Both the position numbers and the translations under genes were made by a program. Shown here in pieces: positions 1 through 64,000 of a DNA stretch of 64,000 nt (its first letter is position 1; each line of letters starts with the position of its first letter). The DNA is from a virus: positions 186,001 to 250,000 of the IMG/VR virus record IMGVR_UViG_3300025030_000038; one strand, written 5' to 3'. Under the pieces are notes generated by a model. That model did no database searches. It had not been told where the DNA came from and was given only the letters and a program-made list of their open reading frames with translations.

Positions 1-29
1 CAAAACACTACCAGCTGGAACTAAATGAT

Positions 30-296
30 ATGGACGACCCCACAGACCCCCTCAAAACCTACCGGAACCTCCAATGCCAACTATGGGACATCCGGGCCAA
101 AGAAGCCTCCCTCGATGACCCATCCTTCCATGGCACAAGAACCACCACCGCCCGTCAGGCTGACATGGAACTGGAAGACGACATCCTTGACCAGATGGAT
201 GCAGCTTGGGACGCCCTCACCAAAGACCAACGACAGATCCTCAACTCCCAAGGCCCCCAATGTTGGCCAGACATCCCAAGACCCCCAGAGCAATGA
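30..296 (+). CDS. hypothetical acidic protein, 88 aa
   Basis: I do not recognise this protein. It opens MDDPTDPLKTYRN, and residues about 45-75 read as an amphipathic acidic helix (MELEDDILDQMDAAWDALT). I prefer it to a longer Thr/Pro-rich frame over the same bases (25-525), which has low-complexity, shadow-like composition. It is the first gene of the + strand small-gene array. Confidence 0.6.
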   Translation: MDDPTDPLKTYRNLQCQLWDIRAKEASLDDPSFHGTRTTTARQADMELEDDILDQMDAAWDALTKDQRQILNSQGPQCWPDIPRPPEQ

Positions 297-318
297 CCCC
301 ACCCAACTACCGCCAACC

Positions 319-525
319 ATGGGTCCCACCACCCCCCAAACACCCAATGACCAGGGCCGCTCAAACGTGTGGAACGAAGACTGGCCCTCCTACATAGGCT
401 TTGGCATCCTCCTCGCCATCATCTTTGGCTCGGGTGTGTGGGCACTCCTCATCTGCACTACACGCCAAGTCTGCGATGAATGGGTATCCCTAAGACCGAC
501 AACCCCAAGTACTTGGACCCATTAA
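319..525 (+). CDS. small single-pass membrane protein, 68 aa
   Basis: A hydrophilic N-terminus (MGPTTPQTPNDQGRSN) is followed by one membrane segment at residues about 26-46 (YIGFGILLAIIFGSGVWALL) and a short polar tail with two cysteines. The start is placed at the ATG directly after the upstream gene. The layout resembles the next gene at 949 (Asn/Asp/Trp-rich head, then one helix), so both may be small envelope-acting phage proteins. Function unknown. Confidence 0.6.
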   Translation: MGPTTPQTPNDQGRSNVWNEDWPSYIGFGILLAIIFGSGVWALLICTTRQVCDEWVSLRPTTPSTWTH

Positions 526-948
526 TAGAACACCTTGGTGACTAAGTCCCCTTAACCTATCAGGTAACAGGACTGGTCCAAAATGGACCACCCACTAGCC
601 GTTGGGAAACCCCTCTGGGACCCCACAAGTTATTGAAACTCAAATACATTCAAACGATTCCAATTGGGACAAATCGTTTCAAGCGATTCGCTCGAAACGA
701 ATCGCTTGAAACGATTTCAAAACTCAGGGTTGCCACAAACCCACAATATAGGACCCCTCCCATAAGGACCCACAATCCCAAAAACCCCACCCCCAACCAC
801 CCCGTCATGCTCCACGGGGCCAAAACCACACCCGAATAGAGACCACCTACTATAGCCCACTACGAAATCATTGGACAATTTGCCGAGAATCCAGAAGGTG
901 TCGGTTTTGGGGGGGTCTGGAACAACTACAGGAGGGGTAACTAAACCC
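526..948. other. 423-bp intergenic region with a perfect inverted repeat
   Basis: No convincing gene. It holds a 20-bp perfect inverted repeat (671-717) and extra copies of AAACGATT just upstream. Near 865-880 there is a reverse-complement copy of the CCAATGATTTCGTA block that belongs to the intergenic repeat B at 4.3-8.6 kb. Confidence 0.7.
671..717. repeat. perfect 20-bp inverted repeat, 7-nt loop
   Basis: The arms at 671-690 and 698-717 are exact reverse complements (left arm begins AAATCGTTTCAAGCG), with loop CTCGAAA. The arms contain two overlapping ATCGTTTC/GCGATTCG-type boxes. No T-tract follows either arm, so a simple intrinsic terminator is unlikely. An operator or replication-protein site is possible. 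Confidence 0.9.
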
Positions 949-1188
949 ATGACTGAGACACACCCAAATGACCCTTGGGACAACCCCTGGGAGTTCATCT
1001 TCCTGACCCTGGCTGCCATCGCCCTGGGTGCCATGATCACCGTAGCTGTCCTGGCACCCACACCCCCACGTAAGGCCACCCTCAAGGCACCTACAGCTTG
1101 GCAGACCCTCCCAGAAGACCGCCACCTGGACCCAAATGACCCTACCTTTGACGGGGACTGCGGTGCTCCCATCCTGGTGAGCCCATGA
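949..1188 (+). CDS. small single-pass membrane protein, 79 aa
   Basis: Starts MTETHPNDPWDNPWEF; the membrane helix is at residues about 15-36 (FIFLTLAAIALGAMITVAVL), followed by a Pro/Lys-rich tail. The start at 949 follows GGAGG at 933 by about 12 nt and discards a less protein-like N-terminal extension from 871. Its end overlaps the next ATG by 4 nt, which suggests translational coupling. Confidence 0.65.
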   Translation: MTETHPNDPWDNPWEFIFLTLAAIALGAMITVAVLAPTPPRKATLKAPTAWQTLPEDRHLDPNDPTFDGDCGAPILVSP

Positions 1189-1388
1189 TTGTACTACGTG
1201 AAGGAACAAGACCCCAAGATGCAATCTGCCACGGTACCTGCCAGTACTGTTTGACCTTGGTCGAGTTCCAGGTGTGGGAATCGTCCCATACCCTTGGAGA
1301 GTGTGCGGCAGGCCCAAGTGAGTATCTGGTCCAATGCCCTACTTGTAAAGAGATCATCATCGGAACCCTAGGAAGAGCAAGTAGGTAA
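1185..1388 (+). CDS. zinc-ribbon-like small protein, 67 aa
   Basis: Two CxxC knuckles (CQYC at residues about 20-23 and CPTC at about 52-55) separated by about 30 residues give a zinc-ribbon layout. It overlaps the previous gene by 4 nt and is directly followed by another Cys-rich gene. It may bind nucleic acid or a protein partner, but nothing fixes the role. Confidence 0.6.
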   Translation: MIVLREGTRPQDAICHGTCQYCLTLVEFQVWESSHTLGECAAGPSEYLVQCPTCKEIIIGTLGRASR

Positions 1389-1694
1389 ATGACCCTCGTC
1401 TCATGCGCCCGCTGTGGAACCCAACAGATTCGGCCTCACATGAAGGCAGCTTCCCCAATTACCCATCCGGGTCAGTTCATTTGCATGGATCACATTCCCT
1501 GTGAAGACCGGGCACTAGAACAGGGCAAACAAGACCCCTCTTGCCAGATTAACCCCGTCCTGTCCTGCGTGTGCCCCCTAGGAACCAAGTCCTGTGGGCT
1601 CATCCATGGAGCCACAACGGGGTGGGACATCAGGGTCCCTTCGAGGGATGGGGAGGACCCTACCGACGCCGGAGAGCGAGGGTCGGGTCGGTAG
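1389..1694 (+). CDS. cysteine-rich small protein, 101 aa
   Basis: Starts MTLVSCARCGTQQIRP, with a CxxC near the start and further Cys/His (CMDH, CVCP), consistent with one or two zinc sites. The start is one base past the upstream stop (TAAATG). The C-terminal 15 residues lie inside a strong hairpin (1659-1695), so the true end may have been altered by insertion of that element. Confidence 0.5.
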   Translation: MTLVSCARCGTQQIRPHMKAASPITHPGQFICMDHIPCEDRALEQGKQDPSCQINPVLSCVCPLGTKSCGLIHGATTGWDIRVPSRDGEDPTDAGERGSGR

Positions 1695-1695
1695 G
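1659..1695. terminator. hairpin, 9-bp perfect stem
   Basis: CCTACCGAC at 1659-1667 pairs with GTCGGTAGG at 1687-1695. The loop carries GCCGGAGAG, the reverse complement of the loop found in hairpins at 1781, 13867 and 14169. There is no U-tract, so it is a terminator or RNA-processing element only by inference. Confidence 0.6.
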
Positions 1696-1780
1696 AGTCA
1701 AATAGTTAAAGCCCCAATGATTTTGGACCCAAAAATATTGAAACTGAAATCCCGGCCAATACTTTGGCCCTCAACTCAAC

Positions 1781-1808
1781 CTGACTTGGGCTCTCCGGCC
1801 AGAGTCAG
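1781..1808. repeat. CTCTCCGGC-loop hairpin, copy 1
   Basis: CTGACTT pairs with GAGTCAG around a loop containing CTCTCCGGC. The same loop with a different stem occurs at 13867 and 14169. Confidence 0.55.
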
Positions 1809-1868
1809 TCCCGAACTCCACAGTCTCCAGCCAGTCCCTTACCAAACATCACAAACAAAGGAACCACA

Positions 1869-2090
1869 ATGAGTTATGAGAAGCTGACATTGGATGAAGT
1901 GGAGATACTGCTCAAGGATTCCCGGGTTTCGGGATTGGCCCTCCAGCAATTAGGGAGGGAGCGATTTGGGGCTACGGCTTCTCAGGTGAGTGTATCCCGA
2001 ATCAGGCTGATTGCGCTTCTGGGGACTTTTGTCAGTAATGAGCGGACCCATGATGCCATAGCAAGGCGTCATCTAGTAGGGGGCAAGTAG
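1869..2090 (+). CDS. hypothetical protein, 73 aa
   Basis: Starts MSYEKLTLDEVEILLKDSRV. Residues about 20-55 (ALQQLGRERFGATASQVSVSRIRLIALLG) could form a helix-turn-helix, but I cannot confirm this. An AAAGGA Shine-Dalgarno sits upstream of 1869. The next gene starts 2 nt after the stop. Confidence 0.6.
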   Translation: MSYEKLTLDEVEILLKDSRVSGLALQQLGRERFGATASQVSVSRIRLIALLGTFVSNERTHDAIARRHLVGGK

Positions 2091-2092
2091 CC

Positions 2093-2620
2093 ATGGCACA
2101 CATGGAGTACAAGTTAGGCAAGGACCAATTGGGCAGGTGGGGTGCACTTCCCATCACGGCAGTTCACGTATATCTCCCGCAATGGGATGCCCACTATCGG
2201 GTGGAGGCGGATGATGGGCCTGATGGGGCCTGTGGTTATGGTCCTACCCTTGAGATGGCCCTTGTGGACCTCAGGGGGGAGTTACAGAACAGGGTACGTA
2301 GGGCCAGTGAGGTGCACGAGCAATATGAGACTTTGCTGGCATCTGTGGAGGATCCAATCCTGGTAGGGGATAAGGTCAAGGTGAACTGGCCAAATGGCTG
2401 GGGTGCTCGGGTTCATCTTCAGATTGGGGTGATAGTGGAACCACTCCCTCCGCTATTCCTACCAGTTGTAGTTGAGGGGGATGATGTACGGGACTCTTCT
2501 TGGGTCCTGTTTCCTGACGGGCACATTGAGCTGATTGCTCTACGCCATTTGGAGAGGGTCACTGCCTCACCTGATGTCCCAAAGGTGGATGGGGGGGGTA
2601 GTAGTCCTGCACTCGCCTGA
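2093..2620 (+). CDS. hypothetical protein, 175 aa; paralog of 4488-4814
   Basis: The N-terminal half matches the protein at 4488 in pattern: a Lys-Asp-x-Leu-Gly start, LPI, a V-Y-P strand, YR.. then DxGPDG and a helix with regularly spaced Leu/Arg. The C-terminal half has short beta-rich blocks (VGDKVKVNWPNGW, SWVLFPDGHIELI), typical of small phage barrel folds. Function unknown. Confidence 0.65.
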   Translation: MAHMEYKLGKDQLGRWGALPITAVHVYLPQWDAHYRVEADDGPDGACGYGPTLEMALVDLRGELQNRVRRASEVHEQYETLLASVEDPILVGDKVKVNWPNGWGARVHLQIGVIVEPLPPLFLPVVVEGDDVRDSSWVLFPDGHIELIALRHLERVTASPDVPKVDGGGSSPALA

Positions 2621-2675
2621 AGTGACCAAAATCCCACGGGTGGGTCGGTCCCTAGGACAGCAGACTCTACAGGAC

Positions 2676-3014
2676 ATGATCCTATTGGGGGACACCGTTC
2701 GAGTGGCTTCTCAATGGCGACCTGAGGCAGGTCTTCCCCAGACTGGCTTGGTGGCCATAGATGGCCGGGATGGAATTGTGGTGGGTCGAGAGGGTAGCAG
2801 CCAAGTTCTAGTACAGCTTGAGGGAGAGGGTGAGCCCATGTGGTTCCTGAGGGAGGAGCTACATAGGATGCAGGCACCTACTAGGGGTAGGGAGGAAGCG
2901 AAGGCCATGACATTTGGGGTGCCTGATGAACAGCGAGAGGCTGCCATCATGGCCAACATGGGGATTGCCTGTCCCACCGGGGTCAAAACCACACTCCGAC
3001 AAAATCCCCAATAG
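2676..3014 (+). CDS. hypothetical protein, 112 aa
   Basis: Starts MILLGDTVRVASQWRPEAG after CAGGA. The first half reads as a small beta-barrel (DTVRVASQ, GLVAIDGRDGIVVGR, QVLVQLEGEG); the second half is helical. It ends ...LRQNPQ next to a copy of the conserved right half of repeat B (3045-3072). Confidence 0.6.
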   Translation: MILLGDTVRVASQWRPEAGLPQTGLVAIDGRDGIVVGREGSSQVLVQLEGEGEPMWFLREELHRMQAPTRGREEAKAMTFGVPDEQREAAIMANMGIACPTGVKTTLRQNPQ

Positions 3015-3044
3015 TTCCGTCAGTGATGTGGGGTAGGCGGAGCT

Positions 3045-3072
3045 GTTTTGGTTAGGTTTTGGGTCCGGTGGG
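3045..3072 (+). repeat. repeat B, right half only
   Basis: TTTTGGTTAGGTTTTG followed by a CCGGTGGG block, shared with the fuller copies at 4327, 5218, 8533 and 9120. The left AAAACCTAA arm is missing here. Confidence 0.6.
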
Positions 3073-3096
3073 ATACGGGATGGGGGTAATAGGGGC

Positions 3097-3300
3097 ATGC
3101 TCACGGATGATGATGATTTTGCACTCCTCCCCTCTTTAGCCTACGAGAAGATGGAACGGATCCTTCGAGAGCGGGATGCCGCCTATGCGGTTCTACGTGA
3201 GGTTTGGAGGATTGCCGACAGGGGCTGTTCGGATGGGTGTTCCCCCGCAGCTTGTGGGAAAATGGTCAACTTGATCGAGCCGGTACTAGGGCCACCGTAG
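3097..3300 (+). CDS. hypothetical protein, 67 aa
   Basis: Acidic start (MLTDDDDFALLPSL), then a helix (YEKMERILRERDAAYAVLRE), then a Cys pair region (CSDGCSPAAC) that might bind a metal. The stop lies at the very start of the first sigma-28-like promoter copy. Confidence 0.6.
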   Translation: MLTDDDDFALLPSLAYEKMERILRERDAAYAVLREVWRIADRGCSDGCSPAACGKMVNLIEPVLGPP

Positions 3301-3345
3301 GATTTCACTAAAAAGTTGTCTTCTCGTGCCGATAGGGTAGTGAGG
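3299..3345 (+). promoter_or_regulatory. sigma-28-like promoter, site 1
   Basis: CTAAA, 15-nt spacer, GCCGATAG; TGAGG follows and serves as Shine-Dalgarno for 3351. Confidence 0.75.
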
Positions 3346-3350
3346 TTAAG

Positions 3351-3635
3351 ATGACCACACCCAAGGATCCAGCTGAGCGGATTGTCCGGCTTCGCAGGAA
3401 TGCGGAGCTTCAGAATGCCCGGTACCCTCAGTACAAGGGGCACTGGGACGGTCCTGAGTGGAAGCTTTTCCTGGTCACCCAGGATATCAGGACCAAGATG
3501 GGGCTGGCCTTCCTGGCGGGAGAGGTGACCCTTGCCAAGGTCATGTTCCTGGATGGCCGGGCAGTGGTCTCTGCCTACTCGACCCTGAATGGGGTCGACA
3601 CGATCCTTTCCCCGTCCAAGGGTCGCTGGCTGTGA
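3351..3635 (+). CDS. hypothetical protein, 94 aa
   Basis: Starts MTTPKDPAERIVRLRRNAEL. The middle is basic and aromatic (YPQYKGHWDGPEWKLF) and the C-terminus beta-like. It is the first gene behind promoter site 1 and heads a chain 3351-3632-3943 joined by GTGA and ATGA overlaps, so an operon is likely. Confidence 0.65.
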   Translation: MTTPKDPAERIVRLRRNAELQNARYPQYKGHWDGPEWKLFLVTQDIRTKMGLAFLAGEVTLAKVMFLDGRAVVSAYSTLNGVDTILSPSKGRWL

Positions 3636-3946
3636 CCCTCAAGCTCCGACAAGTGGTTCAGAACCTCGTTGGGGATATTCCTGACGGTAAGTTCTACACC
3701 CCCAAGGAATGGAATGCCTCTGTGGGGGAGTGGAACCAAGTCCATCCCAGTGCTCTTCTCGTGGTGGTCCATGGAGGAGGTAACCTTGCCCCCTTCTTCG
3801 ACCCTGAGGGTGACCGTGCGGTAGAGATGGATGGAGCCCTCCAGGCTTGTGGTGTGTATGCTGAGCTCTGTACGGGCTGGTATGCCGTCATCAATCCCCT
3901 CCCGGTAGCCATGCGAGGGAAGCCCGCTCTGAGGGTTGTACGATGA
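3632..3946 (+). CDS. hypothetical protein, 104 aa; paralog of 30231-30590
   Basis: A GTG start overlaps the upstream TGA (GTGA). The C-terminal 60 residues match the - strand protein at 30231: a VVVH-[DG]GG strand-turn, an acidic linker, then G[VL]YAE[LQ]C..WY..I. The N-terminus (VTLKLRQVVQNLVGDI) is predicted helical. A shared unknown fold; no catalytic motif is assigned. Confidence 0.65.
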   Translation: MTLKLRQVVQNLVGDIPDGKFYTPKEWNASVGEWNQVHPSALLVVVHGGGNLAPFFDPEGDRAVEMDGALQACGVYAELCTGWYAVINPLPVAMRGKPALRVVR

Positions 3947-4344
3947 CCGTCCAAGAACTTTTCGAGTCATTGCAGCGGATCCTGCAAAGCGGGAAGATGC
4001 CTGGGAACACCAAGGTCATACTCGATGTGGATGCCCGCCGGGGCCTCCATCGTCTTGGGGTTGATGATGGGGACAGGCTCATCCTTATGGCAGATGTCCC
4101 CGGCTCCATTTCCAATGAGCCTGCAACCCTAATTGGCTCCTTCCAGCCTGGAAGTGGCGTTCGGGTCCGGGTTCGTGAAAAGGGTCCCTTCAAGGGACTG
4201 TACGGAGAGGTCCGGAAATGTTGTACCAGCACCGGTCGGTACACAGTCTACCTGGAAGGTCTCCCTGAGGCGAACTATCCGGTCCTTTTTCGGAGCCGGG
4301 ATCTAGTCCCAACGGAGGGCCTTGTCCTGGACCCCCAAAAGTGA
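3943..4344 (+). CDS. hypothetical protein, 133 aa, with repeat-derived DPQK tail
   Basis: Starts MTVQELFESLQRILQSGKMP; central beta strands (KVILDVD, RLILMADV) and a barrel-like C-terminal half. The last residues LDPQK are encoded by the start of repeat B, exactly as at 4935 and 8101, so the natural C-terminus was probably replaced when the repeat arrived. ATGA overlap with the upstream gene. Confidence 0.65.
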   Translation: MTVQELFESLQRILQSGKMPGNTKVILDVDARRGLHRLGVDDGDRLILMADVPGSISNEPATLIGSFQPGSGVRVRVREKGPFKGLYGEVRKCCTSTGRYTVYLEGLPEANYPVLFRSRDLVPTEGLVLDPQK

Positions 4345-4426
4345 CCAATCCGAGAAAACCTAATGATTACGTCAGCCGGTAAGGCTAGCGGGGGCCATTT
4401 TGGTTAGGTTTTGACCCCGGTGGGCA
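4327..4426 (+). repeat. repeat B, full copy
   Basis: Begins inside the 3' end of the upstream gene (GGACCCCCAAAAGTGACC). AAAACCTAA at 4355-4363 pairs with TTAGGTTTT at 4404-4412, and an inner GCC/GGC hairpin lies between. It leads into a degenerate promoter copy. Confidence 0.7.
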
Positions 4427-4437
4427 TCGAAGTAGGT

Positions 4438-4485
4438 CGATTTTCCTAAAAGTGGGGTCTCCCGTTACCAATAGGGGTAGTGATG
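4438..4485 (+). promoter_or_regulatory. sigma-28-like promoter, site 2 (degenerate)
   Basis: CTAAA, 16 nt, ACCAATAG in place of RCCGATAG. Upstream of 4488; probably weak. Confidence 0.45.
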
Positions 4486-4487
4486 AC

Positions 4488-4814
4488 ATGAAGATGATGA
4501 ACAAGCTGACAGATATCCAATACAGTGATGAGGCTCAGGATCGTCCTCATATCTTGACCAAGGACGAGCTTGGTGTGTTTGGGGGGTTACCAATTCGGGT
4601 GTGTGTCTATCCCCGGGCAGCTGGTCCTGAGTACCGTGCCATGGCTGACTTGGGACCTGATGGGGATCTCACCACCTTTGCATCCGAGTTCTGTTCATCG
4701 ATCAGGGAGGCTGTTGAGGGGCTTCGCAGGGTGGTACGCCTGGAGGTGGTTGATCGGGCCCTGGGGCTTGAGGCTGCGAAGGACCTGTTCAAGGAGCTGA
4801 GCTTCGAGGTATAG
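4488..4814 (+). CDS. hypothetical protein, 108 aa; paralog of 2093-2620
   Basis: Starts MKMMNKLTDIQYSDEAQD. It carries the same KDELG..GGLPI..CVYP pattern and GPDG turn as the N-terminal half of the protein at 2093, then a Leu/Arg/Val helix. Its last codons (ELSFEV-stop) and 15 bases beyond are duplicated as a remnant at 5708-5742. Confidence 0.65.
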   Translation: MKMMNKLTDIQYSDEAQDRPHILTKDELGVFGGLPIRVCVYPRAAGPEYRAMADLGPDGDLTTFASEFCSSIREAVEGLRRVVRLEVVDRALGLEAAKDLFKELSFEV

Positions 4815-4934
4815 GGCCACATATGGCAATGGCCGATTTCGGTTAAAAGTTGAGACATCATACCGACGAGACGCGAGAATCGGACGGGGCATGAACTGAC
4901 GTGTGAAGTTATTACACCGCACCTCGCGATTGGG

Positions 4935-5234
4935 ATGAAGAGGCCAGATGGATCATTTGCGGTTCCTCCGTTCGCGATGGGGACGGGCAGAGCCCATGCG
5001 TACAGGTCGGATGAGGCGCAGTGTGCAATCTGTGAGCGCCCGGTGCGGTGTATGGGCGAACAAAGCCAGGAGGGGGACTACCCGTATCTTGCCATTGTGA
5101 TCGACGGTGGTGCGGCATGGGGGGACCAGGACAGTGACGCCAGTGCACCTGGGTACATGGGAGAGTTTCCGGTGGGTGCAGACTGCCACCGACGATTCGT
5201 GGAACGGGGTCCTGTCCGAGACCCTCAAAAGTGA
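4935..5234 (+). CDS. hypothetical protein, 99 aa, with DPQK tail
   Basis: A CxxC motif (CAICERPVRC, residues about 31-40) and a later DCHRRF suggest a small metal site or degenerate HNH/treble-clef. The C-terminal DPQK comes from repeat B. No sigma-28-like site lies directly upstream; the 120 bp before it show nothing I recognise. Confidence 0.6.
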   Translation: MKRPDGSFAVPPFAMGTGRAHAYRSDEAQCAICERPVRCMGEQSQEGDYPYLAIVIDGGAAWGDQDSDASAPGYMGEFPVGADCHRRFVERGPVRDPQK

Positions 5235-5316
5235 CCAATCCGAGAAAACCTAATGATTTCGTAAGGCCGTGAGGGAGTCAGGGGCCATTTAGGTTAGGTT
5301 TTGACCCCGGAGGGCG
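5218..5316 (+). repeat. repeat B, full copy
   Basis: Starts at ACCCTCAAAAGTGACC within the upstream gene end. The AAAACCTAA / TTAGGTTTT arms are conserved and the interior differs from the 4327 copy. Confidence 0.7.
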
Positions 5317-5327
5317 TAACAGGGGAC

Positions 5328-5672
5328 ATGAGTGAGACGACGTGGGAACGCGGTGACGTGATTGCTACCTTCCTGGCCAACATGGGTCCTACCCGAGCTG
5401 AGAGGGATCGTGTGGCTTCTGCGAGCGAGGGGGTTGAGGAGTTGCGGTCTCTTGGGCCTAGTAACCATCAAGCCTGCCTTCGGGCGGAGGGGCAGGCCCG
5501 TCAGCTGTGTACTGAGGCTGGGGTCCCACTTGAGTTCGCTCGTATAGGCGGGACCGAAGCCCTGTCTGGTAGGCTGGCTCTGGTTACCGTGACCTTTGAT
5601 TCTGGGAAGCTGGGCAGGGAACCCTTGGAGTGGGTCTCCAGTCCCAAGCAGGGACCTTGGAGTCGGGCCTGA
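5328..5672 (+). CDS. hypothetical protein, 114 aa
   Basis: Starts MSETTWERGDVIATFLANMG. Ala/Arg/Glu-rich helices (RAERDRVASASEGVEELRSL) are followed by a beta-rich end (LALVTVTFDSGKLG). It follows repeat B directly, with GGGGACATG as the translation start context. Unrecognised. Confidence 0.6.
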   Translation: MSETTWERGDVIATFLANMGPTRAERDRVASASEGVEELRSLGPSNHQACLRAEGQARQLCTEAGVPLEFARIGGTEALSGRLALVTVTFDSGKLGREPLEWVSSPKQGPWSRA

Positions 5673-5707
5673 TTTGTGAGGGCTACAGCCGATTTCTCCA
5701 TGCTGAA

Positions 5708-5742
5708 AGGAACTGAGCTTCGAGGTATAGGGCCACATAGGG
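5708..5742 (+). repeat. duplicated gene-end remnant
   Basis: Near-exact copy of the last codons and trailer of the gene at 4488-4814 (CTGAGCTTCGAGGTATAG then GGCCACATA). Evidence of local tandem duplication followed by deletion. Confidence 0.65.
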
Positions 5743-5750
5743 CCGCCGTG

Positions 5751-5795
5751 GGATTTTGCTAAAAAGTTGGCTTCCCGTGCCGATAGGTAGTGAGG
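5751..5795 (+). promoter_or_regulatory. sigma-28-like promoter, site 3
   Basis: CTAAA, 15 nt, GCCGATAG. The start codon is 60 bp further on (5856), so the leader is longer than at most sites. Confidence 0.7.
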
Positions 5796-5855
5796 TAGCG
5801 TGGGGTCCAGTTTGGATCTCTGAGGATACAGCCCGACTGATAAAAGGATTGACCA

Positions 5856-6215
5856 ATGACCAAGCGTGAAGTTGAGCAGCCCAAGACATCCGTAACCGTG
5901 ACGTTCGAGGTTGAGAACGAGGAGATCGAGTCCTTGCTGATCAGTGCCATCGAGTCTGGCGGAATCCGGTATTGGGGGCATGTGGACTCCACAAGCTGTC
6001 CCGACCGGGCACACTACTGGGGGGTGACCATCTACGAGAACGAGGACCCCAGGCGGGAGTGTGTGATGAACCATGCTTCCATCGTGAGGGGCCTTCAGGT
6101 GATGGCCCGGGAGTACCCTGACCATTTCAAGGATGTCCTGATCAGCAACTGTGATATGGTCACGGCTGACGTGTTCATCCAATGTGCCCTGTTTGGGGAG
6201 ATCGTGTACGGGTAG
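5856..6215 (+). CDS. hypothetical protein, 119 aa
   Basis: Starts MTKREVEQPKTSVTVTFEVE. The pattern is alternating strands and helices (ESLLISAIESGGIRYWG; DVLISNCDMVTADVFIQCALFG). I do not recognise the family. It is expressed from site 3. Confidence 0.65.
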   Translation: MTKREVEQPKTSVTVTFEVENEEIESLLISAIESGGIRYWGHVDSTSCPDRAHYWGVTIYENEDPRRECVMNHASIVRGLQVMAREYPDHFKDVLISNCDMVTADVFIQCALFGEIVYG

Positions 6216-6245
6216 CCCTGGCATTGAAACTGGAGACTTGAAGAA

Positions 6246-6644
6246 ATGAAGCCTGTTGCAAAGAAACTGTCATGGACACCGGTACTTCGCGGGGGGGTCT
6301 ATTGTTCTCCGGCTTGCGGGGGAGGGTGTACCCGGGAGGCATACGAAACCGCTGGGCGGGAAGCCCAGAAGCTCCTGAAGAGGATGAGGACTGGGGGGTG
6401 GGTTGTGGACGTGTGGGAAAATCTCGGCTGGCACTATTGCCTGAGGTTCACGAAGGAGTTCTCAATTTACCCAACTGGGGATGGCCACTACATCGTGTGT
6501 GGGGAACACACAATTGTGAGCAATATCGGGCCCATGAGGGATCCGAACCAGCTGGTCAAAGCGGTTGTGGCCGGGTTACGTGAGCGTCGGGACACGGCCG
6601 AGAAGTTGATTAGTTCCATGCTGTCCGAAGACGGGCAGGGCTGA
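6246..6644 (+). CDS. hypothetical Cys-rich phage protein, 132 aa
   Basis: N-terminal CSPACGGGCTREAY (residues about 21-34), then a Gly/Trp region (GGWVVDVWENLGWHY) and a helical end. The final 36 residues (MRDPNQLVKAV, then RRDTAEKL) are duplicated as a free-standing mini-gene at 9004. Unrecognised function. Confidence 0.65.
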   Translation: MKPVAKKLSWTPVLRGGVYCSPACGGGCTREAYETAGREAQKLLKRMRTGGWVVDVWENLGWHYCLRFTKEFSIYPTGDGHYIVCGEHTIVSNIGPMRDPNQLVKAVVAGLRERRDTAEKLISSMLSEDGQG

Positions 6645-6660
6645 ATTGGGGGCCGAATAT

Positions 6661-6704
6661 GATTTCACTAAAAGTTGCCTCCACGTACCGATAGGATATT
6701 GAGG
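6661..6704 (+). promoter_or_regulatory. sigma-28-like promoter, site 4
   Basis: CTAAA, 14 nt (one short), ACCGATAG, then TTGAGG; drives 6710. Confidence 0.7.
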
Positions 6705-6709
6705 ATACC

Positions 6710-6886
6710 ATGAAGATTCGACTTTCGAAGGGTGAGATGGAGCAGTACCGGGCATTTGATTTCGGGTCAGGGTTCAAGTCCCTGGCGGGGCTCAGGTTAG
6801 GGCCCGCAGCTAATCTCCCTATTGCGCACACATTGGCATGGATGCCTTGGCAGCTAAAAAAGTATGTTCCGAATGTGGGACTCTGA
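6710..6886 (+). CDS. short ORF at promoter, 58 aa, possibly interrupted
   Basis: MKIRLSKGEMEQYRAFDFGS continues in good codon usage to about residue 45, then overlaps the HNH gene in another frame. This is the gene expected at promoter site 4. It may be a real gene whose 3' part was replaced when the HNH nuclease arrived. Confidence 0.45.
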   Translation: MKIRLSKGEMEQYRAFDFGSGFKSLAGLRLGPAANLPIAHTLAWMPWQLKKYVPNVGL

Positions 6887-7506
6887 AGCCCCTTGACGAT
6901 TTTGGCCTTAACAAACGGGCTAAAGATGGGCACAAGTACAAGTGTAAAGAGTGTATGTCCATTCTCAGGCATGCACGCTACGTGAGGGACGGGGTGAAGG
7001 TTAAGGAGCAGGTTATTGCTTATCGTGCCTCCAATCCAGAACGAGTTCAGGCATGGGAGGATGCCAGGGACCCTGAAAAATATAGGGTCCGGAGTGCAGC
7101 TTATTATCAGGCTAACAGGGCAGCAGTGCGGGCCCGTCAAAATGCCCGGAACAAGGAGCACCCTGAAAGGAGACGGGCGAAGGATGCCCGGTTCTACAAA
7201 TCCCACCCAGAACATTTCACTGTGAACCGCCAGCAGCGTCGGGCCAATCTAGCCAAGGTGGAGAGTACCCTCACAGGGGATGAGGTTGAGCTGGCCCTGG
7301 AGGTATCTTGTGGGTTGTGTGCCTACTGCCTCAAGCCCTATGGGGACAAACCTACGGTGGACCATGTAGCCCCAATCTCGAAGGGTGGCCCCAATGTGGC
7401 TGAGAACATCGTGATCGCCTGCAAGTCCTGCAACTCCAGCAAAGGGGTACGTGGCATCCTATGTATGGCCAATGTTGGCTGTGGGGCTGTTGTGATGGGT
7501 CGGTGA
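6838..7506 (+). CDS. HNH endonuclease, 222 aa
   Basis: Predicted free-standing homing-type DNA nuclease. The N-terminus has a CxxC..CxxC zinc region (residues about 10-39); the middle is long, basic and helical. The C-terminus holds the HNH core: CAYC at about 162-165, DHVAPISKGG at about 174-183, then NIVIACKSCNSSKG. The core His-Asn-Cys residues look intact. It overlaps the 3' end of 6710, consistent with a mobile insertion. No obvious intron boundaries. Confidence 0.8.
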   Translation: MDALAAKKVCSECGTLKPLDDFGLNKRAKDGHKYKCKECMSILRHARYVRDGVKVKEQVIAYRASNPERVQAWEDARDPEKYRVRSAAYYQANRAAVRARQNARNKEHPERRRAKDARFYKSHPEHFTVNRQQRRANLAKVESTLTGDEVELALEVSCGLCAYCLKPYGDKPTVDHVAPISKGGPNVAENIVIACKSCNSSKGVRGILCMANVGCGAVVMGR

Positions 7507-7550
7507 CGATTTCCCTAAAAAGTCACCTTCCCGTACCGATAGTAGTTTGT
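7507..7550 (+). promoter_or_regulatory. sigma-28-like promoter, site 5 (tRNA locus)
   Basis: CTAAA, 15 nt, ACCGATAG. No ORF follows; tRNA-like sequences begin about 60 bp downstream, so it probably drives the tRNA locus. Confidence 0.7.
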
Positions 7551-7608
7551 AACAACAACGCGGACCGCCCAGGAGTTCTGGGGCCCGAAAGGGTGCTGAT
7601 GAAGCTAG

Positions 7609-7745
7609 AGGGGTGCAGCTCCCCTGCCCGCGACCGAGTCTCATGTGTGTGTTGGATGTGCAGGGGTTCGATTCCCCCTAGCCCCTGGATGGGGACGGTC
7701 GGTGTGGACTGACCGTAGCTGGGTTCAATTCCTGGCCACACATGG
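7609..7745 (+). tRNA. degenerate tRNA-like segment(s)
   Basis: Two T-arm-like hairpins occur: GGGGTTCGATTCCCC near 7662-7676 and CTGGG-TTCAATT-CCTGG at 7719-7735. ATGTGTG at 7643-7649 pairs perfectly with CACACAT at 7737-7743 as a possible acceptor stem, and a stem with loop GTGTGGAC lies between. No standard cloverleaf closes. Either noncanonical tRNAs with enlarged D-arms or decayed ones; identity unresolved. Confidence 0.35.
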
Positions 7746-7764
7746 GATTCTTCATCGAGTCAGT

Positions 7765-7892
7765 ACAGTCCAAGTAGCTCAGCTGGTGGAAGTGGGTGTA
7801 GGAACCTAGGATAACCTACATTGAGGTAGATCAGCAGGCAGAGCAGCGGCTTTGTAAACCGTGGATGTGGGTTCGAGTCCCACCGGACTGTA
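7765..7892 (+). tRNA. tRNA-Thr (UGU) with about 60-nt D-loop
   Basis: ACAGTCC pairs with GGACTGT at the ends. D-stem GCTC (7777-7780) pairs with GAGC (7841-7844). The anticodon loop is TTTGTAA (anticodon TGT) on a stem with one C-A mismatch, and the T-arm is perfect GTGGG-TTCGAGT-CCCAC. The D-loop (7781-7840) is about 60 nt instead of 8-11 and contains its own hairpin (TGTAGG/CCTACA). No CCA is encoded. It may be an intron-like or loop insertion. Confidence 0.65.
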
Positions 7893-8100
7893 CTGGTTCC
7901 TAATCTTTGGCCCCTGGGGCACTTTTCTTGACTGGTCCTACCAGGACCTCAACACCATGTACTCTGGTTGGGCCCTTTAAAGCCCTGTTGGACATCATGG
8001 CCTGTAAACACATTTGGAACCGGGTTACAGCGGGGACGGGTGTGGTTGAGGTTCTGGTAGGGTCTGTCGGACCAACCCGCGACTTTGGAAAGAGACGGAA
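7893..8100. other. intergenic region, no gene seen
   Basis: About 210 bp between the tRNA locus and the gene at 8101. Open frames here lack protein-like composition. No sigma-28-like site is present upstream of 8101. Confidence 0.5.
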
Positions 8101-8553
8101 ATGCCGGATTTGAAACCAACAGCCAAACGGGTCGCTACGCGTATTCTTAGGGCCATGGCCTACAGCCGAGAGACCTTCAAGGACAAGGTGGAGGAACACA
8201 CGGGAGGGGCTCTGTTGGAGTTCTACAAGGCTCAGCTGGCCGAGAAGAATGGCCAGACCAAGTGGGTTGCCCATTGGAGGACTGAGGTGAGTACCCTCCT
8301 GGATCGCAACCTCGTGGTGGTGTTCCAGCATGAGGTACGGGGGTTCAAGGACACCCTGAAGGCAGCCAACGAAGTCTTCACAGCCCTAAAGAGCAAGGAT
8401 GCTGGGTACCGCAGGATCGCTGAAAACACCATCAAACGGGACTATGGCATCACGAAGGTCAGGATCCACCTCGATGACATGGATACCGAGGCCTTCTGGG
8501 ATCGGGTTGCAGGGGCGCTCGCCGTGGGGACTGTCCTGGACCCCCAAAAGTGA
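8101..8553 (+). CDS. hypothetical helical protein, 150 aa, with LDPQK tail
   Basis: Starts MPDLKPTAKRVATRILRAMA. Largely helical and charged (RETFKDKVEEHTGGALLEFY; VFTALKSKDAGYRRIAENTI). The C-terminal LDPQK is supplied by repeat B, as in 3943. GGAAATG start context. Unrecognised. Confidence 0.65.
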   Translation: MPDLKPTAKRVATRILRAMAYSRETFKDKVEEHTGGALLEFYKAQLAEKNGQTKWVAHWRTEVSTLLDRNLVVVFQHEVRGFKDTLKAANEVFTALKSKDAGYRRIAENTIKRDYGITKVRIHLDDMDTEAFWDRVAGALAVGTVLDPQK

Positions 8554-8632
8554 CCAATTCTGAAAAGTCCAATGATTTCGTAAGCCGATGTGTCTCATTG
8601 GTGTCATTTGGGTGTGGTTTTGGGTCCGGTGG
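8533..8632 (+). repeat. repeat B, diverged copy
   Basis: Starts CTGGACCCCCAAAAGTGACC in the gene end and ends GGTTTTGGGTCCGGTGG. The pairing arms are diverged compared with the 4327 and 5218 copies. Confidence 0.6.
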
Positions 8633-8823
8633 ACAAGACCCAGGGGTGTGGGCTCCGTCCCTGGGTCAGCGCAACGAGCACTACAACTTCAATTTCGAGC
8701 CTACTCCGCCCTTGACATTCCGAACAGCCCCAGCGAGGATCCCAACCATGAACCCACCCCCTCAGGATGACCATGATGAGCGAGCTCGGTCTGAGGAAAG
8801 GATGTTGGTAGCTCTTCCAATGT

Positions 8824-8870
8824 CGATTTCCCTAAAAAGTCCCCCTCCCATACCGATAGGTATTTGAAGG
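8824..8870 (+). promoter_or_regulatory. sigma-28-like promoter, site 6
   Basis: CTAAA, 15 nt, ACCGATAG; precedes the mini-gene at 8876. Confidence 0.7.
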
Positions 8871-8875
8871 CAGGG

Positions 8876-8998
8876 ATGGACACCATATGGCTCGGGATGG
8901 GTAGTAGGTCCTGGCAGGGCATCCTAGAAAAACCCGAAGAGGCTTCTCAGGCCAGCGCGGGGTGGGATGTCCTGCTAGGCTCTATTCGGATGTCCTGA
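8876..8998 (+). CDS. mini-gene, 40 aa
   Basis: MDTIWLGMGSRSWQGILEKP... ends ...SIRMS, located right after promoter site 6. No similarity recognised. It is included because nearly every promoter copy is followed by a gene at this distance. Confidence 0.45.
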   Translation: MDTIWLGMGSRSWQGILEKPEEASQASAGWDVLLGSIRMS

Positions 8999-9003
8999 GA
9001 TCG

Positions 9004-9111
9004 ATGCGGGATCCCAACCAGCTCGTCAAGGCAATTGTGGCCCAGTTGCAGGTGCGTCGGGCCCAGACCGAGAAGTTGCTGGACTCCCTGCAGAGCCTCC
9101 CGTACCCATAG
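9004..9111 (+). CDS. duplicated C-terminal fragment, 35 aa
   Basis: MRDPNQLVKAIVAQLQVRRA... matches the last 36 residues of the protein at 6246 (MRDPNQLVKAV...). Either a remnant of a duplicated gene or an expressed mini-protein; it has its own ATG 6 nt after the previous stop. Confidence 0.5.
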   Translation: MRDPNQLVKAIVAQLQVRRAQTEKLLDSLQSLPYP

Positions 9112-9119
9112 CTCTGGGA

Positions 9120-9221
9120 GTCTGACCAATCCATAGGTCTTGACGAAACCATTGAACTATTTGTCAACTTGAGGCTGCTGATGGTGCCCTTTGGGTTAGG
9201 TTTTGGCCCCGGTGGGCATTG
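9120..9221 (+). repeat. repeat B, diverged copy
   Basis: CTGACCAATCC at the left and GGGTTAGGTTTTGGCCCC at the right; the interior is diverged. It abuts promoter site 7. Confidence 0.6.
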
Positions 9222-9229
9222 AGGCAGGT

Positions 9230-9275
9230 CGATTTCACTAAAGATCCTCCTTCTCGTGCCGATAGGGTATTGAGG
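9230..9275 (+). promoter_or_regulatory. sigma-28-like promoter, site 7
   Basis: CTAAA, 15 nt, GCCGATAG, then TTGAGG; drives the 9281-10551 operon. Confidence 0.75.
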
Positions 9276-9280
9276 CACCT

Positions 9281-9529
9281 ATGAATCCCATCAACGAACT
9301 CGGGCACACGTCATTCAGCGTGGTGGGGCTTTCGGCGGGGGCCAAGGCGGCGGGGTACACGATTGAGCGTGTGGTCATTGGGCACCTCTACCCCAAGAAT
9401 GGCAACGTTTTCAACCCCACGCCCCGGCTTCGGTTCACGGTGTACCTGAACGGGGGCATCGTGGGCACATACTTCTTTCGTAGGGATGCCATCGAGCTGG
9501 CCAACGGGATTGTCTCGGGGAAGTATTGA
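9281..9529 (+). CDS. hypothetical protein, 82 aa
   Basis: Starts MNPINELGHTSFSVVGLSAG and is beta-rich at the end (RLRFTVYLNGGIVGTYFF). First gene of a tight five-gene run (9281, 9538, 9726, 9974, 10243) behind promoter site 7. Confidence 0.65.
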   Translation: MNPINELGHTSFSVVGLSAGAKAAGYTIERVVIGHLYPKNGNVFNPTPRLRFTVYLNGGIVGTYFFRRDAIELANGIVSGKY

Positions 9530-9537
9530 GGAAACCA

Positions 9538-9729
9538 ATGAGGCTTCATGATCGAGTTCGAGTCAAGCCCGGGCTGTGTCTTGGAGAGGACGATACAGCG
9601 GCCAGGGGAACCATCATCGCTGTGGATGATGTCCACCTGGAGTTCTTCATCCGGTGGGATGACGAGTTTGAGGATGATGCCCCCTGGTCGGAGGACGAGC
9701 TGGAACTTTTGGAGGAGACTGGGCCGTGA
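9538..9729 (+). CDS. small acidic barrel-like protein, 63 aa
   Basis: MRLHDRVRVKPGLC starts an SH3-like or KOW-like pattern (RGTIIAVDDVHLEFFIRWDD), followed by an acidic tail (EDDAPWSEDELELLEE). Overlaps the next gene by 4 nt. The fold is inferred from the pattern only. Confidence 0.6.
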   Translation: MRLHDRVRVKPGLCLGEDDTAARGTIIAVDDVHLEFFIRWDDEFEDDAPWSEDELELLEETGP

Positions 9730-9971
9730 ACAAGATGAACATGCATGTTACGGTTGCGGCAGTTGCCTACCGGATGGCCCTCAAAGAGGTTGAGGAGGCC
9801 AAGAGGTACTGGAAGGAGCTACTCGACCGTGATGTGGCTGGGGGTACGGACGGTAACTTCAACAAGGCAGTCAGCGATGCCTACAAGGCATGGAAGTTCA
9901 ATGAGGCGGTCGCTGAGGTTCAGCGGCAGACCCTGATCATCACCATCGACGAATTCGGACTGGGAAAGTAG
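9726..9971 (+). CDS. hypothetical helical protein, 81 aa
   Basis: A GTG start overlaps the upstream stop. Helical throughout (ALKEVEEAKRYWKELLDRDV; KAWKFNEAVAEVQRQTLI). Unknown; operon member. Confidence 0.6.
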   Translation: MNKMNMHVTVAAVAYRMALKEVEEAKRYWKELLDRDVAGGTDGNFNKAVSDAYKAWKFNEAVAEVQRQTLIITIDEFGLGK

Positions 9972-9973
9972 CC

Positions 9974-10240
9974 ATGGCAAAAATCATCGGTACAGACGGA
10001 TCAGTCACGGCACTTCATGGCCTGAACGGGCCAGAGCTGTCCCTGGACCAGCTGCATGAGGCTGTTGGTGGGTGGATTGAGATTGTGCGACCGCTGCCCG
10101 GTGAGCGACGGTATGTCCTGGTGGTCAACGAGGAGGGGGTCCTGAAGGGTCTGCCTTTCAACCCCACGGCGAGTGTTCTGGCAGGGCAAAGGATTGTCGG
10201 ACCGGCTGTCTGGGCGGAGTATGGAACGGAGATTGACTAG
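9974..10240 (+). CDS. DUF3846-like protein, 88 aa
   Basis: Residues about 28-78 follow the DUF3846 pattern: an IEIVRPLPG strand, VLVVNEEGVLKGLPFN, then ILAGQRIVGPAVW-type ending. The family is widespread in phages and plasmids, with no established biochemical role. It starts 2 nt after the upstream stop. Confidence 0.7.
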   Translation: MAKIIGTDGSVTALHGLNGPELSLDQLHEAVGGWIEIVRPLPGERRYVLVVNEEGVLKGLPFNPTASVLAGQRIVGPAVWAEYGTEID

Positions 10241-10242
10241 CC

Positions 10243-10551
10243 ATGAAGATCCAAGAAGCCTTGCTGAACCTGGAACGCCGTGTGGCCAAGCTCACCATGG
10301 GCACAACGCCAGGGACACAGCTGATTCGGTGTCTGGTAGTACCGGAAAACCTCCCTGCGAACGTCCACAAGGACTGCCCCAACCTGGAGCAGGGGGATTC
10401 GGCGCTTGTATGGGCCCTGCACCTGGGGCCCATGGGACGCCGAGGCCGTACGTGGTACGGGAAGACCGTCCAGATGGCCATCCGGAATGCCCAGCGGGAC
10501 CTTGCTGAGGTGGAAAAGAACTGGGTAGGAGCCTCCCCGAGCTGGTGGTAG
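10243..10551 (+). CDS. hypothetical protein, 102 aa
   Basis: MKIQEALLNLERRVAKLT, a short coiled-coil-like start, then strands (QLIRCLVVPENLP; SALVWALHLGP) and a helical end. Last gene of the 9281 operon. Unrecognised. Confidence 0.6.
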   Translation: MKIQEALLNLERRVAKLTMGTTPGTQLIRCLVVPENLPANVHKDCPNLEQGDSALVWALHLGPMGRRGRTWYGKTVQMAIRNAQRDLAEVEKNWVGASPSWW

Positions 10552-10580
10552 GTCGAATTCACTAAAAAGTTGGTCTACTT
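10552..10580 (+). promoter_or_regulatory. sigma-28-like promoter, site 8 (truncated)
   Basis: The upstream block and CTAAAAAGT are present but the CCGATAG box is missing. The start codon at 10585 sits where the -10 element should be. Confidence 0.5.
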
Positions 10581-10584
10581 TCCC

Positions 10585-10839
10585 ATGCACAGCACCAGCA
10601 AGGTGTACTTTAGTGAGTTGTCACTGGCCCGCCAGGGCATGCGGGCCCTCAAGGCGAGGGTCACCCTCGGGTTCTAACCAGAGCCCCCGAGTGTCCTGTA
10701 TGCAGTGTTGCTGCGGCAGTCGGGCCAACACCTGGATGCTGTGAAGGCCGTCCGACAGGACAACATTGGGTCTGGCCTGGAAGCATGCCTCTCCTGCGAG
10801 ATCACGTCACTGGCCAGTAGCGGTGAAGCCTATCGGTAG
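10585..10839 (+). CDS. 84-codon frame with in-frame TAA at codon 31
   Basis: MHSTSKVYFSELSLARQGMR runs 30 codons to a TAA at 10675-10677. The same frame continues for 53 codons with coding-like composition (VLYAVLLRQSGQHLDAVKA) to a TAG. Either a 30-aa gene followed by decayed sequence, a TAA mutation or sequence error, or a readthrough gene. The window also encodes a tRNA with anticodon UUA. Confidence 0.45.
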
Positions 10840-11036
10840 CTGACCCTATTGAACTTCATGCACTCGCATCCGGCGCTTCCAAGGATGCCATCGGGCCCCT
10901 CGACCACGCACTCAAAGGCCCCCGTACCGCGCTTGCCACAGGTGTGTTCACCACGCTTGTGGCCACAGGTGCACATGGCATCATCATCCACGTCATACTG
11001 GCCAGTGACGTGATCTCGGTTCGTGTTCTTCTCCAT
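10830..11036 (-). CDS. Cys-rich small protein, 68 aa
   Basis: Starts MEKNTNRDHVTGQYDVDDDA. Cysteines CTCGHKRGEHTCG, then a later C and CEC, suggest a zinc knuckle. The start lies 9 nt from the - strand promoter site 12, and the 3' end converges with 10585-10839. Confidence 0.65.
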   Translation of the reverse strand: MEKNTNRDHVTGQYDVDDDAMCTCGHKRGEHTCGKRGTGAFECVVEGPDGILGSAGCECMKFNRVSYR

Positions 11037-11044
11037 GGTCTCCT

Positions 11045-11093
11045 GCTTCAATACCCTATCGGCACGAGAATGGGGATTTTTAGTGGAATCGAC
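11045..11093 (-). promoter_or_regulatory. sigma-28-like promoter, site 12
   Basis: On the - strand: CTAAA, 15 nt, GCCGATAG, TTGA; drives 10830-11036. Confidence 0.75.
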
Positions 11094-11121
11094 AAGGGCC
11101 AGATCGGGCCCTTGTTCGAGG

Positions 11122-11272
11122 CTAGAAGTTGAAGTCGTAGTGCCCGTTGCGTGCACCAAGCCTCCCCGACCGCGGATCTTGCACCCGACCTGCACCGTTC
11201 GACGCCCCGCGTCATGAACCGCTCAACCTGAACATCCGTGTACCCTGAACAGCCCGTTTCCAAATCGCTCAT
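11122..11272 (-). CDS. doubtful small gene, possibly frameshifted
   Basis: MSDLETGCSGYTDVQVERFM starts well but loses protein-like character after about 30 residues. Another frame ends plausibly (RNGHYDFNF, stop at 11122). A single-base shift would join them. Confidence 0.3.
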
Positions 11273-11528
11273 TTGGTTTTGACGCGCTCGGGTGACTTTC
11301 CGGAGTCACCTTATTGGGATTTGACCTATGTCAGTGGGAGTTATTGAGGATTATTGGAACAGGGAAATATTGGAATCACGACTTCGCATAAAAACGATTC
11401 TGTCTCCTCCAGCACGGTCGTGCCGGATATTGAAATCATTGGGCTCTTAGTTTTGATGAGGTACCCAGGACCCCAACTGGACCCAATATGATGACGGTGC
11501 TTGAAATGACTGGCCTATTTCAGAGTTG
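11273..11528. other. intergenic region with one hairpin
   Basis: GGTGACT (11291-11297) pairs with AGTCACC (11304-11310) and is followed by TTATT on the + strand: a weak terminator-like hairpin. The rest is AT-richer than its surroundings, with no gene seen. Confidence 0.5.
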
Positions 11529-11575
11529 CGATTTCGCTAAAAACTACCCCTCTCGTGCCGATAGGGAAGGAAGGA
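11529..11575 (+). promoter_or_regulatory. sigma-28-like promoter, site 9
   Basis: CTAAA, 15 nt, GCCGATAG; GGAAGGAAG follows as a strong Shine-Dalgarno for 11583. Confidence 0.75.
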
Positions 11576-11582
11576 AGCAGTC

Positions 11583-11900
11583 ATGACCAAGCACATCCTA
11601 CAGCAGATCATCGATGACTCTGAGGGCTTCACCAGCCGGTCCTACAGTGGACGGGGCATGTACGGGAAGACCTGCCTGGGGGTCGAACTGGGCATGGACA
11701 ACACCCTGGGAGAGTTCCTGGCTGCCCTCGTCTGGGGGGCGGAGGACAACAGCCGTCACCTGATGGATCTGGCCGAGGGCCTGCGTAGTGCCCAGACCGA
11801 CAGCATGGGTTTGGGACAGATCCTCTACTTCCCCGATGTCCCCTACACGGACGAGGATGACTCGGAGGAAGACGATGACTCGGAAGAGGATGATGAGTAG
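11583..11900 (+). CDS. hypothetical protein with poly-acidic tail, 105 aa
   Basis: Starts MTKHILQQIIDDSEGFTSRS. The body is helical, with a C-terminus of repeated acidic blocks (EDDSEEDDDSEEDDE). An acidic tail can mimic DNA or bind basic proteins, but this is speculation. Confidence 0.65.
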   Translation: MTKHILQQIIDDSEGFTSRSYSGRGMYGKTCLGVELGMDNTLGEFLAALVWGAEDNSRHLMDLAEGLRSAQTDSMGLGQILYFPDVPYTDEDDSEEDDDSEEDDE

Positions 11901-11909
11901 GACCCGGCA

Positions 11910-11955
11910 CGATTTCGCTAAAAAGTCCCATCCCCGTACCGATAGGTAGTTGAGG
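11910..11955 (+). promoter_or_regulatory. sigma-28-like promoter, site 10
   Basis: CTAAA, 15 nt, ACCGATAG, TTGAGG; drives 11965. Confidence 0.75.
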
Positions 11956-11964
11956 AACAACCCC

Positions 11965-12180
11965 ATGACCACCCTGACCAACGAACGAATCGAATCCCTC
12001 GCCAGCCAGCCGGGCGTGTCCCGCAAGGCGGTTGAGAATTTCCTGTTCACCGTAGGCCCCGTCACCCGGGCCAATGTCCAAGGTATCGTCGGCAACCTCA
12101 TGGCGGATGCCCGCTCCTACCGGTGGTCACAGGAAACCATCCAGGCCATCCGGACCGGCATCATGGACGCCCTGTCGTAG
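11965..12180 (+). CDS. hypothetical protein, 71 aa
   Basis: MTTLTNERIESLASQPGVSR: helical, with a possible helix-turn-helix (SRKAVENFLFTVG). ALxxxPGVS- and VGPVTR-type motifs resemble those in the next gene (LLFYMGPVRSEKDALAII), so the two may be paralogs. Confidence 0.6.
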   Translation: MTTLTNERIESLASQPGVSRKAVENFLFTVGPVTRANVQGIVGNLMADARSYRWSQETIQAIRTGIMDALS

Positions 12181-12225
12181 ATCTATCTGACCCTCTGACC
12201 CAACAATCCCTCAGGAGTCCCTCCC

Positions 12226-12462
12226 ATGACCCTCGACAAGATCGCAGATGCCTTCATGGCCCGCCATGCCCCCAAGCACCCCCACCTCAGGGAGTTGCTG
12301 TTCTATATGGGGCCCGTACGGAGCGAGAAGGATGCCCTGGCCATAATCAACCGGCTACCCATGGAGGATGTCCACAAGCTCCTCGAACTCCAGGATCTCC
12401 TCCAGGGCATGGTGGATACCGCCCGCCAGATCAATGCCCTGTCGGCCCAGTCCAGCAACTAG
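12226..12462 (+). CDS. hypothetical protein, 78 aa
   Basis: MTLDKIADAFMARHAPKHPH, then LLFYMGPVRSEKDALAI: a pattern shared with 11965 (FLFTVGPVTRANVQGI). All-helical. Co-transcribed with 11965 from site 10 by inference. Confidence 0.6.
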   Translation: MTLDKIADAFMARHAPKHPHLRELLFYMGPVRSEKDALAIINRLPMEDVHKLLELQDLLQGMVDTARQINALSAQSSN

Positions 12463-12478
12463 CCTAGGGTGGGGGCAC

Positions 12479-12524
12479 CGATTTCACTAAAAAGTCCTCC
12501 TCCCGTGCCGATAGGTAGTTGAGG
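12479..12524 (+). promoter_or_regulatory. sigma-28-like promoter, site 11
   Basis: CTAAA, 15 nt, GCCGATAG, TTGAGG; drives 12530. Confidence 0.75.
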
Positions 12525-12529
12525 ACATC

Positions 12530-12739
12530 ATGAAGAAACCCCCCGCAGTCAACAAAATCAGCAAGCTCCTGACCGAAACCTCTGTTGGCAAGCTCGTGAT
12601 GATGCTCGCAAATGACCCAAACATGGTGATATCGGTGGACCTCATCAAAACCATAAAAGGGGAGCCGGGCAGCGCGGAGGCGTGGCTAGAAATCAAGGCA
12701 TTCATGAACGCCCGGCTCGGAGTCCAGGAGCCCAAATGA
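12530..12739 (+). CDS. hypothetical protein, 69 aa
   Basis: MKKPPAVNKISKLLTETSVG: basic start, then helical. Followed by a strong hairpin at 12807-12841, so this transcription unit probably ends there. Confidence 0.6.
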   Translation: MKKPPAVNKISKLLTETSVGKLVMMLANDPNMVISVDLIKTIKGEPGSAEAWLEIKAFMNARLGVQEPK

Positions 12740-12806
12740 AAACAAGTACCGGTAATTATGTGACCATGGGCACCACCAAGGAGCCGATTCTCATCTTCCC
12801 CAGCCA

Positions 12807-12841
12807 AACAGGCAGGAACCCGGGGAGGGGACCTGCCTGTT
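12807..12841. terminator. 10-bp perfect hairpin
   Basis: AACAGGCAGG at 12807-12816 pairs with CCTGCCTGTT at 12832-12841. It separates 12530-12739 from the tagged gene at 12886. A comparable hairpin precedes the tagged gene at 23437. Confidence 0.7.
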
Positions 12842-12885
12842 CCAATTTCGGGGCTCCCTACTTGGCCTATGCCCTGACCGGGTGT

Positions 12886-13278
12886 ATGGCCCCTACCCTT
12901 CGCTCCAAGTTGATCCGCCTAGCCCAAGAGAACCCGGCTCTCCGGCCCCATCTGTTGCCCTTGCTCAAGACCGCTGGCGGCGCACCCATCAACCTGATGG
13001 AGCATATCAAACGGGCTTGGGATGCCAGGGAGGCTGCAATCCTGGACCTCAGTGAACAGTACGGGATCGACTATGCTGAACATGCCATGGAAATCCAGAA
13101 TGGTATCGGCAATGGCATTGGCTTCACTGTTGCTGACATCACTATAAAGTTCCCTAAAGACCCCAACGGGGAACGCAGTGAGGCATCCAAAGAGGTAGGA
13201 CGCCTCCTGTGGCTCCTCGGGGCCATTGACTTCCTGTCAAGCCAAATCAACAAGTCCCAAGATCCAAGCCTTCGTTGA
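12886..13278 (+). CDS. protein with shared N-terminal tag (class 1), 130 aa
   Basis: After MAPT, the first ~25 residues (LRSKLIRLA..NPALRPHLLPLLK) are nearly identical to those of the unrelated proteins at 23437 and 28900. The body (helical start, then IGFTVADITIKFPKDPNGER) is unrecognised. An in-frame start at 12736 exists, but the hairpin at 12807 and the comparison with the other tagged genes favour 12886. By analogy with capsid-targeting propeptides of internal head proteins, it may be packaged. The KEA seen after the tag elsewhere is KTA here. Confidence 0.7.
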   Translation: MAPTLRSKLIRLAQENPALRPHLLPLLKTAGGAPINLMEHIKRAWDAREAAILDLSEQYGIDYAEHAMEIQNGIGNGIGFTVADITIKFPKDPNGERSEASKEVGRLLWLLGAIDFLSSQINKSQDPSLR

Positions 13279-13289
13279 TCCGGGAGGAG

Positions 13290-13620
13290 CTAGGTGATTT
13301 CCCTTGACAAGGTTCCCCCAGGGGATGCCCCTTCTGTGGGCGATTTCTCTTGACAGGCACCTGACCCTGTGGGCCAACGGCCGGGTCCGGGAACCAACCA
13401 TTCGGCAACTCCTAATAGTTGGTGGCATGTCAAGCACCAAATTCGTACCAGTCGATTTCTCTTGACAGACGAATTGGCTTGACAGGGGTAGGGGCACCAT
13501 GGGGGGTCCGGCCCCTTGCGGGCATGGGGTGCGGGGCATGTCAAGGGCAATCGTATGGGATGATGTCAACAGAAAAATCGACGTACGATTTCACTTGACA
13601 GCACTGATTCACTTGACATC
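13290..13620. promoter_or_regulatory. cluster of nine TTGACA boxes
   Basis: TTGACA occurs on the + strand at 13304, 13350, 13462, 13479, 13595 and 13613, and on the - strand at 13428-13433, 13539-13544 and 13564-13569. Most are preceded by CGATTTCNC or a close variant, the same prefix that precedes CTAAA in the sigma-28-like sites. No convincing -10 hexamers were found. Possible early promoter cluster, operator array or iterons. Confidence 0.65.
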
Positions 13621-13777
13621 GCCCGTCCCCCGGGTCTGTAGAACCGGTTAATAGACTTACATGTGGGTCCCATGTAGGCCCAGGACCTACATTCAACCGA
13701 CATTGGAATAGGGACACCAATTTGGAAAACCCCTTTGATATCCAGGTATTAGCCCCTGATTCCTATAGTGGAACCTA
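13621..13777. other. intergenic region, no gene seen
   Basis: AT-richer spacer between the TTGACA cluster and the - strand ORF at 13778. Nothing recognised. Confidence 0.5.
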
Positions 13778-14068
13778 TTAAACTCCCCGAAAGCCAAGGC
13801 CAGGACGAGTTGGCTCAATTTCTTGGCCTGAAAATTTTGGACTTTTGATTAGGAACCCCAAAGGGCGACCTAGGCTCTCCGGCCCTTGTCTGGTTCCTGT
13901 GTCACATCCCCCCTGTCCTCTCCCACTAGAGGTCCCTTTTTCCTGAAGGAGGCATTGGAGGATGTTCTGTCCACCCTCCCAGTCGTGGAGGGTCCCGAAC
14001 TCTTGGAGTTCTTGCCAGCGGGCTTCCTTCTGGGCTTGTAGCTGGTCCTGTGAGGGTTCATTGTCCAT
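13778..14068 (-). CDS. hypothetical protein, 96 aa
   Basis: Starts MDNEPSQDQLQAQKEARWQE, a polar helix with natural composition for ~50 residues. The C-terminal part is Gly/Arg-rich and overlaps the CTCTCCGGC hairpin at 13867, so the end may be repeat-derived. Confidence 0.45.
   Translation of the reverse strand: MDNEPSQDQLQAQKEARWQELQEFGTLHDWEGGQNILQCLLQEKGTSSGRGQGGCDTGTRQGPESLGRPLGFLIKSPKFSGQEIEPTRPGLGFRGV
13867..13890. repeat. CTCTCCGGC-loop hairpin, copy 2
   Basis: GACCTAGG, CTCTCCGGC, CCTTGTC. An alternative pairing is AAGGGC with GCCCTT (13861-13887). Confidence 0.55.
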
Positions 14069-14168
14069 GAGGGCCCATTCCTATTTAAATTCTGCCGATT
14101 GCCACAGCAATACGTTTTCGGCCGATTTTTCTACCCAGAAATTTTTGGGTCCCGATTTGGAATGGGGG

Positions 14169-14193
14169 GACCTAGGCTCTCCGGCCCTTGGTC
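14169..14193. repeat. CTCTCCGGC-loop hairpin, copy 3
   Basis: GACC-T-AGG pairs with CCT-T-GGTC around CTCTCCGGC. It lies just downstream of the - strand gene ending at 14200, so it may be a 3' element of that transcript. Confidence 0.6.
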
Positions 14194-14199
14194 GTCCCT

Positions 14200-14682
14200 T
14201 TAGGGTGCCGAGACGGTGCTCTGAGCCACCACCCGAATTGTCCTGGCTTCCCTGACCATCTTGGCGTACTTGCGGACGGTGGCGGCGCACATGAAGGTAT
14301 CGGGCAGGGCGGTGAGGGCGTCGAGGATTTGCTGGTCTGGGGGGTTACCTGGGGTGGTGTCCAGGGGGATGGATCCGCTGGCCTGTGTGGGGGCCTTGGT
14401 GGTGGGCTCCTTGGGAGCCCGTACCATGGAGGCGAACATGCGTCCTTCGGCGATCAGGCGAGCGCGGTTTCGGTTCCAGGGGTCGTTAGGAGCACGGATG
14501 GCGTAGCCGAACTGGATGGCCTGTGGGCCATTGGCTTCAGATACCGTCATGTAGGCGACGGTCACTCGTGGGTTGGTGGACTTATTGAGGCGCAGGTACA
14601 TAAACTTCATCAATTGGCTCCTGTTGAGGGTAGTTACACCCTTCTGGGCCACCATTCTGGGGGTTGCCTTGTTTTCCTCCAT
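14200..14682 (-). CDS. hypothetical protein, 160 aa
   Basis: Starts MEENKATPRMVAQKGVTTLN, basic and helical, with a beta stretch (RVTVAYMTVSEANGPQ), a Pro/Thr linker at about 95-115, and a C-terminal helix that could be helix-turn-helix (DTFMCAATVRKYAKMVREAR). Unrecognised. Overlaps the 3' end of the broken gene at 14634. Confidence 0.6.
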   Translation of the reverse strand: MEENKATPRMVAQKGVTTLNRSQLMKFMYLRLNKSTNPRVTVAYMTVSEANGPQAIQFGYAIRAPNDPWNRNRARLIAEGRMFASMVRAPKEPTTKAPTQASGSIPLDTTPGNPPDQQILDALTALPDTFMCAATVRKYAKMVREARTIRVVAQSTVSAP

Positions 14683-15120
14683 GAGGCGAACCGTACTTTG
14701 TCTTCGGTGTAGAATCGGCGATAGGCGGTAACTGGGTCGTTGCCCCTATACTGTGGGGGCATCACTTGGGGGAAGGGTGTTCTTGGTTGGTTGATTGGGT
14801 AGTTGGAGTAGATGCCCCACCTTGCTAAGGATCTCTTGGATGACCGTTTGGGCGCCGTGTGGGTGCAGGTACCTGAAGTTAAATTCGTGGCACAGGGCCA
14901 TACCGTGTTGGGATGCCTAGGCGAAGTTTTCCAGGGACTCTCCTATCCAGCGGGTGCAGGGGTGGTTGGGGTGGGTGGTCTTGTATCCCACGTCGAATCC
15001 ATGTGCCCGTGCGACCGTGGATAGCATTTGAGCGGTTTCGGTTGGCATTTTGACGACATGCTGGTCACACATCATGTGGGATGCGAGGGTGGGGTTTTCG
15101 TGAAGGATGAAGAGGTTCAT
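14634..15120 (-). pseudogene. broken phage conserved protein (amber plus frameshift)
   Basis: MNLFILHENPTLASHMMCDQHVVKM is the N-terminus of a well-known uncharacterised phage family (D..CD.HVVKM..ETAQ.LS). The frame hits a TAG after ENFA near 14916. It continues as ASQHGMALCHEFNFRYLH, then shifts frame near a run of five C to finish PPQYRGNDPVTAYRRFY..., stop at 14634. All parts look conserved, so inactivation is recent or the sequence contains errors. Confidence 0.65.
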
Positions 15121-15130
15121 TGGGGTTGCA

Positions 15131-16678
15131 TCACCCGAACATGTCCAGGATGGAGCCTGTATCGGGTGTGGTGGGGTTCTTACCCTCAGTTGCCCCCTCC
15201 ACCTTAGTTGCCGCCTTGGGGGCAGCCTTTGGTTGGTTGTAGTTTTCGATTCGTCCCTTAGCGATCTCGAAGTAGGGTAGCTCCTTCTCGATGCCAATGA
15301 ACCGGAACCCCTCAAGTAGGGCGGCGATACCGGTGGTACCACTGCCCAGGAAGGGATCCAGGATGGTCCCACCGGGTGGGCAGATTAGCCTGCAAAGCCA
15401 AACCATAAGAGATTGTGATTTTACGGTGGGGTGATTGTTACCCTCGCCCCGGTCACCTTTGGAGGCTTTGGCGCAGTAGAAGAATCTACTGGCTCCTCCT
15501 GTGTCCCCTAGCCTCCCCATGGGTCTGGGTCCAGACAGGTCATAGGAGGATGCTTCATAGGTTGAGGTTACTGTTTTGTCTCGGGCGGCTCCAGCACTGT
15601 GCATGCCTCCAGCAAGGCTCTGTTCGTCCAACATCCGTACGGGGCAATCGGGGGTGCAATCCCAGGCGGGTACGGTTTCGGTGCCATCGGGGTCTGCGTG
15701 GCCATACTCACCGTGGTCCTGGCGTTTCAGCCCCCCACTGTAGGAGTCCAGCACGGTCCCGGCATCTGTATTCTTGAAGGTGGCAGTACCGGTCTTGACC
15801 TTCCTGGTGCCTACTTCGACGCAATCCTCGTTGTGGCTGAGGACGGCGTTTGCGGGCCACCTGCCCTGGGACACTGTCGTGGTTGTGTACTCCTTACCTG
15901 AGTGACCCTTACCCTCACCATGGGACATACAGCCTTGAGCCCCCTCACTTGAGTAGTTGTTGATAGGGCGAGACTCACATCCAATTCTACACCCATCGAT
16001 ATTGAGCGCCCCGGTTCCATGGGCCAATACATTGGCTGCTACGGTGCCTTCAAGGGGCTTACGGAACATCCACCAGTCTTCACTAGAAGGTTTCAGTGCC
16101 GTCCCCCAACCGTCCCACTTCTTAGCGGCGTCGGTGGAGGGGGCTGTGATCTGACATTCGGCGTCAGAATTGTTGAGGCTGCCATCGTTCGCCGAGTTGA
16201 GGGTGTTGCGCCCTTTTCCAGGAGCCACAGAGTATCCTGGTTGCCCCACCTTCGACCCAACCACTTCCCTCTCGGCTCCGGCCTGTTTGTCCAACGCCTT
16301 GCTGACATCCAACGATTTCGGAAATCCCTGCCCATTCAAATGCGTAATTTTTTCGCGTACTTCCCAGCCAGCATCCTCCCAGGCCCAGCCGGTCCAATGA
16401 GATGTGCGACCAATTGCCCACACGAGGGCATGGCCACCGGGCTTGATGACGCGGATGCATTCACGAGATATCTCGGTCATCCAAGCAACCCACTTGTCCC
16501 GCCCACCCTTGTCCTTATCCCAATCCTTGCCCATGAAGTTGATCCCTGCCGGGGGATCCGTAACGATGGCGTCCACGGAATTGGCTGGTAGGGACTTGAG
16601 GACATCCAAGCAGTCCCCGTGGTGAAGGGTGTATTTGGTTGGGGCGGCGGAGGGGGGTGTCAGGTTGGTGTTGGTCAT
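15131..16678 (-). CDS. DNA N-methyltransferase (beta-type N6A/N4C), 515 aa
   Basis: Methylates adenine N6 or cytosine N4 by family. Motif IV is DPPAGINFMGKDWD (residues about 41-54; Tyr/Trp of the usual DPPY/W is replaced by Ala). HPTVK, then the SAM-binding motif I DPFLGSGTTGIAA, lie near residues 425-465, so the order is beta-class. About 515 aa is long; the middle (190-340) is a variable region that could hold target recognition. No restriction partner is adjacent; probably protective modification of phage DNA. Confidence 0.85.
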   Translation of the reverse strand: MTNTNLTPPSAAPTKYTLHHGDCLDVLKSLPANSVDAIVTDPPAGINFMGKDWDKDKGGRDKWVAWMTEISRECIRVIKPGGHALVWAIGRTSHWTGWAWEDAGWEVREKITHLNGQGFPKSLDVSKALDKQAGAEREVVGSKVGQPGYSVAPGKGRNTLNSANDGSLNNSDAECQITAPSTDAAKKWDGWGTALKPSSEDWWMFRKPLEGTVAANVLAHGTGALNIDGCRIGCESRPINNYSSEGAQGCMSHGEGKGHSGKEYTTTTVSQGRWPANAVLSHNEDCVEVGTRKVKTGTATFKNTDAGTVLDSYSGGLKRQDHGEYGHADPDGTETVPAWDCTPDCPVRMLDEQSLAGGMHSAGAARDKTVTSTYEASSYDLSGPRPMGRLGDTGGASRFFYCAKASKGDRGEGNNHPTVKSQSLMVWLCRLICPPGGTILDPFLGSGTTGIAALLEGFRFIGIEKELPYFEIAKGRIENYNQPKAAPKAATKVEGATEGKNPTTPDTGSILDMFG

Positions 16679-16681
16679 GTG

Positions 16682-17170
16682 TTAGAGTCCCAGTAGGTCT
16701 TCAAAAGATGTGGTGTCAGTGGCGGGGACTTCGGTGGTGGTGGTGGTGGCTGGAGGGGCATCCCCAACGGCTACAACAGTTACCCCCACCCCACCTAGCC
16801 TGTACTGGGTCATGGCAACGTGACGGGGATCAATATCAATGGCGATGACCCTGAACCCAACATCCAGGAGTGCCTTGGCTTCAATGCCAGTTCCACAGAA
16901 GGGGACAATGGCAATGGGGTTGGTGTGTGGGGGCAAGGACAACAACTTGGCGTGGTAGATGGCGAGTCCATACGGCTTGACGGTGGGGTGTTGGTAGACC
17001 TCACGGGGCTGGTTGCACAGGGGGCAGTTGGGGGCCCGATCCTTAGCCTCCTTGGCTGGCACCACGGTGTCGTGGGCTGGACAACTATCGGTACATGTCA
17101 AGTAGGCCAACCTGTCATGGGCAGATGCTTTTGGGGCATACTTAAAGCGGGCGGTCTGGGCGAAATCGTT
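16682..17170 (-). pseudogene. C-terminal fragment of a second DNA methyltransferase
   Basis: RFKYAPKAS, HPTVKP and IVPFCGTGIEAKALLDVGF (motif I) are the C-terminal half of a beta-type methyltransferase. The catalytic DPPY half is absent, and the bases just upstream carry an HNH-type reading frame in another frame. Best read as a methyltransferase gene interrupted or replaced at its 5' end by an HNH element. Confidence 0.65.
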
Positions 17171-17626
17171 GTCCTCTAATGGCTCCAATGTGGTGGTGCT
17201 TGAGATGACAGGGGGCGCACAACCACACCACGACTTCGGGTTTAGTGTAGTCTGTGTGATGCCGGTGTTTGCCTGGGGACCCGCAGGCACAAGGTTGTGG
17301 ATCTGGATTTGCGGCCTGGGCTTTTCGATAGAAGTCACTCCAAGACATAGCTGGTGGTCGCACCTGGAAGATGGCTGCACAGGATTTTGAGCAGAACCGA
17401 TTGCGTCCAAGACGACATGACTTCCCACACTGTTGACAGGTGGGTCTGTCTGTTCTAGCGGCTTGATTGGTGCATTTCCGGGAGCAGTATTTCCGTTTAT
17501 TGCAAGCGAAGTCAGATCATACTTTTCCACAGGTCCCACACTTGAAGTCCTGTTTGGGTTGTTGCCCTCTTGACCGGTTCCGCCCACAGTCCTTGAACTC
17601 CCAGCAGTTGAGTTTCTTTTGGTTCA
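17142..17626 (-). pseudogene. HNH-type zinc nuclease frame with in-frame TGA
   Basis: The frame opens MNQKKLNCWEFKDCGRNRS with a CxxC (CGTC), meets TGA after GKV near 17515, then continues through YCSRKC, CQQCGKSC, FCSKSC and an HNH-like HRHHTDYTKPEVVVWLCAPC. Replacing TGA with Trp (TGG) fits neighbouring residues. Either a one-base mutation or error, or decay. It overlaps the methyltransferase fragment. Confidence 0.6.
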
Positions 17627-17755
17627 TGGCTCTTTGTTTTCAAGGGTTACCCCCCAACAGGATTGTTGAGGGAAGGGAGTCGAACCCCTACAGGTCCACA
17701 GGTCCTCCTAGTCCCAACTTGCCGGTGAGGGTTGGACCTTTCTTACTGGGTGGGC
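17627..17755. other. short intergenic region with tRNA T-arm-like hairpin
   Basis: On the - strand AGGGG-TTCGACT-CCCTT resembles a T-arm, and direct repeats of AGGTCC lie beside it, but no D-arm, anticodon arm or matching acceptor strand can be built. Possibly a tRNA remnant. Confidence 0.35.
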
Positions 17756-18050
17756 CTACTGGGCCATGCAGGCACAGGCCACACACAAGGCCTGAAGAAC
17801 GTTGAGACCGGCCTTGAGGGATGCCGGTGAGACCTGCTTCTCGGCCGTGAGCAGGATGTGGCCTGACATCACCGAGAAGGTACCCAGGAACATGCCGTTC
17901 CGGTGAACCACCACCAGAGGAGACTTGGAGGTTTCCGTGGGGCCGATGGCATCGAAGTCCCAGCAGTCCTGGAGGGTCGCCGGGCTTGAGATCCCGGTGC
18001 AGCAGCACGCTGGTGGCCACGCTGCCTTGCTGGGGGATCCAGGTGCTCAT
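17756..18050 (-). pseudogene. small gene with apparent frameshift
   Basis: MSTWIPQQGSVATSVLLHR begins in one frame. The continuation with natural composition (SPATLQDCWDFDAIGPTETS... VVVHRNGMFLGTFSVMSGHI) is in another, ending ...ACACMAQ at 17756. The switch is near a GGG at about 17993. Unrecognised family. Confidence 0.5.
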
Positions 18051-18361
18051 TTGACCTCGATTTCATGTCCCATGAGCCGGGCAGTTTCCCCGGACTTGAA
18101 CTGAACCGTGTAGGGAACCCCCTCGGGACAGAATCCGATTACCTCCCCCACTTCTTGGGTTGAGATAACACGGACCCGGTCTCCCACCACAATCCGTACC
18201 CCGTATTGGAACCGGAAGGATGCCTTGAAGGTATGTGTCTTCTGACATGCCTTGCAGGTGACCTGCAAAACATCCTGGGTCTTCTTAGTATCTGCCCCGA
18301 TAGGCCGAAGGCAATCCGTCACCACATTACCCTGTCCATAGAAATGAAGAGTGTCTTTCAT
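18047..18361 (-). CDS. hypothetical protein, 104 aa
   Basis: MKDTLHFYGQGNVVTDC has a Cys pair (CKAC) that may form part of a zinc site, then a KOW/SH3-like C-terminus (GDRVRVISTQEVGEVIGF). First gene behind promoter site 13, overlapping the next gene start by 4 nt. Confidence 0.65.
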   Translation of the reverse strand: MKDTLHFYGQGNVVTDCLRPIGADTKKTQDVLQVTCKACQKTHTFKASFRFQYGVRIVVGDRVRVISTQEVGEVIGFCPEGVPYTVQFKSGETARLMGHEIEVK

Positions 18362-18370
18362 GACTGCTAC

Positions 18371-18416
18371 CTCACAACCCTATCGGTACGGGAAGGGGAC
18401 TTTTTAGCGAAATCGA
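18371..18416 (-). promoter_or_regulatory. sigma-28-like promoter, site 13
   Basis: CTAAA, 15 nt, ACCGATAG, TGAGG on the - strand; drives 18047-18361. Confidence 0.75.
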
Positions 18417-18419
18417 CCC

Positions 18420-18731
18420 TTAGACCTGTGACCACTCGAAGATAAACCCAGCCTGTGTCCCGTACCTGCGAACGGTGTCTTCCAGCTCCCGGGTCATCTC
18501 AGCAACCGCCCGAGACTGGGCTACGGGGATCCCGTTCCGGAGCGCGAACGCCTGAGCCTCAACGACGTTGAAGCCAGCCCTAGCGATGTACTCCCGGGCC
18601 TTGTCGCGAGCATGGGTGTCATCCTCGGGCAGGAACGCTGGGCGTGGATCCCCACAGCTCTCACATTCGAGCTTGGTGATTGGGTGGGTCTTGGTACAAC
18701 TGCAAGGCCAAGTGGTCGGGCTCATTGTCAT
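18420..18731 (-). CDS. zinc-ribbon-like protein, 103 aa
   Basis: Starts MTMSPTTWPCSCTKTHP; the CSC...CESC pattern (residues about 10-28) resembles a RanBP-type or ribbon zinc site, followed by a helical domain (AREYIARAGFNVVEAQAFAL). Unknown function. Confidence 0.6.
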   Translation of the reverse strand: MTMSPTTWPCSCTKTHPITKLECESCGDPRPAFLPEDDTHARDKAREYIARAGFNVVEAQAFALRNGIPVAQSRAVAEMTRELEDTVRRYGTQAGFIFEWSQV

Positions 18732-18736
18732 TCCCC

Positions 18737-18796
18737 TCAGTCGATCTGGTAGTAGCAGGTGACCTTCCAGCCACGCTCGCGAAGGACCTTCTCCAT
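18737..18796 (-). CDS. 19-aa micro-ORF
   Basis: MEKVLRERGWKVTCYYQID begins 4 nt after promoter site 14 and its Shine-Dalgarno region, exactly where genes sit at other copies, and ends before the next gene. It may be a real microprotein or a leader. Confidence 0.45.
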   Translation of the reverse strand: MEKVLRERGWKVTCYYQID

Positions 18797-18800
18797 CGCT

Positions 18801-18848
18801 TCTCAATACCCTATCGGCACGGGGAGCACAATTTTTAGCAAAATCGAC
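18801..18848 (-). promoter_or_regulatory. sigma-28-like promoter, site 14
   Basis: CTAAA, 15 nt, GCCGATAG; drives 18737 and probably 18420. Confidence 0.75.
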
Positions 18849-19282
18849 TAGGCCCCGGCCTTTTCCTCAAGGGACATTGTATCCTCCCTCTCTACCGGCT
18901 CCATACAACCAGCGCACCACAGCTTCCCACCGCGCTCGATAAGGGCAGCTTTGTCGCACTTGCGATGGTACATCCACCGGTTGTGGTCCAACTCCCCGTC
19001 AACAACGTAGATGTCCTCGCCACAGTGGGCGGCTCTAGGCCACAGCAGATGGACCCCCACCTGGAACCCGGCCGGACATGCCTCCCTGACCAGCTTCGTG
19101 AATTCCTGGACGAGCAGGTACTCCTCCCGGGTCTTCTCGTCGAAGCTGTAGTCCAGGCAGTACGCCTCCAGGGCTGCCTCCTTCCAGTCCGCCGCCAGTA
19201 GTTCTTGGAATTGCTCCAAGGTAGGATACCAAGCATGCATCTGGATATGTACGTAGCTGTCAGTATCTTTGATGGTACTCAT
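18848..19282 (-). CDS. hypothetical protein with C-terminal zinc ribbon, 144 aa
   Basis: MSTIKDTDSYVHIQMHAWYP; an alpha/beta body (EYLLVQEFTKLVREACPAG). Then C..H..(HRKCDKAALIE) and CAGC give a zinc-binding C-terminus. Unrecognised family. Confidence 0.6.
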   Translation of the reverse strand: MSTIKDTDSYVHIQMHAWYPTLEQFQELLAADWKEAALEAYCLDYSFDEKTREEYLLVQEFTKLVREACPAGFQVGVHLLWPRAAHCGEDIYVVDGELDHNRWMYHRKCDKAALIERGGKLWCAGCMEPVEREDTMSLEEKAGA

Positions 19283-19291
19283 CGGTTCCTC

Positions 19292-19393
19292 TCAGCCCCA
19301 CCAAGAGCCGGTGCCCTTCCAGGCATTGATGCCCATGACCGTGCCCATCGTCAAAATCAATACAACCAGTACAATTGCTTCTTGGGTGCTCAT
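19292..19393 (-). CDS. 33-aa membrane microprotein
   Basis: MSTQEAIVLVVLILTMGTVM: one membrane helix covers residues about 7-24, ending NAWKGTGSWWG. An overlapping longer frame has poor composition. Similar in size to the membrane microprotein at 41598. Confidence 0.5.
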   Translation of the reverse strand: MSTQEAIVLVVLILTMGTVMGINAWKGTGSWWG

Positions 19394-19473
19394 GCAGGAT
19401 GTTACACTCAGGCACCGGAGGAAACCTAGCCCAATCGGGCACTAAGTTCCGCCTTGTATTCTTTACTCATGGG

Positions 19474-20066
19474 TTACAACCGTTCCAGAAAAGGGACCAG
19501 GATTCTTGGGGACGCAATGGCGGTGTTGGACAGAGTGTGTTGGTTGCCCTTGATGTTGAACCGGCTGGTCTGTTCATCGGCGTAGTAGGTACAGGAATGG
19601 GTTTCGAGCCACCCGTAGGTTTGGGTCAGGACTTCAATGTCAACCTTGTGGTGGTGGTATCCGGAGTCCTCGTGGGTGACATCCCGAACACGCCATTCAA
19701 TGTTGTGGGCTTGAAGGAACGCAGTGGCATTCTCTACGAGCATGTCGAAGCGGTCATGGGCATCCCGTTGGTAGCAGAACACGAACTGCTCCATCTTGGT
19801 GAACTCACGAAGCCACTTGAACCCCTCAAGGACGGGCTCCTCTCGGAAGCATTGGTTCTTGGCATAGAGGAGTTGGGGCGATACCTTCTGGCCCCTGAAC
19901 CGTTCAAGGATCCCCTGTTCGGCTGACCCTGATAGGGTGAAGCCCCGGGTCGGGAAGGTCTTGTTGTGTGGGATGGTGCCATGTCGGCAAACAGGTCCTG
20001 CTCCAACGCTGAGGTTTCAGCGTCCGGGAAGAAAACCCCGTTACGGATTTGGGACAGGTCCAGCAT
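19474..20066 (-). pseudogene. seryl-tRNA synthetase-like core, one frameshift
   Basis: Joined across a one-base shift near 19970, it reads MLDLSQIRNGVFFPDAETSA..., then TLSGSAEQGIL, CFREEPVLEGFKW.REFTK.EQFVFC, and HTLSNTAIASPRILVPFLE. These match motif 2 (CFR..), the FxKxExF strand and motif 3 (HTLN/S..A..R) of class II SerRS. The N-terminal tRNA-binding coiled coil is absent. The frameshift sits at GACATGG (GACCATGG would restore it), so it may be error or decay. Substrate unknown. Confidence 0.65.
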
Positions 20067-20298
20067 CAGCTATAGCCACTTCGCTGCGGAGTTTTGAGAA
20101 GGTGACGAGTTGGTCCAGGGTCATTCCGTAGCGGGCTGCCACTAGCCCGCAGGCCCCGATGATATCTGAGAGCTCGAACATGAGCATGAGGTCTTGGCCC
20201 TGTTCTTCGGCGTCCAGGGCCTCCTCCAGCTCTTCAGCGATCTTGGAGAGGTTCCCGAGTTGGCCTTTGGGGATGTGTCGAACATGCCAGCTAGTCAT
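20041..20298 (-). CDS. MazG-like NTP pyrophosphohydrolase, 85 aa
   Basis: The EELEEA...D...ELSD pattern (residues about 22-46) is the metal-binding signature of all-alpha MazG-like NTP pyrophosphatases, which remove or recycle nucleotides. The length is that of a single domain. It overlaps the SerRS-like start by 26 nt. Confidence 0.7.
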   Translation of the reverse strand: MTSWHVRHIPKGQLGNLSKIAEELEEALDAEEQGQDLMLMFELSDIIGACGLVAARYGMTLDQLVTFSKLRSEVAIADAGPVPNP

Positions 20299-20524
20299 CG
20301 GGGTCCTGTCTTGCCCTGTAGGCTGGACCTAGCCAGTCCGGGTGGGCGGCTCGAATTAGGAAGCTGTGGACATCTGCAAAATCCGGTACAATGGCATGAG
20401 CCTCATGACGCAGCCTATTGAACTCAGCTTGGGTCCAATCCCCATTAGCAATCAGCCGTTCCATCTCCTGGCTCAGAGAATGGATTTGGTCAAGAGCCTT
20501 TTCGGTGGGTCGTTTAGTCTTCAT
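20291..20524 (-). CDS. hypothetical protein, 77 aa
   Basis: MKTKRPTEKALDQIHSLSQE, helical throughout (ERLIANGDWTQAEFNRLRHE). Part of a chain 20906-20524-20298 with 8-11 nt overlaps. Unrecognised. Confidence 0.6.
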   Translation of the reverse strand: MKTKRPTEKALDQIHSLSQEMERLIANGDWTQAEFNRLRHEAHAIVPDFADVHSFLIRAAHPDWLGPAYRARQDPDD

Positions 20525-20906
20525 CATCCCAGGACCCCTCTGGCATCGTGGGCTGAGGCCTGGGAATTGGTTTGGTGAGTTGGCATTGAACGTCCACGTG
20601 ACCACAATGCTGGCATTGGACGAACATGTAGTTGAGTTCTTGGGCGGCACGTAGGGAGGCGGTGTGCGTGAAGGCCGTACCATCATTGCCAGACCGGCTG
20701 CCAAGTGATTCGAGGATACGGGAAGCCACCTCACTACCCCCAGGGCTTTTCGTGCTATGGCAGAAGTCCCGGACCGTTTCCACGCATTCCGAGAAGGCAT
20801 TAGTACGGGCCTCTTGGATGGCTTGGGCGATCTTCGCAACGAGGGTTTCCCAATCGGTCTCCTGGAGGAGCCTTCGAGCTTGAAGGGTATACTGGTCAGG
20901 GTCCAA
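20514..20906 (-). CDS. hypothetical protein, 130 aa
   Basis: MDPDQYTLQARRLLQETDWE: a helical N-terminal half, then CQHCGHVDVQC (residues about 97-107), a likely zinc knuckle, and an acidic end. Overlaps both neighbours. Unrecognised. Confidence 0.6.
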   Translation of the reverse strand: MDPDQYTLQARRLLQETDWETLVAKIAQAIQEARTNAFSECVETVRDFCHSTKSPGGSEVASRILESLGSRSGNDGTAFTHTASLRAAQELNYMFVQCQHCGHVDVQCQLTKPIPRPQPTMPEGSWDDED

Positions 20907-21489
20907 GATTGGTCTCCTCAGTTGTCATTCTGTCACACTGGAGACGGAACCCAATAATTTTGATGGGTTGCTGGAAGTAGAAGGGGTGGTTATCCCGGCC
21001 ACTCTTCTCGTATTCCGCGAGAGTGGGCTTAGGGTCCTGGGTTTTGGCAGCAAATTTGTAGGCCCATTCCTTGATGAGCTTCACTTGCTCGTCCGTGGGT
21101 TTCTCATTGGTTCGAAGCTGGACCGATTGGTAGGCGGGACAGAGGTACTTCTCGGCTTTGGCGGGGGTCAGCTCCGAGAGCTTCTTGTGCTCTCCATGCC
21201 CGTTGTTCCCATAGCCGGGAGTTGGACAGATGTGGGCCAGCTCATCGCCATGCTCCCCAGGCCACTCCATAAAAACTTCAGCTAGGGGGTTCCTGGGGTC
21301 ATCGTTCCAGTAGACGTTCCGTTCCTTTCGGTTGACACCATGAGCCTCTCGGAAGTCGTGGATCAAGTCTTCCCCTCGAATTGTTTCCAGACCGGTGATG
21401 TAGGCCCCCATCTCACGTTCGAAGTTACCCGAGTAGCTGTCCGTGTCGATGATGATTGACCACTGTTCTTCAGGAGGAGTGAATTGCAT
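20896..21489 (-). CDS. hypothetical protein, 197 aa
   Basis: MQFTPPEEQWSIIIDTDSYS: acidic, with a strand motif IIIDTDSY followed by a mixed alpha/beta body rich in His, Tyr and Pro. I do not recognise it. It starts the - strand chain 21489 to 20291. The 230 bp upstream show no gene or promoter copy. Confidence 0.6.
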   Translation of the reverse strand: MQFTPPEEQWSIIIDTDSYSGNFEREMGAYITGLETIRGEDLIHDFREAHGVNRKERNVYWNDDPRNPLAEVFMEWPGEHGDELAHICPTPGYGNNGHGEHKKLSELTPAKAEKYLCPAYQSVQLRTNEKPTDEQVKLIKEWAYKFAAKTQDPKPTLAEYEKSGRDNHPFYFQQPIKIIGFRLQCDRMTTEETNLGP

Positions 21490-21718
21490 GTGTGTCCAAG
21501 AATATTGCAGGGTTGTCCAAGAATTGAAAGGTCTTCTCGCGCACCGGGGGTATCTAATCCCCGCGTTGAACCCAAATCGGGACGGCCGAAGTGTTCCATG
21601 ATGGGAACGGGTGACCTATCCATGCAGCGTGTTTTGCTCGTGGCTCCAGACCTTGCCTAGCTTACACCCCGAGGGAACCGTTGGGGCGGGAAATCGTCAC
21701 CCCAAGTAGCATCAAGCA

Positions 21719-22513
21719 TCACTCAAGCAGCAGCCCCTTTCGATCTAATACTTCATAGACTGCTTTGAGTATCTTGACCCTCTCCCTAGGTTTGAGGTGC
21801 TTCTCAATAATGGACCAAGTGGTTGTCAGGGTAAGCACTGTTTCCATGAGTTGCTGATTGGAGCGCATGTGAACCCGGAGTTTAGGGGCTAAACGCTCTG
21901 CTGCATCCACCACTTCCTGCATGAAGGCCCGGACTTCACCTGGGTCATTGATGTAACCCTCCCAAACAGCCTCCCCTTTTTCAATCACGTCTCTGGGATT
22001 GTAGGAAAGAGATGGCGGGGCCACCTCGGCCATGTGGGTAACTTCATGGAGTAGAACTGCATAGATGCCATAGGGGAGGCACCCTGGACTGGAGCACTCC
22101 CATACGGGAGACATTCGATCCGACCATTTGGTGGGCACCAGGAAATCCTCGGGGGATAGGGCTCCATTGATCCACACATTGATTTCTCTTGCTGCACGCC
22201 CGGCACTTCCGCTTAGTACAGCAACCCCCTTGCTCCTAGAGGATCGGGCATGGATCTGGACACGAACCTGATCGGAACTCCTCTGGTCTGCCTTCTCAAC
22301 CTGAAGGGTTGCTTGGGCGATGTGGTCCACTGACCCTATTGGGTCATTCTGCTGGGGTTGGCGTTTCAACCATTTGCTGATTGATGGGATGAGGTCTGTT
22401 TGCACGAAGTGCTGAAGGGCCTGTTTGTCAATATAGATTGGTCTGGAGGCCAACAAATGCCGGAAGGCAACCCGTGCAGGGTTAGGGTCCACAGGAATGA
22501 TTGACTCTGCCAT
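21719..22513 (-). CDS. zinc metallopeptidase with N-terminal tag (class 2), 264 aa
   Basis: HEVTH at residues about 151-155 is the HExxH zinc-protease motif, in YAVLLHEVTHMAEV. The N-terminus NPARVAFRHLLASR shares VAFRHLL with the ADP-ribosyltransferase-like protein at 23886, which is otherwise unrelated. The tag suggests co-targeting, perhaps into the capsid for delivery. The stop is followed by 200+ bp without genes on this strand. Confidence 0.7.
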   Translation of the reverse strand: MAESIIPVDPNPARVAFRHLLASRPIYIDKQALQHFVQTDLIPSISKWLKRQPQQNDPIGSVDHIAQATLQVEKADQRSSDQVRVQIHARSSRSKGVAVLSGSAGRAAREINVWINGALSPEDFLVPTKWSDRMSPVWECSSPGCLPYGIYAVLLHEVTHMAEVAPPSLSYNPRDVIEKGEAVWEGYINDPGEVRAFMQEVVDAAERLAPKLRVHMRSNQQLMETVLTLTTTWSIIEKHLKPRERVKILKAVYEVLDRKGLLLE

Positions 22514-22518
22514 TTGGA

Positions 22519-23253
22519 CTAGGCCCCGGCGACTCTAGCCAGAGTCATAGCCCTGGTATAGAAGATCTGGGACATGGACCGGATGATATGGATGTCAATG
22601 CCCGGGACTTCATCATGGTCCTCGAAGGCCCGACCGCGACGTAGGGCTTTGGCGACGCTGTCAATGGAGTTGGCCATCTGGTTGGCCAAGGCACTCATCT
22701 TAATGGCGTACCCGGGGACTTTGGCGGCCTTCTTGATCAAGTCTTCGGCCCGTTGACGGTCCTTGGCTTCTGGTTGACTCGTGCCATTAGGAACCTTGGT
22801 TGCCCGTTCCGCTTCCTTCCAAGTTACCTTCAGGGGAGGATACTTGGAGGATGGCCCCTGGGACGGCTGTGCTGGGGGCGGCTCGGGCTTCCTTGGTGGT
22901 GGCCTTGGGGGCGGAGGCGGTGGTGGCCTTGGACGGGTCCTGGGGGGTGGACTACGGTAGCCGCTACCCGGGTAGGTCCCGGAGGTGGGGTTGGGACGGG
23001 AAATAGTGACCCCATCTTTCAACTGTGTCCAGGCCTCAATAATTGGTACAGCCTTGGCGATGTCCCCGCCCCTATCCGGGTGGTGGATCATTATGAGGGT
23101 CCGGAACGCCTTCTTGGCATCCTCAACACTGGCTGTGGCAGGAAGCCCCAGGACCTTGAGGGCCTCGTCCGTGTACATTGGAACGGTACGGGCAACTCTA
23201 GATACCCAATGGGAGTACGCAATCCGCCATGCTGCCAATTTGTCGAGGGGCAT
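22519..23253 (-). CDS. J-domain (DnaJ-like) protein, 244 aa
   Basis: Residues about 28-80 form a J-domain (ALKVLGLPATASVEDAKKAF...HHPDRGGD), with the HPD motif that stimulates Hsp70 ATPase. A Pro-rich linker follows (about 95-130), then a helical C-terminus. No Hsp70 gene is in the window, so the partner is probably host DnaK. Start at MPLDKLAAWRIAYSHW. It ends 6 nt before the metallopeptidase start. Confidence 0.8.
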   Translation of the reverse strand: MPLDKLAAWRIAYSHWVSRVARTVPMYTDEALKVLGLPATASVEDAKKAFRTLIMIHHPDRGGDIAKAVPIIEAWTQLKDGVTISRPNPTSGTYPGSGYRSPPPRTRPRPPPPPPPRPPPRKPEPPPAQPSQGPSSKYPPLKVTWKEAERATKVPNGTSQPEAKDRQRAEDLIKKAAKVPGYAIKMSALANQMANSIDSVAKALRRGRAFEDHDEVPGIDIHIIRSMSQIFYTRAMTLARVAGA

Positions 23254-23355
23254 ACGGGGTGCTGGGGATAGGGGGAATAGGGGTCCCTGCAACAATTCGC
23301 CGGTTAGTCGTTGCCCGGTGCCCGTCCAGGCAAGGTTTCGCCAGTTAAGAGTGTA

Positions 23356-23387
23356 CGATAAGCAACATTCCGGGAAGTTGCTTATCG
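23356..23387. terminator. 11-bp perfect hairpin between divergent genes
   Basis: CGATAAGCAAC pairs exactly with GTTGCTTATCG around loop ATTCCGGGAA. It lies between the divergent starts of 22519-23253 and 23437, so an operator or insulator is as likely as a terminator. Confidence 0.7.
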
Positions 23388-23436
23388 CCGACATTTGGGT
23401 GTAAGACCCTAAACTGGCTATCCAAGGCCCCCAAGT

Positions 23437-23886
23437 ATGACCCTTCGCTCCAAGCTCATTCGTCTGGCACATGCCAATCCCGAGTTGCGTGGGCAATTGC
23501 TTCCGCTATTGAAGGAAGCGGCTGGTGGCCCCAAAAAGAGGGACGTGGATGAAGAGGCCATTGCCAAATGGATGCCATCTGCATTGCGACGTGAGCAACG
23601 GGAGGTGGCCCTACGGGACCAGTACCACAACAACCTCCAGACTCCAGGTACGGAAGAGAACCAGAGGCACCAGACGATCCTGGACAATCAGGCAAAATGG
23701 GAGAAACTAGAGGGTCAATGGATCCTTCGGGTACCAGGGCAACCCGTGGCAGCCCTGCCTACGACTGGGAAGCAGAATGCAGCCCAGTTTGTAGCTTTTG
23801 ATCTCAAGACCCGCAAGGAACTGGCCCTACTGTCAAAGCGGGAAGTCTTTGGATGGCTCACGAAAATGGCCCTGTTGGACACCTAA
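23437..23886 (+). CDS. protein with shared N-terminal tag (class 1), 149 aa
   Basis: MTLRSKLIRLAHANPELRG, then QLLPLLKEAAGG, is the tag shared with 12886 and 28900. The body is charged and unrecognised (DEEAIAKWMPSALRREQREV; WILRVPGQPVAALP). A + strand island in a - strand block; TAATG overlap with the ADP-ribosyltransferase-like gene. Confidence 0.7.
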   Translation: MTLRSKLIRLAHANPELRGQLLPLLKEAAGGPKKRDVDEEAIAKWMPSALRREQREVALRDQYHNNLQTPGTEENQRHQTILDNQAKWEKLEGQWILRVPGQPVAALPTTGKQNAAQFVAFDLKTRKELALLSKREVFGWLTKMALLDT

Positions 23887-24704
23887 TGAGCCCTCAGGCC
23901 AGTCCCATCAAGGTTGCCTTCCGGCATCTCCTCCAGGGAGCCAAGACTCTCAACCTATCCAACTATGACCTTGAGGGGCTCCCTGAGGGGAAACCCACGA
24001 CCCTCTACCATGGCACCACGGCTTTCTTCAAGACCTTTGACATGAACCGTGGCCGGGACGAACTGGTCAACAAGTTTTACGGCCGGGGAATCTTCCTAAC
24101 TCCCTACAAGCACGTTGCTGAGAAGTACGCAGAGGCCAACCGCAACATTGGGTTCGACCCCTCAATCATTGATGATCTCAAGAGCCAGAACCGCAATGCC
24201 GGTGGGATGCTGGAGGCCCTTTACAAAGGGGGTGTTGACGCATGGGAGACGTATCCTCGGGCCACAGGCTTCTGGAACGACAATCCTACTCCAGGTCAAG
24301 GGACCCTCGACACAATGGGATTTGAGAAGTTCTTGGGAGTAGACCCAAACTCTATCAATGACGTTGCCGGGTACATCATTGGTAGCAAGGTAAAGCCCCT
24401 TGGGAGTGGGGAGTCCCCACTGGACATGTTTGGTGGGGCACCGACTGGGGCTCCCGGCTACCTCTACGACACCTTGGATGAGGTGGGCCTGGACTCATCG
24501 GCCTACCGCCCCAAGGTCTATACGGTTGTGGCTACCGTCTTCAATACCCTCATCACATCCAGCAAGGCTCAGGCCAAAAGGGCCAAAAGCCGGGGCTATG
24601 ATTCGGTCATCTACTACGGGTCAGACCTCGTGAGTGGTGTCCCCGAAGTGGCCGTGTTCGATCCCCACAAAGTGAAGATCACCCACGTTGAAGTGATCGA
24701 CTAA
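23886..24704 (+). CDS. ADP-ribosyltransferase-like protein with class 2 tag, 272 aa
   Basis: YHGTTAFFKTFDMNRG (residues about 41-56) and YGRGIFLTPYKHVAEKYAE (about 63-81) match the NAD-binding H-Y-[E] type ART fold used by toxins and by phage enzymes such as T4 Alt and ModA. The N-terminus SPIKVAFRHLLQGAK matches the metallopeptidase at 21719. Predicted to modify host proteins or nucleic acids, perhaps injected with the DNA. The exact catalytic Glu was not located with certainty. Confidence 0.75.
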   Translation: MSPQASPIKVAFRHLLQGAKTLNLSNYDLEGLPEGKPTTLYHGTTAFFKTFDMNRGRDELVNKFYGRGIFLTPYKHVAEKYAEANRNIGFDPSIIDDLKSQNRNAGGMLEALYKGGVDAWETYPRATGFWNDNPTPGQGTLDTMGFEKFLGVDPNSINDVAGYIIGSKVKPLGSGESPLDMFGGAPTGAPGYLYDTLDEVGLDSSAYRPKVYTVVATVFNTLITSSKAQAKRAKSRGYDSVIYYGSDLVSGVPEVAVFDPHKVKITHVEVID

Positions 24705-24705
24705 A

Positions 24706-25065
24706 CTACTCGCACCGTTTGAACCACCAGTTGTACTCAACCCGACCATGGGTGCCTGCCATGTTGAGTACCCATCCCACTGAGGCGAACTTCTTCTGGT
24801 AGTGGGGATCGGAGAGAACCTTCTCTATCTCATCACAGGACTCCCCTGCGGAAGTGAACCGCCCAAATGCCTTCAGGTACCCCTCAGTCAAGTAGTTGAG
24901 GAATGCATCCCGGTCAGTGAATTGGAACGTGAGTGGACCCTCTTCGACCCCCACCCACCTGTCACGCGAATTGAAGAACGCATTGTCAATGGTGGTAAGC
25001 GCCCAATGGTTGGCACGGGCTGCGAACACATCGTGGATATGGGAAACAGTAACGGTTATAGTCAT
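24706..25065 (-). CDS. hypothetical protein, 119 aa
   Basis: MTITVTVSHIHDVFAARANH: strands and helices (PLTFQFTDRDAFLNYLTEGY; HGRVEYNWWFKRCE). Its 3' end is 1 nt from the convergent ADP-ribosyltransferase-like stop. In a chain with 25062 and 25316 by 4-nt overlaps. Confidence 0.6.
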   Translation of the reverse strand: MTITVTVSHIHDVFAARANHWALTTIDNAFFNSRDRWVGVEEGPLTFQFTDRDAFLNYLTEGYLKAFGRFTSAGESCDEIEKVLSDPHYQKKFASVGWVLNMAGTHGRVEYNWWFKRCE

Positions 25066-25319
25066 CGCTTCTGGTCCTTCTTGAGCGCACGGTTGAGTGC
25101 TCGAACAACCTTCTCGGCCCACTTCATCGCATATGCCTCGGAGTACCGGGCAGACAGGTGAGAGTCCAGGGTGACACGTCCTGGGGACGCCTTCTTGCCA
25201 CGGCGCAACTCAATAGACCAGCCCTTTGGGTACCTCCGAGTTACAGAGATCCCCCACCCGTGCCAAGTGGCATACTGGCATCCTTCGGCCAAGGTTCCCC
25301 AAGTGATAGTGCGGCTCAT
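25062..25319 (-). CDS. hypothetical basic protein, 85 aa
   Basis: MSRTITWGTLAEGCQYATWH: aromatic and basic, with a C-terminal Arg/Lys-rich helix (EKVVRALNRALKKDQKR). Could bind nucleic acid. 4-nt overlaps on both sides. Confidence 0.6.
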   Translation of the reverse strand: MSRTITWGTLAEGCQYATWHGWGISVTRRYPKGWSIELRRGKKASPGRVTLDSHLSARYSEAYAMKWAEKVVRALNRALKKDQKR

Positions 25320-25780
25320 AGGACGTACTCCGGGTCAAGGTGGATGGTGGTGATGTGAAGGTCTTGGATGAACCATGGGACAGAGTTCAGGGCCACAAAC
25401 ATGTCCAGGTTGTACTGGGCAAAGGGGGCTGTGGGATGGCAGAGCACTTCCTTGGGGACCCAACGAACAAGTCCCTTCTCGGTTGTCTGGATCCTTGACC
25501 CATGTGTCTTGCAGAGGAAGGTGCTGGTCATGTAGTCCACCCCATTGGGGCCCCCTCCAGGACATAGTGCGGTGAAGAAGGGAGGTGCCCCATCTGGCAA
25601 AGCCACCAGCCCGGTCTCCTCGAAGAGTTCCCGGTAGGCTGTGAACTCCAGAGACTCCTTCCCATCTACCTTGCCCCCGGGGAGTCCGAAGGCATCAGGT
25701 CTATCCTTCCTGGATACTGCCAGGATCAGGCCAGACTCGTGAATGATGAGCGCACATGCTGCAAGGGGGATGGGGTTCAT
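25316..25780 (-). CDS. Nudix hydrolase, 154 aa
   Basis: The Nudix box GKVDGKESLEF..RELFEETGLV (residues about 35-57) matches GX5EX7REUXEEXGU fully, so the Mg site should be active. It hydrolyses nucleoside diphosphates linked to another moiety; the exact substrate is not readable. Full-length single domain. Confidence 0.9.
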   Translation of the reverse strand: MNPIPLAACALIIHESGLILAVSRKDRPDAFGLPGGKVDGKESLEFTAYRELFEETGLVALPDGAPPFFTALCPGGGPNGVDYMTSTFLCKTHGSRIQTTEKGLVRWVPKEVLCHPTAPFAQYNLDMFVALNSVPWFIQDLHITTIHLDPEYVL

Positions 25781-25786
25781 TGGATC

Positions 25787-26620
25787 CTACCAGCCGCTGC
25801 TTCCGCCACCACCACCGAAGTCACCGCCCCCACCACCGTAGCTGGAGTCATTGGAGCTTGAGCTTGACCCGCTGTCCCAGCTACTCGAACTTGAGCTGCT
25901 TGAACTCGAACTGTCGTTGTTCAGGTACACGAAGGTTGAGCTACTCCCACTCCCACCGTAGCTTCGACCACTGCTGTAACCGTAGCTGCCCCGCTCGTCT
26001 CGCGCCATCCACCACAGCATCAGTAGGAACAGAAAACCCCCCAGGATGATGAACAGAATGAGCACGGTATGGTCCCCACTACTGTGCTGTGCGGGCATTG
26101 GATGGTAGCGCCAGCCAGCCTGTGTGACCATCTGAGGGTTCCCCCCTGTGGCCACAATCAGGGCACCCACGATGCCCCGCAGGCCATCTCCGAACTGGCT
26201 GGCCCGGAAGGATGGGCGCATGCTGTCCAGCAGTTCGACTGCCTGTGAATCGGTCACCTGGGCTTCGAGCCCTGAGCCGACTTCGATCCGTGATCGGTGA
26301 TCCCGGATGGCCAGCACGACTAGGACCCCATTGTTCTGCCCGGCCTGCCCTCCACGCCATTGACCCGCAACTCCGTTGGCGAAGTCCTCAATGGGTTCCC
26401 CATTGGTGGTGGGCACCGTTAGCACGGCAATCTGGACATGGGTCCGCTGGAAATGGTCCAGCTCCCGGGCGGCAATATCCTCAACCTCCGCTGGAGTCAG
26501 GACTCCCGCAAGGTCTGTCACCGGGTGGGTGATGGCCGGGTAAGCGATGGCCGACGTAGCAACGGTCAGGGTGAGGAGCACAGCCAACATGCTGAGCCCG
26601 AAACGAGAAATCGAATTCAT
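25787..26620 (-). CDS. TPM-domain (YgcG-like) membrane protein, 277 aa
   Basis: A signal peptide (residues about 1-27, ...ATSAIAYP), then a TPM domain (DLAGVLTPAEVEDIAARELD... NGVLVVLAIRDHRSRIEVG, about 35-165). A membrane helix (VLILFIILGGFLFLLMLWWM) and a Ser/Gly-rich tail ending GGGGGDFGGGGGSSGW follow. This is the standard YgcG layout. In bacteria it is often paired with LemA, and the next gene upstream looks LemA-like. Confidence 0.85.
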   Translation of the reverse strand: MNSISRFGLSMLAVLLTLTVATSAIAYPAITHPVTDLAGVLTPAEVEDIAARELDHFQRTHVQIAVLTVPTTNGEPIEDFANGVAGQWRGGQAGQNNGVLVVLAIRDHRSRIEVGSGLEAQVTDSQAVELLDSMRPSFRASQFGDGLRGIVGALIVATGGNPQMVTQAGWRYHPMPAQHSSGDHTVLILFIILGGFLFLLMLWWMARDERGSYGYSSGRSYGGSGSSSTFVYLNNDSSSSSSSSSSSWDSGSSSSSNDSSYGGGGGDFGGGGGSSGW

Positions 26621-27166
26621 GGGGAAACCTCGTTGGAGTAGGGGACATGGTGGGGGAACCCACGAGAAACGGATGGATCGACTAATTCTGCGTAACGGTT
26701 GTAGTTGGCCGCAGCCTCATCATAGCGGCGGATGGCAATGTGAACTCGGTTTTCAGCACCTGTGATCTCGGCATCCCTGGCACGGATGCGTTCTGCCCGG
26801 CTTCGTTCCAGAGCGCGATCCCGTGGTGAAAGGGGGGCTTCCCAAACGTCACGTTCCCTTGGGGCTGACATGCCACTCACTTGCTCCCAGTAGGCCACTA
26901 TGTGGGCTTCTCTCTGGGTGGCTGAGTAGATGTCCGCCCGACGTTGGCGTACGGCTTCCATGCGGGTCGTGAGTTCGTCCCTTACCCTGTTGCCCTGCGC
27001 GTGCATGAGCCCAAGGCCACCAAGAAACGCGACCAGAACAACCCCAACCACCGTGGCAGCCCTCTTGGCAAATGTTTTCCGTCCCTCAACTCTGTAGGCC
27101 CGCTGAGCTGCAACCCGCTGTTGTTCCTGTTCGGCCTTCTGGACGGATGCTTCAGAGACATCTCAT
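26617..27166 (-). CDS. LemA-like membrane protein, probable frameshift near start
   Basis: The frame reads ...ASVQKAEQEQQRVAAQRAYR, a membrane helix (VVGVVLVAFLGGLGLMHAQ), then NRVRDELTTRMEAVRQRRAD... and ENRVHIAIRRYDEAAANYNR, which resembles LemA's ending helix. The ATG at 27166 follows promoter site 15 at the correct distance but is out of frame by one base. Otherwise the frame opens only at 27051. Confidence 0.55.
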
Positions 27167-27171
27167 GTGAT

Positions 27172-27219
27172 CCTCAATCCCCTATCGGTACGGGAAGGGG
27201 ACTTTTTAGCGAAATCGAC
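27172..27219 (-). promoter_or_regulatory. sigma-28-like promoter, site 15
   Basis: CTAAA, 15 nt, ACCGATAG, TTGAGG; drives the LemA-like/TPM pair. Confidence 0.75.
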
Positions 27220-27444
27220 CTAAGAATTCGACTGTGAGATTTTCACACAGTCCCGGAGCCGATACCAGTGGGACCCGAGTTGGGTCAAGACCCTTGCTGC
27301 ATCGCCCGTAGCAATCATAACGATGCCAGCGGTGTAGGCCCTCTCATCCCCCTGCTTGGGAACGTAGACCTTCATCCCCTCCTCCACCCAGGGGATGGAT
27401 TCAATATACACGGACTCCCCCTTCGAGTTCTTCCAGTCGCTCAT
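27220..27444 (-). CDS. hypothetical protein, 74 aa
   Basis: MSDWKNSKGESVYIESIPWV: beta-rich (EGMKVYVPKQGD; AGIVMIATGDAARVLTQLG), a possible small barrel. 4-nt overlap with 27441. Its stop abuts promoter site 15. Confidence 0.6.
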   Translation of the reverse strand: MSDWKNSKGESVYIESIPWVEEGMKVYVPKQGDERAYTAGIVMIATGDAARVLTQLGSHWYRLRDCVKISQSNS

Positions 27445-27698
27445 GACTTACCTTCCAGTATCTTGACCATCATCCTGGCGATCTTCTCTAGGTCCTGCCC
27501 CTTCTCGATGTCCCCAAGGGCGATCTCCATGGCCGGGATCAGCACCTCACCAAGGCCAGACACATAGCTTTCGCGAGCTAGCTCCTTGTCGTAACCCCGA
27601 TTCTCGCGGATGCAAGTTTTGCTGTACTCCATCTGGTCCAGGGCTTCCTGGAGGGCGATGGCACTCGGGTTGGTTAGGGGTTTACTCTCGGTTGTCAC
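27441..27698 (-). CDS. hypothetical helical protein, 85 aa
   Basis: MTTESKPLTNPSAIALQEAL; all-helical with a charged end (EKIARMMVKILEGKS). Chained by 4-nt overlaps to 27695 and 27220. Unrecognised. Confidence 0.6.
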   Translation of the reverse strand: MTTESKPLTNPSAIALQEALDQMEYSKTCIRENRGYDKELARESYVSGLGEVLIPAMEIALGDIEKGQDLEKIARMMVKILEGKS

Positions 27699-27916
27699 AC
27701 CTGGACCGTGACAATGTCGCCCTGGATGCCACCGGTACCAAGGGCGATCTCGGGGTGGTCGGCCAGCCAGCGCATCGCCCCACCCAGGGTCTTGTAAACA
27801 CGAGCGAGATCCTGGTGAGGAGTGGACCAGCTACCGTCCACCTGGGTCCGGGCCGCCACGTAGGTTTTGACGTTCGTGGTGGTGTGGGTAAGAACGATGA
27901 TGTATGTGGGCTTCAT
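27695..27916 (-). CDS. hypothetical protein, 73 aa; paralog of 30649-30927
   Basis: MKPTYIIVLTHTTTNVKTYV, then V[D]GSW.T...D.AR...T.G.A.RW, a pattern repeated in the protein at 30649 (WDGSWAT...AKTWTTKGWARKW). An unknown small phage family. First gene behind promoter site 16. Confidence 0.65.
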   Translation of the reverse strand: MKPTYIIVLTHTTTNVKTYVAARTQVDGSWSTPHQDLARVYKTLGGAMRWLADHPEIALGTGGIQGDIVTVQV

Positions 27917-27932
27917 AGTGGGTGGGTCCCGC

Positions 27933-27980
27933 TTTCAAATACCTATCGGTATGGGAGGGGGACTTTTTAGCGAAATCAAC
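27933..27980 (-). promoter_or_regulatory. sigma-28-like promoter, site 16
   Basis: CTAAA, 15 nt, ACCGATAG; drives 27695 to 27220. Confidence 0.75.
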
Positions 27981-28537
27981 TAGGGGCTCACACCGATGAG
28001 GGCAAGCAGGCTGGTGAGTTGCTGGGTGTTCGATGTGGCCGAGAGGCGGTGGTCATCATCCACAAGAACCAGGGTCGCCTGGGATCCTGCCACTAGGTTC
28101 TGTGAGTGCCCTACGGGAACCACAGCATCACCCCTACCATGGACCACCAGTACCTGCTTGGTGACTTCGCCCGGGAGACCTTCGAGCCCTTCCCAGTGAA
28201 GCTGGTACCCGGTTCGCTCCGCCATGAGTTCGTGACCGGGGCATAGCAGTAGGGTGGGGCCAGCCCAGAGCCCACGGAGCAACAGCTCAACGGCCACTGC
28301 CCCTCCAAAAGAAGACCCCACGATGGCATCGATCTTATGGGTTGCCAGTGCCTGAAGCTGGATCATAAGGCTTTGCTCGAAAAGTTGAGCGCCCTCTGGT
28401 CCCTTCAGGTCACGGATGGGAGGGCAGGGCATCTGCTCGGAAACCACCGTGAATCCCGCAGCCTCAAGGGCCTCAGTCTTCGCCCCCCGAGGGCCAGACT
28501 CCAGGCCGTGGATGTAGAGTAGGGTGGTCATGTTCAT
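27980..28537 (-). CDS. alpha/beta-hydrolase, YqiA/UPF0227-like esterase, 185 aa
   Basis: YIHGLESGPRGAKTEAL at the N-terminus and VGSSFGGAVAVEL (nucleophile elbow G-S-S-F-G-G, residues about 73-79) match the YqiA-type esterase family. A late HGRGDAVVP (Asp) and DDDHRLS (His) complete the triad. Substrate unknown. Behind promoter site 17, with start MNMTT. Confidence 0.8.
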   Translation of the reverse strand: MNMTTLLYIHGLESGPRGAKTEALEAAGFTVVSEQMPCPPIRDLKGPEGAQLFEQSLMIQLQALATHKIDAIVGSSFGGAVAVELLLRGLWAGPTLLLCPGHELMAERTGYQLHWEGLEGLPGEVTKQVLVVHGRGDAVVPVGHSQNLVAGSQATLVLVDDDHRLSATSNTQQLTSLLALIGVSP

Positions 28538-28538
28538 G

Positions 28539-28586
28539 TCCTCAATACCCTATCGGCACGAGAGGGGAGATTTTTAGCGGAATCGG
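28539..28586 (-). promoter_or_regulatory. sigma-28-like promoter, site 17
   Basis: CTAAA, 15 nt, GCCGATAG, TTGAGGACATGAACATGA: the start region is identical to that of site 18. Confidence 0.75.
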
Positions 28587-28592
28587 ACCTAC

Positions 28593-28832
28593 CTACCGGG
28601 GGAACAGGCTGGTCTCTGTAACATGCTGGATGGCATCCCGCGTGTTCTGGTTGTGGTCCTCACTGTAGGTGTCTGCCTCACCTTTATCCGAGAAGGCCGC
28701 GTAGGCGAACCCACTGTCTTTCCCGAAGACACAGTGAGCCGCTGTGTCCTCATCCCACTCCACGTAGGTGAACTCGAACTTGTTGCTCTTCCGCGGGGAG
28801 TAGCTTTTCTTGGCTGGCTTCTTCATGTTCAT
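28593..28832 (-). CDS. hypothetical protein, 79 aa
   Basis: MNMKKPAKKSYSPRKSNKFE: a very basic start, then an aromatic-acidic middle (FTYVEWDEDTAAHCVFGKDS). Unrecognised. Same start context as 27980 (MNM). Confidence 0.6.
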   Translation of the reverse strand: MNMKKPAKKSYSPRKSNKFEFTYVEWDEDTAAHCVFGKDSGFAYAAFSDKGEADTYSEDHNQNTRDAIQHVTETSLFPR

Positions 28833-28834
28833 GT

Positions 28835-28880
28835 CCTCAATACCCTATCGGCACGAGAGGGGAGATTTTTAGCGGAATCG
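28835..28880 (-). promoter_or_regulatory. sigma-28-like promoter, site 18
   Basis: CTAAA, 15 nt, GCCGATAG; drives 28593. The divergent tagged gene at 28900 begins just behind it. Confidence 0.75.
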
Positions 28881-28899
28881 CCTATACCCCTACCGTTTC

Positions 28900-29607
28900 A
28901 TGGTGACCCTTCGATCCAAACTGGTCCGACTTGCCCACGAGAATCCGGCTCTTCGGCCCCACCTCCTCCCCCTTCTCAAGGAAGCAATGGGGCAATGGAC
29001 TGAGATAGGGCATGGGGACTACGACCAGTACAGGGATGCAGTGTGGGCAATGTATGAAGTTACCTACAGGCAATTGGGGCTGATCATTTCCTCCCCCCAA
29101 GGGTTGAATGAGTTTGATGTATGGTCAATTTACTTCGATGGGGAAACGCCTGTTGCCTTCAAGCTATGCAAGAAAACCCGGTTCGGTGTCAAGGGAGGTC
29201 TAGCAGGGTCCAATGGTAGCGCCGAAGGAAGGGGTGCCATCAAGAGCCTCCTGAGCCGTGTCTATCGCCAGCCTGGACAATACAGTGAGGTCTCCCATGG
29301 GGTTGAGAAGCTTGTCCTGGCTGGTGGGGCACCCGTCATATGTGCGGCCCATGTACCCGAAATCCTTGGGAAGCCGGTCAAGCCAAGCCCCGATGGGCTC
29401 CACTACACGAGGACCCTGGCAGGGGTTGGCCCCGTTGAGAAAATTATGGTAGGAACCCCACGAGGTATCCCCACTACGTCCTTCAATGCCCCATGGTGTC
29501 CTGTCATGGAAGAGGACGCTGGGCAGCAGGCTAGGACCGCTGAGGATATGGCGGACAGCATTGAAGAGCATGCAACCCATCTTGGCTGCATGCTCGACTG
29601 GGACTAG
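28900..29607 (+). CDS. acetyltransferase-like protein with class 1 tag, 235 aa
   Basis: MVTLRSKLVRLAHENPALRP, then HLLPLLKEAMGQ, is the shared tag. The body (FDVWSIYFDGETPVAFKLCK; GSAEGRGAIKSLLSRVYRQP; EVSHGVEKLVL) resembles an uncharacterised phage GNAT-like family, but this is not certain. A single + strand gene set between - strand genes. Candidate packaged protein. Confidence 0.65.
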   Translation: MVTLRSKLVRLAHENPALRPHLLPLLKEAMGQWTEIGHGDYDQYRDAVWAMYEVTYRQLGLIISSPQGLNEFDVWSIYFDGETPVAFKLCKKTRFGVKGGLAGSNGSAEGRGAIKSLLSRVYRQPGQYSEVSHGVEKLVLAGGAPVICAAHVPEILGKPVKPSPDGLHYTRTLAGVGPVEKIMVGTPRGIPTTSFNAPWCPVMEEDAGQQARTAEDMADSIEEHATHLGCMLDWD

Positions 29608-29843
29608 CAGTTCCCTGTGTGGGTGGCAAGGATCTCTCGGTTGATCTGCTTCAGGGACTCCGCGTCCAGCCAGAAGGACACCTTGCCCCCGGTCATGTTG
29701 CCGTCCGAGCGCCGGAACTTGAGGTTGGTTGTCGTGTGCGGATAGACCATGTCCACGATGATCGTGGTCGGGGTTGTTCGGAGGACCTTGCAGGTGGTCT
29801 GTGTGGGATGGTTGCGGTTGGAGATCCAAACGATGGCGTCCAT
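29604..29843 (-). CDS. hypothetical protein, 79 aa
   Basis: MDAIVWISNRNHPTQTTCKV: beta-rich (TTIIVDMVYPHTTTNLKFRR; KVSFWLDAESL). The 3' end overlaps the convergent tagged gene by 4 nt. Behind promoter site 19. Confidence 0.6.
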   Translation of the reverse strand: MDAIVWISNRNHPTQTTCKVLRTTPTTIIVDMVYPHTTTNLKFRRSDGNMTGGKVSFWLDAESLKQINREILATHTGNC

Positions 29844-29854
29844 GGAGTTCTCGC

Positions 29855-29900
29855 TTTCAAATACCTATCGGTACGGGAAGGGGACTTTTTAGCGAAATCG
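29855..29900 (-). promoter_or_regulatory. sigma-28-like promoter, site 19
   Basis: CTAAA, 15 nt, ACCGATAG; drives 29604-29843. Confidence 0.75.
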
Positions 29901-29905
29901 TAGGT

Positions 29906-30109
29906 CTATGCCCGGCCCGAGCGGATTGCCTCAGCCATGAAGGCTACCCAACGGGTAGGGCAGGTCGAAGTTGCCTCGATCATGTCCATGATCTCGTCGG
30001 TTGAACACTCGTAGGCAACCGCCGTGCGGATCCGGGCAATGATTGCCTCGTTGATTTCGGCACCGTTGACGTTGACCCGGTTCGAGAATGTTGCGTCGTT
30101 GGTGTTCAT
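29906..30109 (-). CDS. hypothetical protein, 67 aa
   Basis: MNTNDATFSNRVNVNGAEIN; helical (EAIIARIRTAVAYECSTDEI). Sits between promoter sites 19 and 20 as a single-gene unit. Confidence 0.6.
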   Translation of the reverse strand: MNTNDATFSNRVNVNGAEINEAIIARIRTAVAYECSTDEIMDMIEATSTCPTRWVAFMAEAIRSGRA

Positions 30110-30116
30110 GGTTCGT

Positions 30117-30162
30117 CCTCACAACCCTATCGGCATGAGGGGACCAATTTTTAGTGAAATCG
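30117..30162 (-). promoter_or_regulatory. sigma-28-like promoter, site 20
   Basis: CTAAA, 15 nt, GCCGATAG, TGAGG; drives 29906-30109. Confidence 0.75.
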
Positions 30163-30230
30163 TCCAGGGACACCGTACACGGCAACCTGCTTGCTGAGAC
30201 CAGGATTCGCTTAAGTCCTGGGAAGTACTA

Positions 30231-30590
30231 TCAAATCGGGTAGATGGCGCTGTACCAGCAGGTGCACTGTTCGGCGTACAGCCCAATCTTCCCCAGGGCA
30301 GCATTCACATCCTCGACGAGATTGTACTGCTCCCGATCGAAGCTGAAGTAGTTGCCCACGTCCCCACCGTCATGGACCACGACCACAACGGACTTGAGCC
30401 CGTAGGACTCTCCCCTGGCAGCCCATTCCTCGGGGGTCCGGAAGGCAGGGCAGCCCCCGGTGGCATCTTCCGCGAGGTTGCAGCCATGCTTGGCCATCAC
30501 GTCCAGGACCTTCTGAACAGCTTCCTTGCCCTTCTTGGACAGAGCAGCGGGGGCGGTCAGATTCGGGTGGACAGTCTTGATCTTGCTCAT
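30231..30590 (-). CDS. hypothetical protein, 119 aa; paralog of 3632-3946
   Basis: MSKIKTVHPNLTAPAALSKK, then HGCNLAEDATGGCPAF and a C-terminal VVVVVHDGGDVGNYF / IGLYAEQCTCWYSAIYP block that mirrors the + strand protein at 3632. Start chosen at MSKIK, after GGGATGTAAAATC. No promoter copy is directly upstream, so it probably shares the 30649 transcript. Confidence 0.65.
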   Translation of the reverse strand: MSKIKTVHPNLTAPAALSKKGKEAVQKVLDVMAKHGCNLAEDATGGCPAFRTPEEWAARGESYGLKSVVVVVHDGGDVGNYFSFDREQYNLVEDVNAALGKIGLYAEQCTCWYSAIYPI

Positions 30591-30648
30591 GATTTTACAT
30601 CCCTTCCGGAACATCCCCCTCATCGGGGTGGTTGAGGCAAATGCGACT

Positions 30649-30927
30649 TCAGGACTGACGACCCAAAACAGTTTCCACCCAGGCATAGTTCTGGTTGTGA
30701 CAGTCCTGGGGGATGACGCTGGCCGACTCGATCTGTCGGAATGCACGCTCCTGGATCCACTTGCGCGCCCAGCCTTTGGTCGTCCAGGTCTTGGCCTGCG
30801 TGACATCGCTGGTTGCCCAGCTGCCATCCCACTGGGGCTTCTCGGCCACATACAGGATGTGCTCCGTGCCCACACGGACCCGGACTGCGAAAAGGCTTAC
30901 TGCGACTCGGTAGGTGGTCATGTTCAT
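30649..30927 (-). CDS. hypothetical protein, 92 aa; paralog of 27695-27916
   Basis: MNMTTYRVAVSLFAVRVRVG, then QWDGSWAT and TTKGWARKW, shared with 27695. Basic and aromatic. MNM start context behind promoter site 21. Confidence 0.65.
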   Translation of the reverse strand: MNMTTYRVAVSLFAVRVRVGTEHILYVAEKPQWDGSWATSDVTQAKTWTTKGWARKWIQERAFRQIESASVIPQDCHNQNYAWVETVLGRQS

Positions 30928-30929
30928 GT

Positions 30930-30976
30930 CCTCACAACCCTATCGGTATGGGGGGGTGACTTTTTAGTGAAATCGA
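30930..30976 (-). promoter_or_regulatory. sigma-28-like promoter, site 21
   Basis: CTAAA, 15 nt, ACCGATAG, TGAGG; drives 30649. Confidence 0.75.
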
Positions 30977-30985
30977 CCAGGACAC

Positions 30986-31171
30986 CTACTCGTTTGAACC
31001 CACTGGCATTCGGCTGTGAACGAACTCTCGGGCCCTGGTCTGGGACTTGAAGACCCAACGCTGTCCCGCAATCTCCACCTTGAAGGGGTGCGAGGGCTGG
31101 CCAGAAAACTCAATCACGATCGCCGAGCCCTGTACCTGAGTGATCCGGGTGTTGTATTGGTTGGTCGCCAT
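30986..31171 (-). CDS. hypothetical protein, 61 aa; paralog of 33849-34055
   Basis: MATNQYNTRITQVQGSAIVI is nearly identical to the start of the + strand protein at 33849 (MATNRYNTRITQVQGSPLVI); the homology continues through SQTRAREFV. Small beta-rich protein of unknown role. The pair on opposite strands shows duplication with inversion. Confidence 0.65.
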   Translation of the reverse strand: MATNQYNTRITQVQGSAIVIEFSGQPSHPFKVEIAGQRWVFKSQTRAREFVHSRMPVGSNE

Positions 31172-31180
31172 GTTAGTCTA

Positions 31181-31227
31181 GCCTCAATACCCTATCGGCA
31201 CGAGAAGGCAACTTTTTAGTGAAATCG
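31181..31227 (-). promoter_or_regulatory. sigma-28-like promoter, site 22
   Basis: CTAAA, 15 nt, GCCGATAG, TTGAGG; drives 30986-31171. Confidence 0.75.
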
Positions 31228-31410
31228 TTCCAGGGCGGCCCTCAGGGTCTCGAATGCCTGTAGGTATTGCACCTCTGCCTCCCGCAGTTCGTCACAGAGA
31301 CGGTACCAGGGCGATTCTGGTCCCCGGGTGACCCAAGCGGCCTTGGCTGCCCGGAGGCGGTCCCCAGCCCCTATGAGGGCCTTTGCGGTGTCCTGGATGT
31401 CCACGATCAA
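31216..31410 (-). CDS. hypothetical helical protein, 64 aa
   Basis: MIVDIQDTAKALIGAGDRLR: an amphipathic helix throughout (EAEVQYLQAFETLRAALERF). 4-nt overlap with the DHH gene; its 3' end runs into promoter site 22. Confidence 0.6.
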   Translation of the reverse strand: MIVDIQDTAKALIGAGDRLRAAKAAWVTRGPESPWYRLCDELREAEVQYLQAFETLRAALERFH

Positions 31411-32252
31411 AACAACAGCTTGTCGAGAGTGAAGCCCGCGGCGTTCTGGTGACCTGAGCCACCATGGGCCTGGGCAAGGTAGGAAACGTCAACATTTCCA
31501 TTCTCTTTGCTGGAACGAAGCGAGTAACGGAACCGGCCATCTGCCTCCTGTGACCAGCCGATGGCCAGGAAGGATGTTTCTGCCAGTTTGTTGAGAACCT
31601 CGTCAATCAGGGGGCGGGTGCAGTTGACCAGGGGGATGTTGTCGAATCCTCCGAAGGAAACCCTCTGCGCCTGCCTGACCATGTTGGCCACGTACTGGGC
31701 CTGAAACCTGAGAATGGGCTTGCCATTCCGCTTCGCCACCCCAGACCCGGCCGCCAACATCCTACTCCAATTGCAGAAGGCATGGGTCGGAAGGTGGTCT
31801 GTGGAATCATCGTGGAAATCTTGGATCCCGACCCAGGCATTGACCGCCTTGGAGTCATCGAGGGCCCATCGCCATAGGTCCCTGTCCTCCACGTAGTTGA
31901 CCAGCCAAGGGCGATCCTTCTTGCCACGGATGTGATCCCAGGCCATCCCGGCGCCAGACCGTGCCATGTCGAAGGTGCAGAAGGGAAGCCCCTCAAGAGC
32001 CTCCCGAGCACCCTTGTGGTGATCCAACACGAGCAGGGACTTGGCTTCCGTATGCATCTTGAGGAGCACATCACGGGAGTAGGAGAAGTCTACGATGAGA
32101 ACTGTCCTCCCAGTGACATCGGGTGGAGCATCCCCGTACTTGGCAGGGATGTACTCCGCATCATTCCCGTACAGGTTTTCCCAAACCACCCAGGCAGCCG
32201 TGAACCCATCGGGGCAACCGGCATGGTAGATCACGACGTGGCTGCTCATCAT
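31407..32252 (-). CDS. DHH-family phosphoesterase, 281 aa
   Basis: YHAGCPDGFTAAW (residues about 9-21), VDFSY (Asp) and LVLDHHKG (DHH motif, about 76-83), with a C-terminal GGSGHQNAAGF (DHHA1 substrate-binding loop). The family includes RecJ-like nucleases and NrnA/oligoRNases that recycle short oligonucleotides or cyclic dinucleotides; which one is unknown. The domain is complete and the metal ligands look intact. Confidence 0.85.
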   Translation of the reverse strand: MMSSHVVIYHAGCPDGFTAAWVVWENLYGNDAEYIPAKYGDAPPDVTGRTVLIVDFSYSRDVLLKMHTEAKSLLVLDHHKGAREALEGLPFCTFDMARSGAGMAWDHIRGKKDRPWLVNYVEDRDLWRWALDDSKAVNAWVGIQDFHDDSTDHLPTHAFCNWSRMLAAGSGVAKRNGKPILRFQAQYVANMVRQAQRVSFGGFDNIPLVNCTRPLIDEVLNKLAETSFLAIGWSQEADGRFRYSLRSSKENGNVDVSYLAQAHGGSGHQNAAGFTLDKLLF

Positions 32253-32572
32253 CGGCCCTCTTCCTTTCGCATCCTGGCCATCTGCCGATTGAACTCTGGA
32301 AGGAAGGCTTCTCTTGCACTCCCGTGGTCACAATCCCGGACCAAGTCCCAAGAAAAGGTACCATCATCATCCAGAGACTCAGAGGGACCAAGAAGTTCCC
32401 AGCCGTCCGCAAGTGCCCTCAGGACACAGTCATACGTGGGGCCATGGATGCAGGGCGTGTGCCCAATAGACTTCCCCTGTACCACCAGCCGGGGGTCCTC
32501 GATGTTGCCCCAACCAATTGCCGCACTGCGAAGGTCGCTGCGCTTGGTGGTCATGCTCAGGTACTGTTTCAT
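32249..32572 (-). CDS. hypothetical protein, 107 aa
   Basis: MKQYLSMTTKRSDLRSAAIG; helical with Trp/Asp patches (LADGWELLGPSESLDDDGTF). The start may be MTTKRS. 4-nt overlaps with 31407 and 32569 place it in one operon with the DHH gene. Confidence 0.6.
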   Translation of the reverse strand: MKQYLSMTTKRSDLRSAAIGWGNIEDPRLVVQGKSIGHTPCIHGPTYDCVLRALADGWELLGPSESLDDDGTFSWDLVRDCDHGSAREAFLPEFNRQMARMRKEEGR

Positions 32573-32814
32573 GATTTAATCTCCTGAACGGAATGAATGT
32601 GATCTGCCTGAACGATGAATTCCTCACTGGTTTCATCGGGCCAGCCCCGACCCAGATGGAGGGTCCCATCGAACAAGGCGTAGGCGGATCTTGTTGGGGC
32701 AGGGTGTGAGAGTTCCAGGAAGGTTCCCTTGAAGTACGCCTCCTGGCCTGTGGGATCACACCTGAGCAGAATGTGGTACTTCTTGCCCTTGGTGAATTGT
32801 GGCAGCTCGGTCAT
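32569..32814 (-). CDS. hypothetical protein, 81 aa
   Basis: MTELPQFTKGKKYHILLRCD: beta-rich, with features of a small OB or SH3 barrel (AYFKGTFLELSHPAPTRSAY). Start of the DHH operon chain. No promoter copy is immediately upstream except site 23 via the broken gene at 32845. Confidence 0.6.
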   Translation of the reverse strand: MTELPQFTKGKKYHILLRCDPTGQEAYFKGTFLELSHPAPTRSAYALFDGTLHLGRGWPDETSEEFIVQADHIHSVQEIKS

Positions 32815-32844
32815 GCTCCCTTTACTCTCTGGGGCACCATCTCT

Positions 32845-32999
32845 TCACACCTGTCCCGGTTCTTGGGTCATCTGGTGAAACTGCTCAGCCAGCTCGGCCA
32901 TTCGGGCCCGACTCCGGGCCAGGACCTCCGGCCGACCAACCCCCCTAGCATCCAGGAAGGCCAGGAACGGTCCATAGCTTCGAGTTCTTCAACGGTCAT
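32845..32999 (-). pseudogene. small gene with apparent one-base frameshift
   Basis: MTVEELEA starts in frame behind promoter site 23, but the natural continuation (YGPFLAFLDARGVGRPEVLA, RMAELAEQFHQMTQ) is in another frame, ending at 32845. The shift lies near 32975. Confidence 0.55.
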
Positions 33000-33006
33000 G
33001 GGCATC

Positions 33007-33053
33007 CTCACAACCCTATCGGTACGGGAGGGATGACTTTTAGGAAATTCCGA
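33007..33053 (-). promoter_or_regulatory. sigma-28-like promoter, site 23
   Basis: CTAAA, 15 nt, ACCGATAG, TGAGG; back-to-back with site 24 on the other strand. Confidence 0.7.
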
Positions 33054-33061
33054 CTGCATCA

Positions 33062-33108
33062 CGATTTCTCTAAAAAGTGCCTTGCCCCATACCGATAGAG
33101 TTGTGAGG
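33062..33108 (+). promoter_or_regulatory. sigma-28-like promoter, site 24
   Basis: CTAAA, 16 nt, ACCGATAG, TGAGG; drives 33116. Forms a divergent pair with site 23, 8 bp apart. Confidence 0.7.
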
Positions 33109-33115
33109 CTAGACC

Positions 33116-33319
33116 ATGAAACCCATCCTGACCGTCCCAGCGAATCCTCAGGGAACCCGGATCCACCGAGTCTTCCGTCTTCGTGCGGGCTACTTCGTGG
33201 TCTACCTGAACCTGCTCCCGGACGGTAGCTCTGACTCGAACACGGTCCGCCAGGAGTACACGGGTCAGGGTGCGGAGAAGGCTGCCAAGGATTCCGCGCT
33301 GGCCCTGGTGAACTCATGA
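33116..33319 (+). CDS. hypothetical protein, 67 aa
   Basis: MKPILTVPANPQGTRIHRVF: a beta hairpin pattern (RLRAGYFVVYLNLLPDG), then a helix. Overlaps 33316 by 4 nt. Confidence 0.6.
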   Translation: MKPILTVPANPQGTRIHRVFRLRAGYFVVYLNLLPDGSSDSNTVRQEYTGQGAEKAAKDSALALVNS

Positions 33320-33477
33320 GCCTCCACGAACGAATTGCCAAGACCCTCGGTTGGACGGTTGCAGAAGCCATGAGCTTCTCGCTGCCAGCCCTGCGAGAGC
33401 TGGTTCGATCCGTGAACCCCAAGCTGGCCCATGAGATATCAGAGTGCCTACATACAGGTCAGCACCTTCTGGCCTAG
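33316..33477 (+). CDS. hypothetical protein, 53 aa
   Basis: MSLHERIAKTLGWTVAEAMS, helical; an ATGA start overlaps the upstream stop. Natural composition (LPALRELVRSVNPKLAHEIS). Too short to assign. Confidence 0.55.
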   Translation: MSLHERIAKTLGWTVAEAMSFSLPALRELVRSVNPKLAHEISECLHTGQHLLA

Positions 33478-33484
33478 GGATGTT

Positions 33485-33530
33485 CGATTTCACTAAAAAG
33501 TCACCCCTTGGTACCGATAGGGTTGTGAGG
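33485..33530 (+). promoter_or_regulatory. sigma-28-like promoter, site 25
   Basis: CTAAA, 15 nt, ACCGATAG, TGAGG; drives 33537. Confidence 0.75.
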
Positions 33531-33536
33531 ATGCCC

Positions 33537-33773
33537 ATGGAAACAATGACCCGAAATCATTCGTGCACGGACCTTGCGGGGACGGTGCATGTGAGCGTTT
33601 CCCGTGGGCGTCACCGGCACTTCTGGGTCTCCCTTCGGGCAGATGGCCGGGTGGAGGTCCGGGATACCTCCATGACTGTGACGGGTCGGGTTGTGGGTCG
33701 TAGAGACCAGCCCGGCGCCCCCTTCCGGGGGTCCAACGATGCCAGGGAAGCCGTGATGGTGGCCCTGTCTTGA
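33537..33773 (+). CDS. hypothetical protein, 78 aa
   Basis: METMTRNHSCTDLAGTVHVS: beta-rich (RHFWVSLRADGRVEVRDTSM), basic end. The ATG at 33537 is preferred to 33531 because GAGG would otherwise abut the start codon. Confidence 0.6.
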   Translation: METMTRNHSCTDLAGTVHVSVSRGRHRHFWVSLRADGRVEVRDTSMTVTGRVVGRRDQPGAPFRGSNDAREAVMVALS

Positions 33774-33789
33774 TGGGCCTCTTGCTGAG

Positions 33790-33835
33790 TTGATTCTCCT
33801 AATTGTGGGACCCCCCATACCGATAAGGTTGTGAG
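33790..33835 (+). promoter_or_regulatory. sigma-28-like promoter, site 26 (degenerate)
   Basis: A perfect ACCGATAA -10 box but CTAATTG in place of CTAAA; drives 33849. Confidence 0.5.
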
Positions 33836-33848
33836 AGCGAGACCAACC

Positions 33849-34055
33849 ATGGCGACCAACCGATACAACACCAGGATCACGCAAGTTCAGGGCAGCCCAC
33901 TAGTCATCGAATTCAGTGCCCAGCCCAGCCGCCCCTTCAAGGTGGTGATTCCTGGGGAGTTCCTACCGGATGGTTCCCCCAAGCACATTGTGTTCACCAG
34001 CCAGACCAAGGCCCGTGAGTGGGTCCGTGCCAACAGCAAGATCGTGTGTCCGTAA
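33849..34055 (+). CDS. hypothetical protein, 68 aa; paralog of 30986-31171
   Basis: MATNRYNTRITQVQGSPLVI; compared with its paralog it has an extra loop (EFLPDGSPKHI) before SQTKAREWV. Likely the same small beta fold. Confidence 0.65.
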   Translation: MATNRYNTRITQVQGSPLVIEFSAQPSRPFKVVIPGEFLPDGSPKHIVFTSQTKAREWVRANSKIVCP

Positions 34056-34066
34056 GTCCAAGGAGC

Positions 34067-34294
34067 ATGACCATGGATGAGAAGATGACAGCCCTGATTG
34101 CAGCCGTGAGGGCACATGCCCGTGCCCACTACGAAGAAGGTGGCTGGGACTACGTGGTCGAAGCGTTCGATGACGAGGATCTGGCGGCGGACATCGGGCG
34201 AGCCACCACCCCGGAGGATGCCATCGCAGCGGTCCAGGAAGTGCTACAGCTGCTGGATGACCGCCGCCAGGACATTCAGGCCACGGTGTTCTAG
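34067..34294 (+). CDS. hypothetical acidic helical protein, 75 aa
   Basis: MTMDEKMTALIAAVRAHARA; acidic helices (VVEAFDDEDLAADIGRATTP). Shine-Dalgarno AAGGAG. Its 3' end overlaps the convergent HAD gene by 4 nt. Confidence 0.65.
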   Translation: MTMDEKMTALIAAVRAHARAHYEEGGWDYVVEAFDDEDLAADIGRATTPEDAIAAVQEVLQLLDDRRQDIQATVF

Positions 34295-34845
34295 ATTGTA
34301 AGTAAGCTACGCCAATCGGCCCAGGAGTGCAGCCGGGGCCTGTCTGTGATGTGTGCATTGTAGGGTTGGTGGTAGACCACATGACTCCATGTAGGCATCC
34401 TGGCCCCCCGGATGACCGGCTTGTCATCCACCAGAATGTCCCCACAAACTACAGTTTTGTCGTGAGTGAATATGGCCTTCTTGGTGAAGGCATCTCCTAG
34501 GTGTCTCTCGATCCAATCGAGTTTTTCCTCAACACAACCCTTGTTGGTCACAAGTGGGGTGGAACACAACATTACCTCGTGCCCAGCCTGCCGCATAGCA
34601 TGCAAAGCATCCACGGCTCCCTTGATGGGTTCCAAATCTCGAAACAGCCCTGGGGTGGCCATCACCTGATCAAACGTTTCGTGATGCTCTTTTGGCACTA
34701 CGGCATAGAGATCCCAGATCGTGTGTTGTTCCGGTGGTGGAAGGGGGCACACTGTCCCCACTGAGGTAGCCCATACCCTGCGCAACCCCCCCAAGAACTC
34801 TGCGATCGTGCCATCCATATCCACCATCAGCAGTTGGTGCTTCAT
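34291..34845 (-). CDS. 5'(3')-deoxyribonucleotidase-like HAD hydrolase, 184 aa
   Basis: DMDGTIAEF (residues about 8-16, the HAD DxDxT nucleophile), then a Ser/Thr motif (MLCSTPL) and DDKP (DILVDDKPVIRG) give the full HAD motif set of the NT5C-type family, which dephosphorylates dNMPs or related phosphates. 4-nt overlap with the dNMP kinase gene: a nucleotide-metabolism pair. Confidence 0.85.
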   Translation of the reverse strand: MKHQLLMVDMDGTIAEFLGGLRRVWATSVGTVCPLPPPEQHTIWDLYAVVPKEHHETFDQVMATPGLFRDLEPIKGAVDALHAMRQAGHEVMLCSTPLVTNKGCVEEKLDWIERHLGDAFTKKAIFTHDKTVVCGDILVDDKPVIRGARMPTWSHVVYHQPYNAHITDRPRLHSWADWRSLLTI

Positions 34846-35633
34846 GATAACCCTTCCGCAAGAGCAATGAGGGCTAGATCCAACTTCCCGGGCAAAGACT
34901 CCAGGGTCCCGTTGTTGTCCAGGTCGTAGTCGATCAGGTCTACCCCATTCACGATGAAGGATTCCCTCACGGGCTCTGAGTCATGTGCGATGCTGGGATT
35001 CCTTGGCGCCCGAAGGGACGCCTCAAGCCATATCATTTTGCCACCCTTGAGGGAACGGACGGCCTGTGCCTCATTGGCGAACCGAGAGTCCGAGATACAC
35101 ACATGCACATGTGGGTCTGTACCCCAGGTATCGGGGTCCACGGGGCCCCCCTGTCGGGTGTAGGACCAGCCCTGCTCCAGGTGCTGAACGGTATTTCTGA
35201 CCGTGTTAATCCACACGTCTGACCACAGTGCCCTGCCCCAGGCGGTGCCCATTTGCTGCAGACAGCGCCGGGCCGTCATACCCTCTCGCCGATGGAGGAA
35301 CTCCAACACCATCTCTGTAAATGTCCTGGTGATCCTGCATTCCGAGATGGGAATCGGGGCATCCCTAAATAGTTTCACTAGCCGCCCTTGGTTAACATCC
35401 ACCCGATCCCAAACCCCCTTCCAGTAGGCTGGGTCGGATGCTCTGGGGTCCGGCGCATTCCTGCATGCGGGTTCCCCAAAGAGGGTGTTGGCATCATAGT
35501 CAAAGATCCGGCCAGCAAGGCGTTTCAGCTCATCAGCGAAGGACACAATCGTGAAACCCCGCTCGACAAGAAGGTTGGCCACGGTGTCTTTGCCTGCGCT
35601 TGAGTTGCCAGCAATGCCAATGACTGTTACCAT
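34842..35633 (-). CDS. deoxynucleoside monophosphate kinase, 263 aa
   Basis: A P-loop GNSSAGKDTVANLL (residues about 9-22), then VSFADELKRL and ISDSRFANEAQAV (lid and base-contact regions) match phage dNMP kinases such as T4 gp1. It phosphorylates dNMPs to dNDPs for phage DNA synthesis. Full length for the family. Confidence 0.85.
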   Translation of the reverse strand: MVTVIGIAGNSSAGKDTVANLLVERGFTIVSFADELKRLAGRIFDYDANTLFGEPACRNAPDPRASDPAYWKGVWDRVDVNQGRLVKLFRDAPIPISECRITRTFTEMVLEFLHRREGMTARRCLQQMGTAWGRALWSDVWINTVRNTVQHLEQGWSYTRQGGPVDPDTWGTDPHVHVCISDSRFANEAQAVRSLKGGKMIWLEASLRAPRNPSIAHDSEPVRESFIVNGVDLIDYDLDNNGTLESLPGKLDLALIALAEGLS

Positions 35634-35647
35634 ACTTCACTGTACCG

Positions 35648-35878
35648 TCATCGGTGCCACGGCTTTGGGCCTTTTCGTAGCGTGGAAGGGCTGCTGGCGA
35701 ATTCCACAATCAAGGTTGCCAGCCGGATGAGAGCATCTCGGTTGTCCGCAAACTCACAAGAGTCGTAGTGTCCATGGGCGTCTTGGTTGTGGACGTCATA
35801 ACAATTCCCACAATGCTCGTCATACTCGTAATCCTCGAATACCTTGAGGATGTCCTGAGGGGTCAGGAGGACACGCAT
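35648..35878 (-). CDS. hypothetical acidic Cys/His protein, 76 aa
   Basis: MRVLLTPQDILKVFEDYEYD, then HCGNCYDVHNQDAHGHYDSC, dense in His and Cys: a likely metal site. Overlaps 35863 by 16 nt. Unrecognised. Confidence 0.6.
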   Translation of the reverse strand: MRVLLTPQDILKVFEDYEYDEHCGNCYDVHNQDAHGHYDSCEFADNRDALIRLATLIVEFASSPSTLRKGPKPWHR

Positions 35879-36441
35879 GACTTCTCCCGGCTAATCAGGG
35901 AATGCACAAGGGCAGCTAGCACTAAACCTTGAAGTTCCCGAAACGGGGTGGTCCCCCGGGTCTCCGTTCGAGCCCATTCGTATACCAGATCCCGTAGAGC
36001 TACTTCCGTTGGATTGGACTCGTCAACCTGACACCATGCGGTGGCGTCTTCCTTACGCTGGGCCAGTTCCTTGTTGGCAGCATCCAGCTTGGAAGTCAGG
36101 TAGGCGATCTGCTTCTTTGCCTCCTCCAAAGGTGTGATTGGGGCACCCTTCTCACGGGCTTCTCGCTCATGCCCCAAGGTATGACTATTGAGGCTTGTGT
36201 TGTGGCTGGCATCCTTGAGGATCTCCAGGATGATTGCGACCATCCCGCCACCATTTTTCGCAAACTTTATGTACTGTCCTGGAATGCACTCCCAGGAAAC
36301 ATTCAGGGCATCCCCTATCTTCTTGATACCTTCCAGGAGATTGTGCTTGTCCTCCACCAAGGAGTCATATCCCTTGAGAACATCACGCAGCACCATCACG
36401 CTCTCTGCGACCTGTTGCTTTTCTTTGGGGGTCATGTTCAT
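35863..36441 (-). CDS. coiled-coil protein, 192 aa
   Basis: MNMTPKEKQQVAESVMVLRD. Residues about 100-135 form a coiled coil (EEAKKQIAYLTSKLDAANKE). MNM start but no promoter copy; the suppressor-type tRNA gene lies immediately upstream, so tRNA and gene may share a transcript. Confidence 0.65.
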   Translation of the reverse strand: MNMTPKEKQQVAESVMVLRDVLKGYDSLVEDKHNLLEGIKKIGDALNVSWECIPGQYIKFAKNGGGMVAIILEILKDASHNTSLNSHTLGHEREAREKGAPITPLEEAKKQIAYLTSKLDAANKELAQRKEDATAWCQVDESNPTEVALRDLVYEWARTETRGTTPFRELQGLVLAALVHSLISREKSCVSS

Positions 36442-36465
36442 GATTGTAGTTACACCTTTGGCGGG

Positions 36466-36540
36466 TGCCCCATGCGAGATTTGAACTCGCGATCCTGAGG
36501 TTAAAGCTCAGAGCATTAGGCCGCTATGTCTCAATGGGGC
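36466..36540 (-). tRNA. tRNA with anticodon UUA (ochre suppressor type)
   Basis: Acceptor GCCCCAT/ATGGGGC is perfect, as are T-arm GCGAG-TTCAAAT-CTCGC and anticodon stem CTGAG/CTCAG. The loop CTTTAAC gives anticodon TTA, which pairs with UAA (and UAG by wobble). The D-arm is weak: a 3-bp GAG/CTC stem is possible if the anticodon stem shrinks to 4 bp. GG and flanking A are present in the D-loop. No CCA is encoded; discriminator A. Whether it is charged, and with what, is unknown. Confidence 0.75.
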
Positions 36541-36545
36541 TTGGG

Positions 36546-36566
36546 GGTATCGGCCACACCGATACC
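36546..36566. terminator. 8-bp perfect hairpin before the UUA tRNA
   Basis: GGTATCGG pairs with CCGATACC, loop CCACA, just downstream of the PTH2 gene on the - strand and 5 nt before the tRNA 5' end. A terminator or a processing signal. Confidence 0.6.
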
Positions 36567-36572
36567 GCTGGA

Positions 36573-36950
36573 TCAGGGATGGGGATTGGTGTCGAACTCT
36601 GCACTTGCGTAGTAAGCCACCTTGGGGTCCAATGCAGGGAGCAGCCCTCGCACCATACGCTGGGAGGTGTACCCTGGTCCTAGTGCCAGAGCCGTCATGC
36701 TGCCCTCCAGGTCCGGTTCATAGAAAGGTACCCAAGGGGCATCCCCCCAACAATCAATCTCATCTGCCAATTTCCTGAGGGCCCCCTCATTGGGGACAGA
36801 CAGGATTGAGATGGTGTTGGAGCTGTCCTGCCATGCCTCCGAGACCCCCGGATGAGCACGGTCGAACGCCACCATGGCATGCACCACCTGAGACATCTGG
36901 AGCCCAGGTGGCAAATCCGAACGGACCACCAGATACAGCCGTTCCTTCAC
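36573..36950 (-). CDS. PTH2-family peptidyl-tRNA hydrolase-like, 125 aa
   Basis: LYLVVRSDLPPGLQMSQVVH (residues about 5-24) is the PTH2 N-terminal pattern (V.R.DL..G...AQ..HA). Later, FYEPDLEGSMTALALG matches the D/E-T-(A)..G.P end. Hydrolyses peptidyl-tRNA or has a derived role. The UUA tRNA lies directly downstream. Confidence 0.75.
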   Translation of the reverse strand: MKERLYLVVRSDLPPGLQMSQVVHAMVAFDRAHPGVSEAWQDSSNTISILSVPNEGALRKLADEIDCWGDAPWVPFYEPDLEGSMTALALGPGYTSQRMVRGLLPALDPKVAYYASAEFDTNPHP

Positions 36951-37351
36951 GACAGCTTCCTGGCTGCCATATGGGCGGCTGCCACTTCCTTCTTACGGGC
37001 CATGTAGGCATTGTAGATGCCCAGTCGCTTCTCTGCCCGCTCAGGAGTCTCGGGAAGAAGCATCCATTCCAGGATGCTGGGCTTCAAAGCTTTGGCCTCC
37101 GCAGCCCGGTAACCCCAGGCTGGGGACGTGTTCTTGGGGTCGATCGCACCCTCTTCGGAGAGCCACAGCACGTAGGTGGCAACATCCAAGGCGAGGACGC
37201 TACGGGCATACTCCCGAGGGGCCTTGTCCATCTTGTCCTGGCCGGTGACCGCCTCCACATTACGGTAGGGGGTTTCACGCAGGAAAGCGTAGGCGAGCTG
37301 GACGGCCCGGTAGCTGGGGGACTTGAGAAACCGTGACTTGATTGGATTCAT
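36947..37351 (-). CDS. hypothetical protein, 134 aa
   Basis: MNPIKSRFLKSPSYRAVQLA; helical (REYARSVLALDVATYVLWLS; ERAEKRLGIYNAYMARKKEV). Overlaps the PTH2 gene by 4 nt. Unrecognised. Confidence 0.6.
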   Translation of the reverse strand: MNPIKSRFLKSPSYRAVQLAYAFLRETPYRNVEAVTGQDKMDKAPREYARSVLALDVATYVLWLSEEGAIDPKNTSPAWGYRAAEAKALKPSILEWMLLPETPERAEKRLGIYNAYMARKKEVAAAHMAARKLS

Positions 37352-37473
37352 GACCTTGTTCCTTGATTACATCGACTGACCTTCACTTGAGATGAAATTG
37401 GGCAGACCAATGCTAGAGGGGGGCCACGACAGTACGGCAGTTAGTGGTGCATGGCCCCCATGATAAGCACGGT

Positions 37474-37779
37474 CTAGATCCTGTCAAGTATGCCACTGGT
37501 CAAGTATGCAACTGACGCCCAATCACCAACACCAAACCATTCCGTCCCATTCTCCAAAATGTGAGGACAGGGGTTCAAATCCAGGTTGGGCCTGTAATGT
37601 CCAATATCCAGGGCGCATTGCCCGCCCTGGTGCCAAGCCTGACACCGGTTCGTATCGGGCAGATCTGGTGGCTCCAAGGGCCTCAGGGAAGCCTTTTTGT
37701 GGGCCCACCGCGCCCTATCCCGTCGATTGCGGTGGTCCTTACGAGTTTGGAATTCTGCTATCTTGATGACGTTGGACAT
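37474..37779 (-). CDS. hypothetical basic protein, 101 aa
   Basis: MSNVIKIAEFQTRKDHRNRR, strongly basic at first, then CQAWHQGGQCALDIGH: Cys/His that could bind metal. It starts 3 nt after the downstream end of the PTH2 gene at 37783. A tRNA-like stretch inside it was rejected. Confidence 0.5.
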   Translation of the reverse strand: MSNVIKIAEFQTRKDHRNRRDRARWAHKKASLRPLEPPDLPDTNRCQAWHQGGQCALDIGHYRPNLDLNPCPHILENGTEWFGVGDWASVAYLTSGILDRI

Positions 37780-37782
37780 TGG

Positions 37783-38205
37783 TCAATACAACTTCAGGTG
37801 CCCGGTGATCTTGTCGATTTCCTCAGACTTGTTGGGACCAATTGCCAGACAGGTGCGGGTAGGCACCCCATTAAACTCGGTCAGACCAGCATCGGTGATC
37901 AAATGCACTGTGAGACCTGCATCCGTGGCGGCTTGGAAGACGGACATGAGTTCTGCCTCTGAATCCACCTGAGTCACAATCTTAGTGAACAGCCCGTTGA
38001 TGAGCCACTCGTTTTGTTCCGGGGTCAGGTCGATTGGCTGGTACCCATTACTCAAGTAGTCCACACAGGAGTCCTGATGATCTCTCGTGTGGTTTCGGAT
38101 CACTTCGGACATCCAGGCCATGCTGCCATGGCTCCCCTGAGCAATCTCCTTCCCTCGCCTCATCTTGATGTCCTTACGGATCACGATTACTTGTTTGACA
38201 TTCAT
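37783..38205 (-). CDS. PTH2-family peptidyl-tRNA hydrolase, 140 aa
   Basis: MNVKQVIVIRKDIKMRRGKE with GSHGSMAW (residues about 5-32), and ending TRTCLAIGPN...DKITGHLKLY, is the classic PTH2 signature (V.R.DL.M..GK.AAQ..HA; D.G.T....G..TVLAIGP...ID..T..L.LL). Releases tRNA from stalled peptidyl-tRNA. The start at 38205 avoids overlap with the tRNA-Arg gene 13 nt upstream. Confidence 0.85.
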   Translation of the reverse strand: MNVKQVIVIRKDIKMRRGKEIAQGSHGSMAWMSEVIRNHTRDHQDSCVDYLSNGYQPIDLTPEQNEWLINGLFTKIVTQVDSEAELMSVFQAATDAGLTVHLITDAGLTEFNGVPTRTCLAIGPNKSEEIDKITGHLKLY

Positions 38206-38217
38206 TGTTTCACCTAG

Positions 38218-38291
38218 CGTCCCCGACACGAATTGAACGTGTGACCTGTAAATTAGGAATTCACCGCTCTGTCCATCTGAGCTACGGGGAC
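38218..38291 (-). tRNA. tRNA-Arg (CCU)
   Basis: Acceptor GTCCCCG/CGGGGAC; D-stem GCTC/GAGC; anticodon stem GTGAA/TTTAC with loop TTCCTAA (anticodon CCT, codon AGG); T-arm ACACG-TTCAATT-CGTGT. All canonical except a G-U in the anticodon stem. Discriminator G, no encoded CCA. Followed 13 nt later by a PTH2 gene. Confidence 0.9.
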
Positions 38292-38455
38292 TCGTTCTCA
38301 TCATCAAACTCAAACGTCTCCACAATCGCCCACATGGTTACACCTTCCCCGCGGGGGCATGGAGTGGAATGTTTGGTGGATAGGTCTCCCCCACACGTCG
38401 GACACACATCCGACTCATTCCTGGCAGGAACGGGTGTGAAGATCCACGTTGTCAT
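38282..38455 (-). CDS. small CxxC protein, 57 aa
   Basis: MTTWIFTPVPARNESDVCPT: one CPTCGG knuckle and an acidic end. Its last codons overlap the 5' end of the tRNA-Arg gene by 10 nt, which is unusual, so the end or the start may be wrong. Confidence 0.45.
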   Translation of the reverse strand: MTTWIFTPVPARNESDVCPTCGGDLSTKHSTPCPRGEGVTMWAIVETFEFDDENESP

Positions 38456-38546
38456 GGCACATCTCATCTCGGAACCGCATCCGCCAGTGTTGGCGCTCAG
38501 CTGTTATCTTGAAGTCTGCCTCGGTTTGCCAGATATTGTATCCCAT
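38415..38546 (-). CDS. hypothetical protein, 43 aa
   Basis: MGYNIWQTEADFKITAERQH..., natural composition. Overlaps the next gene by about 40 nt. Possibly the N-terminal part of one gene split from 38282 by a shift, but not demonstrable. Confidence 0.4.
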   Translation of the reverse strand: MGYNIWQTEADFKITAERQHWRMRFRDEMCHDNVDLHTRSCQE

Positions 38547-38652
38547 TAGGTCACCCCCCTGATGCTTTCGCTTGGGGGACAGATTCTGTGGGGCCAACTG
38601 GGCTGAAGCCTCCAGGTAGTATGTCACGTAACCACCATGCTTTCATGTTCAC

Positions 38653-39150
38653 TCACAGGGGGTCGACCCCATTGAAGGTTTGCAGGGATACTCTCGGGGT
38701 ATTCATGTCAATCTTGACCTTGTGGGCCATGTGCCGTCTGGCATCCTCGGGGAGTGCATTGAAGGCAGCTACCGAATTGGACCTCAAGTCCACCTTATAG
38801 ATGCTGTTGAACACATCTTCCAAGATTGCCATTTCAAGGGACAGCCCCTGGAAGGAATTGAGGGCAGCCTGTGCCTTAGGTTCGAGTTTGACAATCTCCT
38901 CAGGCACAGTTACCCGAGCTTGAGAAAACCCATTCCCGTCGAAGGTCACAGAGTCCTTTTTCCCACCAAGCTGGGCCAAGGCAGCTGATCTCAGCTCTTC
39001 CTTGAACGGCCCCAAGACTTTTTCGGCTAGGTCAATCAACAACCACAACTCAGCCCCCACCCGAATCTTTTCAGGCAGGGGGGTGTTGGGGTCATTCAAG
39101 ACGGATCGAAATGGGGCTAGAGCTTGTTCTGCCGATGTCCCCGTGGACAC
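38653..39150 (-). CDS. conserved phage protein, 165 aa
   Basis: MSTGTSAEQALAPFRSVLND; GPFKEELRSAALAQLGGKKD, then VTFDGNGFSQARVTVP. This helix then G-K-K-x-x-V-x-x-D-G-x-G-x-x-x-A-x-V-T arrangement recurs in many large-phage proteins of unknown role. Helical remainder. Confidence 0.6.
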   Translation of the reverse strand: MSTGTSAEQALAPFRSVLNDPNTPLPEKIRVGAELWLLIDLAEKVLGPFKEELRSAALAQLGGKKDSVTFDGNGFSQARVTVPEEIVKLEPKAQAALNSFQGLSLEMAILEDVFNSIYKVDLRSNSVAAFNALPEDARRHMAHKVKIDMNTPRVSLQTFNGVDPL

Positions 39151-39154
39151 CGAA

Positions 39155-39997
39155 CTACTCCTCGACCGGAGGAACCACGGTCAGCACGGGGGCTGACCAC
39201 ACGGGAGCCACACGGACGCGGGACTCCAACATCCCCGTGATGAGGGTGGTGTGAAGGTTCTTCATGGCATCGGTGACAACTGCTGCCTTGAGATAGCTTG
39301 CAAGGTGCATCATTGCCGCTGCCTGACCCTCCCGACACTGACGAGAGACAGGGCATCCCTCACAGGGGCGAGCCTTGGACGACCACCCGCCGAAGCATTC
39401 CGTCTTCAGGCGTGCTTCCTGGATGCGTGGGTCCTCCACCCCCTGCTGCTGAGGGGCCGCGCTGGCCACCTTCATGCGACGCTGCCGGGGGGGTGTAGCC
39501 GCAGGAGCCGGATCCGTCGCGGCATGTGGATCCACCGGGGGGGAGACACTCTCTGTGGCTGTGCCCTCTTCGGTCGCTTCAGCCGAGATCTGAGCGGATG
39601 CTTCCTGCGAAGTATCCCCCTCTGAGGTTGCATCCCCCGAAGGTTCCGGAGCGACATCCTTTGCCCTTTCCCCGTTGGGCGCACGGACCCGAACCAGATC
39701 CGCCTTGTAGTCGCGAGCTGGGATCTTGCCTCCGGTGCTTCCCGTTGCCACGGATGTCCCGAGGCCGGTCAGCGTCCAGACCTTGCCATTACTGGTCATG
39801 CAATGCCGCTGCCGCAGCTCGAAGGCCGCGTTGGTCACAGCCTGACGGGACTTCTTGCCCGCATCCCCTTCCGAAGCGGCCCCCATGGAGGTAATCACCT
39901 CGGCGGTCACCTCAGCAGCCGCGAAGCTACCCCCGTGCTGGTGCAGACACTTGAGAATTGGTTCCTGACACTGGCCCATCTTGATCGTAGTCGTCAT
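39155..39997 (-). CDS. winged-helix protein with Cys cluster, 280 aa
   Basis: N-terminus MTTTIKMGQCQEPILKCLHQ and HGGSFAAAEVTAEVIT give a winged-helix pattern. Then comes a Thr/Glu/Pro-rich disordered linker (about 120-185), and a Cys cluster CFGGWSSKARPCEGCPVSRQC near 215-235 that could hold zinc or an iron-sulfur cluster. A WhiB-like or transcription-associated role is possible but unproven. Confidence 0.6.
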   Translation of the reverse strand: MTTTIKMGQCQEPILKCLHQHGGSFAAAEVTAEVITSMGAASEGDAGKKSRQAVTNAAFELRQRHCMTSNGKVWTLTGLGTSVATGSTGGKIPARDYKADLVRVRAPNGERAKDVAPEPSGDATSEGDTSQEASAQISAEATEEGTATESVSPPVDPHAATDPAPAATPPRQRRMKVASAAPQQQGVEDPRIQEARLKTECFGGWSSKARPCEGCPVSRQCREGQAAAMMHLASYLKAAVVTDAMKNLHTTLITGMLESRVRVAPVWSAPVLTVVPPVEE

Positions 39998-40197
39998 TGT
40001 CTCTCTCCTTAGACCGTGGGGGATATTTGTTCCCCTCAGGTTCGATATTGGTATTACACTCCGGCCGAAGACTTGGGGGAGCAATCTGCTTGAGGGGCGG
40101 AATTATTCCGTCCATCCACATGGCAGTGCCCATGGGGACATGTCGTGTGGTTGCGGGCCATGTGTACCTTATGATCCGAGCGTACATGTCACGCATG
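39998..40197. other. intergenic region or poorly supported ORF
   Basis: A - strand frame from 40211 (MVDIDMRDMYARIIRYTWPA) has partly natural composition but overlaps the next gene by 70 nt and lacks a clear Shine-Dalgarno. Not called as a gene. Confidence 0.4.
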
Positions 40198-40530
40198 TCA
40201 ATATCCACCACGTCCGGAGCGGTACCCTACCCCGTCACACTCATCACAGTACGATGGGCTGCATCCTGGGTAGCCACAGGGGCGCCAGTTGGATCGTCGG
40301 GAAGCTGTGACTGGTCGGGTGGTTGCGGCTGCCTTCGGTTTTGCAACGATGGACGCCTGGGCATACCCAGGGAACAGAGAAATCGCGGTGGGTGTTTCCA
40401 TGCTGGACGTGCCGTCCTGCCGAGCCACCTTGAGTGGGGCACCTACCACCAGGGCGGCCAACTCTTCATCGGTCCCCACGATTTTGAGTCCCCACGACCC
40501 ACTCGCCAGCTTACACCACGTCGTATTCAT
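40198..40530 (-). CDS. hypothetical protein with C-terminal Cys motif, 110 aa
   Basis: MNTTWCKLASGSWGLKIVGT, then a linker rich in Ala/Thr and CGYPGCSPSYCDECDGVGY, a probable zinc knuckle. No promoter copy upstream; probably co-transcribed with 40558. Confidence 0.6.
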   Translation of the reverse strand: MNTTWCKLASGSWGLKIVGTDEELAALVVGAPLKVARQDGTSSMETPTAISLFPGYAQASIVAKPKAAATTRPVTASRRSNWRPCGYPGCSPSYCDECDGVGYRSGRGGY

Positions 40531-40557
40531 GTTCAACTCCAGCAACAGTCGGGATTT

Positions 40558-40749
40558 TCAGCCCTCATCAACCATCGAATCAAGTTCCCCCTGAACCTCA
40601 CGGTCCTCCATGTAGGAGTCCATGAGCTCCCTGACATCGTTGCAGGCACCACCCCTGGGGGCTCGCCGATCATGCATCGAACCTGCCCCGGTACGGAACT
40701 GGGCAGAAACAGCACTGGCGGAACGTCCGATGGTCTTCAGGGTCTTCAT
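40558..40749 (-). CDS. hypothetical protein, 63 aa
   Basis: MKTLKTIGRSASAVSAQFRT, basic, then an acidic helix (RELMDSYMEDREVQGELDSM). First gene behind promoter site 27. Confidence 0.6.
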   Translation of the reverse strand: MKTLKTIGRSASAVSAQFRTGAGSMHDRRAPRGGACNDVRELMDSYMEDREVQGELDSMVDEG

Positions 40750-40761
40750 GTTGTTTGCTCT

Positions 40762-40808
40762 CTCACAACCCTATCGGCACGGGATAGCCCACTTTTTCAA
40801 GAAATCGA
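40762..40808 (-). promoter_or_regulatory. sigma-28-like promoter, site 27
   Basis: TGAAA in place of CTAAA, 16 nt, GCCGATAG, TGAGAG; drives 40558. Confidence 0.6.
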
Positions 40809-40842
40809 CACTACCCCAACATTTCTTGGTTGATTCCGTCTT

Positions 40843-41307
40843 CTAGGTCTCTGACTTCAACGCAGCGATCTGAGCCTCGATGCCAGCGATATTTGTATCA
40901 ATCTCGGTGAGCGCATGTGCAGCCAGACGCGATCGGTCCTCCTGCTGGCGGCGCAGTGCCTCATGCAAATCCCCAAGTTTTGCTTTCCTCTCTGAGACTG
41001 CCAGACACTTCGCAAAAGCAGCATCAAATCGCGCCAGATCCTCACAGGACAAATCCAAGGTCACTGTCACATCCAGCTTTGGCCGTGATCGAAAACGCTT
41101 ACTCACGAGGATCTCCGCGAGGACCTCCGGTGAACCGGCCCTCCAGTCCTCGTCGCGATAGTAGGCGTTATAGGATGTGTTGAGGCACTCAAGCTCGTTG
41201 CGGGCATCCCACAGGCCACACACGCAGGTTGCATCTTCATCGGCCCGCGCCGGACATACCTCTGCATGCGGCGCGGATGCGAGAAACGTACAAATTGATT
41301 CCATCAT
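40843..41307 (-). CDS. hypothetical protein, 154 aa, atypical codon style
   Basis: MMESICTFLASAPHAEVCPA; three Cys near the N-terminus, coiled coil at the C-terminus (SRLAAHALTEIDTNIAGIEA). Codon style (more GCG/CGC, fewer GGG) looks unlike the neighbours, hinting at recent acquisition. 4-nt overlap with 41304. Confidence 0.6.
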   Translation of the reverse strand: MMESICTFLASAPHAEVCPARADEDATCVCGLWDARNELECLNTSYNAYYRDEDWRAGSPEVLAEILVSKRFRSRPKLDVTVTLDLSCEDLARFDAAFAKCLAVSERKAKLGDLHEALRRQQEDRSRLAAHALTEIDTNIAGIEAQIAALKSET

Positions 41308-41558
41308 AATGCCCCCCTAGGCAACTTGGTCATGGAGATCACGACAGAACGTCCAATGTTCTCCCCTAGTTCCAACTGGGCTCGGGCCAGAGCACTGAAG
41401 TCTGACCCCCGCCCCGTCTGAGTAGACCGGATGCAAGGCTTGTTGTCAACCACGTTGTAGATGACGTAGCCGAACCCCTCCATCCCTGTATACGTCAGGG
41501 AAATCTGGAATTCTTGGCCATCAGCCATCTTGGCGGACCATCGCTCAACAACGGCCAT
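41304..41558 (-). CDS. hypothetical protein, 84 aa
   Basis: MAVVERWSAKMADGQEFQIS: beta-rich (LTYTGMEGFGYVIYNVVDNK), then a helix with R/K. Unrecognised. Confidence 0.6.
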   Translation of the reverse strand: MAVVERWSAKMADGQEFQISLTYTGMEGFGYVIYNVVDNKPCIRSTQTGRGSDFSALARAQLELGENIGRSVVISMTKLPRGAL

Positions 41559-41597
41559 GCTGGAAGTACCCCCGCTGGTAGGTGAAAACAACAACGG

Positions 41598-41699
41598 TCA
41601 TACCTGTCCGGATAGCCAAAGCACCGGGACCAGCACAGCGAGGGTGGAGAAGGCACCGACCATGACATCGTGAAGGAATTCAGTGAGGGTGGTTTTCAT
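41598..41699 (-). CDS. 33-aa membrane microprotein
   Basis: MKTTLTEFLHDVMVGAFSTL then AVLVPVLWLSGQV: one membrane helix. Same size class as the microprotein at 19292. Confidence 0.5.
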   Translation of the reverse strand: MKTTLTEFLHDVMVGAFSTLAVLVPVLWLSGQV

Positions 41700-41702
41700 G
41701 GC

Positions 41703-41906
41703 TCAGTCTACCTCATACGCGGTGATCATGTGCGCTCGAACGGGCATGAGGTTGGCATCCTCCATGTTGCCCGAGGCGACTTGGGCGAGGGTTCGCTTGA
41801 CCCGCGCACGATTTGCGCGGTGGGCGTTTGCCTTGAACTCCGAGAGGGAGTGATCCCCACAACATCGACGGATCATCTTTCGGGCCGAGCGGGTCACGAG
41901 GTTCAT
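41703..41906 (-). CDS. hypothetical basic protein, 67 aa
   Basis: MNLVTRSARKMIRRCCGDHS: Arg-rich helices (FKANAHRANRARVKRTLAQV), so nucleic-acid binding is plausible. Behind promoter site 28; ends 3 nt before the membrane microprotein. Confidence 0.6.
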   Translation of the reverse strand: MNLVTRSARKMIRRCCGDHSLSEFKANAHRANRARVKRTLAQVASGNMEDANLMPVRAHMITAYEVD

Positions 41907-41920
41907 TGTGCTCTCTTCTT

Positions 41921-41966
41921 CCTTACACCCTATCGGCACGAGATGGAAGATTTTTAGTAGAATCGT
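41921..41966 (-). promoter_or_regulatory. sigma-28-like promoter, site 28
   Basis: CTAAA, 15 nt, GCCGATAG; drives 41703. Confidence 0.75.
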
Positions 41967-42223
41967 CAATCCGCCCAAGCGGCCGTTCCTACCTTGGCGA
42001 TATTGTTGGGATGGACCAGAGACGTGCCCTCAGGGTCCGCCCACTGGACTTCGAGGAAGGCCCCCTTGGGTCCCACGACCTTCCCCCGCTGGCTCCAGCG
42101 TGGATCCGTGGCCATACCCGTGCTCTTCAGGAAGGCCCGAGCATATCCGATGGCATCCCCAGGCTGGTAGTCCTTGACGGTGCGCTTGGTGTAGCCCTGG
42201 GGCTGGGGGGGCCAGAGCACCAC
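41966..42223 (-). CDS. hypothetical protein, 85 aa
   Basis: A GTG start two bases after the acidic gene's stop. VVLWPPQPQGYTKRTVKDYQ, then a barrel-like part (RGKVVGPKGAFLEVQWADPE) resembling KOW/SH3. The stop abuts promoter site 28. Confidence 0.6.
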   Translation of the reverse strand: MVLWPPQPQGYTKRTVKDYQPGDAIGYARAFLKSTGMATDPRWSQRGKVVGPKGAFLEVQWADPEGTSLVHPNNIAKVGTAAWAD

Positions 42224-42224
42224 C

Positions 42225-42509
42225 CTACTCCTCCCCGAAGGCGTTGAAGGTGCCATAATCTTCGTCAGTTCCCCAACCCGCGGAGGCCAAGGCCGACGCA
42301 TGATCACCGTCCATGGAATCGTTGAAATCGTCGTCCTCGTAGGACTCGTCATCGTCATCGGGGTCATGGTCGTCGGAATCATCCATGTCCTCGGAGTCCG
42401 TGGGCTCCCCCTGGTGTCCCCTCATGTTGTCAAGGTCGAAGTCGTCCTCGTAGAGGGGCTCGATCTCGCTGCCTGCTTCGATTTCTTCCATGTCGCGATC
42501 GGTGTCCAT
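42225..42509 (-). CDS. very acidic protein, 94 aa
   Basis: MDTDRDMEEIEAGSEIEPLY, then almost entirely Asp/Glu/Ser (DSDDHDPDDDDESYEDDDF). Such compositions occur in DNA mimics and in unstructured chaperone-like proteins; no specific family. Behind promoter site 29. Confidence 0.65.
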   Translation of the reverse strand: MDTDRDMEEIEAGSEIEPLYEDDFDLDNMRGHQGEPTDSEDMDDSDDHDPDDDDESYEDDDFNDSMDGDHASALASAGWGTDEDYGTFNAFGEE

Positions 42510-42524
42510 GATGAGCTACCTGCC

Positions 42525-42570
42525 TTCAATACCCTATCGGCACGAGAAGGGTAATTTTTAGGGAAATCGA
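42525..42570 (-). promoter_or_regulatory. sigma-28-like promoter, site 29
   Basis: CTAAA, 15 nt, GCCGATAG, TTGA; drives 42225 and 41966. Confidence 0.75.
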
Positions 42571-44160
42571 CAGGGGGACTACCCTTTCACCTCGGATGCC
42601 TTGGCCAACCTCCACTTCCTTACCGTTGACAATCTATACGCGTTTATCCCTCTTGCGAGGTTTAATGGGTATCGGTTGTTTTGGAGCTATGCGGGTGAGG
42701 CTGTTACCAGCCATACCCCCACAGTAAGCTTCGGGCTCATCGGTGTGAGCTCCTTCTAACAGGGATCTTGGTGATCTGAACCGCAAGCGGTGCCTTTCAT
42801 CCAAGATCGCTTTCACCGACTTCACTGAGGTTTTCAACCCAATCTGGTTATCCCCGGAACGTCCGAGCAGATTGGATCCCCCAACAAAATCCGCATGACT
42901 CTTTCTGCCACAACTCTGGCAGACAAACTTTACTCCCCGACGGTTACTCCGGGAAACGAAATGACACGAAGGACATTCCTGACTCGTATAAGCCGGGTTC
43001 ACCTTCTCCGTAACTGCTTTCCTCTCCAGACTCGATTGAAGGGCCCTGTAGGCAAACCTTTTCGACCCAGGTGCACTGGAGAGATCCAAATCCTCAACCA
43101 CAAATGTGGTGTTTGGGTGGCTCTTCACGAGCTGGTTAGCTACCGTATTCGTTGCCGTCTTGATCTGGCCGGAGAGCCTCCGCTCCATGGCCCACAACCG
43201 ACGGCTATCCTCCAAGAACCCTTGTCGTTTCCTGTTAGCTCGGATGGACTGAGCTCTCTTATGGAGCCTGTTGAACTTGGCCTTAAATCGTTGACCATAG
43301 AGGGTTCCGCTTGAAGTGGCCGCCAACACATTCAAGCCAACATCAATCCCCAACTTGCCAGCCGAACCATCGAGAACCGGATCTTCTGACTTCTCAGAGA
43401 ATTGGAAGGTCCAATGACCGTCGGGGCGCTTCGCGGCCAGGACCGTCAGCTGGACATCCTTGCGTTTACGAAGAAAGGGGGACTCTTTGAGGGGAAGGAA
43501 GATGGTTTTGTACCGAGTCAAAGAGGAGAACTTGAGCCACCAACCGTGAAAATGAGATGCTCCGGACTCTCGGAAGGTACAGGTCATCTCCGTGAATCGC
43601 AGGGGAAATCGCTCGCTGATTGTAGGTGGGTTTCCAACAGTCTCGGGATTCCAGACCCACGACCAATACAGGTCAACGAGTTCTTGAGAGATCGTCCCCT
43701 TCCCAAATTTCCCTCCATGGGTCAGCCGGTACTTCCCAATTGTGTAAAGCTGAAGGGCTTCCAAGTCACTGTAAGTACCGTCTTCTTTGAGTCCCGTGAT
43801 CTTGGCTTTGAGGGTTCGACCGTAAACTCCGTTGACCCAACCATGAACCAACTCGACTGCTTGAGCTTGAGCGTTTTTGACTAGTTGGGAAGAGAGTATC
43901 TCCGAGGTTGGGAAGTAGGATTTCCGACCTGAGGGGAGGACATTGAAGATTCGGTTGGAGACCATCAACTTGACACACGATTGGACGTACTGGATATGCT
44001 CCGCATGGAGTAAGTCTAGTTGGTGAACCTTCCCCGAATTGGTTTCGGGGTCCAATAATGTGATCCTGGCCTTCATGTCTCTACAGTTAAGGGTAAGCTA
44101 TAAGGCAGGTATTGAGGGTCAGTACGATTTTCCACCTGTGGTCAAATGAGGATAATTGAG
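42571..44160 (-). mobile_element. IS605-type element carrying tnpB only (approximate limits)
   Basis: tnpB (42634-44076) with short AT-richer flanks at 42571-42633 and 44077-44160. No tnpA was found, so it cannot move alone. The right flank is where an omega RNA and end hairpin would be expected; exact ends could not be fixed. Confidence 0.5.
42634..44076 (-). CDS. tnpB: TnpB RNA-guided endonuclease, 480 aa
   Basis: RuvC-like residues are present in order: LGIDVGLNVLAATS (Asp, about residue 243), FVVEDLDL (Glu, about 332), and ADFVGGSNLL (Asp, about 400). The zinc ribbon CPSC...CQSC (about 375-395) lies before the last Asp. The N-terminal WED/REC-like region is complete, so the nuclease looks active. 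The family cuts DNA guided by omega RNA and helps retain its element. It sits between accessory genes and a LAGLIDADG gene. Confidence 0.85.
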   Translation of the reverse strand: MKARITLLDPETNSGKVHQLDLLHAEHIQYVQSCVKLMVSNRIFNVLPSGRKSYFPTSEILSSQLVKNAQAQAVELVHGWVNGVYGRTLKAKITGLKEDGTYSDLEALQLYTIGKYRLTHGGKFGKGTISQELVDLYWSWVWNPETVGNPPTISERFPLRFTEMTCTFRESGASHFHGWWLKFSSLTRYKTIFLPLKESPFLRKRKDVQLTVLAAKRPDGHWTFQFSEKSEDPVLDGSAGKLGIDVGLNVLAATSSGTLYGQRFKAKFNRLHKRAQSIRANRKRQGFLEDSRRLWAMERRLSGQIKTATNTVANQLVKSHPNTTFVVEDLDLSSAPGSKRFAYRALQSSLERKAVTEKVNPAYTSQECPSCHFVSRSNRRGVKFVCQSCGRKSHADFVGGSNLLGRSGDNQIGLKTSVKSVKAILDERHRLRFRSPRSLLEGAHTDEPEAYCGGMAGNSLTRIAPKQPIPIKPRKRDKRV

Positions 44161-44164
44161 GACA

Positions 44165-44839
44165 TTATGGTGTACTGTTGACAACCCCCACACTCGACTT
44201 AGAGCGCCCCAGGATTTCCATGGCTTCAGAAATGGAGTGGGTGAGCACGATGTCATCTTCAGCTGGTCCCCATGAACGAACAGGCCACCACTTGCGAACC
44301 ATGCCTTCCGGCCTTTTCCATTCTTGGACCAAGAGGGAGGACTGTCTTTTTCGTTCAAGGGCAAGGCAACCCGGGTAGTACAGCTCAGCTGCCAGGACCT
44401 GAGCAAGTTCCTTGTATGCCGAGACGTTATAGGCCCCATCCCGTTTGTTGGGAGAGCATGTCTTCTCTGCCCCGGTAACGTCTCTCACGAACCCTATGAG
44501 GGCCTGTGCGATCTCTGGACTGGACCCTCCATGTGACACGAAGGGCAGCCCCTGACTTGTAATCCCCACGGAGCCATCCCCATCAATGAGCCCCCGGAAG
44601 AAATCTCTCTTGATGAAAGGAGCCTTGGGGAGTCCTATTAGTTTGCTCTTCTTCCCCACTGGAAGGCCCAGGTCAAATAACGTCTGGCGGAAGCCCATGT
44701 CAAAAACCTTCCAGGACACTGAAGTTGACGCCTTTTTGAAGTTGGTGTTCCTGGTGCGCTCGCTCAGAGAAGAGTATACAGGAACTAACTTTTGGAAGGA
44801 TTCCAGCAGATGCCTATCGATGATGCCCAGCTCCACCAC
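44165..44839 (-). CDS. LAGLIDADG homing endonuclease, 224 aa, N-terminus possibly lost
   Basis: FFRGLIDGDGSVGITSQG (residues about 87-104) is a LAGLIDADG helix with catalytic Asp. The C-terminus (WGPAEDDIVL...AMEILGRSKSSVG) is the DNA-binding tail seen in related HENs. A first LAGLIDADG motif expected before residue 1 is missing, and it starts at GTG 22 nt after the rtcB stop, so the gene is 5'-truncated or works as a dimer. Confidence 0.75.
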   Translation of the reverse strand: MVELGIIDRHLLESFQKLVPVYSSLSERTRNTNFKKASTSVSWKVFDMGFRQTLFDLGLPVGKKSKLIGLPKAPFIKRDFFRGLIDGDGSVGITSQGLPFVSHGGSSPEIAQALIGFVRDVTGAEKTCSPNKRDGAYNVSAYKELAQVLAAELYYPGCLALERKRQSSLLVQEWKRPEGMVRKWWPVRSWGPAEDDIVLTHSISEAMEILGRSKSSVGVVNSTP

Positions 44840-44861
44840 AAGCCGTCCCTTCTTACCGAGC

Positions 44862-46028
44862 CTACCCCTTCATACAAAGAATGCCGCGGAGCTCAGTCAC
44901 AATATTGACAAGATCGGTTTGGTTGGCCATGACACTGTCCAAGTCCTTGTAGGAGTCCTTAATTTCGTCAAGGACCCCCGCATCCTTCCGGCAACAGACA
45001 CCTTCTGTGGACTTGATGAGGTCAGCCACTGTGAAGTTTTTCTTAGCTTGGCTCCGACTCATCTTACGTCCTGCCCCATGAGAGGCAGAGTTGAAGGACT
45101 CAGGGTTTCCTTTGCCCCGAACAATGTAAGACTTACCACCCATGGCTCCGGGAATAATCCCCATGGCCCCCTCCCCAGCATAGATGGCCCCTTTTCGGGT
45201 AATGAAGACCCGCTCTCCAAAATGGACCTCCTCGGCCACATAGTTGTGGTGACAGGCAATCATTTCCTTAAGAGATACAGTCAGTGTTGGGAGGTACTTT
45301 TGCAACACCTTGATCCCTAGGTGAAGCATCACCTCTCGGCTCTTCAAGGCATAGTCCTGTGCCCAAAATAAGTCATTTCTGTATTGGTCCATCTCCTTGG
45401 TGCCAGCAAGGAATACTGCCAAGTCACGATCAATGATCCTCTCATTGTGGGTTAGCTTCTTGGCCTTCTCAATGTGAATCTCAGCAAGTGTCTTACCAAT
45501 GTTGCGGGAACCACTGTGCAACATAAGCCACACTTTCTGATCTGTATCGAGGCAAATCTCCCAGAAATGGTTGCCAGCTCCTAGGGTGCCCATCTGCACT
45601 CTGGCCTTACTCCAGAGGTCTTGCACCTTGGGTGTAAGTGTGTTGAACCGAGTCCAGCCATCCCAGTCCTTTGCCAGTCCAGAGACCTCGGAATGCCCAT
45701 TGAAACTCTGGGGAATTGCTTCCTCCAAAGCGGAGAGAATAGCTTCCAGGTTGTCGGGCAGGTCCTTCGCGAACAGGTTGGTAGGGATGGCTGCCATCCC
45801 ACAACCAATATCCACGCCCACAGCAGCTGGGCTCACAGCATCCCGCATGGCGATCACGCTACCTATGGTCGCCCCTTTGCCGACATGCACGTCGGCCATG
45901 ACAGCCACATGATGATAAACCCATGGGAGGGCTGAGACTTTTCTCAACTGGGTGAGGGCCTCCGACTCCACCTCTGCGATGGGTGCCCAAATCTTAACCG
46001 GGACGTTGATCCCTTTGAGTTCTTCCAT
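44862..46028 (-). CDS. rtcB: RtcB RNA ligase, 388 aa
   Basis: ADVHVGKGATIGSVIAM (residues about 45-61), GVDIGCGMAA (about 72-81), LHSGSRNIGK (about 177-186), HNYVAEE and a late SHGAGRKMSRSQA (guanylylated His region) are all diagnostic RtcB motifs. It joins 2',3'-cyclic phosphate or 3'-phosphate to 5'-OH RNA ends, so it can reseal tRNAs cut by anticodon nucleases. Length is normal for short RtcB forms. Confidence 0.95.
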   Translation of the reverse strand: MEELKGINVPVKIWAPIAEVESEALTQLRKVSALPWVYHHVAVMADVHVGKGATIGSVIAMRDAVSPAAVGVDIGCGMAAIPTNLFAKDLPDNLEAILSALEEAIPQSFNGHSEVSGLAKDWDGWTRFNTLTPKVQDLWSKARVQMGTLGAGNHFWEICLDTDQKVWLMLHSGSRNIGKTLAEIHIEKAKKLTHNERIIDRDLAVFLAGTKEMDQYRNDLFWAQDYALKSREVMLHLGIKVLQKYLPTLTVSLKEMIACHHNYVAEEVHFGERVFITRKGAIYAGEGAMGIIPGAMGGKSYIVRGKGNPESFNSASHGAGRKMSRSQAKKNFTVADLIKSTEGVCCRKDAGVLDEIKDSYKDLDSVMANQTDLVNIVTELRGILCMKG

Positions 46029-46135
46029 GGTGAGACAGTTACTCCCCCAAACATCGGCTGTCCACTAAATTCACCTCTAACGCATTGAGTCGATTTCCGC
46101 CCGGCAACTCCAGGTTGCCTCGGTAGCATGTCCCT

Positions 46136-46585
46136 ATGACACCTACCTACCTGCTCTTCATGGCTCTTTTCTCAATGTTTCCCACATCTCCAGCCCGTTC
46201 CTGCCTGGAACGAAGGCAAACTGAGGTAGTGCAACTTGCCACGGATGCCGCGGAGAGAAACAACATCCCACCATCAGTTCTGTTAGTTGTTGGATTTTCA
46301 GAAACCCACCTTGGATGTGATGCAGGGGAGGCTGGTGGGTGGGGTGCCCCAGTTGACCGGCATCACCGGCACACGGCGGGCACCCCCAACACCGCTGCCC
46401 ACATCCTGGCCCGGTCCTTCGAGGTTTGCCACACTTGGGAGGGGGCGGTCAGCCGGTTCCGGTCGGGCATGTGCAGGTTGCCACGCGAGGATTATCGCAT
46501 ACCATACGTGGTCCGCACCCTCAGGATCATTGAACTTCTCCACACCCGTACAGGTCAGCCCCTCCCCCCTGCCTTCCGTCGTTAG
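46136..46585 (+). CDS. lytic transglycosylase-like secreted protein, 149 aa
   Basis: A signal peptide (MTPTYLLFMALFSMFPTSPA), then NNIPPSVLLVVGFSETHLGC (residues about 42-61), resembles the SLT catalytic Glu context (A...E..). GGWGAPVD and a C-terminal RFRSG/Y block fit a compact lysozyme-like fold. Predicted to cut peptidoglycan; a regular SLT-type match needs confirmation. Confidence 0.55.
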   Translation: MTPTYLLFMALFSMFPTSPARSCLERRQTEVVQLATDAAERNNIPPSVLLVVGFSETHLGCDAGEAGGWGAPVDRHHRHTAGTPNTAAHILARSFEVCHTWEGAVSRFRSGMCRLPREDYRIPYVVRTLRIIELLHTRTGQPLPPAFRR

Positions 46586-46587
46586 AA

Positions 46588-46632
46588 CGATTCTGCTAAA
46601 AATTGGGTCTCCCGTGCCGATGGGGGGTAAGG
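46588..46632 (+). promoter_or_regulatory. sigma-28-like promoter, site 30
   Basis: CTAAA, 15 nt, GCCGATGG; GGGAGAAGGAG follows as a strong Shine-Dalgarno for 46646. The last copy before the structural block. Confidence 0.7.
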
Positions 46633-46645
46633 GAGAAGGAGAAGC

Positions 46646-46918
46646 ATGTCCCGATACTACATCGTGCAGTGGTGCGACGCGCAACGCGGATGGGTGGACC
46701 TTCCTGACACAGCAGCCCTCAAGGAGCATGCCTGCATCCGTGAGATGCGGGCATTACATGAGCGGGCGAACATCACACGAGTGATGCGGGTGACCCGTAA
46801 GCCACATGGGTGGGTACCAACAACTGAGGTACCACCCCCCCGTGAATGTGGTCACGCCAGTAATGTGCGTGTCGAAGCGTGTGATGAATGCCAACGCTGG
46901 TGGACGGCCCAAGAGTAA
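46646..46918 (+). CDS. hypothetical Cys-containing protein, 90 aa
   Basis: MSRYYIVQWCDAQRGWVDLP: alpha/beta start, then a C-terminal ECGH...CDECQRWW that looks like a zinc knuckle. TAAATG junction with the next gene. Confidence 0.6.
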   Translation: MSRYYIVQWCDAQRGWVDLPDTAALKEHACIREMRALHERANITRVMRVTRKPHGWVPTTEVPPPRECGHASNVRVEACDECQRWWTAQE

Positions 46919-46919
46919 A

Positions 46920-47042
46920 ATGAGTATGAAGGAAAAAGCCCGCCAGTTTGCCGTCCAGGCCCATGGGGATCAGGAGTATGGAGATCAGCCCTACGAGGCC
47001 TACCTCCGTGAGTGTCGTCAGTTTGGGGTGGCCCCTTTGTGA
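46920..47042 (+). CDS. truncated HD (RelA/SpoT-like) N-terminus, 40 aa
   Basis: MSMKEKARQFAVQAHGDQEY then GDQPYEAYLREC matches the first helix of RelA/SpoT-type HD hydrolases (A..FA..AH..Q.YG..PY..H). The catalytic remainder is missing. Likely a remnant. Confidence 0.5.
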   Translation: MSMKEKARQFAVQAHGDQEYGDQPYEAYLRECRQFGVAPL

Positions 47043-47197
47043 AGCAGATGGGGGCCCCATGGGCACGTCAGGTTGCCAAAGATCCCTCAGGAGCCAACCC
47101 AGAAGAGTGGCCTGAGGACCTTCGTATTCGTGAGTTCCCCAAGGTGTGGGGCAGCGATCAACCATTCCGTCCGGGAAGTGGCTTGAAACCGGTATAG
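47012..47197 (+). CDS. C-terminal remnant of a phage Gp37/DUF5131-like protein, 61 aa
   Basis: FVKQMGAPWARQVAKDPSGA, then EEWPEDLRIREFPK, is the characteristic C-terminus of phage DUF5131 (Gp37-like) proteins; nothing of the N-terminal body is present. GTG start overlapping the HD remnant, so two gene remnants lie side by side. Confidence 0.5.
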   Translation: MSSVWGGPFVKQMGAPWARQVAKDPSGANPEEWPEDLRIREFPKVWGSDQPFRPGSGLKPV

Positions 47198-47199
47198 TA
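47191..47199 (+). promoter_or_regulatory. GGTRNNGTA motif before 47224
   Basis: GGTATAGTA; similar boxes lie before 47460 (47413-47421), 48003 (47979-47987), 49319 (49306-49314) and 56282 (56272-56280). Possible second promoter class; short, so uncertain. Confidence 0.35.
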
Positions 47200-47223
47200 C
47201 ATCAGACAAGGAACTCAAGGGGA

Positions 47224-47409
47224 ATGCCAGAGATCAAGTTCTCGAATGACAAGGCCGACCGATGGATTGGACGGATTGAGAAGAGGGAGGAGAAGCTGTC
47301 ACCGACTGACCTGGAGCTTTTCTATCAAGTGAGAGCCATTCGGGACCGGGATGAGAAGCTGGATTCCCATTGGGCCAAGGTTCTTTTCGACCTAGGGAAG
47401 AATTTGTAA
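47224..47409 (+). CDS. hypothetical helical protein, 61 aa
   Basis: MPEIKFSNDKADRWIGRIEK; one long charged helix pair. Shine-Dalgarno AAGGGG. First gene after the remnant pair, ahead of the SET-domain gene. Confidence 0.6.
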   Translation: MPEIKFSNDKADRWIGRIEKREEKLSPTDLELFYQVRAIRDRDEKLDSHWAKVLFDLGKNL

Positions 47410-47459
47410 CCCGGTATGGTACCTCGTCTCCCCCCTAAAGGGAGTGGATTGAAACAAAC

Positions 47460-47960
47460 ATGACCAAGCCAGCGATCTGCCCCGACTGTGGGCTCACACA
47501 GCCAATCTCCAAGAATGGCCCCCAGGAAAAAGCTCCTCTGGTCTGTGCTGCTTGCCTCAAATCATCGGTACCCATCCCCCCCGATGGGTGGCCTCTTGTT
47601 TCCAAGTGGGTGTCTGCCGATAGGGGTAGGGGGGTCATGGCCCGTAGGGACATCGTGCTGGGGGAGACCATTGAACGGTGCTGGGTGATGCCCCTGCCTG
47701 TTGAGGAGACCAAACTATCCCTCACCATGCCAGTCCTAAACAGGTATCTGTTCCCATGGCTCGATGGGCAACGGTGCATCATCTCTGGGGAGGGGCTCCT
47801 GTACAACCTGGATGCTGTCGAGATGACAGGTCGGGAACCCAATATCGTGTGTGTCCTTCGCCAAGGGATCTCCTGCATCGAGTTCCGAGCACTTAGGAAT
47901 ATCCGGGCAGGTGAGGAATTGACTTGGAATTACCATCGGGCCCAAGTCCGCAATAGATGA
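47460..47960 (+). CDS. SET-domain protein (putative protein methyltransferase), 166 aa
   Basis: An N-terminal zinc ribbon (CPDCG...CAAC, residues about 8-35), then a compact SET domain: DRGRGVMARRDIVLGE (G-x-G near 55-60) and IEFRALRNIRAGEELTWNY (C-terminal GEE..W.Y). The usual NHS motif reads YNLDAVEM, so the pseudoknot core is altered. SET enzymes methylate lysine with SAM. Rare in phages; the target is unknown. Confidence 0.75.
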   Translation: MTKPAICPDCGLTQPISKNGPQEKAPLVCAACLKSSVPIPPDGWPLVSKWVSADRGRGVMARRDIVLGETIERCWVMPLPVEETKLSLTMPVLNRYLFPWLDGQRCIISGEGLLYNLDAVEMTGREPNIVCVLRQGISCIEFRALRNIRAGEELTWNYHRAQVRNR

Positions 47961-48002
47961 GGTTGGGACCCACCGTTAGGTAGGCTATGGACACCGGTCG
48001 AC

Positions 48003-48488
48003 ATGGACTATCCGTGGTCACCTAGCAATGATACCGTTGGCTTGACCCCCCTGGTTGAGCTTCTAGCTGCTCTCCGTACCACCTACTTATCTCATTGGGC
48101 GTCACATTGGCGAGTTCAGGGTATCCCCCAATATGGGGATCATTTGCTATTCGAAAAATTGTACTCAAGCATGCCGGTGGAAATTGATACCCTGGCTGAG
48201 AAGATCATCTCCATCTATGGGCACATGGCCCTGACCGATGAGAAGCTCATTCTAGCATCTGGCAAATTCCTGAGCCTGCACCCAACCTCTGACGATGGAT
48301 ATGGCTATTCATCAAGTATCTATAGCAGGGCATTGCTCATGGAGCAGCAACTCCAAGCCATGCTCCGTGAGGTATATGAATCCATGAAGGCTGACGGGGT
48401 CCTCTCTCTGGGGATGGACGATTTTCTCATGGCAACAGCCAACTCCCATGAAACGGCCATTTACCTGTTGAGTCAGCGGCTCAGGTAG
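48003..48488 (+). CDS. Dps/ferritin-like protein, 161 aa
   Basis: LRTTYLSHWASHWRVQGIPQ and YGDHLLFEKLYSSMPVEIDT (residues about 22-62) match the Dps/ferritin-like helix pair (HW.V.G..F...H..F...Y..L...ID..AER). It may bind and oxidise iron or coat DNA; some phages carry such genes. Full length. Confidence 0.75.
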   Translation: MDYPWSPSNDTVGLTPLVELLAALRTTYLSHWASHWRVQGIPQYGDHLLFEKLYSSMPVEIDTLAEKIISIYGHMALTDEKLILASGKFLSLHPTSDDGYGYSSSIYSRALLMEQQLQAMLREVYESMKADGVLSLGMDDFLMATANSHETAIYLLSQRLR

Positions 48489-49281
48489 TATTCCGTCGGC
48501 TACGTCTCTTGAGTCTCCTTGGGTCAAAAGTGGGGGCACCCTCCTCTGGGGTAGTCAACCCCAACTTTTGTCTTCCTGCCAGGAACCCTTTTGGCCACTT
48601 GCGTGTGACCACCGTAAGGTTTTCTTCCGGTGCCCGCTCAGGAGGACTAAACTTTTCCCTGGCTTGGGCGTGAAGGGTCTCCCAGAACACCTTACCCAAC
48701 AGGGTCCTGGGGTCGTAGTCATCCAAGGACCACCCCAGTTTTCGCATTTGTCGGGCACAACCCTTTTCACTCTGAAGCCTTTCCTCCTCAGTAACCCCTA
48801 TCTCCCATCCTTCAGCATTGGCCAATAAGATCTCCCCAATGGCTTTCATGGCCATCTGCGTATATGGGACCCTTGGCAAATGTGGGTCCCACCCATAGCG
48901 CCGCGTGAAGGCCCGCACGTAGGTGACGGCGGTGTAGAGGTGTCTTGGCTCCAGAGATGCCCACAGGAGACACATGACCCCCTCGGGACTCAGGTAGGTG
49001 CCGTCCATATGGGCTTTGAAAATGTGGGGGAAGACCCCTCCACGGTAAAGGGTCTTGCCCTCATAAACCCCCTGAATGTACCGGTCTGGTACACCTGACA
49101 GATAGCTGACCCCATGAAGGACCCAGAAGTCATAGCCCCTGTTCCCACGATTGTTCAGGAAGGCTTGTAGTGAATGATCCCGTTTGGTGGATTGCAAGGC
49201 CCCCACAGCTCCTTTTCCCAGTTCCTTGAACCGGGCCTCTGCCTTCTGCTGGGCTGGGGATAGCTTACGTCGGCGAGCCAA
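48481..49281 (-). CDS. hypothetical protein, 266 aa
   Basis: MARRRKLSPAQQKAEARFKE: basic start, then a mixed fold (YDFWVLHGVSYLSGVPDRYI; GVMCLLWASLEPRHLYTAVT) and a basic C-terminus (RRLKRRSRRNTT). A lone - strand gene inside the + strand structural block, divergent from groEL. Unrecognised. Confidence 0.6.
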   Translation of the reverse strand: MARRRKLSPAQQKAEARFKELGKGAVGALQSTKRDHSLQAFLNNRGNRGYDFWVLHGVSYLSGVPDRYIQGVYEGKTLYRGGVFPHIFKAHMDGTYLSPEGVMCLLWASLEPRHLYTAVTYVRAFTRRYGWDPHLPRVPYTQMAMKAIGEILLANAEGWEIGVTEEERLQSEKGCARQMRKLGWSLDDYDPRTLLGKVFWETLHAQAREKFSPPERAPEENLTVVTRKWPKGFLAGRQKLGLTTPEEGAPTFDPRRLKRRSRRNTT

Positions 49282-49318
49282 ATGGACCTAAACCACTGTA
49301 CCATTGGTAAAGTAAGCT

Positions 49319-50866
49319 GTGCGTATAACAAGTGGCAGACCGGCCTTACGGGCACTGTACCGTGGGGTCTCCGACCTAGCAAAACTGGTCTCGGTGACAT
49401 ATGGACCCAATGGTGGAAAGGTAATCGTGGACAAGCTGGGGAATCCGTTGGTAACAACTGACGGAGCGGCCCTCGCCAGAGAAATGCAGTTCGGGGATCT
49501 CAGACGAATAGGGGTGTCCCTGGCCCGCTCGGCATCGTCTAAGACGGATGACACATCTGGGGATGGGACCACCACCACCCTCATTCTGGTGGGAGCCATA
49601 CTCGAAGCCGCCTTGGCCCATTACTCCCCCGTGTCATGGGATCCTGTTGGCATTGTCCGGGGGATACGGGAGGGGCTTCCCCTGGTTGAGGCACAAATCC
49701 TACAACTCGTGCGAGATCCAACCCCTGAGATCCTCCACAGAGTGGCCCTCATGGCAGCGCATGGAGATGACCTTGTGGCATCCAGTATTGTCGGAGCCAT
49801 CGAACGGGTGGGGGAGAACGGAACCATCCTCCTCAAGGCTGGGGAGGGGGTAGGAATCGAGACTGAAGTCCGGGATGGGTTAGTCCTAGACCAGGGCTGG
49901 TGCGCCCACGGTATGGCCCCCCAGGATGGAAAAGGGGAGCGGGAACTAGAGGGCCCCCTTGTCGCTACGGTGGCCCACCCCCTGAGCACCTTCCAACACG
50001 TTCAGTCCTTGATGGAGGAAGCCTCCCAGTGGCCCGGACGGGGACTCGTGCTGTTCTGCCACAGACTCTATGGGGACGCCCTGACCACAATTCTTCTGAA
50101 CCACAACAAGGGTGTCCTACCTTGTGTGGCGATATCCTACTCTGGACCCCCACAAGGGCTGGACGATTGGTTGGAGGACATTGCCGCAGTTACCAATGCC
50201 TCGGTAGTCAGCCCGGCATCCGGGATGGACCTGACCAAGTTCGATGCCTCTTGGTTGGGGTATGCCAGGAAAGCCACTGTCAGTAAAAGCAAAACTGAGA
50301 TCTTTTCCTATATGGATGATGTAATCTCCCAACGGATTGATGCACGGGTACTAGCCCTGATGGCCCAGGCGGAAACCACGTCTTTTGAGTATGACCGGGA
50401 CCGGAGCCATGAGCGGGCGTCTGCATTGGATGGTGGGCTGTGCACCCTAAAAATCGGTGGGTATACTGCCCAGGAGGCCCAGGATAGGAGGTCCCGTGCT
50501 GAGGATACACTCCATGCCGTGCAGGCATGCCTTTCCTCAGGGGTGGTTCCTGGGGCAGGGAGAGCGTTCCAATATGCCAGCTACATTCCTGAGCTGCAAA
50601 CCCAATTGGGTGGAACAGTCCTGGCTCAGGCGTTGAAGAAACCCTTGTCGGCCCTGGCCACCAGGGAGGGGGTGGCCCCCAATGTGGTCCTCTCCGTTCG
50701 GTCTGAGGACCCATGGGTGGGTTGGGACCCTTTGTCAGGATCCTGGAGGAATTTCCTCGATCCCCCCCAACTTGTTGATTCTACAGGAGTAGTTGTCCAA
50801 GCTTTGAGATCAGCAGTCTCTGTTGCCTGTCAGATCCTACTCACTGAGGTGTTGATTTCCAGGTAG
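49319..50866 (+). CDS. GroEL-like chaperonin, 515 aa
   Basis: VTYGPNGGKVIVDKLG (residues about 29-44) and TSGDGTTTTLIL (about 81-92) are the GroEL ATP-binding motifs; later GGLCTLKIGGYTAQE and SGVVPGAGRA match GGVAVI..G and EGVVAGGG. Apical and intermediate domains are shorter than E. coli GroEL (548 aa). GTG start. Phage chaperonins fold capsid or other virion proteins. No GroES gene was found. Confidence 0.9.
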   Translation: MRITSGRPALRALYRGVSDLAKLVSVTYGPNGGKVIVDKLGNPLVTTDGAALAREMQFGDLRRIGVSLARSASSKTDDTSGDGTTTTLILVGAILEAALAHYSPVSWDPVGIVRGIREGLPLVEAQILQLVRDPTPEILHRVALMAAHGDDLVASSIVGAIERVGENGTILLKAGEGVGIETEVRDGLVLDQGWCAHGMAPQDGKGERELEGPLVATVAHPLSTFQHVQSLMEEASQWPGRGLVLFCHRLYGDALTTILLNHNKGVLPCVAISYSGPPQGLDDWLEDIAAVTNASVVSPASGMDLTKFDASWLGYARKATVSKSKTEIFSYMDDVISQRIDARVLALMAQAETTSFEYDRDRSHERASALDGGLCTLKIGGYTAQEAQDRRSRAEDTLHAVQACLSSGVVPGAGRAFQYASYIPELQTQLGGTVLAQALKKPLSALATREGVAPNVVLSVRSEDPWVGWDPLSGSWRNFLDPPQLVDSTGVVVQALRSAVSVACQILLTEVLISR

Positions 50867-50899
50867 GTAGATATTCCGTGCATAGTCTTCCCCTTATCA

Positions 50900-53674
50900 A
50901 TGAGCCGCGGTCTAACCCTTCGAGTTACCAACACATCCAGTTCCAATGTGTCCTTCACAGATATTCTTGAATCTGTGCCATTGTCCCCTGGGGGAGTAGC
51001 TGAGTACCTCTACACTGAGGATACTCAGAAGTCTTTCGAGTATGGGTCACTAAACACGGCCCTACTCAAGGGAACGGTAACAGCCGCTTTTGTTTCTGGG
51101 TCTGTCCTGAGCCTCACCCCCATAGGGTCCACCCTCCGTGGGTCTACCCCCACTGGGGATGGGCAGCGGGGGCTGGTTCCTCAGCCGTTGGTGACCAATC
51201 GTGGTAGCTACCTAAAAGGGGATGGTACATGGTCCATTCTCGATGCCGCAACACTGGGGGCGATACCAGAGTCTAAACTCACCACCAAAGGGGATCTTCT
51301 TGTTCGTGGTCCCACCACATCCCAACGATTGCCTCTTGGAAGCCAGGGTCGAGTATTCCGGGTGGGGGCAACCGGTTTGCCAGAGTGGCATGTAACGGCT
51401 TGGTCTGATACGGTTGACAATAAACCCTTCCCTAGCCTGGAATACCTAGGCAAATACTATTGGAACACATCTGGTGCCCCTGGGTTTGAGCCCTCTGTTT
51501 GTTTGTACAACGGCGCCGCGTATATCTGGGAGGACCTACACACCAGCACCTACAAGCTACCCTTCTACGTGGTTGGGGATCCTAGTTCTGGTCCTGGCAC
51601 GGGGTCAATATTAAGCAGCCCCCAGTTTGCAACGATTGCGGCAGCGGTAGCCCAGTACATCGTGGATGGGCATACATCAGCCACGATTCATCTGCTGGAG
51701 GGGAACTATACCTGGACTGGAACTTTGCCTCTTGGGCTGTCCCTCCGTGGACCAATGGATCCTCGCACATGCATCATTACTGGTGACATCACCATTTTGG
51801 CAACCAGTGGTTCTATTGTTCTAGAGAACCTGCTGCTTATGGGCACCCTCCTTAATGGGGTTGGGGTTGCCACCACATCTACGGTCATACTTCGCAATGT
51901 CTATGTCTTTGCCCAGACCCCAGGATCCCCAGCTGTAGGGAATTTTGACACTGGGGCCTCTTTTATCCTCCGGTCTGTGGGCCTAAGTACCCGTGATGGG
52001 GCTACCGCCCAACATGCCTTCGCGGGGGATGCAAGATGCAGCTTGGATGCCGAGCATTGTAACTTCAGTGCACCTGATACCCATGCCAGTATCTACCTAA
52101 ATGTGGCCAACAGTAGTGCCACATTAGTGGACTGTTCCCTGCGTGGACGGGCTCTGACGAACAATACTGCCACCCTCAACTTAACCAACATGTCGGTTAC
52201 CCTCAATGGGGCACTCAACCATCAAATTGTGTCTAGTGCGGCTGGTACCACCCTCTACATCCATGGGTATCTGAAAACCATCAATGCCGCAGCGGATGTT
52301 ATGGTTCTCAGTGGTGGGGGTACCCTGCTGGCAGACTCGGGAGTATTCCTTGGAGGCATTCAAACTGCCTCACTCCAGCCCCCCACCAATTCAGGTGTTC
52401 TAGTATGGGTCACAGACGGAGCAAACGTCAATGGGGTGCTGGGGGCCGGTAGCGGGGTACTAGCAACGTGGAATAGTGGAACGGCCGCCTGGGAGCCGTT
52501 CGGCGGACCTTTTGCAATTACTGGCCAAACTCTAGGTGACCTACTTACTTTCGATGGGACCGACTGGAACCGGCTAGCTCCAAGTGGTGCTGGACAGGTC
52601 CTAACGGATAATGGGGTAGGGGTGGCCCCCACGTTCTCTGCCCCTGCTCTGCCACAGGATCTGTCGATAGCGGCTCAGACAACCGGTGACCTGCTTTACT
52701 TCAATGGGGTAAACTGGGTTCGACTTCCGGCTGGTGCCCTTGGGGAGGTCCTCACGGGTCAGGGGGTGGGGGTAGCCCCTCTATGGGCGGTGTCGTCAGG
52801 TGGGGTCACGGTGGGCACCTATGCAGCTCGACCTGCCCCGGGAGCGGCCGGAGGGCTTGCCGGTAACTTCTATCTGGTCGCCGATCCCGGAAACGTGCGC
52901 AACAGTGTCTTGTACGAGAGCAATGGCACCGATTGGAGGCCAGTGCGCTACAACCGACGGCCAGTCTATCCGAGTGTGGGCAAACTCCATTGGCACTTCA
53001 CAGAAGCGAATGGTGCGGTGACGGTTGTGAACACCGGCACGCTTGTGGGAAACGATCTCACAGTTGCCGTGCCGAATCGACTTGGCGAACCCTCGCAGTG
53101 GGATGGTGAAACATGCCTCGCACAAGTGGGAGCAAACGCGCAAAAAGCGTATGGTGCACTCGGCCAAGTAGGTACGGTCGCATCAACTCTGATTGTATGG
53201 TTTACACCATACACCCTTCAGGGATGGAGTGCAATTGTCAGCAAGGCGTACAGCAATGGTGCCTGGATATCTCCGTTCGCCGCCTTGTCTATCTATATGA
53301 CAAATGCCAACTCTGGTAGTATCGAATTTGGCGTAGCTTATGGAGGCGGGCTGCGTCTCACTGTAACAGCACTGGTTCCAATGTCACAACGCAATGAATT
53401 GACGATGCTCGCGCTTGTATGGAACGGAGCAACAGGCACAATCGATGGTTACGTGAATGGGGTGTTCGCCATCACCGGTACCGTCGGTGGTCCACAAACA
53501 ATAGACTACGGGGTCGACCCTGGTCCGTGGGGTGTTAGTGGACACGGCGTTGCTGCTGATGCGGCCGAACTGGCACCCGGGAAGTATCAGGACGTGTGGG
53601 CTGATGATGTCATTCTGAGTGCGGCTCAGATCGCCGAAGTCTACCAACGTGGGGTTGGGGCGTGGGGCGGATGA
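50900..53674 (+). CDS. tail fibre/tailspike protein, 924 aa
   Basis: An N-terminal attachment-type region (residues about 1-230), a right-handed beta-helix-like part (FATIAAAVAQYIVDGHTSAT onward, about 240-500), and two short repeats (GDLLTFDGTDWNRL / GDLLYFNGVNWVRL, about 545-630). A C-terminal LamG-like jelly roll starts near 690 (LHWHFTEANGAVTVVNTGTL). From base about 52,820 codon style changes (more GCG, fewer GGG), suggesting a swapped receptor-binding tip. Binds the host surface. Confidence 0.8.
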   Translation: MSRGLTLRVTNTSSSNVSFTDILESVPLSPGGVAEYLYTEDTQKSFEYGSLNTALLKGTVTAAFVSGSVLSLTPIGSTLRGSTPTGDGQRGLVPQPLVTNRGSYLKGDGTWSILDAATLGAIPESKLTTKGDLLVRGPTTSQRLPLGSQGRVFRVGATGLPEWHVTAWSDTVDNKPFPSLEYLGKYYWNTSGAPGFEPSVCLYNGAAYIWEDLHTSTYKLPFYVVGDPSSGPGTGSILSSPQFATIAAAVAQYIVDGHTSATIHLLEGNYTWTGTLPLGLSLRGPMDPRTCIITGDITILATSGSIVLENLLLMGTLLNGVGVATTSTVILRNVYVFAQTPGSPAVGNFDTGASFILRSVGLSTRDGATAQHAFAGDARCSLDAEHCNFSAPDTHASIYLNVANSSATLVDCSLRGRALTNNTATLNLTNMSVTLNGALNHQIVSSAAGTTLYIHGYLKTINAAADVMVLSGGGTLLADSGVFLGGIQTASLQPPTNSGVLVWVTDGANVNGVLGAGSGVLATWNSGTAAWEPFGGPFAITGQTLGDLLTFDGTDWNRLAPSGAGQVLTDNGVGVAPTFSAPALPQDLSIAAQTTGDLLYFNGVNWVRLPAGALGEVLTGQGVGVAPLWAVSSGGVTVGTYAARPAPGAAGGLAGNFYLVADPGNVRNSVLYESNGTDWRPVRYNRRPVYPSVGKLHWHFTEANGAVTVVNTGTLVGNDLTVAVPNRLGEPSQWDGETCLAQVGANAQKAYGALGQVGTVASTLIVWFTPYTLQGWSAIVSKAYSNGAWISPFAALSIYMTNANSGSIEFGVAYGGGLRLTVTALVPMSQRNELTMLALVWNGATGTIDGYVNGVFAITGTVGGPQTIDYGVDPGPWGVSGHGVAADAAELAPGKYQDVWADDVILSAAQIAEVYQRGVGAWGG

Positions 53675-53802
53675 ATCTCATCATAGCCTTAGCCAAACTC
53701 CTCGTCGCCGCCCTTTTTTCGGGGGCGGTTGTCTTCCTTTGGGTGGAGACAGTTGTGTATCAGGCACGAGAAGCTGTAAGGGATTGGACCACATGTCGGT
53801 AG
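53671..53802 (+). CDS. small membrane protein, 43 aa (holin/spanin-like size)
   Basis: MNLIIALAKLLVAALFSGAV then VFLWVETVVYQA: one long membrane helix and a charged tail. ATGA overlap with the tail fibre gene. It could be a holin or inner-membrane spanin, but sequence alone does not decide. Confidence 0.5.
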   Translation: MNLIIALAKLLVAALFSGAVVFLWVETVVYQAREAVRDWTTCR

Positions 53803-54254
53803 GGAAGAACATTGACTGGGAGAACGTGGGCCTGGGGACCGAGCCTGACCAGAGGATTGCGGATAGGTTGGGCGTGGATAGGCGGCTGGTGGGCAAAGCA
53901 CGCCAAAAACTAGGAATCCCCTCGGTGGGCACCTTCCCCCGGGAGACCAAGGCCAGTGACTGGAAAATGGTGGGGTTAGGAACTGAGACCGATAGGACTG
54001 TTGCTAAACGTCTAGGGGTATCTAATCACACAGTCCGGAAGAATTGCACGTCGTCAGAGGGGGTCCCCTCTTTCCAGAGCCAACAGCATGTAATTGACTG
54101 GTCCCTAGTCCCTCTTGGGAAAGAGACGGATCAAGCTCTTGCAACAAAACTAGGAGTAACACGAATGATTGTTCAATATGAGAGGCACAGACTAGGCATT
54201 ACCACATCCAGAAGCCGAAAGAACCTTGGGGGTGACACGTGTCCGCCAATGTAA
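53793..54254 (+). CDS. triple helix-turn-helix repeat protein, 153 aa
   Basis: Three copies of a ~45-residue unit: (I)DW..V.LG.E.D..IA.RLGV....V...R..LGI at about 6-50, 55-95 and 105-150 (ADRLGVDRRLVGKARQKLGI; AKRLGVSNHTVRK; ATKLGVTRMIVQYERHRLGI). Each looks like a DNA-binding helix-turn-helix. Overlaps both neighbours. Confidence 0.65.
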   Translation: MSVGKNIDWENVGLGTEPDQRIADRLGVDRRLVGKARQKLGIPSVGTFPRETKASDWKMVGLGTETDRTVAKRLGVSNHTVRKNCTSSEGVPSFQSQQHVIDWSLVPLGKETDQALATKLGVTRMIVQYERHRLGITTSRSRKNLGGDTCPPM

Positions 54255-54862
54255 GCCACATTTCTCAACAGAGTCAATTTTCATGCTGCTCTGCAAGTCT
54301 TGCGTCCTGTTTCCATGCCCTTGGAAAGAACTTTTCTGAGGAAGACATCCAAAATGTCTTGAAGTCTTCCCCTATGTCAGGGGCGAGTTGGGAGGGCATC
54401 CTAGCTACAGTGCAGTACCTGGGTGGACGGGGAAGTCTGGTGTCACCAGCGACCCTTTGTATGGTGAAAAACTGGACGGACAGGGGTACCCCGGTTCTCT
54501 TTAGTTGGACATTTCCTGGGAAATCTTGGTCACATGCCTCGGTAATATACGATGTGCAAGAGGGGCCCAAGGGGCTCTTGGTTCATGTGATGGACCCCAA
54601 CATTGCTAACCCATCCAAGACCACCAGGATCGTTCCAGAGGAAGAATTCTATGACTTGTGGTATGAGCCTGTTGGCACGTCAATGCGTTTGAGAAGGCCA
54701 GCAATGGCCATTGAGCGTGAGGTCACCCCCGATGGCCGTCAGGTAGTGGCCAGCCTCAACATGGCCGGTACAGTGGCCAGACGGTTCCTGGACAAAATAG
54801 AAAGCCAATCGACACAGCCTCTTATGACCCGACGTGATTACGGAGCAGTAGACGACCAATGA
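54239..54862 (+). CDS. C39/papain-like cysteine peptidase, 207 aa
   Basis: QFSCCSASLASCFHALGKNF (residues about 12-31) places the catalytic Cys, SHASVIYDV (about 100-108) the His, and MDPN (about 118) the Asp of a C39-like papain fold. GTG start inside the upstream gene. Its place among baseplate genes suggests a virion-associated peptidase; the substrate is unknown. Confidence 0.65.
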   Translation: MSANVSHISQQSQFSCCSASLASCFHALGKNFSEEDIQNVLKSSPMSGASWEGILATVQYLGGRGSLVSPATLCMVKNWTDRGTPVLFSWTFPGKSWSHASVIYDVQEGPKGLLVHVMDPNIANPSKTTRIVPEEEFYDLWYEPVGTSMRLRRPAMAIEREVTPDGRQVVASLNMAGTVARRFLDKIESQSTQPLMTRRDYGAVDDQ

Positions 54863-56244
54863 CGTACCTAATAAAAGCGTGTGACTATGAGGATGCCCTT
54901 CAGGGCAAAGAATCCAAGTTTGAACGTGGCGAGAATGTTCCACTTTCTGACCTTCCTCAAGAGCTACAGGATAACGTCAAGGACCCCCCGGAGTCAGTCA
55001 AGAAGCTCAAGGAAGAGATGGCCAAGAAGGCAATGACCCTGAATGAGGTTCGTGACCTCAAAACAGAGATCCGAGCATCCATTCTCCTCACGGCCGCTGA
55101 CTACACGGCTGCCATTGATGAAGAATCCAAGGTGGCTAGATTCGAAAAGGACAAACCCGCCGACCCGACGACCAACATGACTGAAGAGGATGCGGCCGAG
55201 TGGAAGAAGCAGAACGAGGAGCACAAGGACAACTTCAAGGGTGCGGCCGAAGATGAGGCTGCGAAGGAGTCCCGCTTCGAGAAGGACAAACCCGTTCCCC
55301 TTTCTGACCTCCCTGAGGAACTTCAGGATAACGTCAAGGACCCCCCGGAGTCAGTCAAGAAGCTCAAGGATGAAATGGCCAAAAAGGCTGTCCATGATGC
55401 CCTTGAGAAGACCGCAGCCTCTGGCCTATACGGCTCGACCAAAGCCACCGAATCTGCTTGTGTGGCAGGTACAAACCGTCTCGCCAAGGCAGCCACGAAG
55501 ATTGCCAAGGACCTGTATGCGAAGGATGAGGAGTCCCCCTCATTCCTGACCGAGCATGTGGCCCGACGGGGGGACAAGGCTGGATCAATGATCCTTAAGG
55601 CCATGGAGGGTATTGGCCCCCTGGCCACCATGAACAAGACCGCTGGCAAGCGGTCAGGCCTTTATGGGTTCGGTGAGAAGACGGCCAAGCTTGGACTGAC
55701 TGCCTGCTCGGAACTCCACCATGAGGCAGGACTGATTGCGGGGGATCTGTTTGCTCGCCACGAGGGTCAGCATGAGAGGGTTGCTGGCTTCCTTGGCAAA
55801 CATGCTAAGGCGGCGAAGTGTGCCTACTCGGCAATGCTCCTGGATGCAGCCCCCAAGGCACCTGTAGCTACCAAGCTGGCTTCAACTGGGAAGATTGCCT
55901 TGAACAGCCAGATTGCAGCAAAGAAGGTCAATGAGATCCTGATGTCCATTGCCTCTGTATCTGGTAATTCTCAGCCAATCTTCTTGGATGTGCGAGGGGA
56001 CGTGGAAGCCCTCATTGTAGTTCTCAAGTTGGTTGCCAAGCTGGGGGATGAGGACATTCAAGAATTTGCAGGTAAGTTGGGGGATCTCATGACACACAAA
56101 CTGAAGCCCAAGCTTGCCAACGTTGACCCATCGGTTCAGGAGATCCTAGCATGGGATACAGCAATGGTGAGGACCAGTGCAGATTTTCTGGCATCCGAAG
56201 AAGAGATTGAGCTTATTGAGGACCCGCCAGCCCCCAAGTGCTAG
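54859..56244 (+). CDS. virion-region protein with internal repeat, 461 aa
   Basis: LSDLPQELQDNVKDPPESVK followed by KLKEEMAKKA (residues about 29-58) recurs almost exactly near 148-178. The body is helical, rich in Lys/Ala/Glu. Unrecognised, but position and size suggest a structural or internal protein. Confidence 0.6.
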   Translation: MTYLIKACDYEDALQGKESKFERGENVPLSDLPQELQDNVKDPPESVKKLKEEMAKKAMTLNEVRDLKTEIRASILLTAADYTAAIDEESKVARFEKDKPADPTTNMTEEDAAEWKKQNEEHKDNFKGAAEDEAAKESRFEKDKPVPLSDLPEELQDNVKDPPESVKKLKDEMAKKAVHDALEKTAASGLYGSTKATESACVAGTNRLAKAATKIAKDLYAKDEESPSFLTEHVARRGDKAGSMILKAMEGIGPLATMNKTAGKRSGLYGFGEKTAKLGLTACSELHHEAGLIAGDLFARHEGQHERVAGFLGKHAKAAKCAYSAMLLDAAPKAPVATKLASTGKIALNSQIAAKKVNEILMSIASVSGNSQPIFLDVRGDVEALIVVLKLVAKLGDEDIQEFAGKLGDLMTHKLKPKLANVDPSVQEILAWDTAMVRTSADFLASEEEIELIEDPPAPKC

Positions 56245-56281
56245 TCCCCTGACTATTAAGCCTGTCGGTAAGGTGTAGTAC

Positions 56282-58720
56282 ATGGCCGACACGCTGTCCA
56301 ACTCTGCAATGCGGCTTGGGATGAAGTCCCAGGCAGCCGCCTCCAACCCTTCTAGAAACTGGGCCACCCTTGCTATATCCATGGCAAGGGTCAAAGAGGT
56401 CCAGTACGAGGAGCTCAAGTGTACCCTTGTGGTGCTCACTGGGGAGCAAGATATCTATGAGTACACTGGAGTAGACATTACCCTGCCCGGTGGTGGGAAG
56501 AGGCATTTCCTAGGGTCCCTTCCAGAACGTGGGGACATCTGTGTCGTTGGATGGGCTGCTCGCGAGAGTGCAGGTACAGCGTCCGCCAGGACCCCTATCA
56601 TTTTAGCTTGGATGCCAGCTGCCCCATGGATGGGCCATGAGTGGATTCCACACCAGCCCATGGAGCAAGGGGAGGGTATGGACACCCCGAGAGATCGGGC
56701 GGTAAACTCAGGGACCATGGATCGTGTGCGCTTCAAGATGCGCCACCTGGGCCCTGGCAACGTGTTCCTGTCATCCTCACAGGGAAGTGATATCCTGCTA
56801 GATGAGGGAGTGCTCATTACCAACCGACGGGCTAATGAGATTCGTTTACGGGACGAAGACCAAGCCATTGTCTTTCGGTCTCTCCAACAGTTTCACGCAA
56901 TGGCTGGGGCCAGGGTCTATGCTGGCATGGTCCAGCGGGAGGCCCGTCTCCTGCCCTCCACGATGTTCAGTGATGGGGTTTATTGGGATGCCCCCCGACA
57001 GACGACCGGAGATGGGTCCCCTAGGAATGGGGCTGCCCTGGGGGCCAACCCGCTTTACCCAAATGGGTTCTTGACCCCAGGCATGATCTTCCGCCGTGGG
57101 CAGGGGGAGTCCCAGTCGACTTTTGAGGCACAGCCAGACAACATTGCGATCTCGAACAGGCTGGACCCTTTTGACTTCCTGCAATGGGGGAGCTATGTAG
57201 ACTCGAATGGGTCCCGAGTAGAAAGCACCCTTCCAGGGGGGTCCTCCAATACCATCTATGGCGGCAAAGCCCTCTATCGTGTGGGCATCAATTCTTCTGG
57301 ACTACCGGACAATGCCATTGCCTCCGCCCTCAACGGAGAGAACACAGTTCCCCCTGATGCCCTCACAGAGTATCGCATTGAGGTTACCCACACGTCCAAA
57401 GGCATCCTACCTGTTACAGAACAAACGGATGGATTTGATGCAGAGCGTCTCCCTACCCAATCTCCATCAGATGGAAACCCTCTCGGTACAGGGACCCAGC
57501 CGTTCATTGAGTGGGTCATGGGGTCCGTGGTTGGTAATGATGCCTTCTCTTACCTGGGCAGAGACCTCTACGGGATACCCCTCAAGCCCCGGATACTGAC
57601 CGATGAGGGTGAGGTGTCTCCAGGGATGGTGTCTGGCATTGGCTCCAACCTTCGGGACCATGCGGCCTACCTGTTTCGGATTGTCTCCCCCATCACGGGA
57701 CCCAATGGGACCACCACATCCTCATTCACGTCTTTCACTAAGGATGGGAGATTCAAGGCATACCTTGGTGGTGGACCCATCTCAGGAGAGATTGCCACTG
57801 CCAGTGACCTGAACCTCACCATCGGGGGAGTTCTATCTCTAGACCTTCGCAGTGGGATTCGGATCAACGGTGCTGCGGGCCCCGGGAATGTGGGCCTGAA
57901 CTTGGGGTCCTCCACGGGGGCCGTAGTCATTCAAGGTAGTGGTGCGATCGATACGGGGGCTGGTGCCAGAGAAGCTGCCCCAAATTCCATATCAGGTACT
58001 TCCTCACCTAGCGTGTTGATTGATGGGTCCCAAGGGGTGGCTGTTCAGTCTAATGCTCAGATCAATATCCATGCGCCTGAGATCAATCTGACCAATGCTG
58101 GAACGGTCAATGTCAGTGCACAAAACCTTGTGTCCATTCGTTCTGGTCAACAGGTCTCTCTCACAACCCAGGTTCACAATGTTATCGTGTCGGGCCGAGA
58201 GACAATCAACATTGGTGGACCCGAGAATAGTGACCCCTCCACCGGACCTTCTCGTGACACCACGTTTTCTGCCACCCCCCTAACGGGCGGGGATGGTGGA
58301 GTGGTTGACAGGTATCGAGTGACCTTCGGAGGACGTTCGGAGGAGTTTACACAGGGGGATACGGTCACCACAGTCACCATCGGTAACCTCACCTATGAGA
58401 CCAACCAAGGAAAGTGGAAGTGTCGTGCTGGTACCAATTCCGTTGAGGTGGACTCCAATAGTGGGTTGACCGAGACCATTGGCACGGGCAACCACTCGGC
58501 AACGGTATCCACTGGCAGTGCCTCTATTACAGCACAAACCGACATAACCCTTCGTGCTATTACGGGAAATGCAATTCTCTCTGGGACCCAATCGGTGAAG
58601 TTGGTCTCTCCCGGTGTAGCCACAGGTGGTATAATGGCCGGTTCGGATTTAGACCCGCTTACGGGTATACCCTTTTCAACATTCATGCCCCCTCGGGGCC
58701 AGAAACTTAGCCCCATATAG
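56282..58720 (+). CDS. baseplate hub/tail needle-like protein, 812 aa
   Basis: An N-terminal OB-like domain (FLGSLPERGDICVVGW) is followed by mixed domains. A C-terminal series of short beta repeats (INIHAPEINLTNAGTVNVSA; SIRSGQQVSLTTQ) is typical of gp5/VgrG needle beta-helices. It is directly followed by the amidase. Start 1-2 nt after a GGTGTAGTA box. Confidence 0.7.
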   Translation: MADTLSNSAMRLGMKSQAAASNPSRNWATLAISMARVKEVQYEELKCTLVVLTGEQDIYEYTGVDITLPGGGKRHFLGSLPERGDICVVGWAARESAGTASARTPIILAWMPAAPWMGHEWIPHQPMEQGEGMDTPRDRAVNSGTMDRVRFKMRHLGPGNVFLSSSQGSDILLDEGVLITNRRANEIRLRDEDQAIVFRSLQQFHAMAGARVYAGMVQREARLLPSTMFSDGVYWDAPRQTTGDGSPRNGAALGANPLYPNGFLTPGMIFRRGQGESQSTFEAQPDNIAISNRLDPFDFLQWGSYVDSNGSRVESTLPGGSSNTIYGGKALYRVGINSSGLPDNAIASALNGENTVPPDALTEYRIEVTHTSKGILPVTEQTDGFDAERLPTQSPSDGNPLGTGTQPFIEWVMGSVVGNDAFSYLGRDLYGIPLKPRILTDEGEVSPGMVSGIGSNLRDHAAYLFRIVSPITGPNGTTTSSFTSFTKDGRFKAYLGGGPISGEIATASDLNLTIGGVLSLDLRSGIRINGAAGPGNVGLNLGSSTGAVVIQGSGAIDTGAGAREAAPNSISGTSSPSVLIDGSQGVAVQSNAQINIHAPEINLTNAGTVNVSAQNLVSIRSGQQVSLTTQVHNVIVSGRETINIGGPENSDPSTGPSRDTTFSATPLTGGDGGVVDRYRVTFGGRSEEFTQGDTVTTVTIGNLTYETNQGKWKCRAGTNSVEVDSNSGLTETIGTGNHSATVSTGSASITAQTDITLRAITGNAILSGTQSVKLVSPGVATGGIMAGSDLDPLTGIPFSTFMPPRGQKLSPI

Positions 58721-58768
58721 CCCCGTCTAAGGTGGCTATACTCACCACAAGGTCAGGGAGGCCTCAAA

Positions 58769-59542
58769 ATGGCCCTGATCCTAAAAGGCAAAGAAGAGAC
58801 CACGCCAAGGTTTGTGTCCAAATCTTGGCACGATGACCCGCAGTATCGGATGGGTCCATCTGACCGTGGTCCTCGTCCACAGGGGATGTGGGTCCGGGGG
58901 ATTGTCCTCCACACCACCCATGGCAAGTACCCACAAGCAGTACACCCTGGCGTAGGTAATGCCGGTGGTGCCCTCGCTAACATCAAGTACTGGAACCGTG
59001 TTCCGGAGTATGCATCCTCCCATTTGCTGGTAGACGCAGATGGAACCGTCATCCAAACATCGGATCTAATCACCGAGCAAACATGGCATGCCACCAGCGT
59101 GAATGCAGTGACCGTAGGAATTGAGATTGTACAAGGGTCCGATGGCAGTCTATTCCAAGGTCAGATTGATACAGTGGTCCACCTGTGTGATTGGCTGACA
59201 GCCCGTCTTGGCATTCAACGACAGATTCCTATGGCCTATGCAGGCAAACCCATTGACCGATTGGTTCACGGGGGCCTGGACGTAGTAGGGGTAGTGGGCC
59301 ATAGGGACCAAACCACTAATCGTGGACGCGGGGATCCTGGGGATCTTGTGATGGATGCCCTTGTAGCTGCTAGCTATGAGAGATTCGACATGCAACTAGG
59401 GATGGACCTAGCTGCATGGAAAGATCGCCAGAAGTTTCTGGGGTTTCCTCTAGCATCCAGAGATGGAGTAGCTGGCCCCAGGGTCGTCAATGCCCTGAAG
59501 GCGAAGGGTTTCGTCGATGGGATCTGGGTCCGGAGACCATGA
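58769..59542 (+). CDS. N-acetylmuramoyl-L-alanine amidase (PGRP) with C-terminal PG-binding domain, 257 aa
   Basis: GIVLHTTHG (His), GIEIVQGS and VGHRDQT..RGDPG (His, Asp) are the zinc and catalytic sites of amidase_2/PGRP enzymes (residues about 48-200). The C-terminal 50 residues (RQKFLGFPLASRDGVAGPRV) match a PG-binding helical domain. A candidate endolysin; the J. or tail location makes a virion lysin also possible. Confidence 0.85.
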   Translation: MALILKGKEETTPRFVSKSWHDDPQYRMGPSDRGPRPQGMWVRGIVLHTTHGKYPQAVHPGVGNAGGALANIKYWNRVPEYASSHLLVDADGTVIQTSDLITEQTWHATSVNAVTVGIEIVQGSDGSLFQGQIDTVVHLCDWLTARLGIQRQIPMAYAGKPIDRLVHGGLDVVGVVGHRDQTTNRGRGDPGDLVMDALVAASYERFDMQLGMDLAAWKDRQKFLGFPLASRDGVAGPRVVNALKAKGFVDGIWVRRP

Positions 59543-59760
59543 TGGCTTCAGTTGCAGACGCCTGGAGACTGGCCTATCTCAAGAACCGGGAGCTGGGGTA
59601 TGCCAACCCCATCCCCTCAAGCCTCGATGTCCTGGCAGAGATGCGCCGATGGGAACCATCTGCTACCCGTGAGGACATATGCCGTGAGAGTGAGATCCTC
59701 CATCTCATTCTCGTGGACGTGGATCCGTCCAAAGTCACTAGACCCCGGCGCGTTCCCTAA
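59539..59760 (+). CDS. hypothetical protein, 73 aa
   Basis: MMASVADAWRLAYLKNRELG; helical (REDICRESEILHLILVDVDP). An ATGA overlap couples it to the amidase. Its 3' end touches the convergent gene at 59757. Confidence 0.6.
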   Translation: MMASVADAWRLAYLKNRELGYANPIPSSLDVLAEMRRWEPSATREDICRESEILHLILVDVDPSKVTRPRRVP

Positions 59761-59927
59761 CCTGGATTGGCGTTTGTTACGCCGCCCTTATCTTCTCTAT
59801 TGAGCCAGAACGTTGGCTTGCCTTCAAGGTCTATGAAGGCGATCCACGTCTTTTCCTCATCTTCAATCCATCCCGCATAGCCAACTGCCTGGGGATCCTG
59901 GTACCGGCCTACTTTGATATTTGTCAT
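59757..59927 (-). CDS. hypothetical protein, 56 aa
   Basis: MTNIKVGRYQDPQAVGYAGW: beta-rich, aromatic (KTWIAFIDLEGKPTFWLN). Start at 59927 after GGAGATCACCC; an extension to 59972 looks Arg/Lys-rich by chance. Confidence 0.5.
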   Translation of the reverse strand: MTNIKVGRYQDPQAVGYAGWIEDEEKTWIAFIDLEGKPTFWLNREDKGGVTNANPG

Positions 59928-59986
59928 GGGTGATCTCCGTTTGATACGTTTGATACGTTTTAAGGCACCCATCCAGCACCGTTAGC

Positions 59987-60466
59987 TCACCCTACCAGTC
60001 CCAAGGCATGCTCGCGTGCCCACCATTCCGCAAATCGTTTCAAAGCAGCTTTTCGATCACCCAGAGAGCGATCCGCTTGGATAATGGCGAGGACCTCAGG
60101 TGGGGCCCATACCTCGTTCCGGATCTTTGCCGCAAAAGAGGCATGGTTTTGGATCTGTTCCCCTCCCCCGATCGGCAACCCAGAAGGGTGGACCTCGAAG
60201 GGTGCTCCCACTTCTTCACACATGGAGGCTATAGCATCTGGGCAGCGCGTGAAGCCCTTCTTGACGGGTGGCAGGGCTGCCGCATGGGCTTGGCAGAAGA
60301 TTGATTGCTGATGAGTCCCCTCAACGCACTTGACGATCGCTTGTTCACATCGAGAGCAAGGTGAAAGGTCCAGGCGGCAAATCTCCATGGACCTCTTGCA
60401 GACCTTGCAGCGGGTACCACCATTCGACTTGGGAAGAGATGTTGAATCCGTCATCCTGAGTCTCAT
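59987..60466 (-). CDS. zinc-finger protein, 159 aa
   Basis: CKVCKRSMEICRLDLSPCSR (residues about 20-39) continues to CVEG and CQAH: two zinc knuckles. A helical remainder ends AALKRFAEWWAREHALGL. TAATG start overlap with the GIY-YIG gene suggests coupling. Confidence 0.6.
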   Translation of the reverse strand: MRLRMTDSTSLPKSNGGTRCKVCKRSMEICRLDLSPCSRCEQAIVKCVEGTHQQSIFCQAHAAALPPVKKGFTRCPDAIASMCEEVGAPFEVHPSGLPIGGGEQIQNHASFAAKIRNEVWAPPEVLAIIQADRSLGDRKAALKRFAEWWAREHALGLVG

Positions 60467-60762
60467 TACACACCATCAAGCCACGTTTGAAGGGAGTATC
60501 CTTCTAGCAAGTGTAAGATTAGCTCAGCCAAAATTTCCCCATGTGCAAACCACTCCCCACGTATCCGCAGAGGGGCAAACACCCGATGGAGCTTAGCCTC
60601 ATCCTCCATGGTCCCATAGGTCTCTGCCAGGATGGTGATCTCGTCGGCTGAGAAGGTCTGCCCTTCAGCTACCCGCACAGGGGCTCCCCGACGGGTGTAT
60701 CCGATCTTGACAGGCCCATACGGGGGCTGGGCCTGGACGAAATAAATGGTGGGAGAGTTCAC
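60466..60762 (-). CDS. T5orf172/MUG113 GIY-YIG-type protein, 98 aa
   Basis: IYFVQAQPPYGPVKIGYTRR (G-I-Y-like strand and VKIG) and HRVFAPLRIRGEWFAH follow the T5orf172 pattern, a GIY-YIG nuclease relative common in phages. Short but complete for the family. DNA cleavage is the expected activity. Confidence 0.75.
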   Translation of the reverse strand: MNSPTIYFVQAQPPYGPVKIGYTRRGAPVRVAEGQTFSADEITILAETYGTMEDEAKLHRVFAPLRIRGEWFAHGEILAELILHLLEGYSLQTWLDGV

Positions 60763-60783
60763 CGCCCAAGAGCGGATTAAAGG

Positions 60784-61068
60784 CTAGGTATTGGACTTGA
60801 CACGAAACACTTCAACATCGATGTTGATTGTGGCGTGTGACAGGTCCCCATAGGCACAGATGACTACTTCACGGTCCTGGTACCGGAGTTTGGTGGAGTG
60901 TTGGGAAAATGGTTCCTTCCAGTCCTCGACCTGCACCCACCCAAGCTCTGTGAATGCCAGGGTGAGTTGCTGGGCCACCCAGAACCCATCAATGTAGGAC
61001 CGGTCCCCCATGGACCCCTCATGGATGGCCCTGGCGATCTCAACGGGATTGGGTGGGCCAGAACTCAA
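60784..61068 (-). CDS. hypothetical protein, 94 aa
   Basis: MSSGPPNPVEIARAIHEGSM; a helix then strands (STKLRYQDREVVICAYGDLS). 4-nt overlap with 61065. Confidence 0.6.
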   Translation of the reverse strand: MSSGPPNPVEIARAIHEGSMGDRSYIDGFWVAQQLTLAFTELGWVQVEDWKEPFSQHSTKLRYQDREVVICAYGDLSHATINIDVEVFRVKSNT

Positions 61069-61547
61069 CCACCGCCACCAATCAGTTCCGTTACGGTGGG
61101 TGTACAGGGACCGAACCGCAACAGCAATCCTGTGATTACCTGAGGGTCTCTGGGCCAGCCAAGTCTCTTGGCCTCCTCAAAAGCCTCTTTGGTGATCTTG
61201 ACCTGCATGTCACTGGCATGGGTGTCCCCTAGTTCGCCCTCCATGCACATTGGATTTGAGTAGCCACGAGTGAACAGGTAGTACTTCATGTGAGGTTCAG
61301 CCCGCATGTTCTTTTCCCACTGTTCCTCCTGTGCCAGCTCTTCATTGAAGGTGCCTTTGGCTCGGCACTCATCATAGAACGAGAAGGGGCTGATGACCTC
61401 ACCGTAGACCACGAATCCCTGTGTAGCCCGGAGGAAATGGTCCCCCACCTTCATCTCCCGTTGAAAAGGCAGGACCCTCTCATTGGCTTCCTTGGTGCCC
61501 TGCTCAATCCCGTCGAACATTTGCTCAATTGAATCGTATTGCATCAT
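61065..61547 (-). CDS. hypothetical protein, 160 aa
   Basis: MMQYDSIEQMFDGIEQGTKE; a beta block (VGDHFLRATQGFVVYGEVIS), then helices (QVKITKEAFEEAKRLGWPRD). Start chosen at MMQ after GGAGATTG. Unrecognised. Confidence 0.6.
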   Translation of the reverse strand: MMQYDSIEQMFDGIEQGTKEANERVLPFQREMKVGDHFLRATQGFVVYGEVISPFSFYDECRAKGTFNEELAQEEQWEKNMRAEPHMKYYLFTRGYSNPMCMEGELGDTHASDMQVKITKEAFEEAKRLGWPRDPQVITGLLLRFGPCTPTVTELIGGGG

Positions 61548-61560
61548 CAATCTCCTCTGG

Positions 61561-61944
61561 TCAGGACACATCTCCCAAAAAGGTGGCTGGGGGCTCTTCA
61601 TCCGCCTTGATGGGACCCCCACCGGCCCGATCAAGGCGCGTCAACAGGTTGTCCAGTAGGGTGGACTCTTTACTGTGGGAGTCCATGTGCCCCCACCATG
61701 TCTCGATTACCATGACCACCAACTCCTTGTCTGACAAGGCATCCAAGCCATGCTGCCGTTCTGCTTCCGCAAACAACTCTTGAAGGGCCTTGACCTTTCG
61801 CTCATCGGGGGTGGTGGTCTTCCTTTCGTGCATTGCTCGGCAGTACCTTACCGCCCACAGCATCTCGGCATCAGAGGGCATTTTTCCGGCATGAAGCAGG
61901 GTCTCAAGGTCAATCAATCTCTCATCCGCAGTCTTGGGAATCAT
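61561..61944 (-). CDS. hypothetical helical protein, 127 aa
   Basis: MIPKTADERLIDLETLLHAG; all-helical with a Glu/Lys-rich middle (FAEAERQHGLDALSDKELVV). Unrecognised. Confidence 0.6.
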   Translation of the reverse strand: MIPKTADERLIDLETLLHAGKMPSDAEMLWAVRYCRAMHERKTTTPDERKVKALQELFAEAERQHGLDALSDKELVVMVIETWWGHMDSHSKESTLLDNLLTRLDRAGGGPIKADEEPPATFLGDVS

Positions 61945-61962
61945 GGTTCAAGTTACGCTCTT

Positions 61963-62991
61963 TCATCGAAGGAGGTTGGGGATGACTGGTTGTGTCATCC
62001 AATGTTTGTTGGTTTGAACATGGTTAGCACGAACGAACTTGGCAACTGAGGTACGGAATTTACGGAAGGGGAAAAAACCAGCGAGGCGGACCACGTAGCC
62101 CTCCATAGGGTTGCCTTCAAATTGGTCCTGGTAGAGGCCCCGGATCAACCTCTCGTCCCATATCCCCTGGTAGAGAACCGGAACGGTGGGGAGATCGAGC
62201 AGCCCCGCCCACAGGGCAGTCTCTTCCCAGGGGAGGCACTCGTTCTTTTCATCCCAAATCGAGAAGACTAGGAAGTACCCAGGAAGGTTCCGGTATTGGA
62301 TTGAGTGCTTGGCGTAGACATTCTCGCCACAAATCCTCCAGCCTTTGGGGATCTCATGTTGGACGTTCGCCCACAGGGCTTTGATCCGGTCCCGTGATGG
62401 GTGGGGGCCGGAGTCCAGAGACCGGGCATGTAGCCCCTCCCTGTAGAAGGTATGATTTTCCCCATCCATCTTAGTCGTAACCACGACCTGCTGTCCCTCG
62501 AATGAACTCAAATCAGTCAGGACCCGGTCATCGTTAGTAGCCCCCGGGCTCCAAGGCAGGTGGAAGGTTCTTGGGTACTTGACCTTGCCTCGCTGTTCAA
62601 ACAGGTGCAGGACGGGTTCTAGTGTTCGCTGAAGGGATTCATCCTCGAACAATTCCCCTTGCAGCCGGGTGCCGTCGGGCAGTACTGGGTTGGCCCATTT
62701 GTCCCAGGTTTGGTCCACATCGAGGTGCTCAGGGAGTATTATGTCTGTGATACCACACCTAGTTCGCAGCGCCTCACATGAGATGAGGGTCTGCTCGGCC
62801 AGTATGTGACAGGGACCACAAACAGTGGCCCCGTTGGCTAGGTAGTATCCACCATCACCCCAGAGAGATCGATCAAGAATGTGGTGAGCATCCACACCAG
62901 GGTTCCCACACATGACACAACGGTGCCCATCCCGAGCGAAAACCTTCGCACGAAATGATTCCCTGTTCAGTAGTGTGTGGGGTGTGTTCAT
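61963..62991 (-). CDS. HNH to RNA-ligase fusion, 342 aa
   Basis: Residues about 10-70 form an HNH domain (RDGHRCVMCGNPGVDAHHIL, later VCGPCHILAE). Residues about 140-335 form an ATP-dependent RNA-ligase/nucleotidyltransferase domain: KMDGEN (motif I Lys), RICGENVYA (III-like), GYFLVFSIWDE (IIIa), EGYVVR (IV), AKFVR (V). Both active sites look intact. The combination of a cutter and a sealer in one chain is unusual. Confidence 0.8.
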   Translation of the reverse strand: MNTPHTLLNRESFRAKVFARDGHRCVMCGNPGVDAHHILDRSLWGDGGYYLANGATVCGPCHILAEQTLISCEALRTRCGITDIILPEHLDVDQTWDKWANPVLPDGTRLQGELFEDESLQRTLEPVLHLFEQRGKVKYPRTFHLPWSPGATNDDRVLTDLSSFEGQQVVVTTKMDGENHTFYREGLHARSLDSGPHPSRDRIKALWANVQHEIPKGWRICGENVYAKHSIQYRNLPGYFLVFSIWDEKNECLPWEETALWAGLLDLPTVPVLYQGIWDERLIRGLYQDQFEGNPMEGYVVRLAGFFPFRKFRTSVAKFVRANHVQTNKHWMTQPVIPNLLR

Positions 62992-62999
62992 GTTGGGAG

Positions 63000-64000
63000 T
63001 TAGCTGGCCTTGAACTGATCGAATGCCGAGGGCTCCCGTCGAGCCAGATCCGCCAGTTTTGCCCCGAGCTTACAGAGGGCATCATAGTAATCCGTACTGA
63101 GGTGATCGGGGCATTCATTGTGCCCAAACTCATGAATGATCAGCTCGTCCACATCCACGCAGGGGCCCTTGTTGAACCATGCGTGCCCCAAGCGTCCCAG
63201 ATTCAGGGTGAGCACCCCACTCGGCCCGAAGGTAGCCCCGAAGGGCCACCCCACGTCACAGACGACCCTCACCGTGATCTGACGTCGCAGCAACTTGTGC
63301 CCCAACCACTCGGCATAGGCCACCGTGTTCTGGATCCCGGGGGTCCACTTTGATGGGTCCAAGAGCGTCAGGGGGGCCCCTCCAGAGGTGTAAGGCTTGG
63401 CTGAGGGGGAGAGTTGCCCCGCGGGCAGGGCAACCCCCGCCAGCTTGATATTGACCCACTGTTCGCGTGTGAAGGACCCACCGGGGATCAAGTTGTATCC
63501 CTCAGACACCAGCCGCTTGTTGGCCTCCGTGTCAGTCGGGTCATAAATGGCAGCCTTCTCACCGAAGCGACCCTGAACCACCTGCTTGACCGCCCCCCGG
63601 CTCACATCAGGACTCGCCAGAGCATCCGCCACCCAGGTAGCACTGGAATCGGTCTCAGCCAGGAACCCGTGCATCTCATTGAGCACAGCAGTTCGCAGTA
63701 CCCTCAGGTAGGAAGGGGTCACATTGTCCCGGTCCATGTTGAGTGGGATTTTCTGCTGGATGTCGATATCCCATTTATCTCCCGTTTCAACCACCGGGAT
63801 CCCCATCTCGTAGAGGGTGGGTGCATCACCCGGCTTGGGGTCATAGACATGGACATCCGTCTGTCGCTTGGAGGGACGGAGGATACCTTCCCCATCAGCG
63901 GAGACCGTGGGCAGTGTAACCTTGAAGCTGGCCAGGGGCTTCCTGGTCAGAAGGGGGCCCTCGTTGAAAGTGGTAGCAATGTGCTGGGGAGGGAGGAGGC
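63000..64000 (-). CDS. GHKL ATPase-like protein, C-terminal part (partial, runs off edge)
   Basis: QHIATTFNEGPLLTRKPLAS onward and VYDPKPGDAPTLYEMGIPVV resemble C-terminal portions of phage Hsp90/gyrase-type (rIIA-like) ATPases. The C-terminus adds LIIHEFGHNECPDHLS, an HExxH-like zinc motif. The N-terminal ATPase part lies outside the window, so the family call is by the visible part only. Confidence 0.55.
   Translation of the reverse strand, partial: LLPPQHIATTFNEGPLLTRKPLASFKVTLPTVSADGEGILRPSKRQTDVHVYDPKPGDAPTLYEMGIPVVETGDKWDIDIQQKIPLNMDRDNVTPSYLRVLRTAVLNEMHGFLAETDSSATWVADALASPDVSRGAVKQVVQGRFGEKAAIYDPTDTEANKRLVSEGYNLIPGGSFTREQWVNIKLAGVALPAGQLSPSAKPYTSGGAPLTLLDPSKWTPGIQNTVAYAEWLGHKLLRRQITVRVVCDVGWPFGATFGPSGVLTLNLGRLGHAWFNKGPCVDVDELIIHEFGHNECPDHLSTDYYDALCKLGAKLADLARREPSAFDQFKAS

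Follow-up and report, generated by a model that had tools for sequence, protein, structure and literature searches.

Upstream of a long series of small genes in a huge phage genome stands the same two-block sequence, closely resembling a flagellar sigma-28 promoter, and this raises the question of what it is and which sigma factor reads it. We analysed a stretch of 64,000 nucleotides (the window), bases 186001-250000 of a virus record of 485,040 bp. Where the two were compared, over 25 kb, the record is 100% identical to GenBank LR745208.1, an unannotated uncultured phage, and we found no literature naming the accession LR745208.

A repeated two-block element ahead of small genes

A two-block weight matrix for GATTTCnCTAAAAA-N~15-RCCGATAGGG gives exactly 30 hits in the window, in agreement with the roughly 30 counted in the initial annotation, and none above threshold in the reversed window sequence (Table 1). 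The stricter pattern CTAAA-N13-17-RCCGATA is matched exactly 25 times in the window, where shuffled sequences give 0.01 on average, and 52 times in the whole 485-kb genome against 0 for the reversed pattern; with small changes from the pattern allowed, the genome-wide total is about 56. The spacer between the blocks is 15 nt in 26 of the 30 copies, 16 nt in three and 14 nt in one, so that the fixed spacing noted earlier holds, with 26 rather than 24 copies at 15 nt. The consensus, cGATTTcnCTAAAAAnTnnccntCnCGTgCCGATAGGG, is followed by a GAGG/AAGG Shine-Dalgarno sequence and an ATG, and its conservation amounts to 55 bits. The block CGATTTC upstream of CTAAA, already noticed in the initial annotation, is indeed conserved, as CGATTTCnC before the -35 box; further constant letters are CGT ahead of the -10 box and GGG behind it.

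The copies lie on both strands and point into genes, as had been claimed: downstream of each of the 30, in most cases after 8-25 nt, a reading frame of 35 or more codons begins with ATG, and an ATG lies within 39 nt 3' of the element in 91% of the ~56 genome copies. The genes downstream are small and mostly without a known family. One detail was not confirmed in that form, namely a copy aimed directly at a tRNA gene. ARAGORN finds two tRNA genes in the window, and between these and the minus-strand elements above them small reading frames come first. The last copy was correctly placed, with none between 46.6 and 64 kb. Genome-wide, the sites cluster at 71-124, 138-171 and 189-233 kb, with only about five beyond 250 kb. 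Back-to-back divergent pairs are found at 33.0 kb in the window and at 73.3 and 250.5 kb (genome coordinates) outside it. Dyad counts in the 250-350 kb region show no second repeated bipartite promoter class. On this evidence the element almost certainly represents a genuine class of promoters.

Table 1. Copies of the element and tRNA genes in the window (window coordinates)
Feature	Position	Strand	Spacer (nt)	Downstream frame or source
Element	3300..3337	+	15	ORF 3351-3635
Element, weaker	4438..4476	+	16	ORF 4488-4814
Element, weakest (19 bits)	4834..4871	+		ORF 4935-5234
Element	5751..5788	+		ORF 5856-6215
Element	6660..6696	+	14	ORF 6710-6886
Element	7507..7544	+		next ATG ORF 7599-7712, short
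Element	8824..8861	+		ORF 8876-8998
Element	9230..9267	+		ORF 9281-9529
Element	11054..11091	-		ORF 10830-11036
Element	11529..11566	+		ORF 11583-11900 (phrog_14658, unknown function)
Element	11910..11947	+		ORF 11965-12180
Element	12479..12516	+		ORF 12530-12739
Element	18378..18415	-		ORF 18047-18361
Element	18809..18846	-		ORF 18420-18806 (TTG start) or 18420-18731 (ATG)
Element	27180..27217	-		ORF 26982-27161
Element	27941..27978	-		ORF 27695-27916
Element	28548..28585	-		ORF 27980-28537 (UPF0227 / esterase-like)
Element	28843..28880	-		ORF 28593-28832
Element	29863..29900	-		ORF 29604-29843
Element	30125..30162	-		ORF 29906-30109
Element	30938..30975	-		ORF 30649-30927
Element	31190..31227	-		ORF 30986-31171
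Element, back to back with 33062..33100	33014..33051	-		ORF 32868-33005
Element, divergent partner of 33014..33051	33062..33100	+	16	ORF 33116-33319
Element	33485..33522	+		ORF 33531-33773
Element, weaker	33791..33828	+		ORF 33849-34055
tRNA gene	36464-36540	-		ARAGORN
tRNA gene	38217-38291	-		ARAGORN
Element, weaker	40769..40807	-	16	ORF 40558-40749
Element	41928..41965	-		ORF 41703-41906
Element	42532..42569	-		ORF 42225-42509
Element, last (CCGATG)	46588..46625	+		ORF 46620-46784 or 46646-46918

Sigma-28 resemblance and the elements of related phages

The element contains the TAAA-N15-GCCGATA-like boxes of sigma-28-dependent promoters, and the likeness to sigma-28 (FliA/SigD) flagellar promoters pointed out in the initial annotation is exact: the boxes and the 15-nt spacing equal the published Escherichia coli consensus, TAAAGTTT-N11-GCCGATAA (PMC2859248), and the position at gene starts is also shared. 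The phage might thus exploit its host's flagellar sigma, of FliA, SigD or WhiG type. This reading is helped by the fact that the phage's own sigma candidate (P0003, see below) is not recognisably FliA. However, the phage element adds CGATTTCnC upstream, CGT before the -10 box and GGG after it, and the extended upstream box and the GGG lie outside the sigma-28 consensus. Moreover, the phage carries a sigma-like gene of its own. The FliA_WhiG model (TIGR02479, cut-off 189.6 bits) reaches at best 22.3 bits in the 485-kb genome, over region 4 of one protein (P0001) only, so the search for a FliA/SigD-family sigma proposed earlier gave no match above the cut-off in the phage. Of the claim that a sigma-28-family factor serves one gene class, the promoter class and a sigma of the phage's own are retained, while membership of the factor in the FliA/SigD family is not supported.

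The related phages also bear on the question of a host sigma-28. A conserved host sigma would be expected to keep the sequence in relatives, yet the phage's own element is found in none of 50 relative records, and an exact-pattern scan of IMG/VR returned two fragments only, both equal to sites of the phage's own genome. We then took stretches from 15 relatives and counted spaced pairs of words. In eight of these relatives another repeated bipartite element turned up, for the most part pointing at a gene start close by: CGATTtCaCTAATGG..CCGGTTAGGG in G050, CGATTCtcGGTTACA..CTCCGTGG in G009, GAATCGTGTAAT..CCGTTA in G012, GAATCGTGTAAA..CGCTT in G011, AGACTTACTT..GCGTAGAT in G021, GGGGCTTATTTC..AGAGTAGTCTAGG in G054, GGTTGC..CCGTATA in G036 and TTCCC..ACGTAA in G049. 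The fraction of copies with an ATG within ~40 nt is 0.40 in G050 and 0.50 in G036, near the estimated chance level of ~0.44, which counts against the reading as phage-specific promoters proposed below. Cross-counts of six motifs in seven phages are near-strictly diagonal: away from the diagonal a motif is counted once at most, no more than in reversed control sequence. The closest element is that of G050, which keeps CGATTtCaC and has TAATGG..TCCGGTTAGGG in place of this phage's TAAAAA..GCCGATAGGG. Judged from this sequence comparison, the upstream block left unexplained in the initial annotation is an extension of the -35 box, one that G050 and G009, which are near relatives, have kept. In relatives with orthologous sigmas the elements share this architecture and differ in the sequences of both boxes, which a host sigma-28, its consensus being widely conserved, would not explain, and we consider reading by the host factor unlikely. 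A match to a consensus, even at the exact spacing, need not mean the known factor.

No such element was found in the 60-127 kb stretches of the remaining seven relatives (G025, G038, G040, G042, G044, G048 and G057). G042 has a palindromic TTACC..GGTAA instead.

Sigma-like proteins of the phage

The best candidate for a phage sigma is P0003, a protein of 244 aa encoded at 155.3 kb of the genome (155285-156019). A search of the phage's own genome with the Pfam region 2 model (PF04542) finds nothing. In relatives there is a family of 290-450 aa proteins with weak Pfam region 2 matches, some of which reach or approach the cut-off, and a profile of six such proteins (A2) matches one protein of this genome, P0003, with E=6.5e-33. 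The family profile (A3) in turn matches sigma-H (3mzy) with E=1.9e-6, its only significant match among solved structures, and the alignment spans region 2 and the C-terminal helix-turn-helix (HTH). The family profile thus has both region 2 and the region-4-like HTH of the sigma70 family, and P0003 is linked to them via this profile only: P0003 alone gives no significant match to solved structures, nor does a structure comparison of its low-confidence model (pLDDT 64). We regard P0003 as a putative, very divergent sigma70-family protein and as the most likely reader of the element.

Of 42 relative records, 11 give a strong match to the P0003 family (A2/A3), and these include the five largest once G057 is set aside; above 370 kb, G057 is the one record that lacks the family, and it has other sigma-like proteins. 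An additional sigma of a more ordinary kind is encoded by G009 and G050 (L163 and L164) and could read the element in these two phages. Between phages, the P0003 family differs in its C-terminal HTH. Sigma identity correlates with element similarity across seven phages (Mantel rho 0.65, p ~0.009), where the motif-similarity measure is our own construction and the G009 sigma is taken from L234, another contig of the same sample, whose sole link to G009 is that the G009 element occurs on it four times. P0001 identity also correlates with element similarity in seven phages (rho 0.55), so the co-divergence is inseparable from general phage phylogeny. Several of the seven relatives in whose sampled stretches no element was found do carry the sigma, which counts against P0003 as the reader.

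As in phages of the phiEco32 kind, a host-type sigma70 promoter sequence stands ahead of the sigma gene: TTGACA-N16-TATATT, with one mismatch, starts 59 nt upstream of the P0003 ATG, and only two such one-mismatch sites exist in the 183 kb searched. No similar promoter was found in the ~260 nt ahead of the sigma genes of six relatives.

The phage also encodes two proteins with two region-4 HTHs in tandem and without region 2. P0001 (197 aa, 295 kb) follows a KOW-motif, NusG-like gene, P0002 (269 aa, 75.6 kb) follows tRNA genes, and the two are 46% identical. In IMG/VR, P0001 is related to about 80 proteins, the longest of their contigs measuring 619 kb. P0002 as a query finds nothing in viral contigs. 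Matches to P0001 in MAGs lie on short or possibly mis-binned contigs, and no host was identified from them. Proteins of both the region-2 kind (P0003) and the region-4 kind (P0001 and P0002) are present in this phage. In T4 (gp55 and gp33) and in Bacillus (SigO and RsoA), region-2-like and region-4-like functions are on separate small proteins, and by analogy such a split might exist here, with P0003 reading the -10 box and P0001 or P0002 reading CGATTTCnCTAAA, one HTH per half. The conserved upstream block is longer than a normal -35 box, and the nearest solved relatives of P0001 and P0002 by sequence are region 4 of SigF and FliA. On the other hand, P0003 differs from the split systems in having a C-terminal HTH of its own, P0001 is distant from the element-rich region, and its recognition helices hardly change from phage to phage even where the -35 boxes do. 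As a -35 reader P0001 is disfavoured on this last ground, and we hold the division of labour to be improbable.

A probable phage-specific promoter class

We think it likely that the elements are promoters specific to the phage and that the host's RNA polymerase reads them together with the phage's own divergent sigma P0003; RNA polymerase beta' was not found in the phage genome. The parts of the element would be an extended -35 box (CGATTTCnCTAAAA), the 15-nt spacer and a -10 box (RCCGATAGGG), with transcription starting just ahead of the Shine-Dalgarno sequence. The promoter activity, the sigma and the timing are what we infer from sequence. The elements may form one temporal class, probably middle or early-middle, comprising mostly small accessory genes on both strands between 0 and 250 kb. 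P0003 itself would probably be made first, from its host-sigma70 promoter, and would then open the phage promoters, a cascade as in phiEco32 and 7-11, where host sigma70 makes the phage sigma by which the phage promoters are opened (PMC4331800). P0001 and P0002 may assist P0003 or serve another class. If P0003 is the reader, it is by coincidence that the element matches sigma-28 exactly, which we count against this explanation; in this huge-phage family the promoter code would drift along with its sigma, and the resemblance would show where that drift now stands. That the element is instead a binding site or processing signal repeated before genes is highly improbable, for although the sequence evidence shows position and conservation only, the two blocks keep a fixed 15-nt spacing, the consensus has no inverted symmetry, the orientation to genes is fixed with an immediate Shine-Dalgarno sequence and ATG, and relatives share the build.

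We see an even chance that every lineage of this widespread huge-phage family has a promoter code of its own, which changes as the cryptic sigma diverges, so that visibly different promoters would be in use even between phages whose sigmas are 50-74% identical. If true, this would be a natural evolution of orthogonal transcription systems in which one branch reached the sigma-28 sequence. The diverged sigma-promoter pairs would be a natural data set on the evolution of sigma specificity, and promoters orthogonal to one another might be drawn from them.

The likeness to phiEco32 and 7-11 would comprise an own sigma, use of the host polymerase, many promoters and, as predicted here from sequence, a sigma70-type promoter before the sigma gene. 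This huge phage is unrelated to them and its promoter sequence is different. It would also have many more promoter copies, and its sigma would be more divergent.

Little is known about how huge phages that are uncultured and lack an RNA polymerase run their gene programmes. For one family there would now be a concrete, testable answer, a cryptic sigma missed by the standard region 2 model, and promoters legible from the genome would allow gene classes to be sorted without culturing. As far as the accessible part of their description goes (PMC7824862), the group 2 jumbo phages are similar in that no own RNA polymerase was found and in having a phage sigma and small HTH proteins. The same part of that source does not describe cognate promoters or their change between phages; compared with what it covers, the tandem double region-4 protein is a feature seen in the present phage.

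tRNA genes, promoter-like sites and a transposase-type gene

The tRNA with anticodon TTA is, as called by ARAGORN, a UAA suppressor tRNA. Elsewhere in the genome, a five-tRNA cluster adjoins, and lies directly upstream of, P0002, the phage gene with two region-4 HTHs in tandem, which may be co-transcribed with these tRNA genes. The host sigma70-like promoter in the window is the second one-mismatch site of this type in the searched sequence. Immediately upstream, the promoter element at window position 42532 has the phrog_506 transposase-type gene, whose product is possibly TnpB-like.

Features in the phage and its relatives
Feature	Location	Strand	Remark
tRNA, anticodon TTA	window 36464-36540	minus	ARAGORN
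tRNA Arg(cct)	window 38217-38291		ARAGORN; next after TTA tRNA
Five-tRNA cluster (two Gly, three Arg)	L191 (own genome) 2287-2783; genome about 76.3-76.8 kb	minus	
Host sigma70-like promoter	window about 37450-37487	minus	TTGACA-N16-TATCAT; one mismatch
Transposase-type protein	window 42634-44076	minus	phrog_506
RtcB RNA ligase	window 44862-46028	minus	
Divergent GroEL	window 49319-50866	plus	
Second RNA ligase family member	window 61963-62991	minus	
Complete sigma	L163, G009 12.9 kb		phrog_351
Complete sigma	L164, G050 16.6 kb		phrog_351
Palindromic sites	L193-L197, L257, L087 (G042)		TTACC-N12-GGTAA; intergenic

Relatives of the phage

The closest relatives, G009 and G050, additionally carry the phrog_351 sigma, which has both regions 2 and 4 and is located close to the contig end in each. 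The palindrome of another relative, G042, is a repeated element of another kind.
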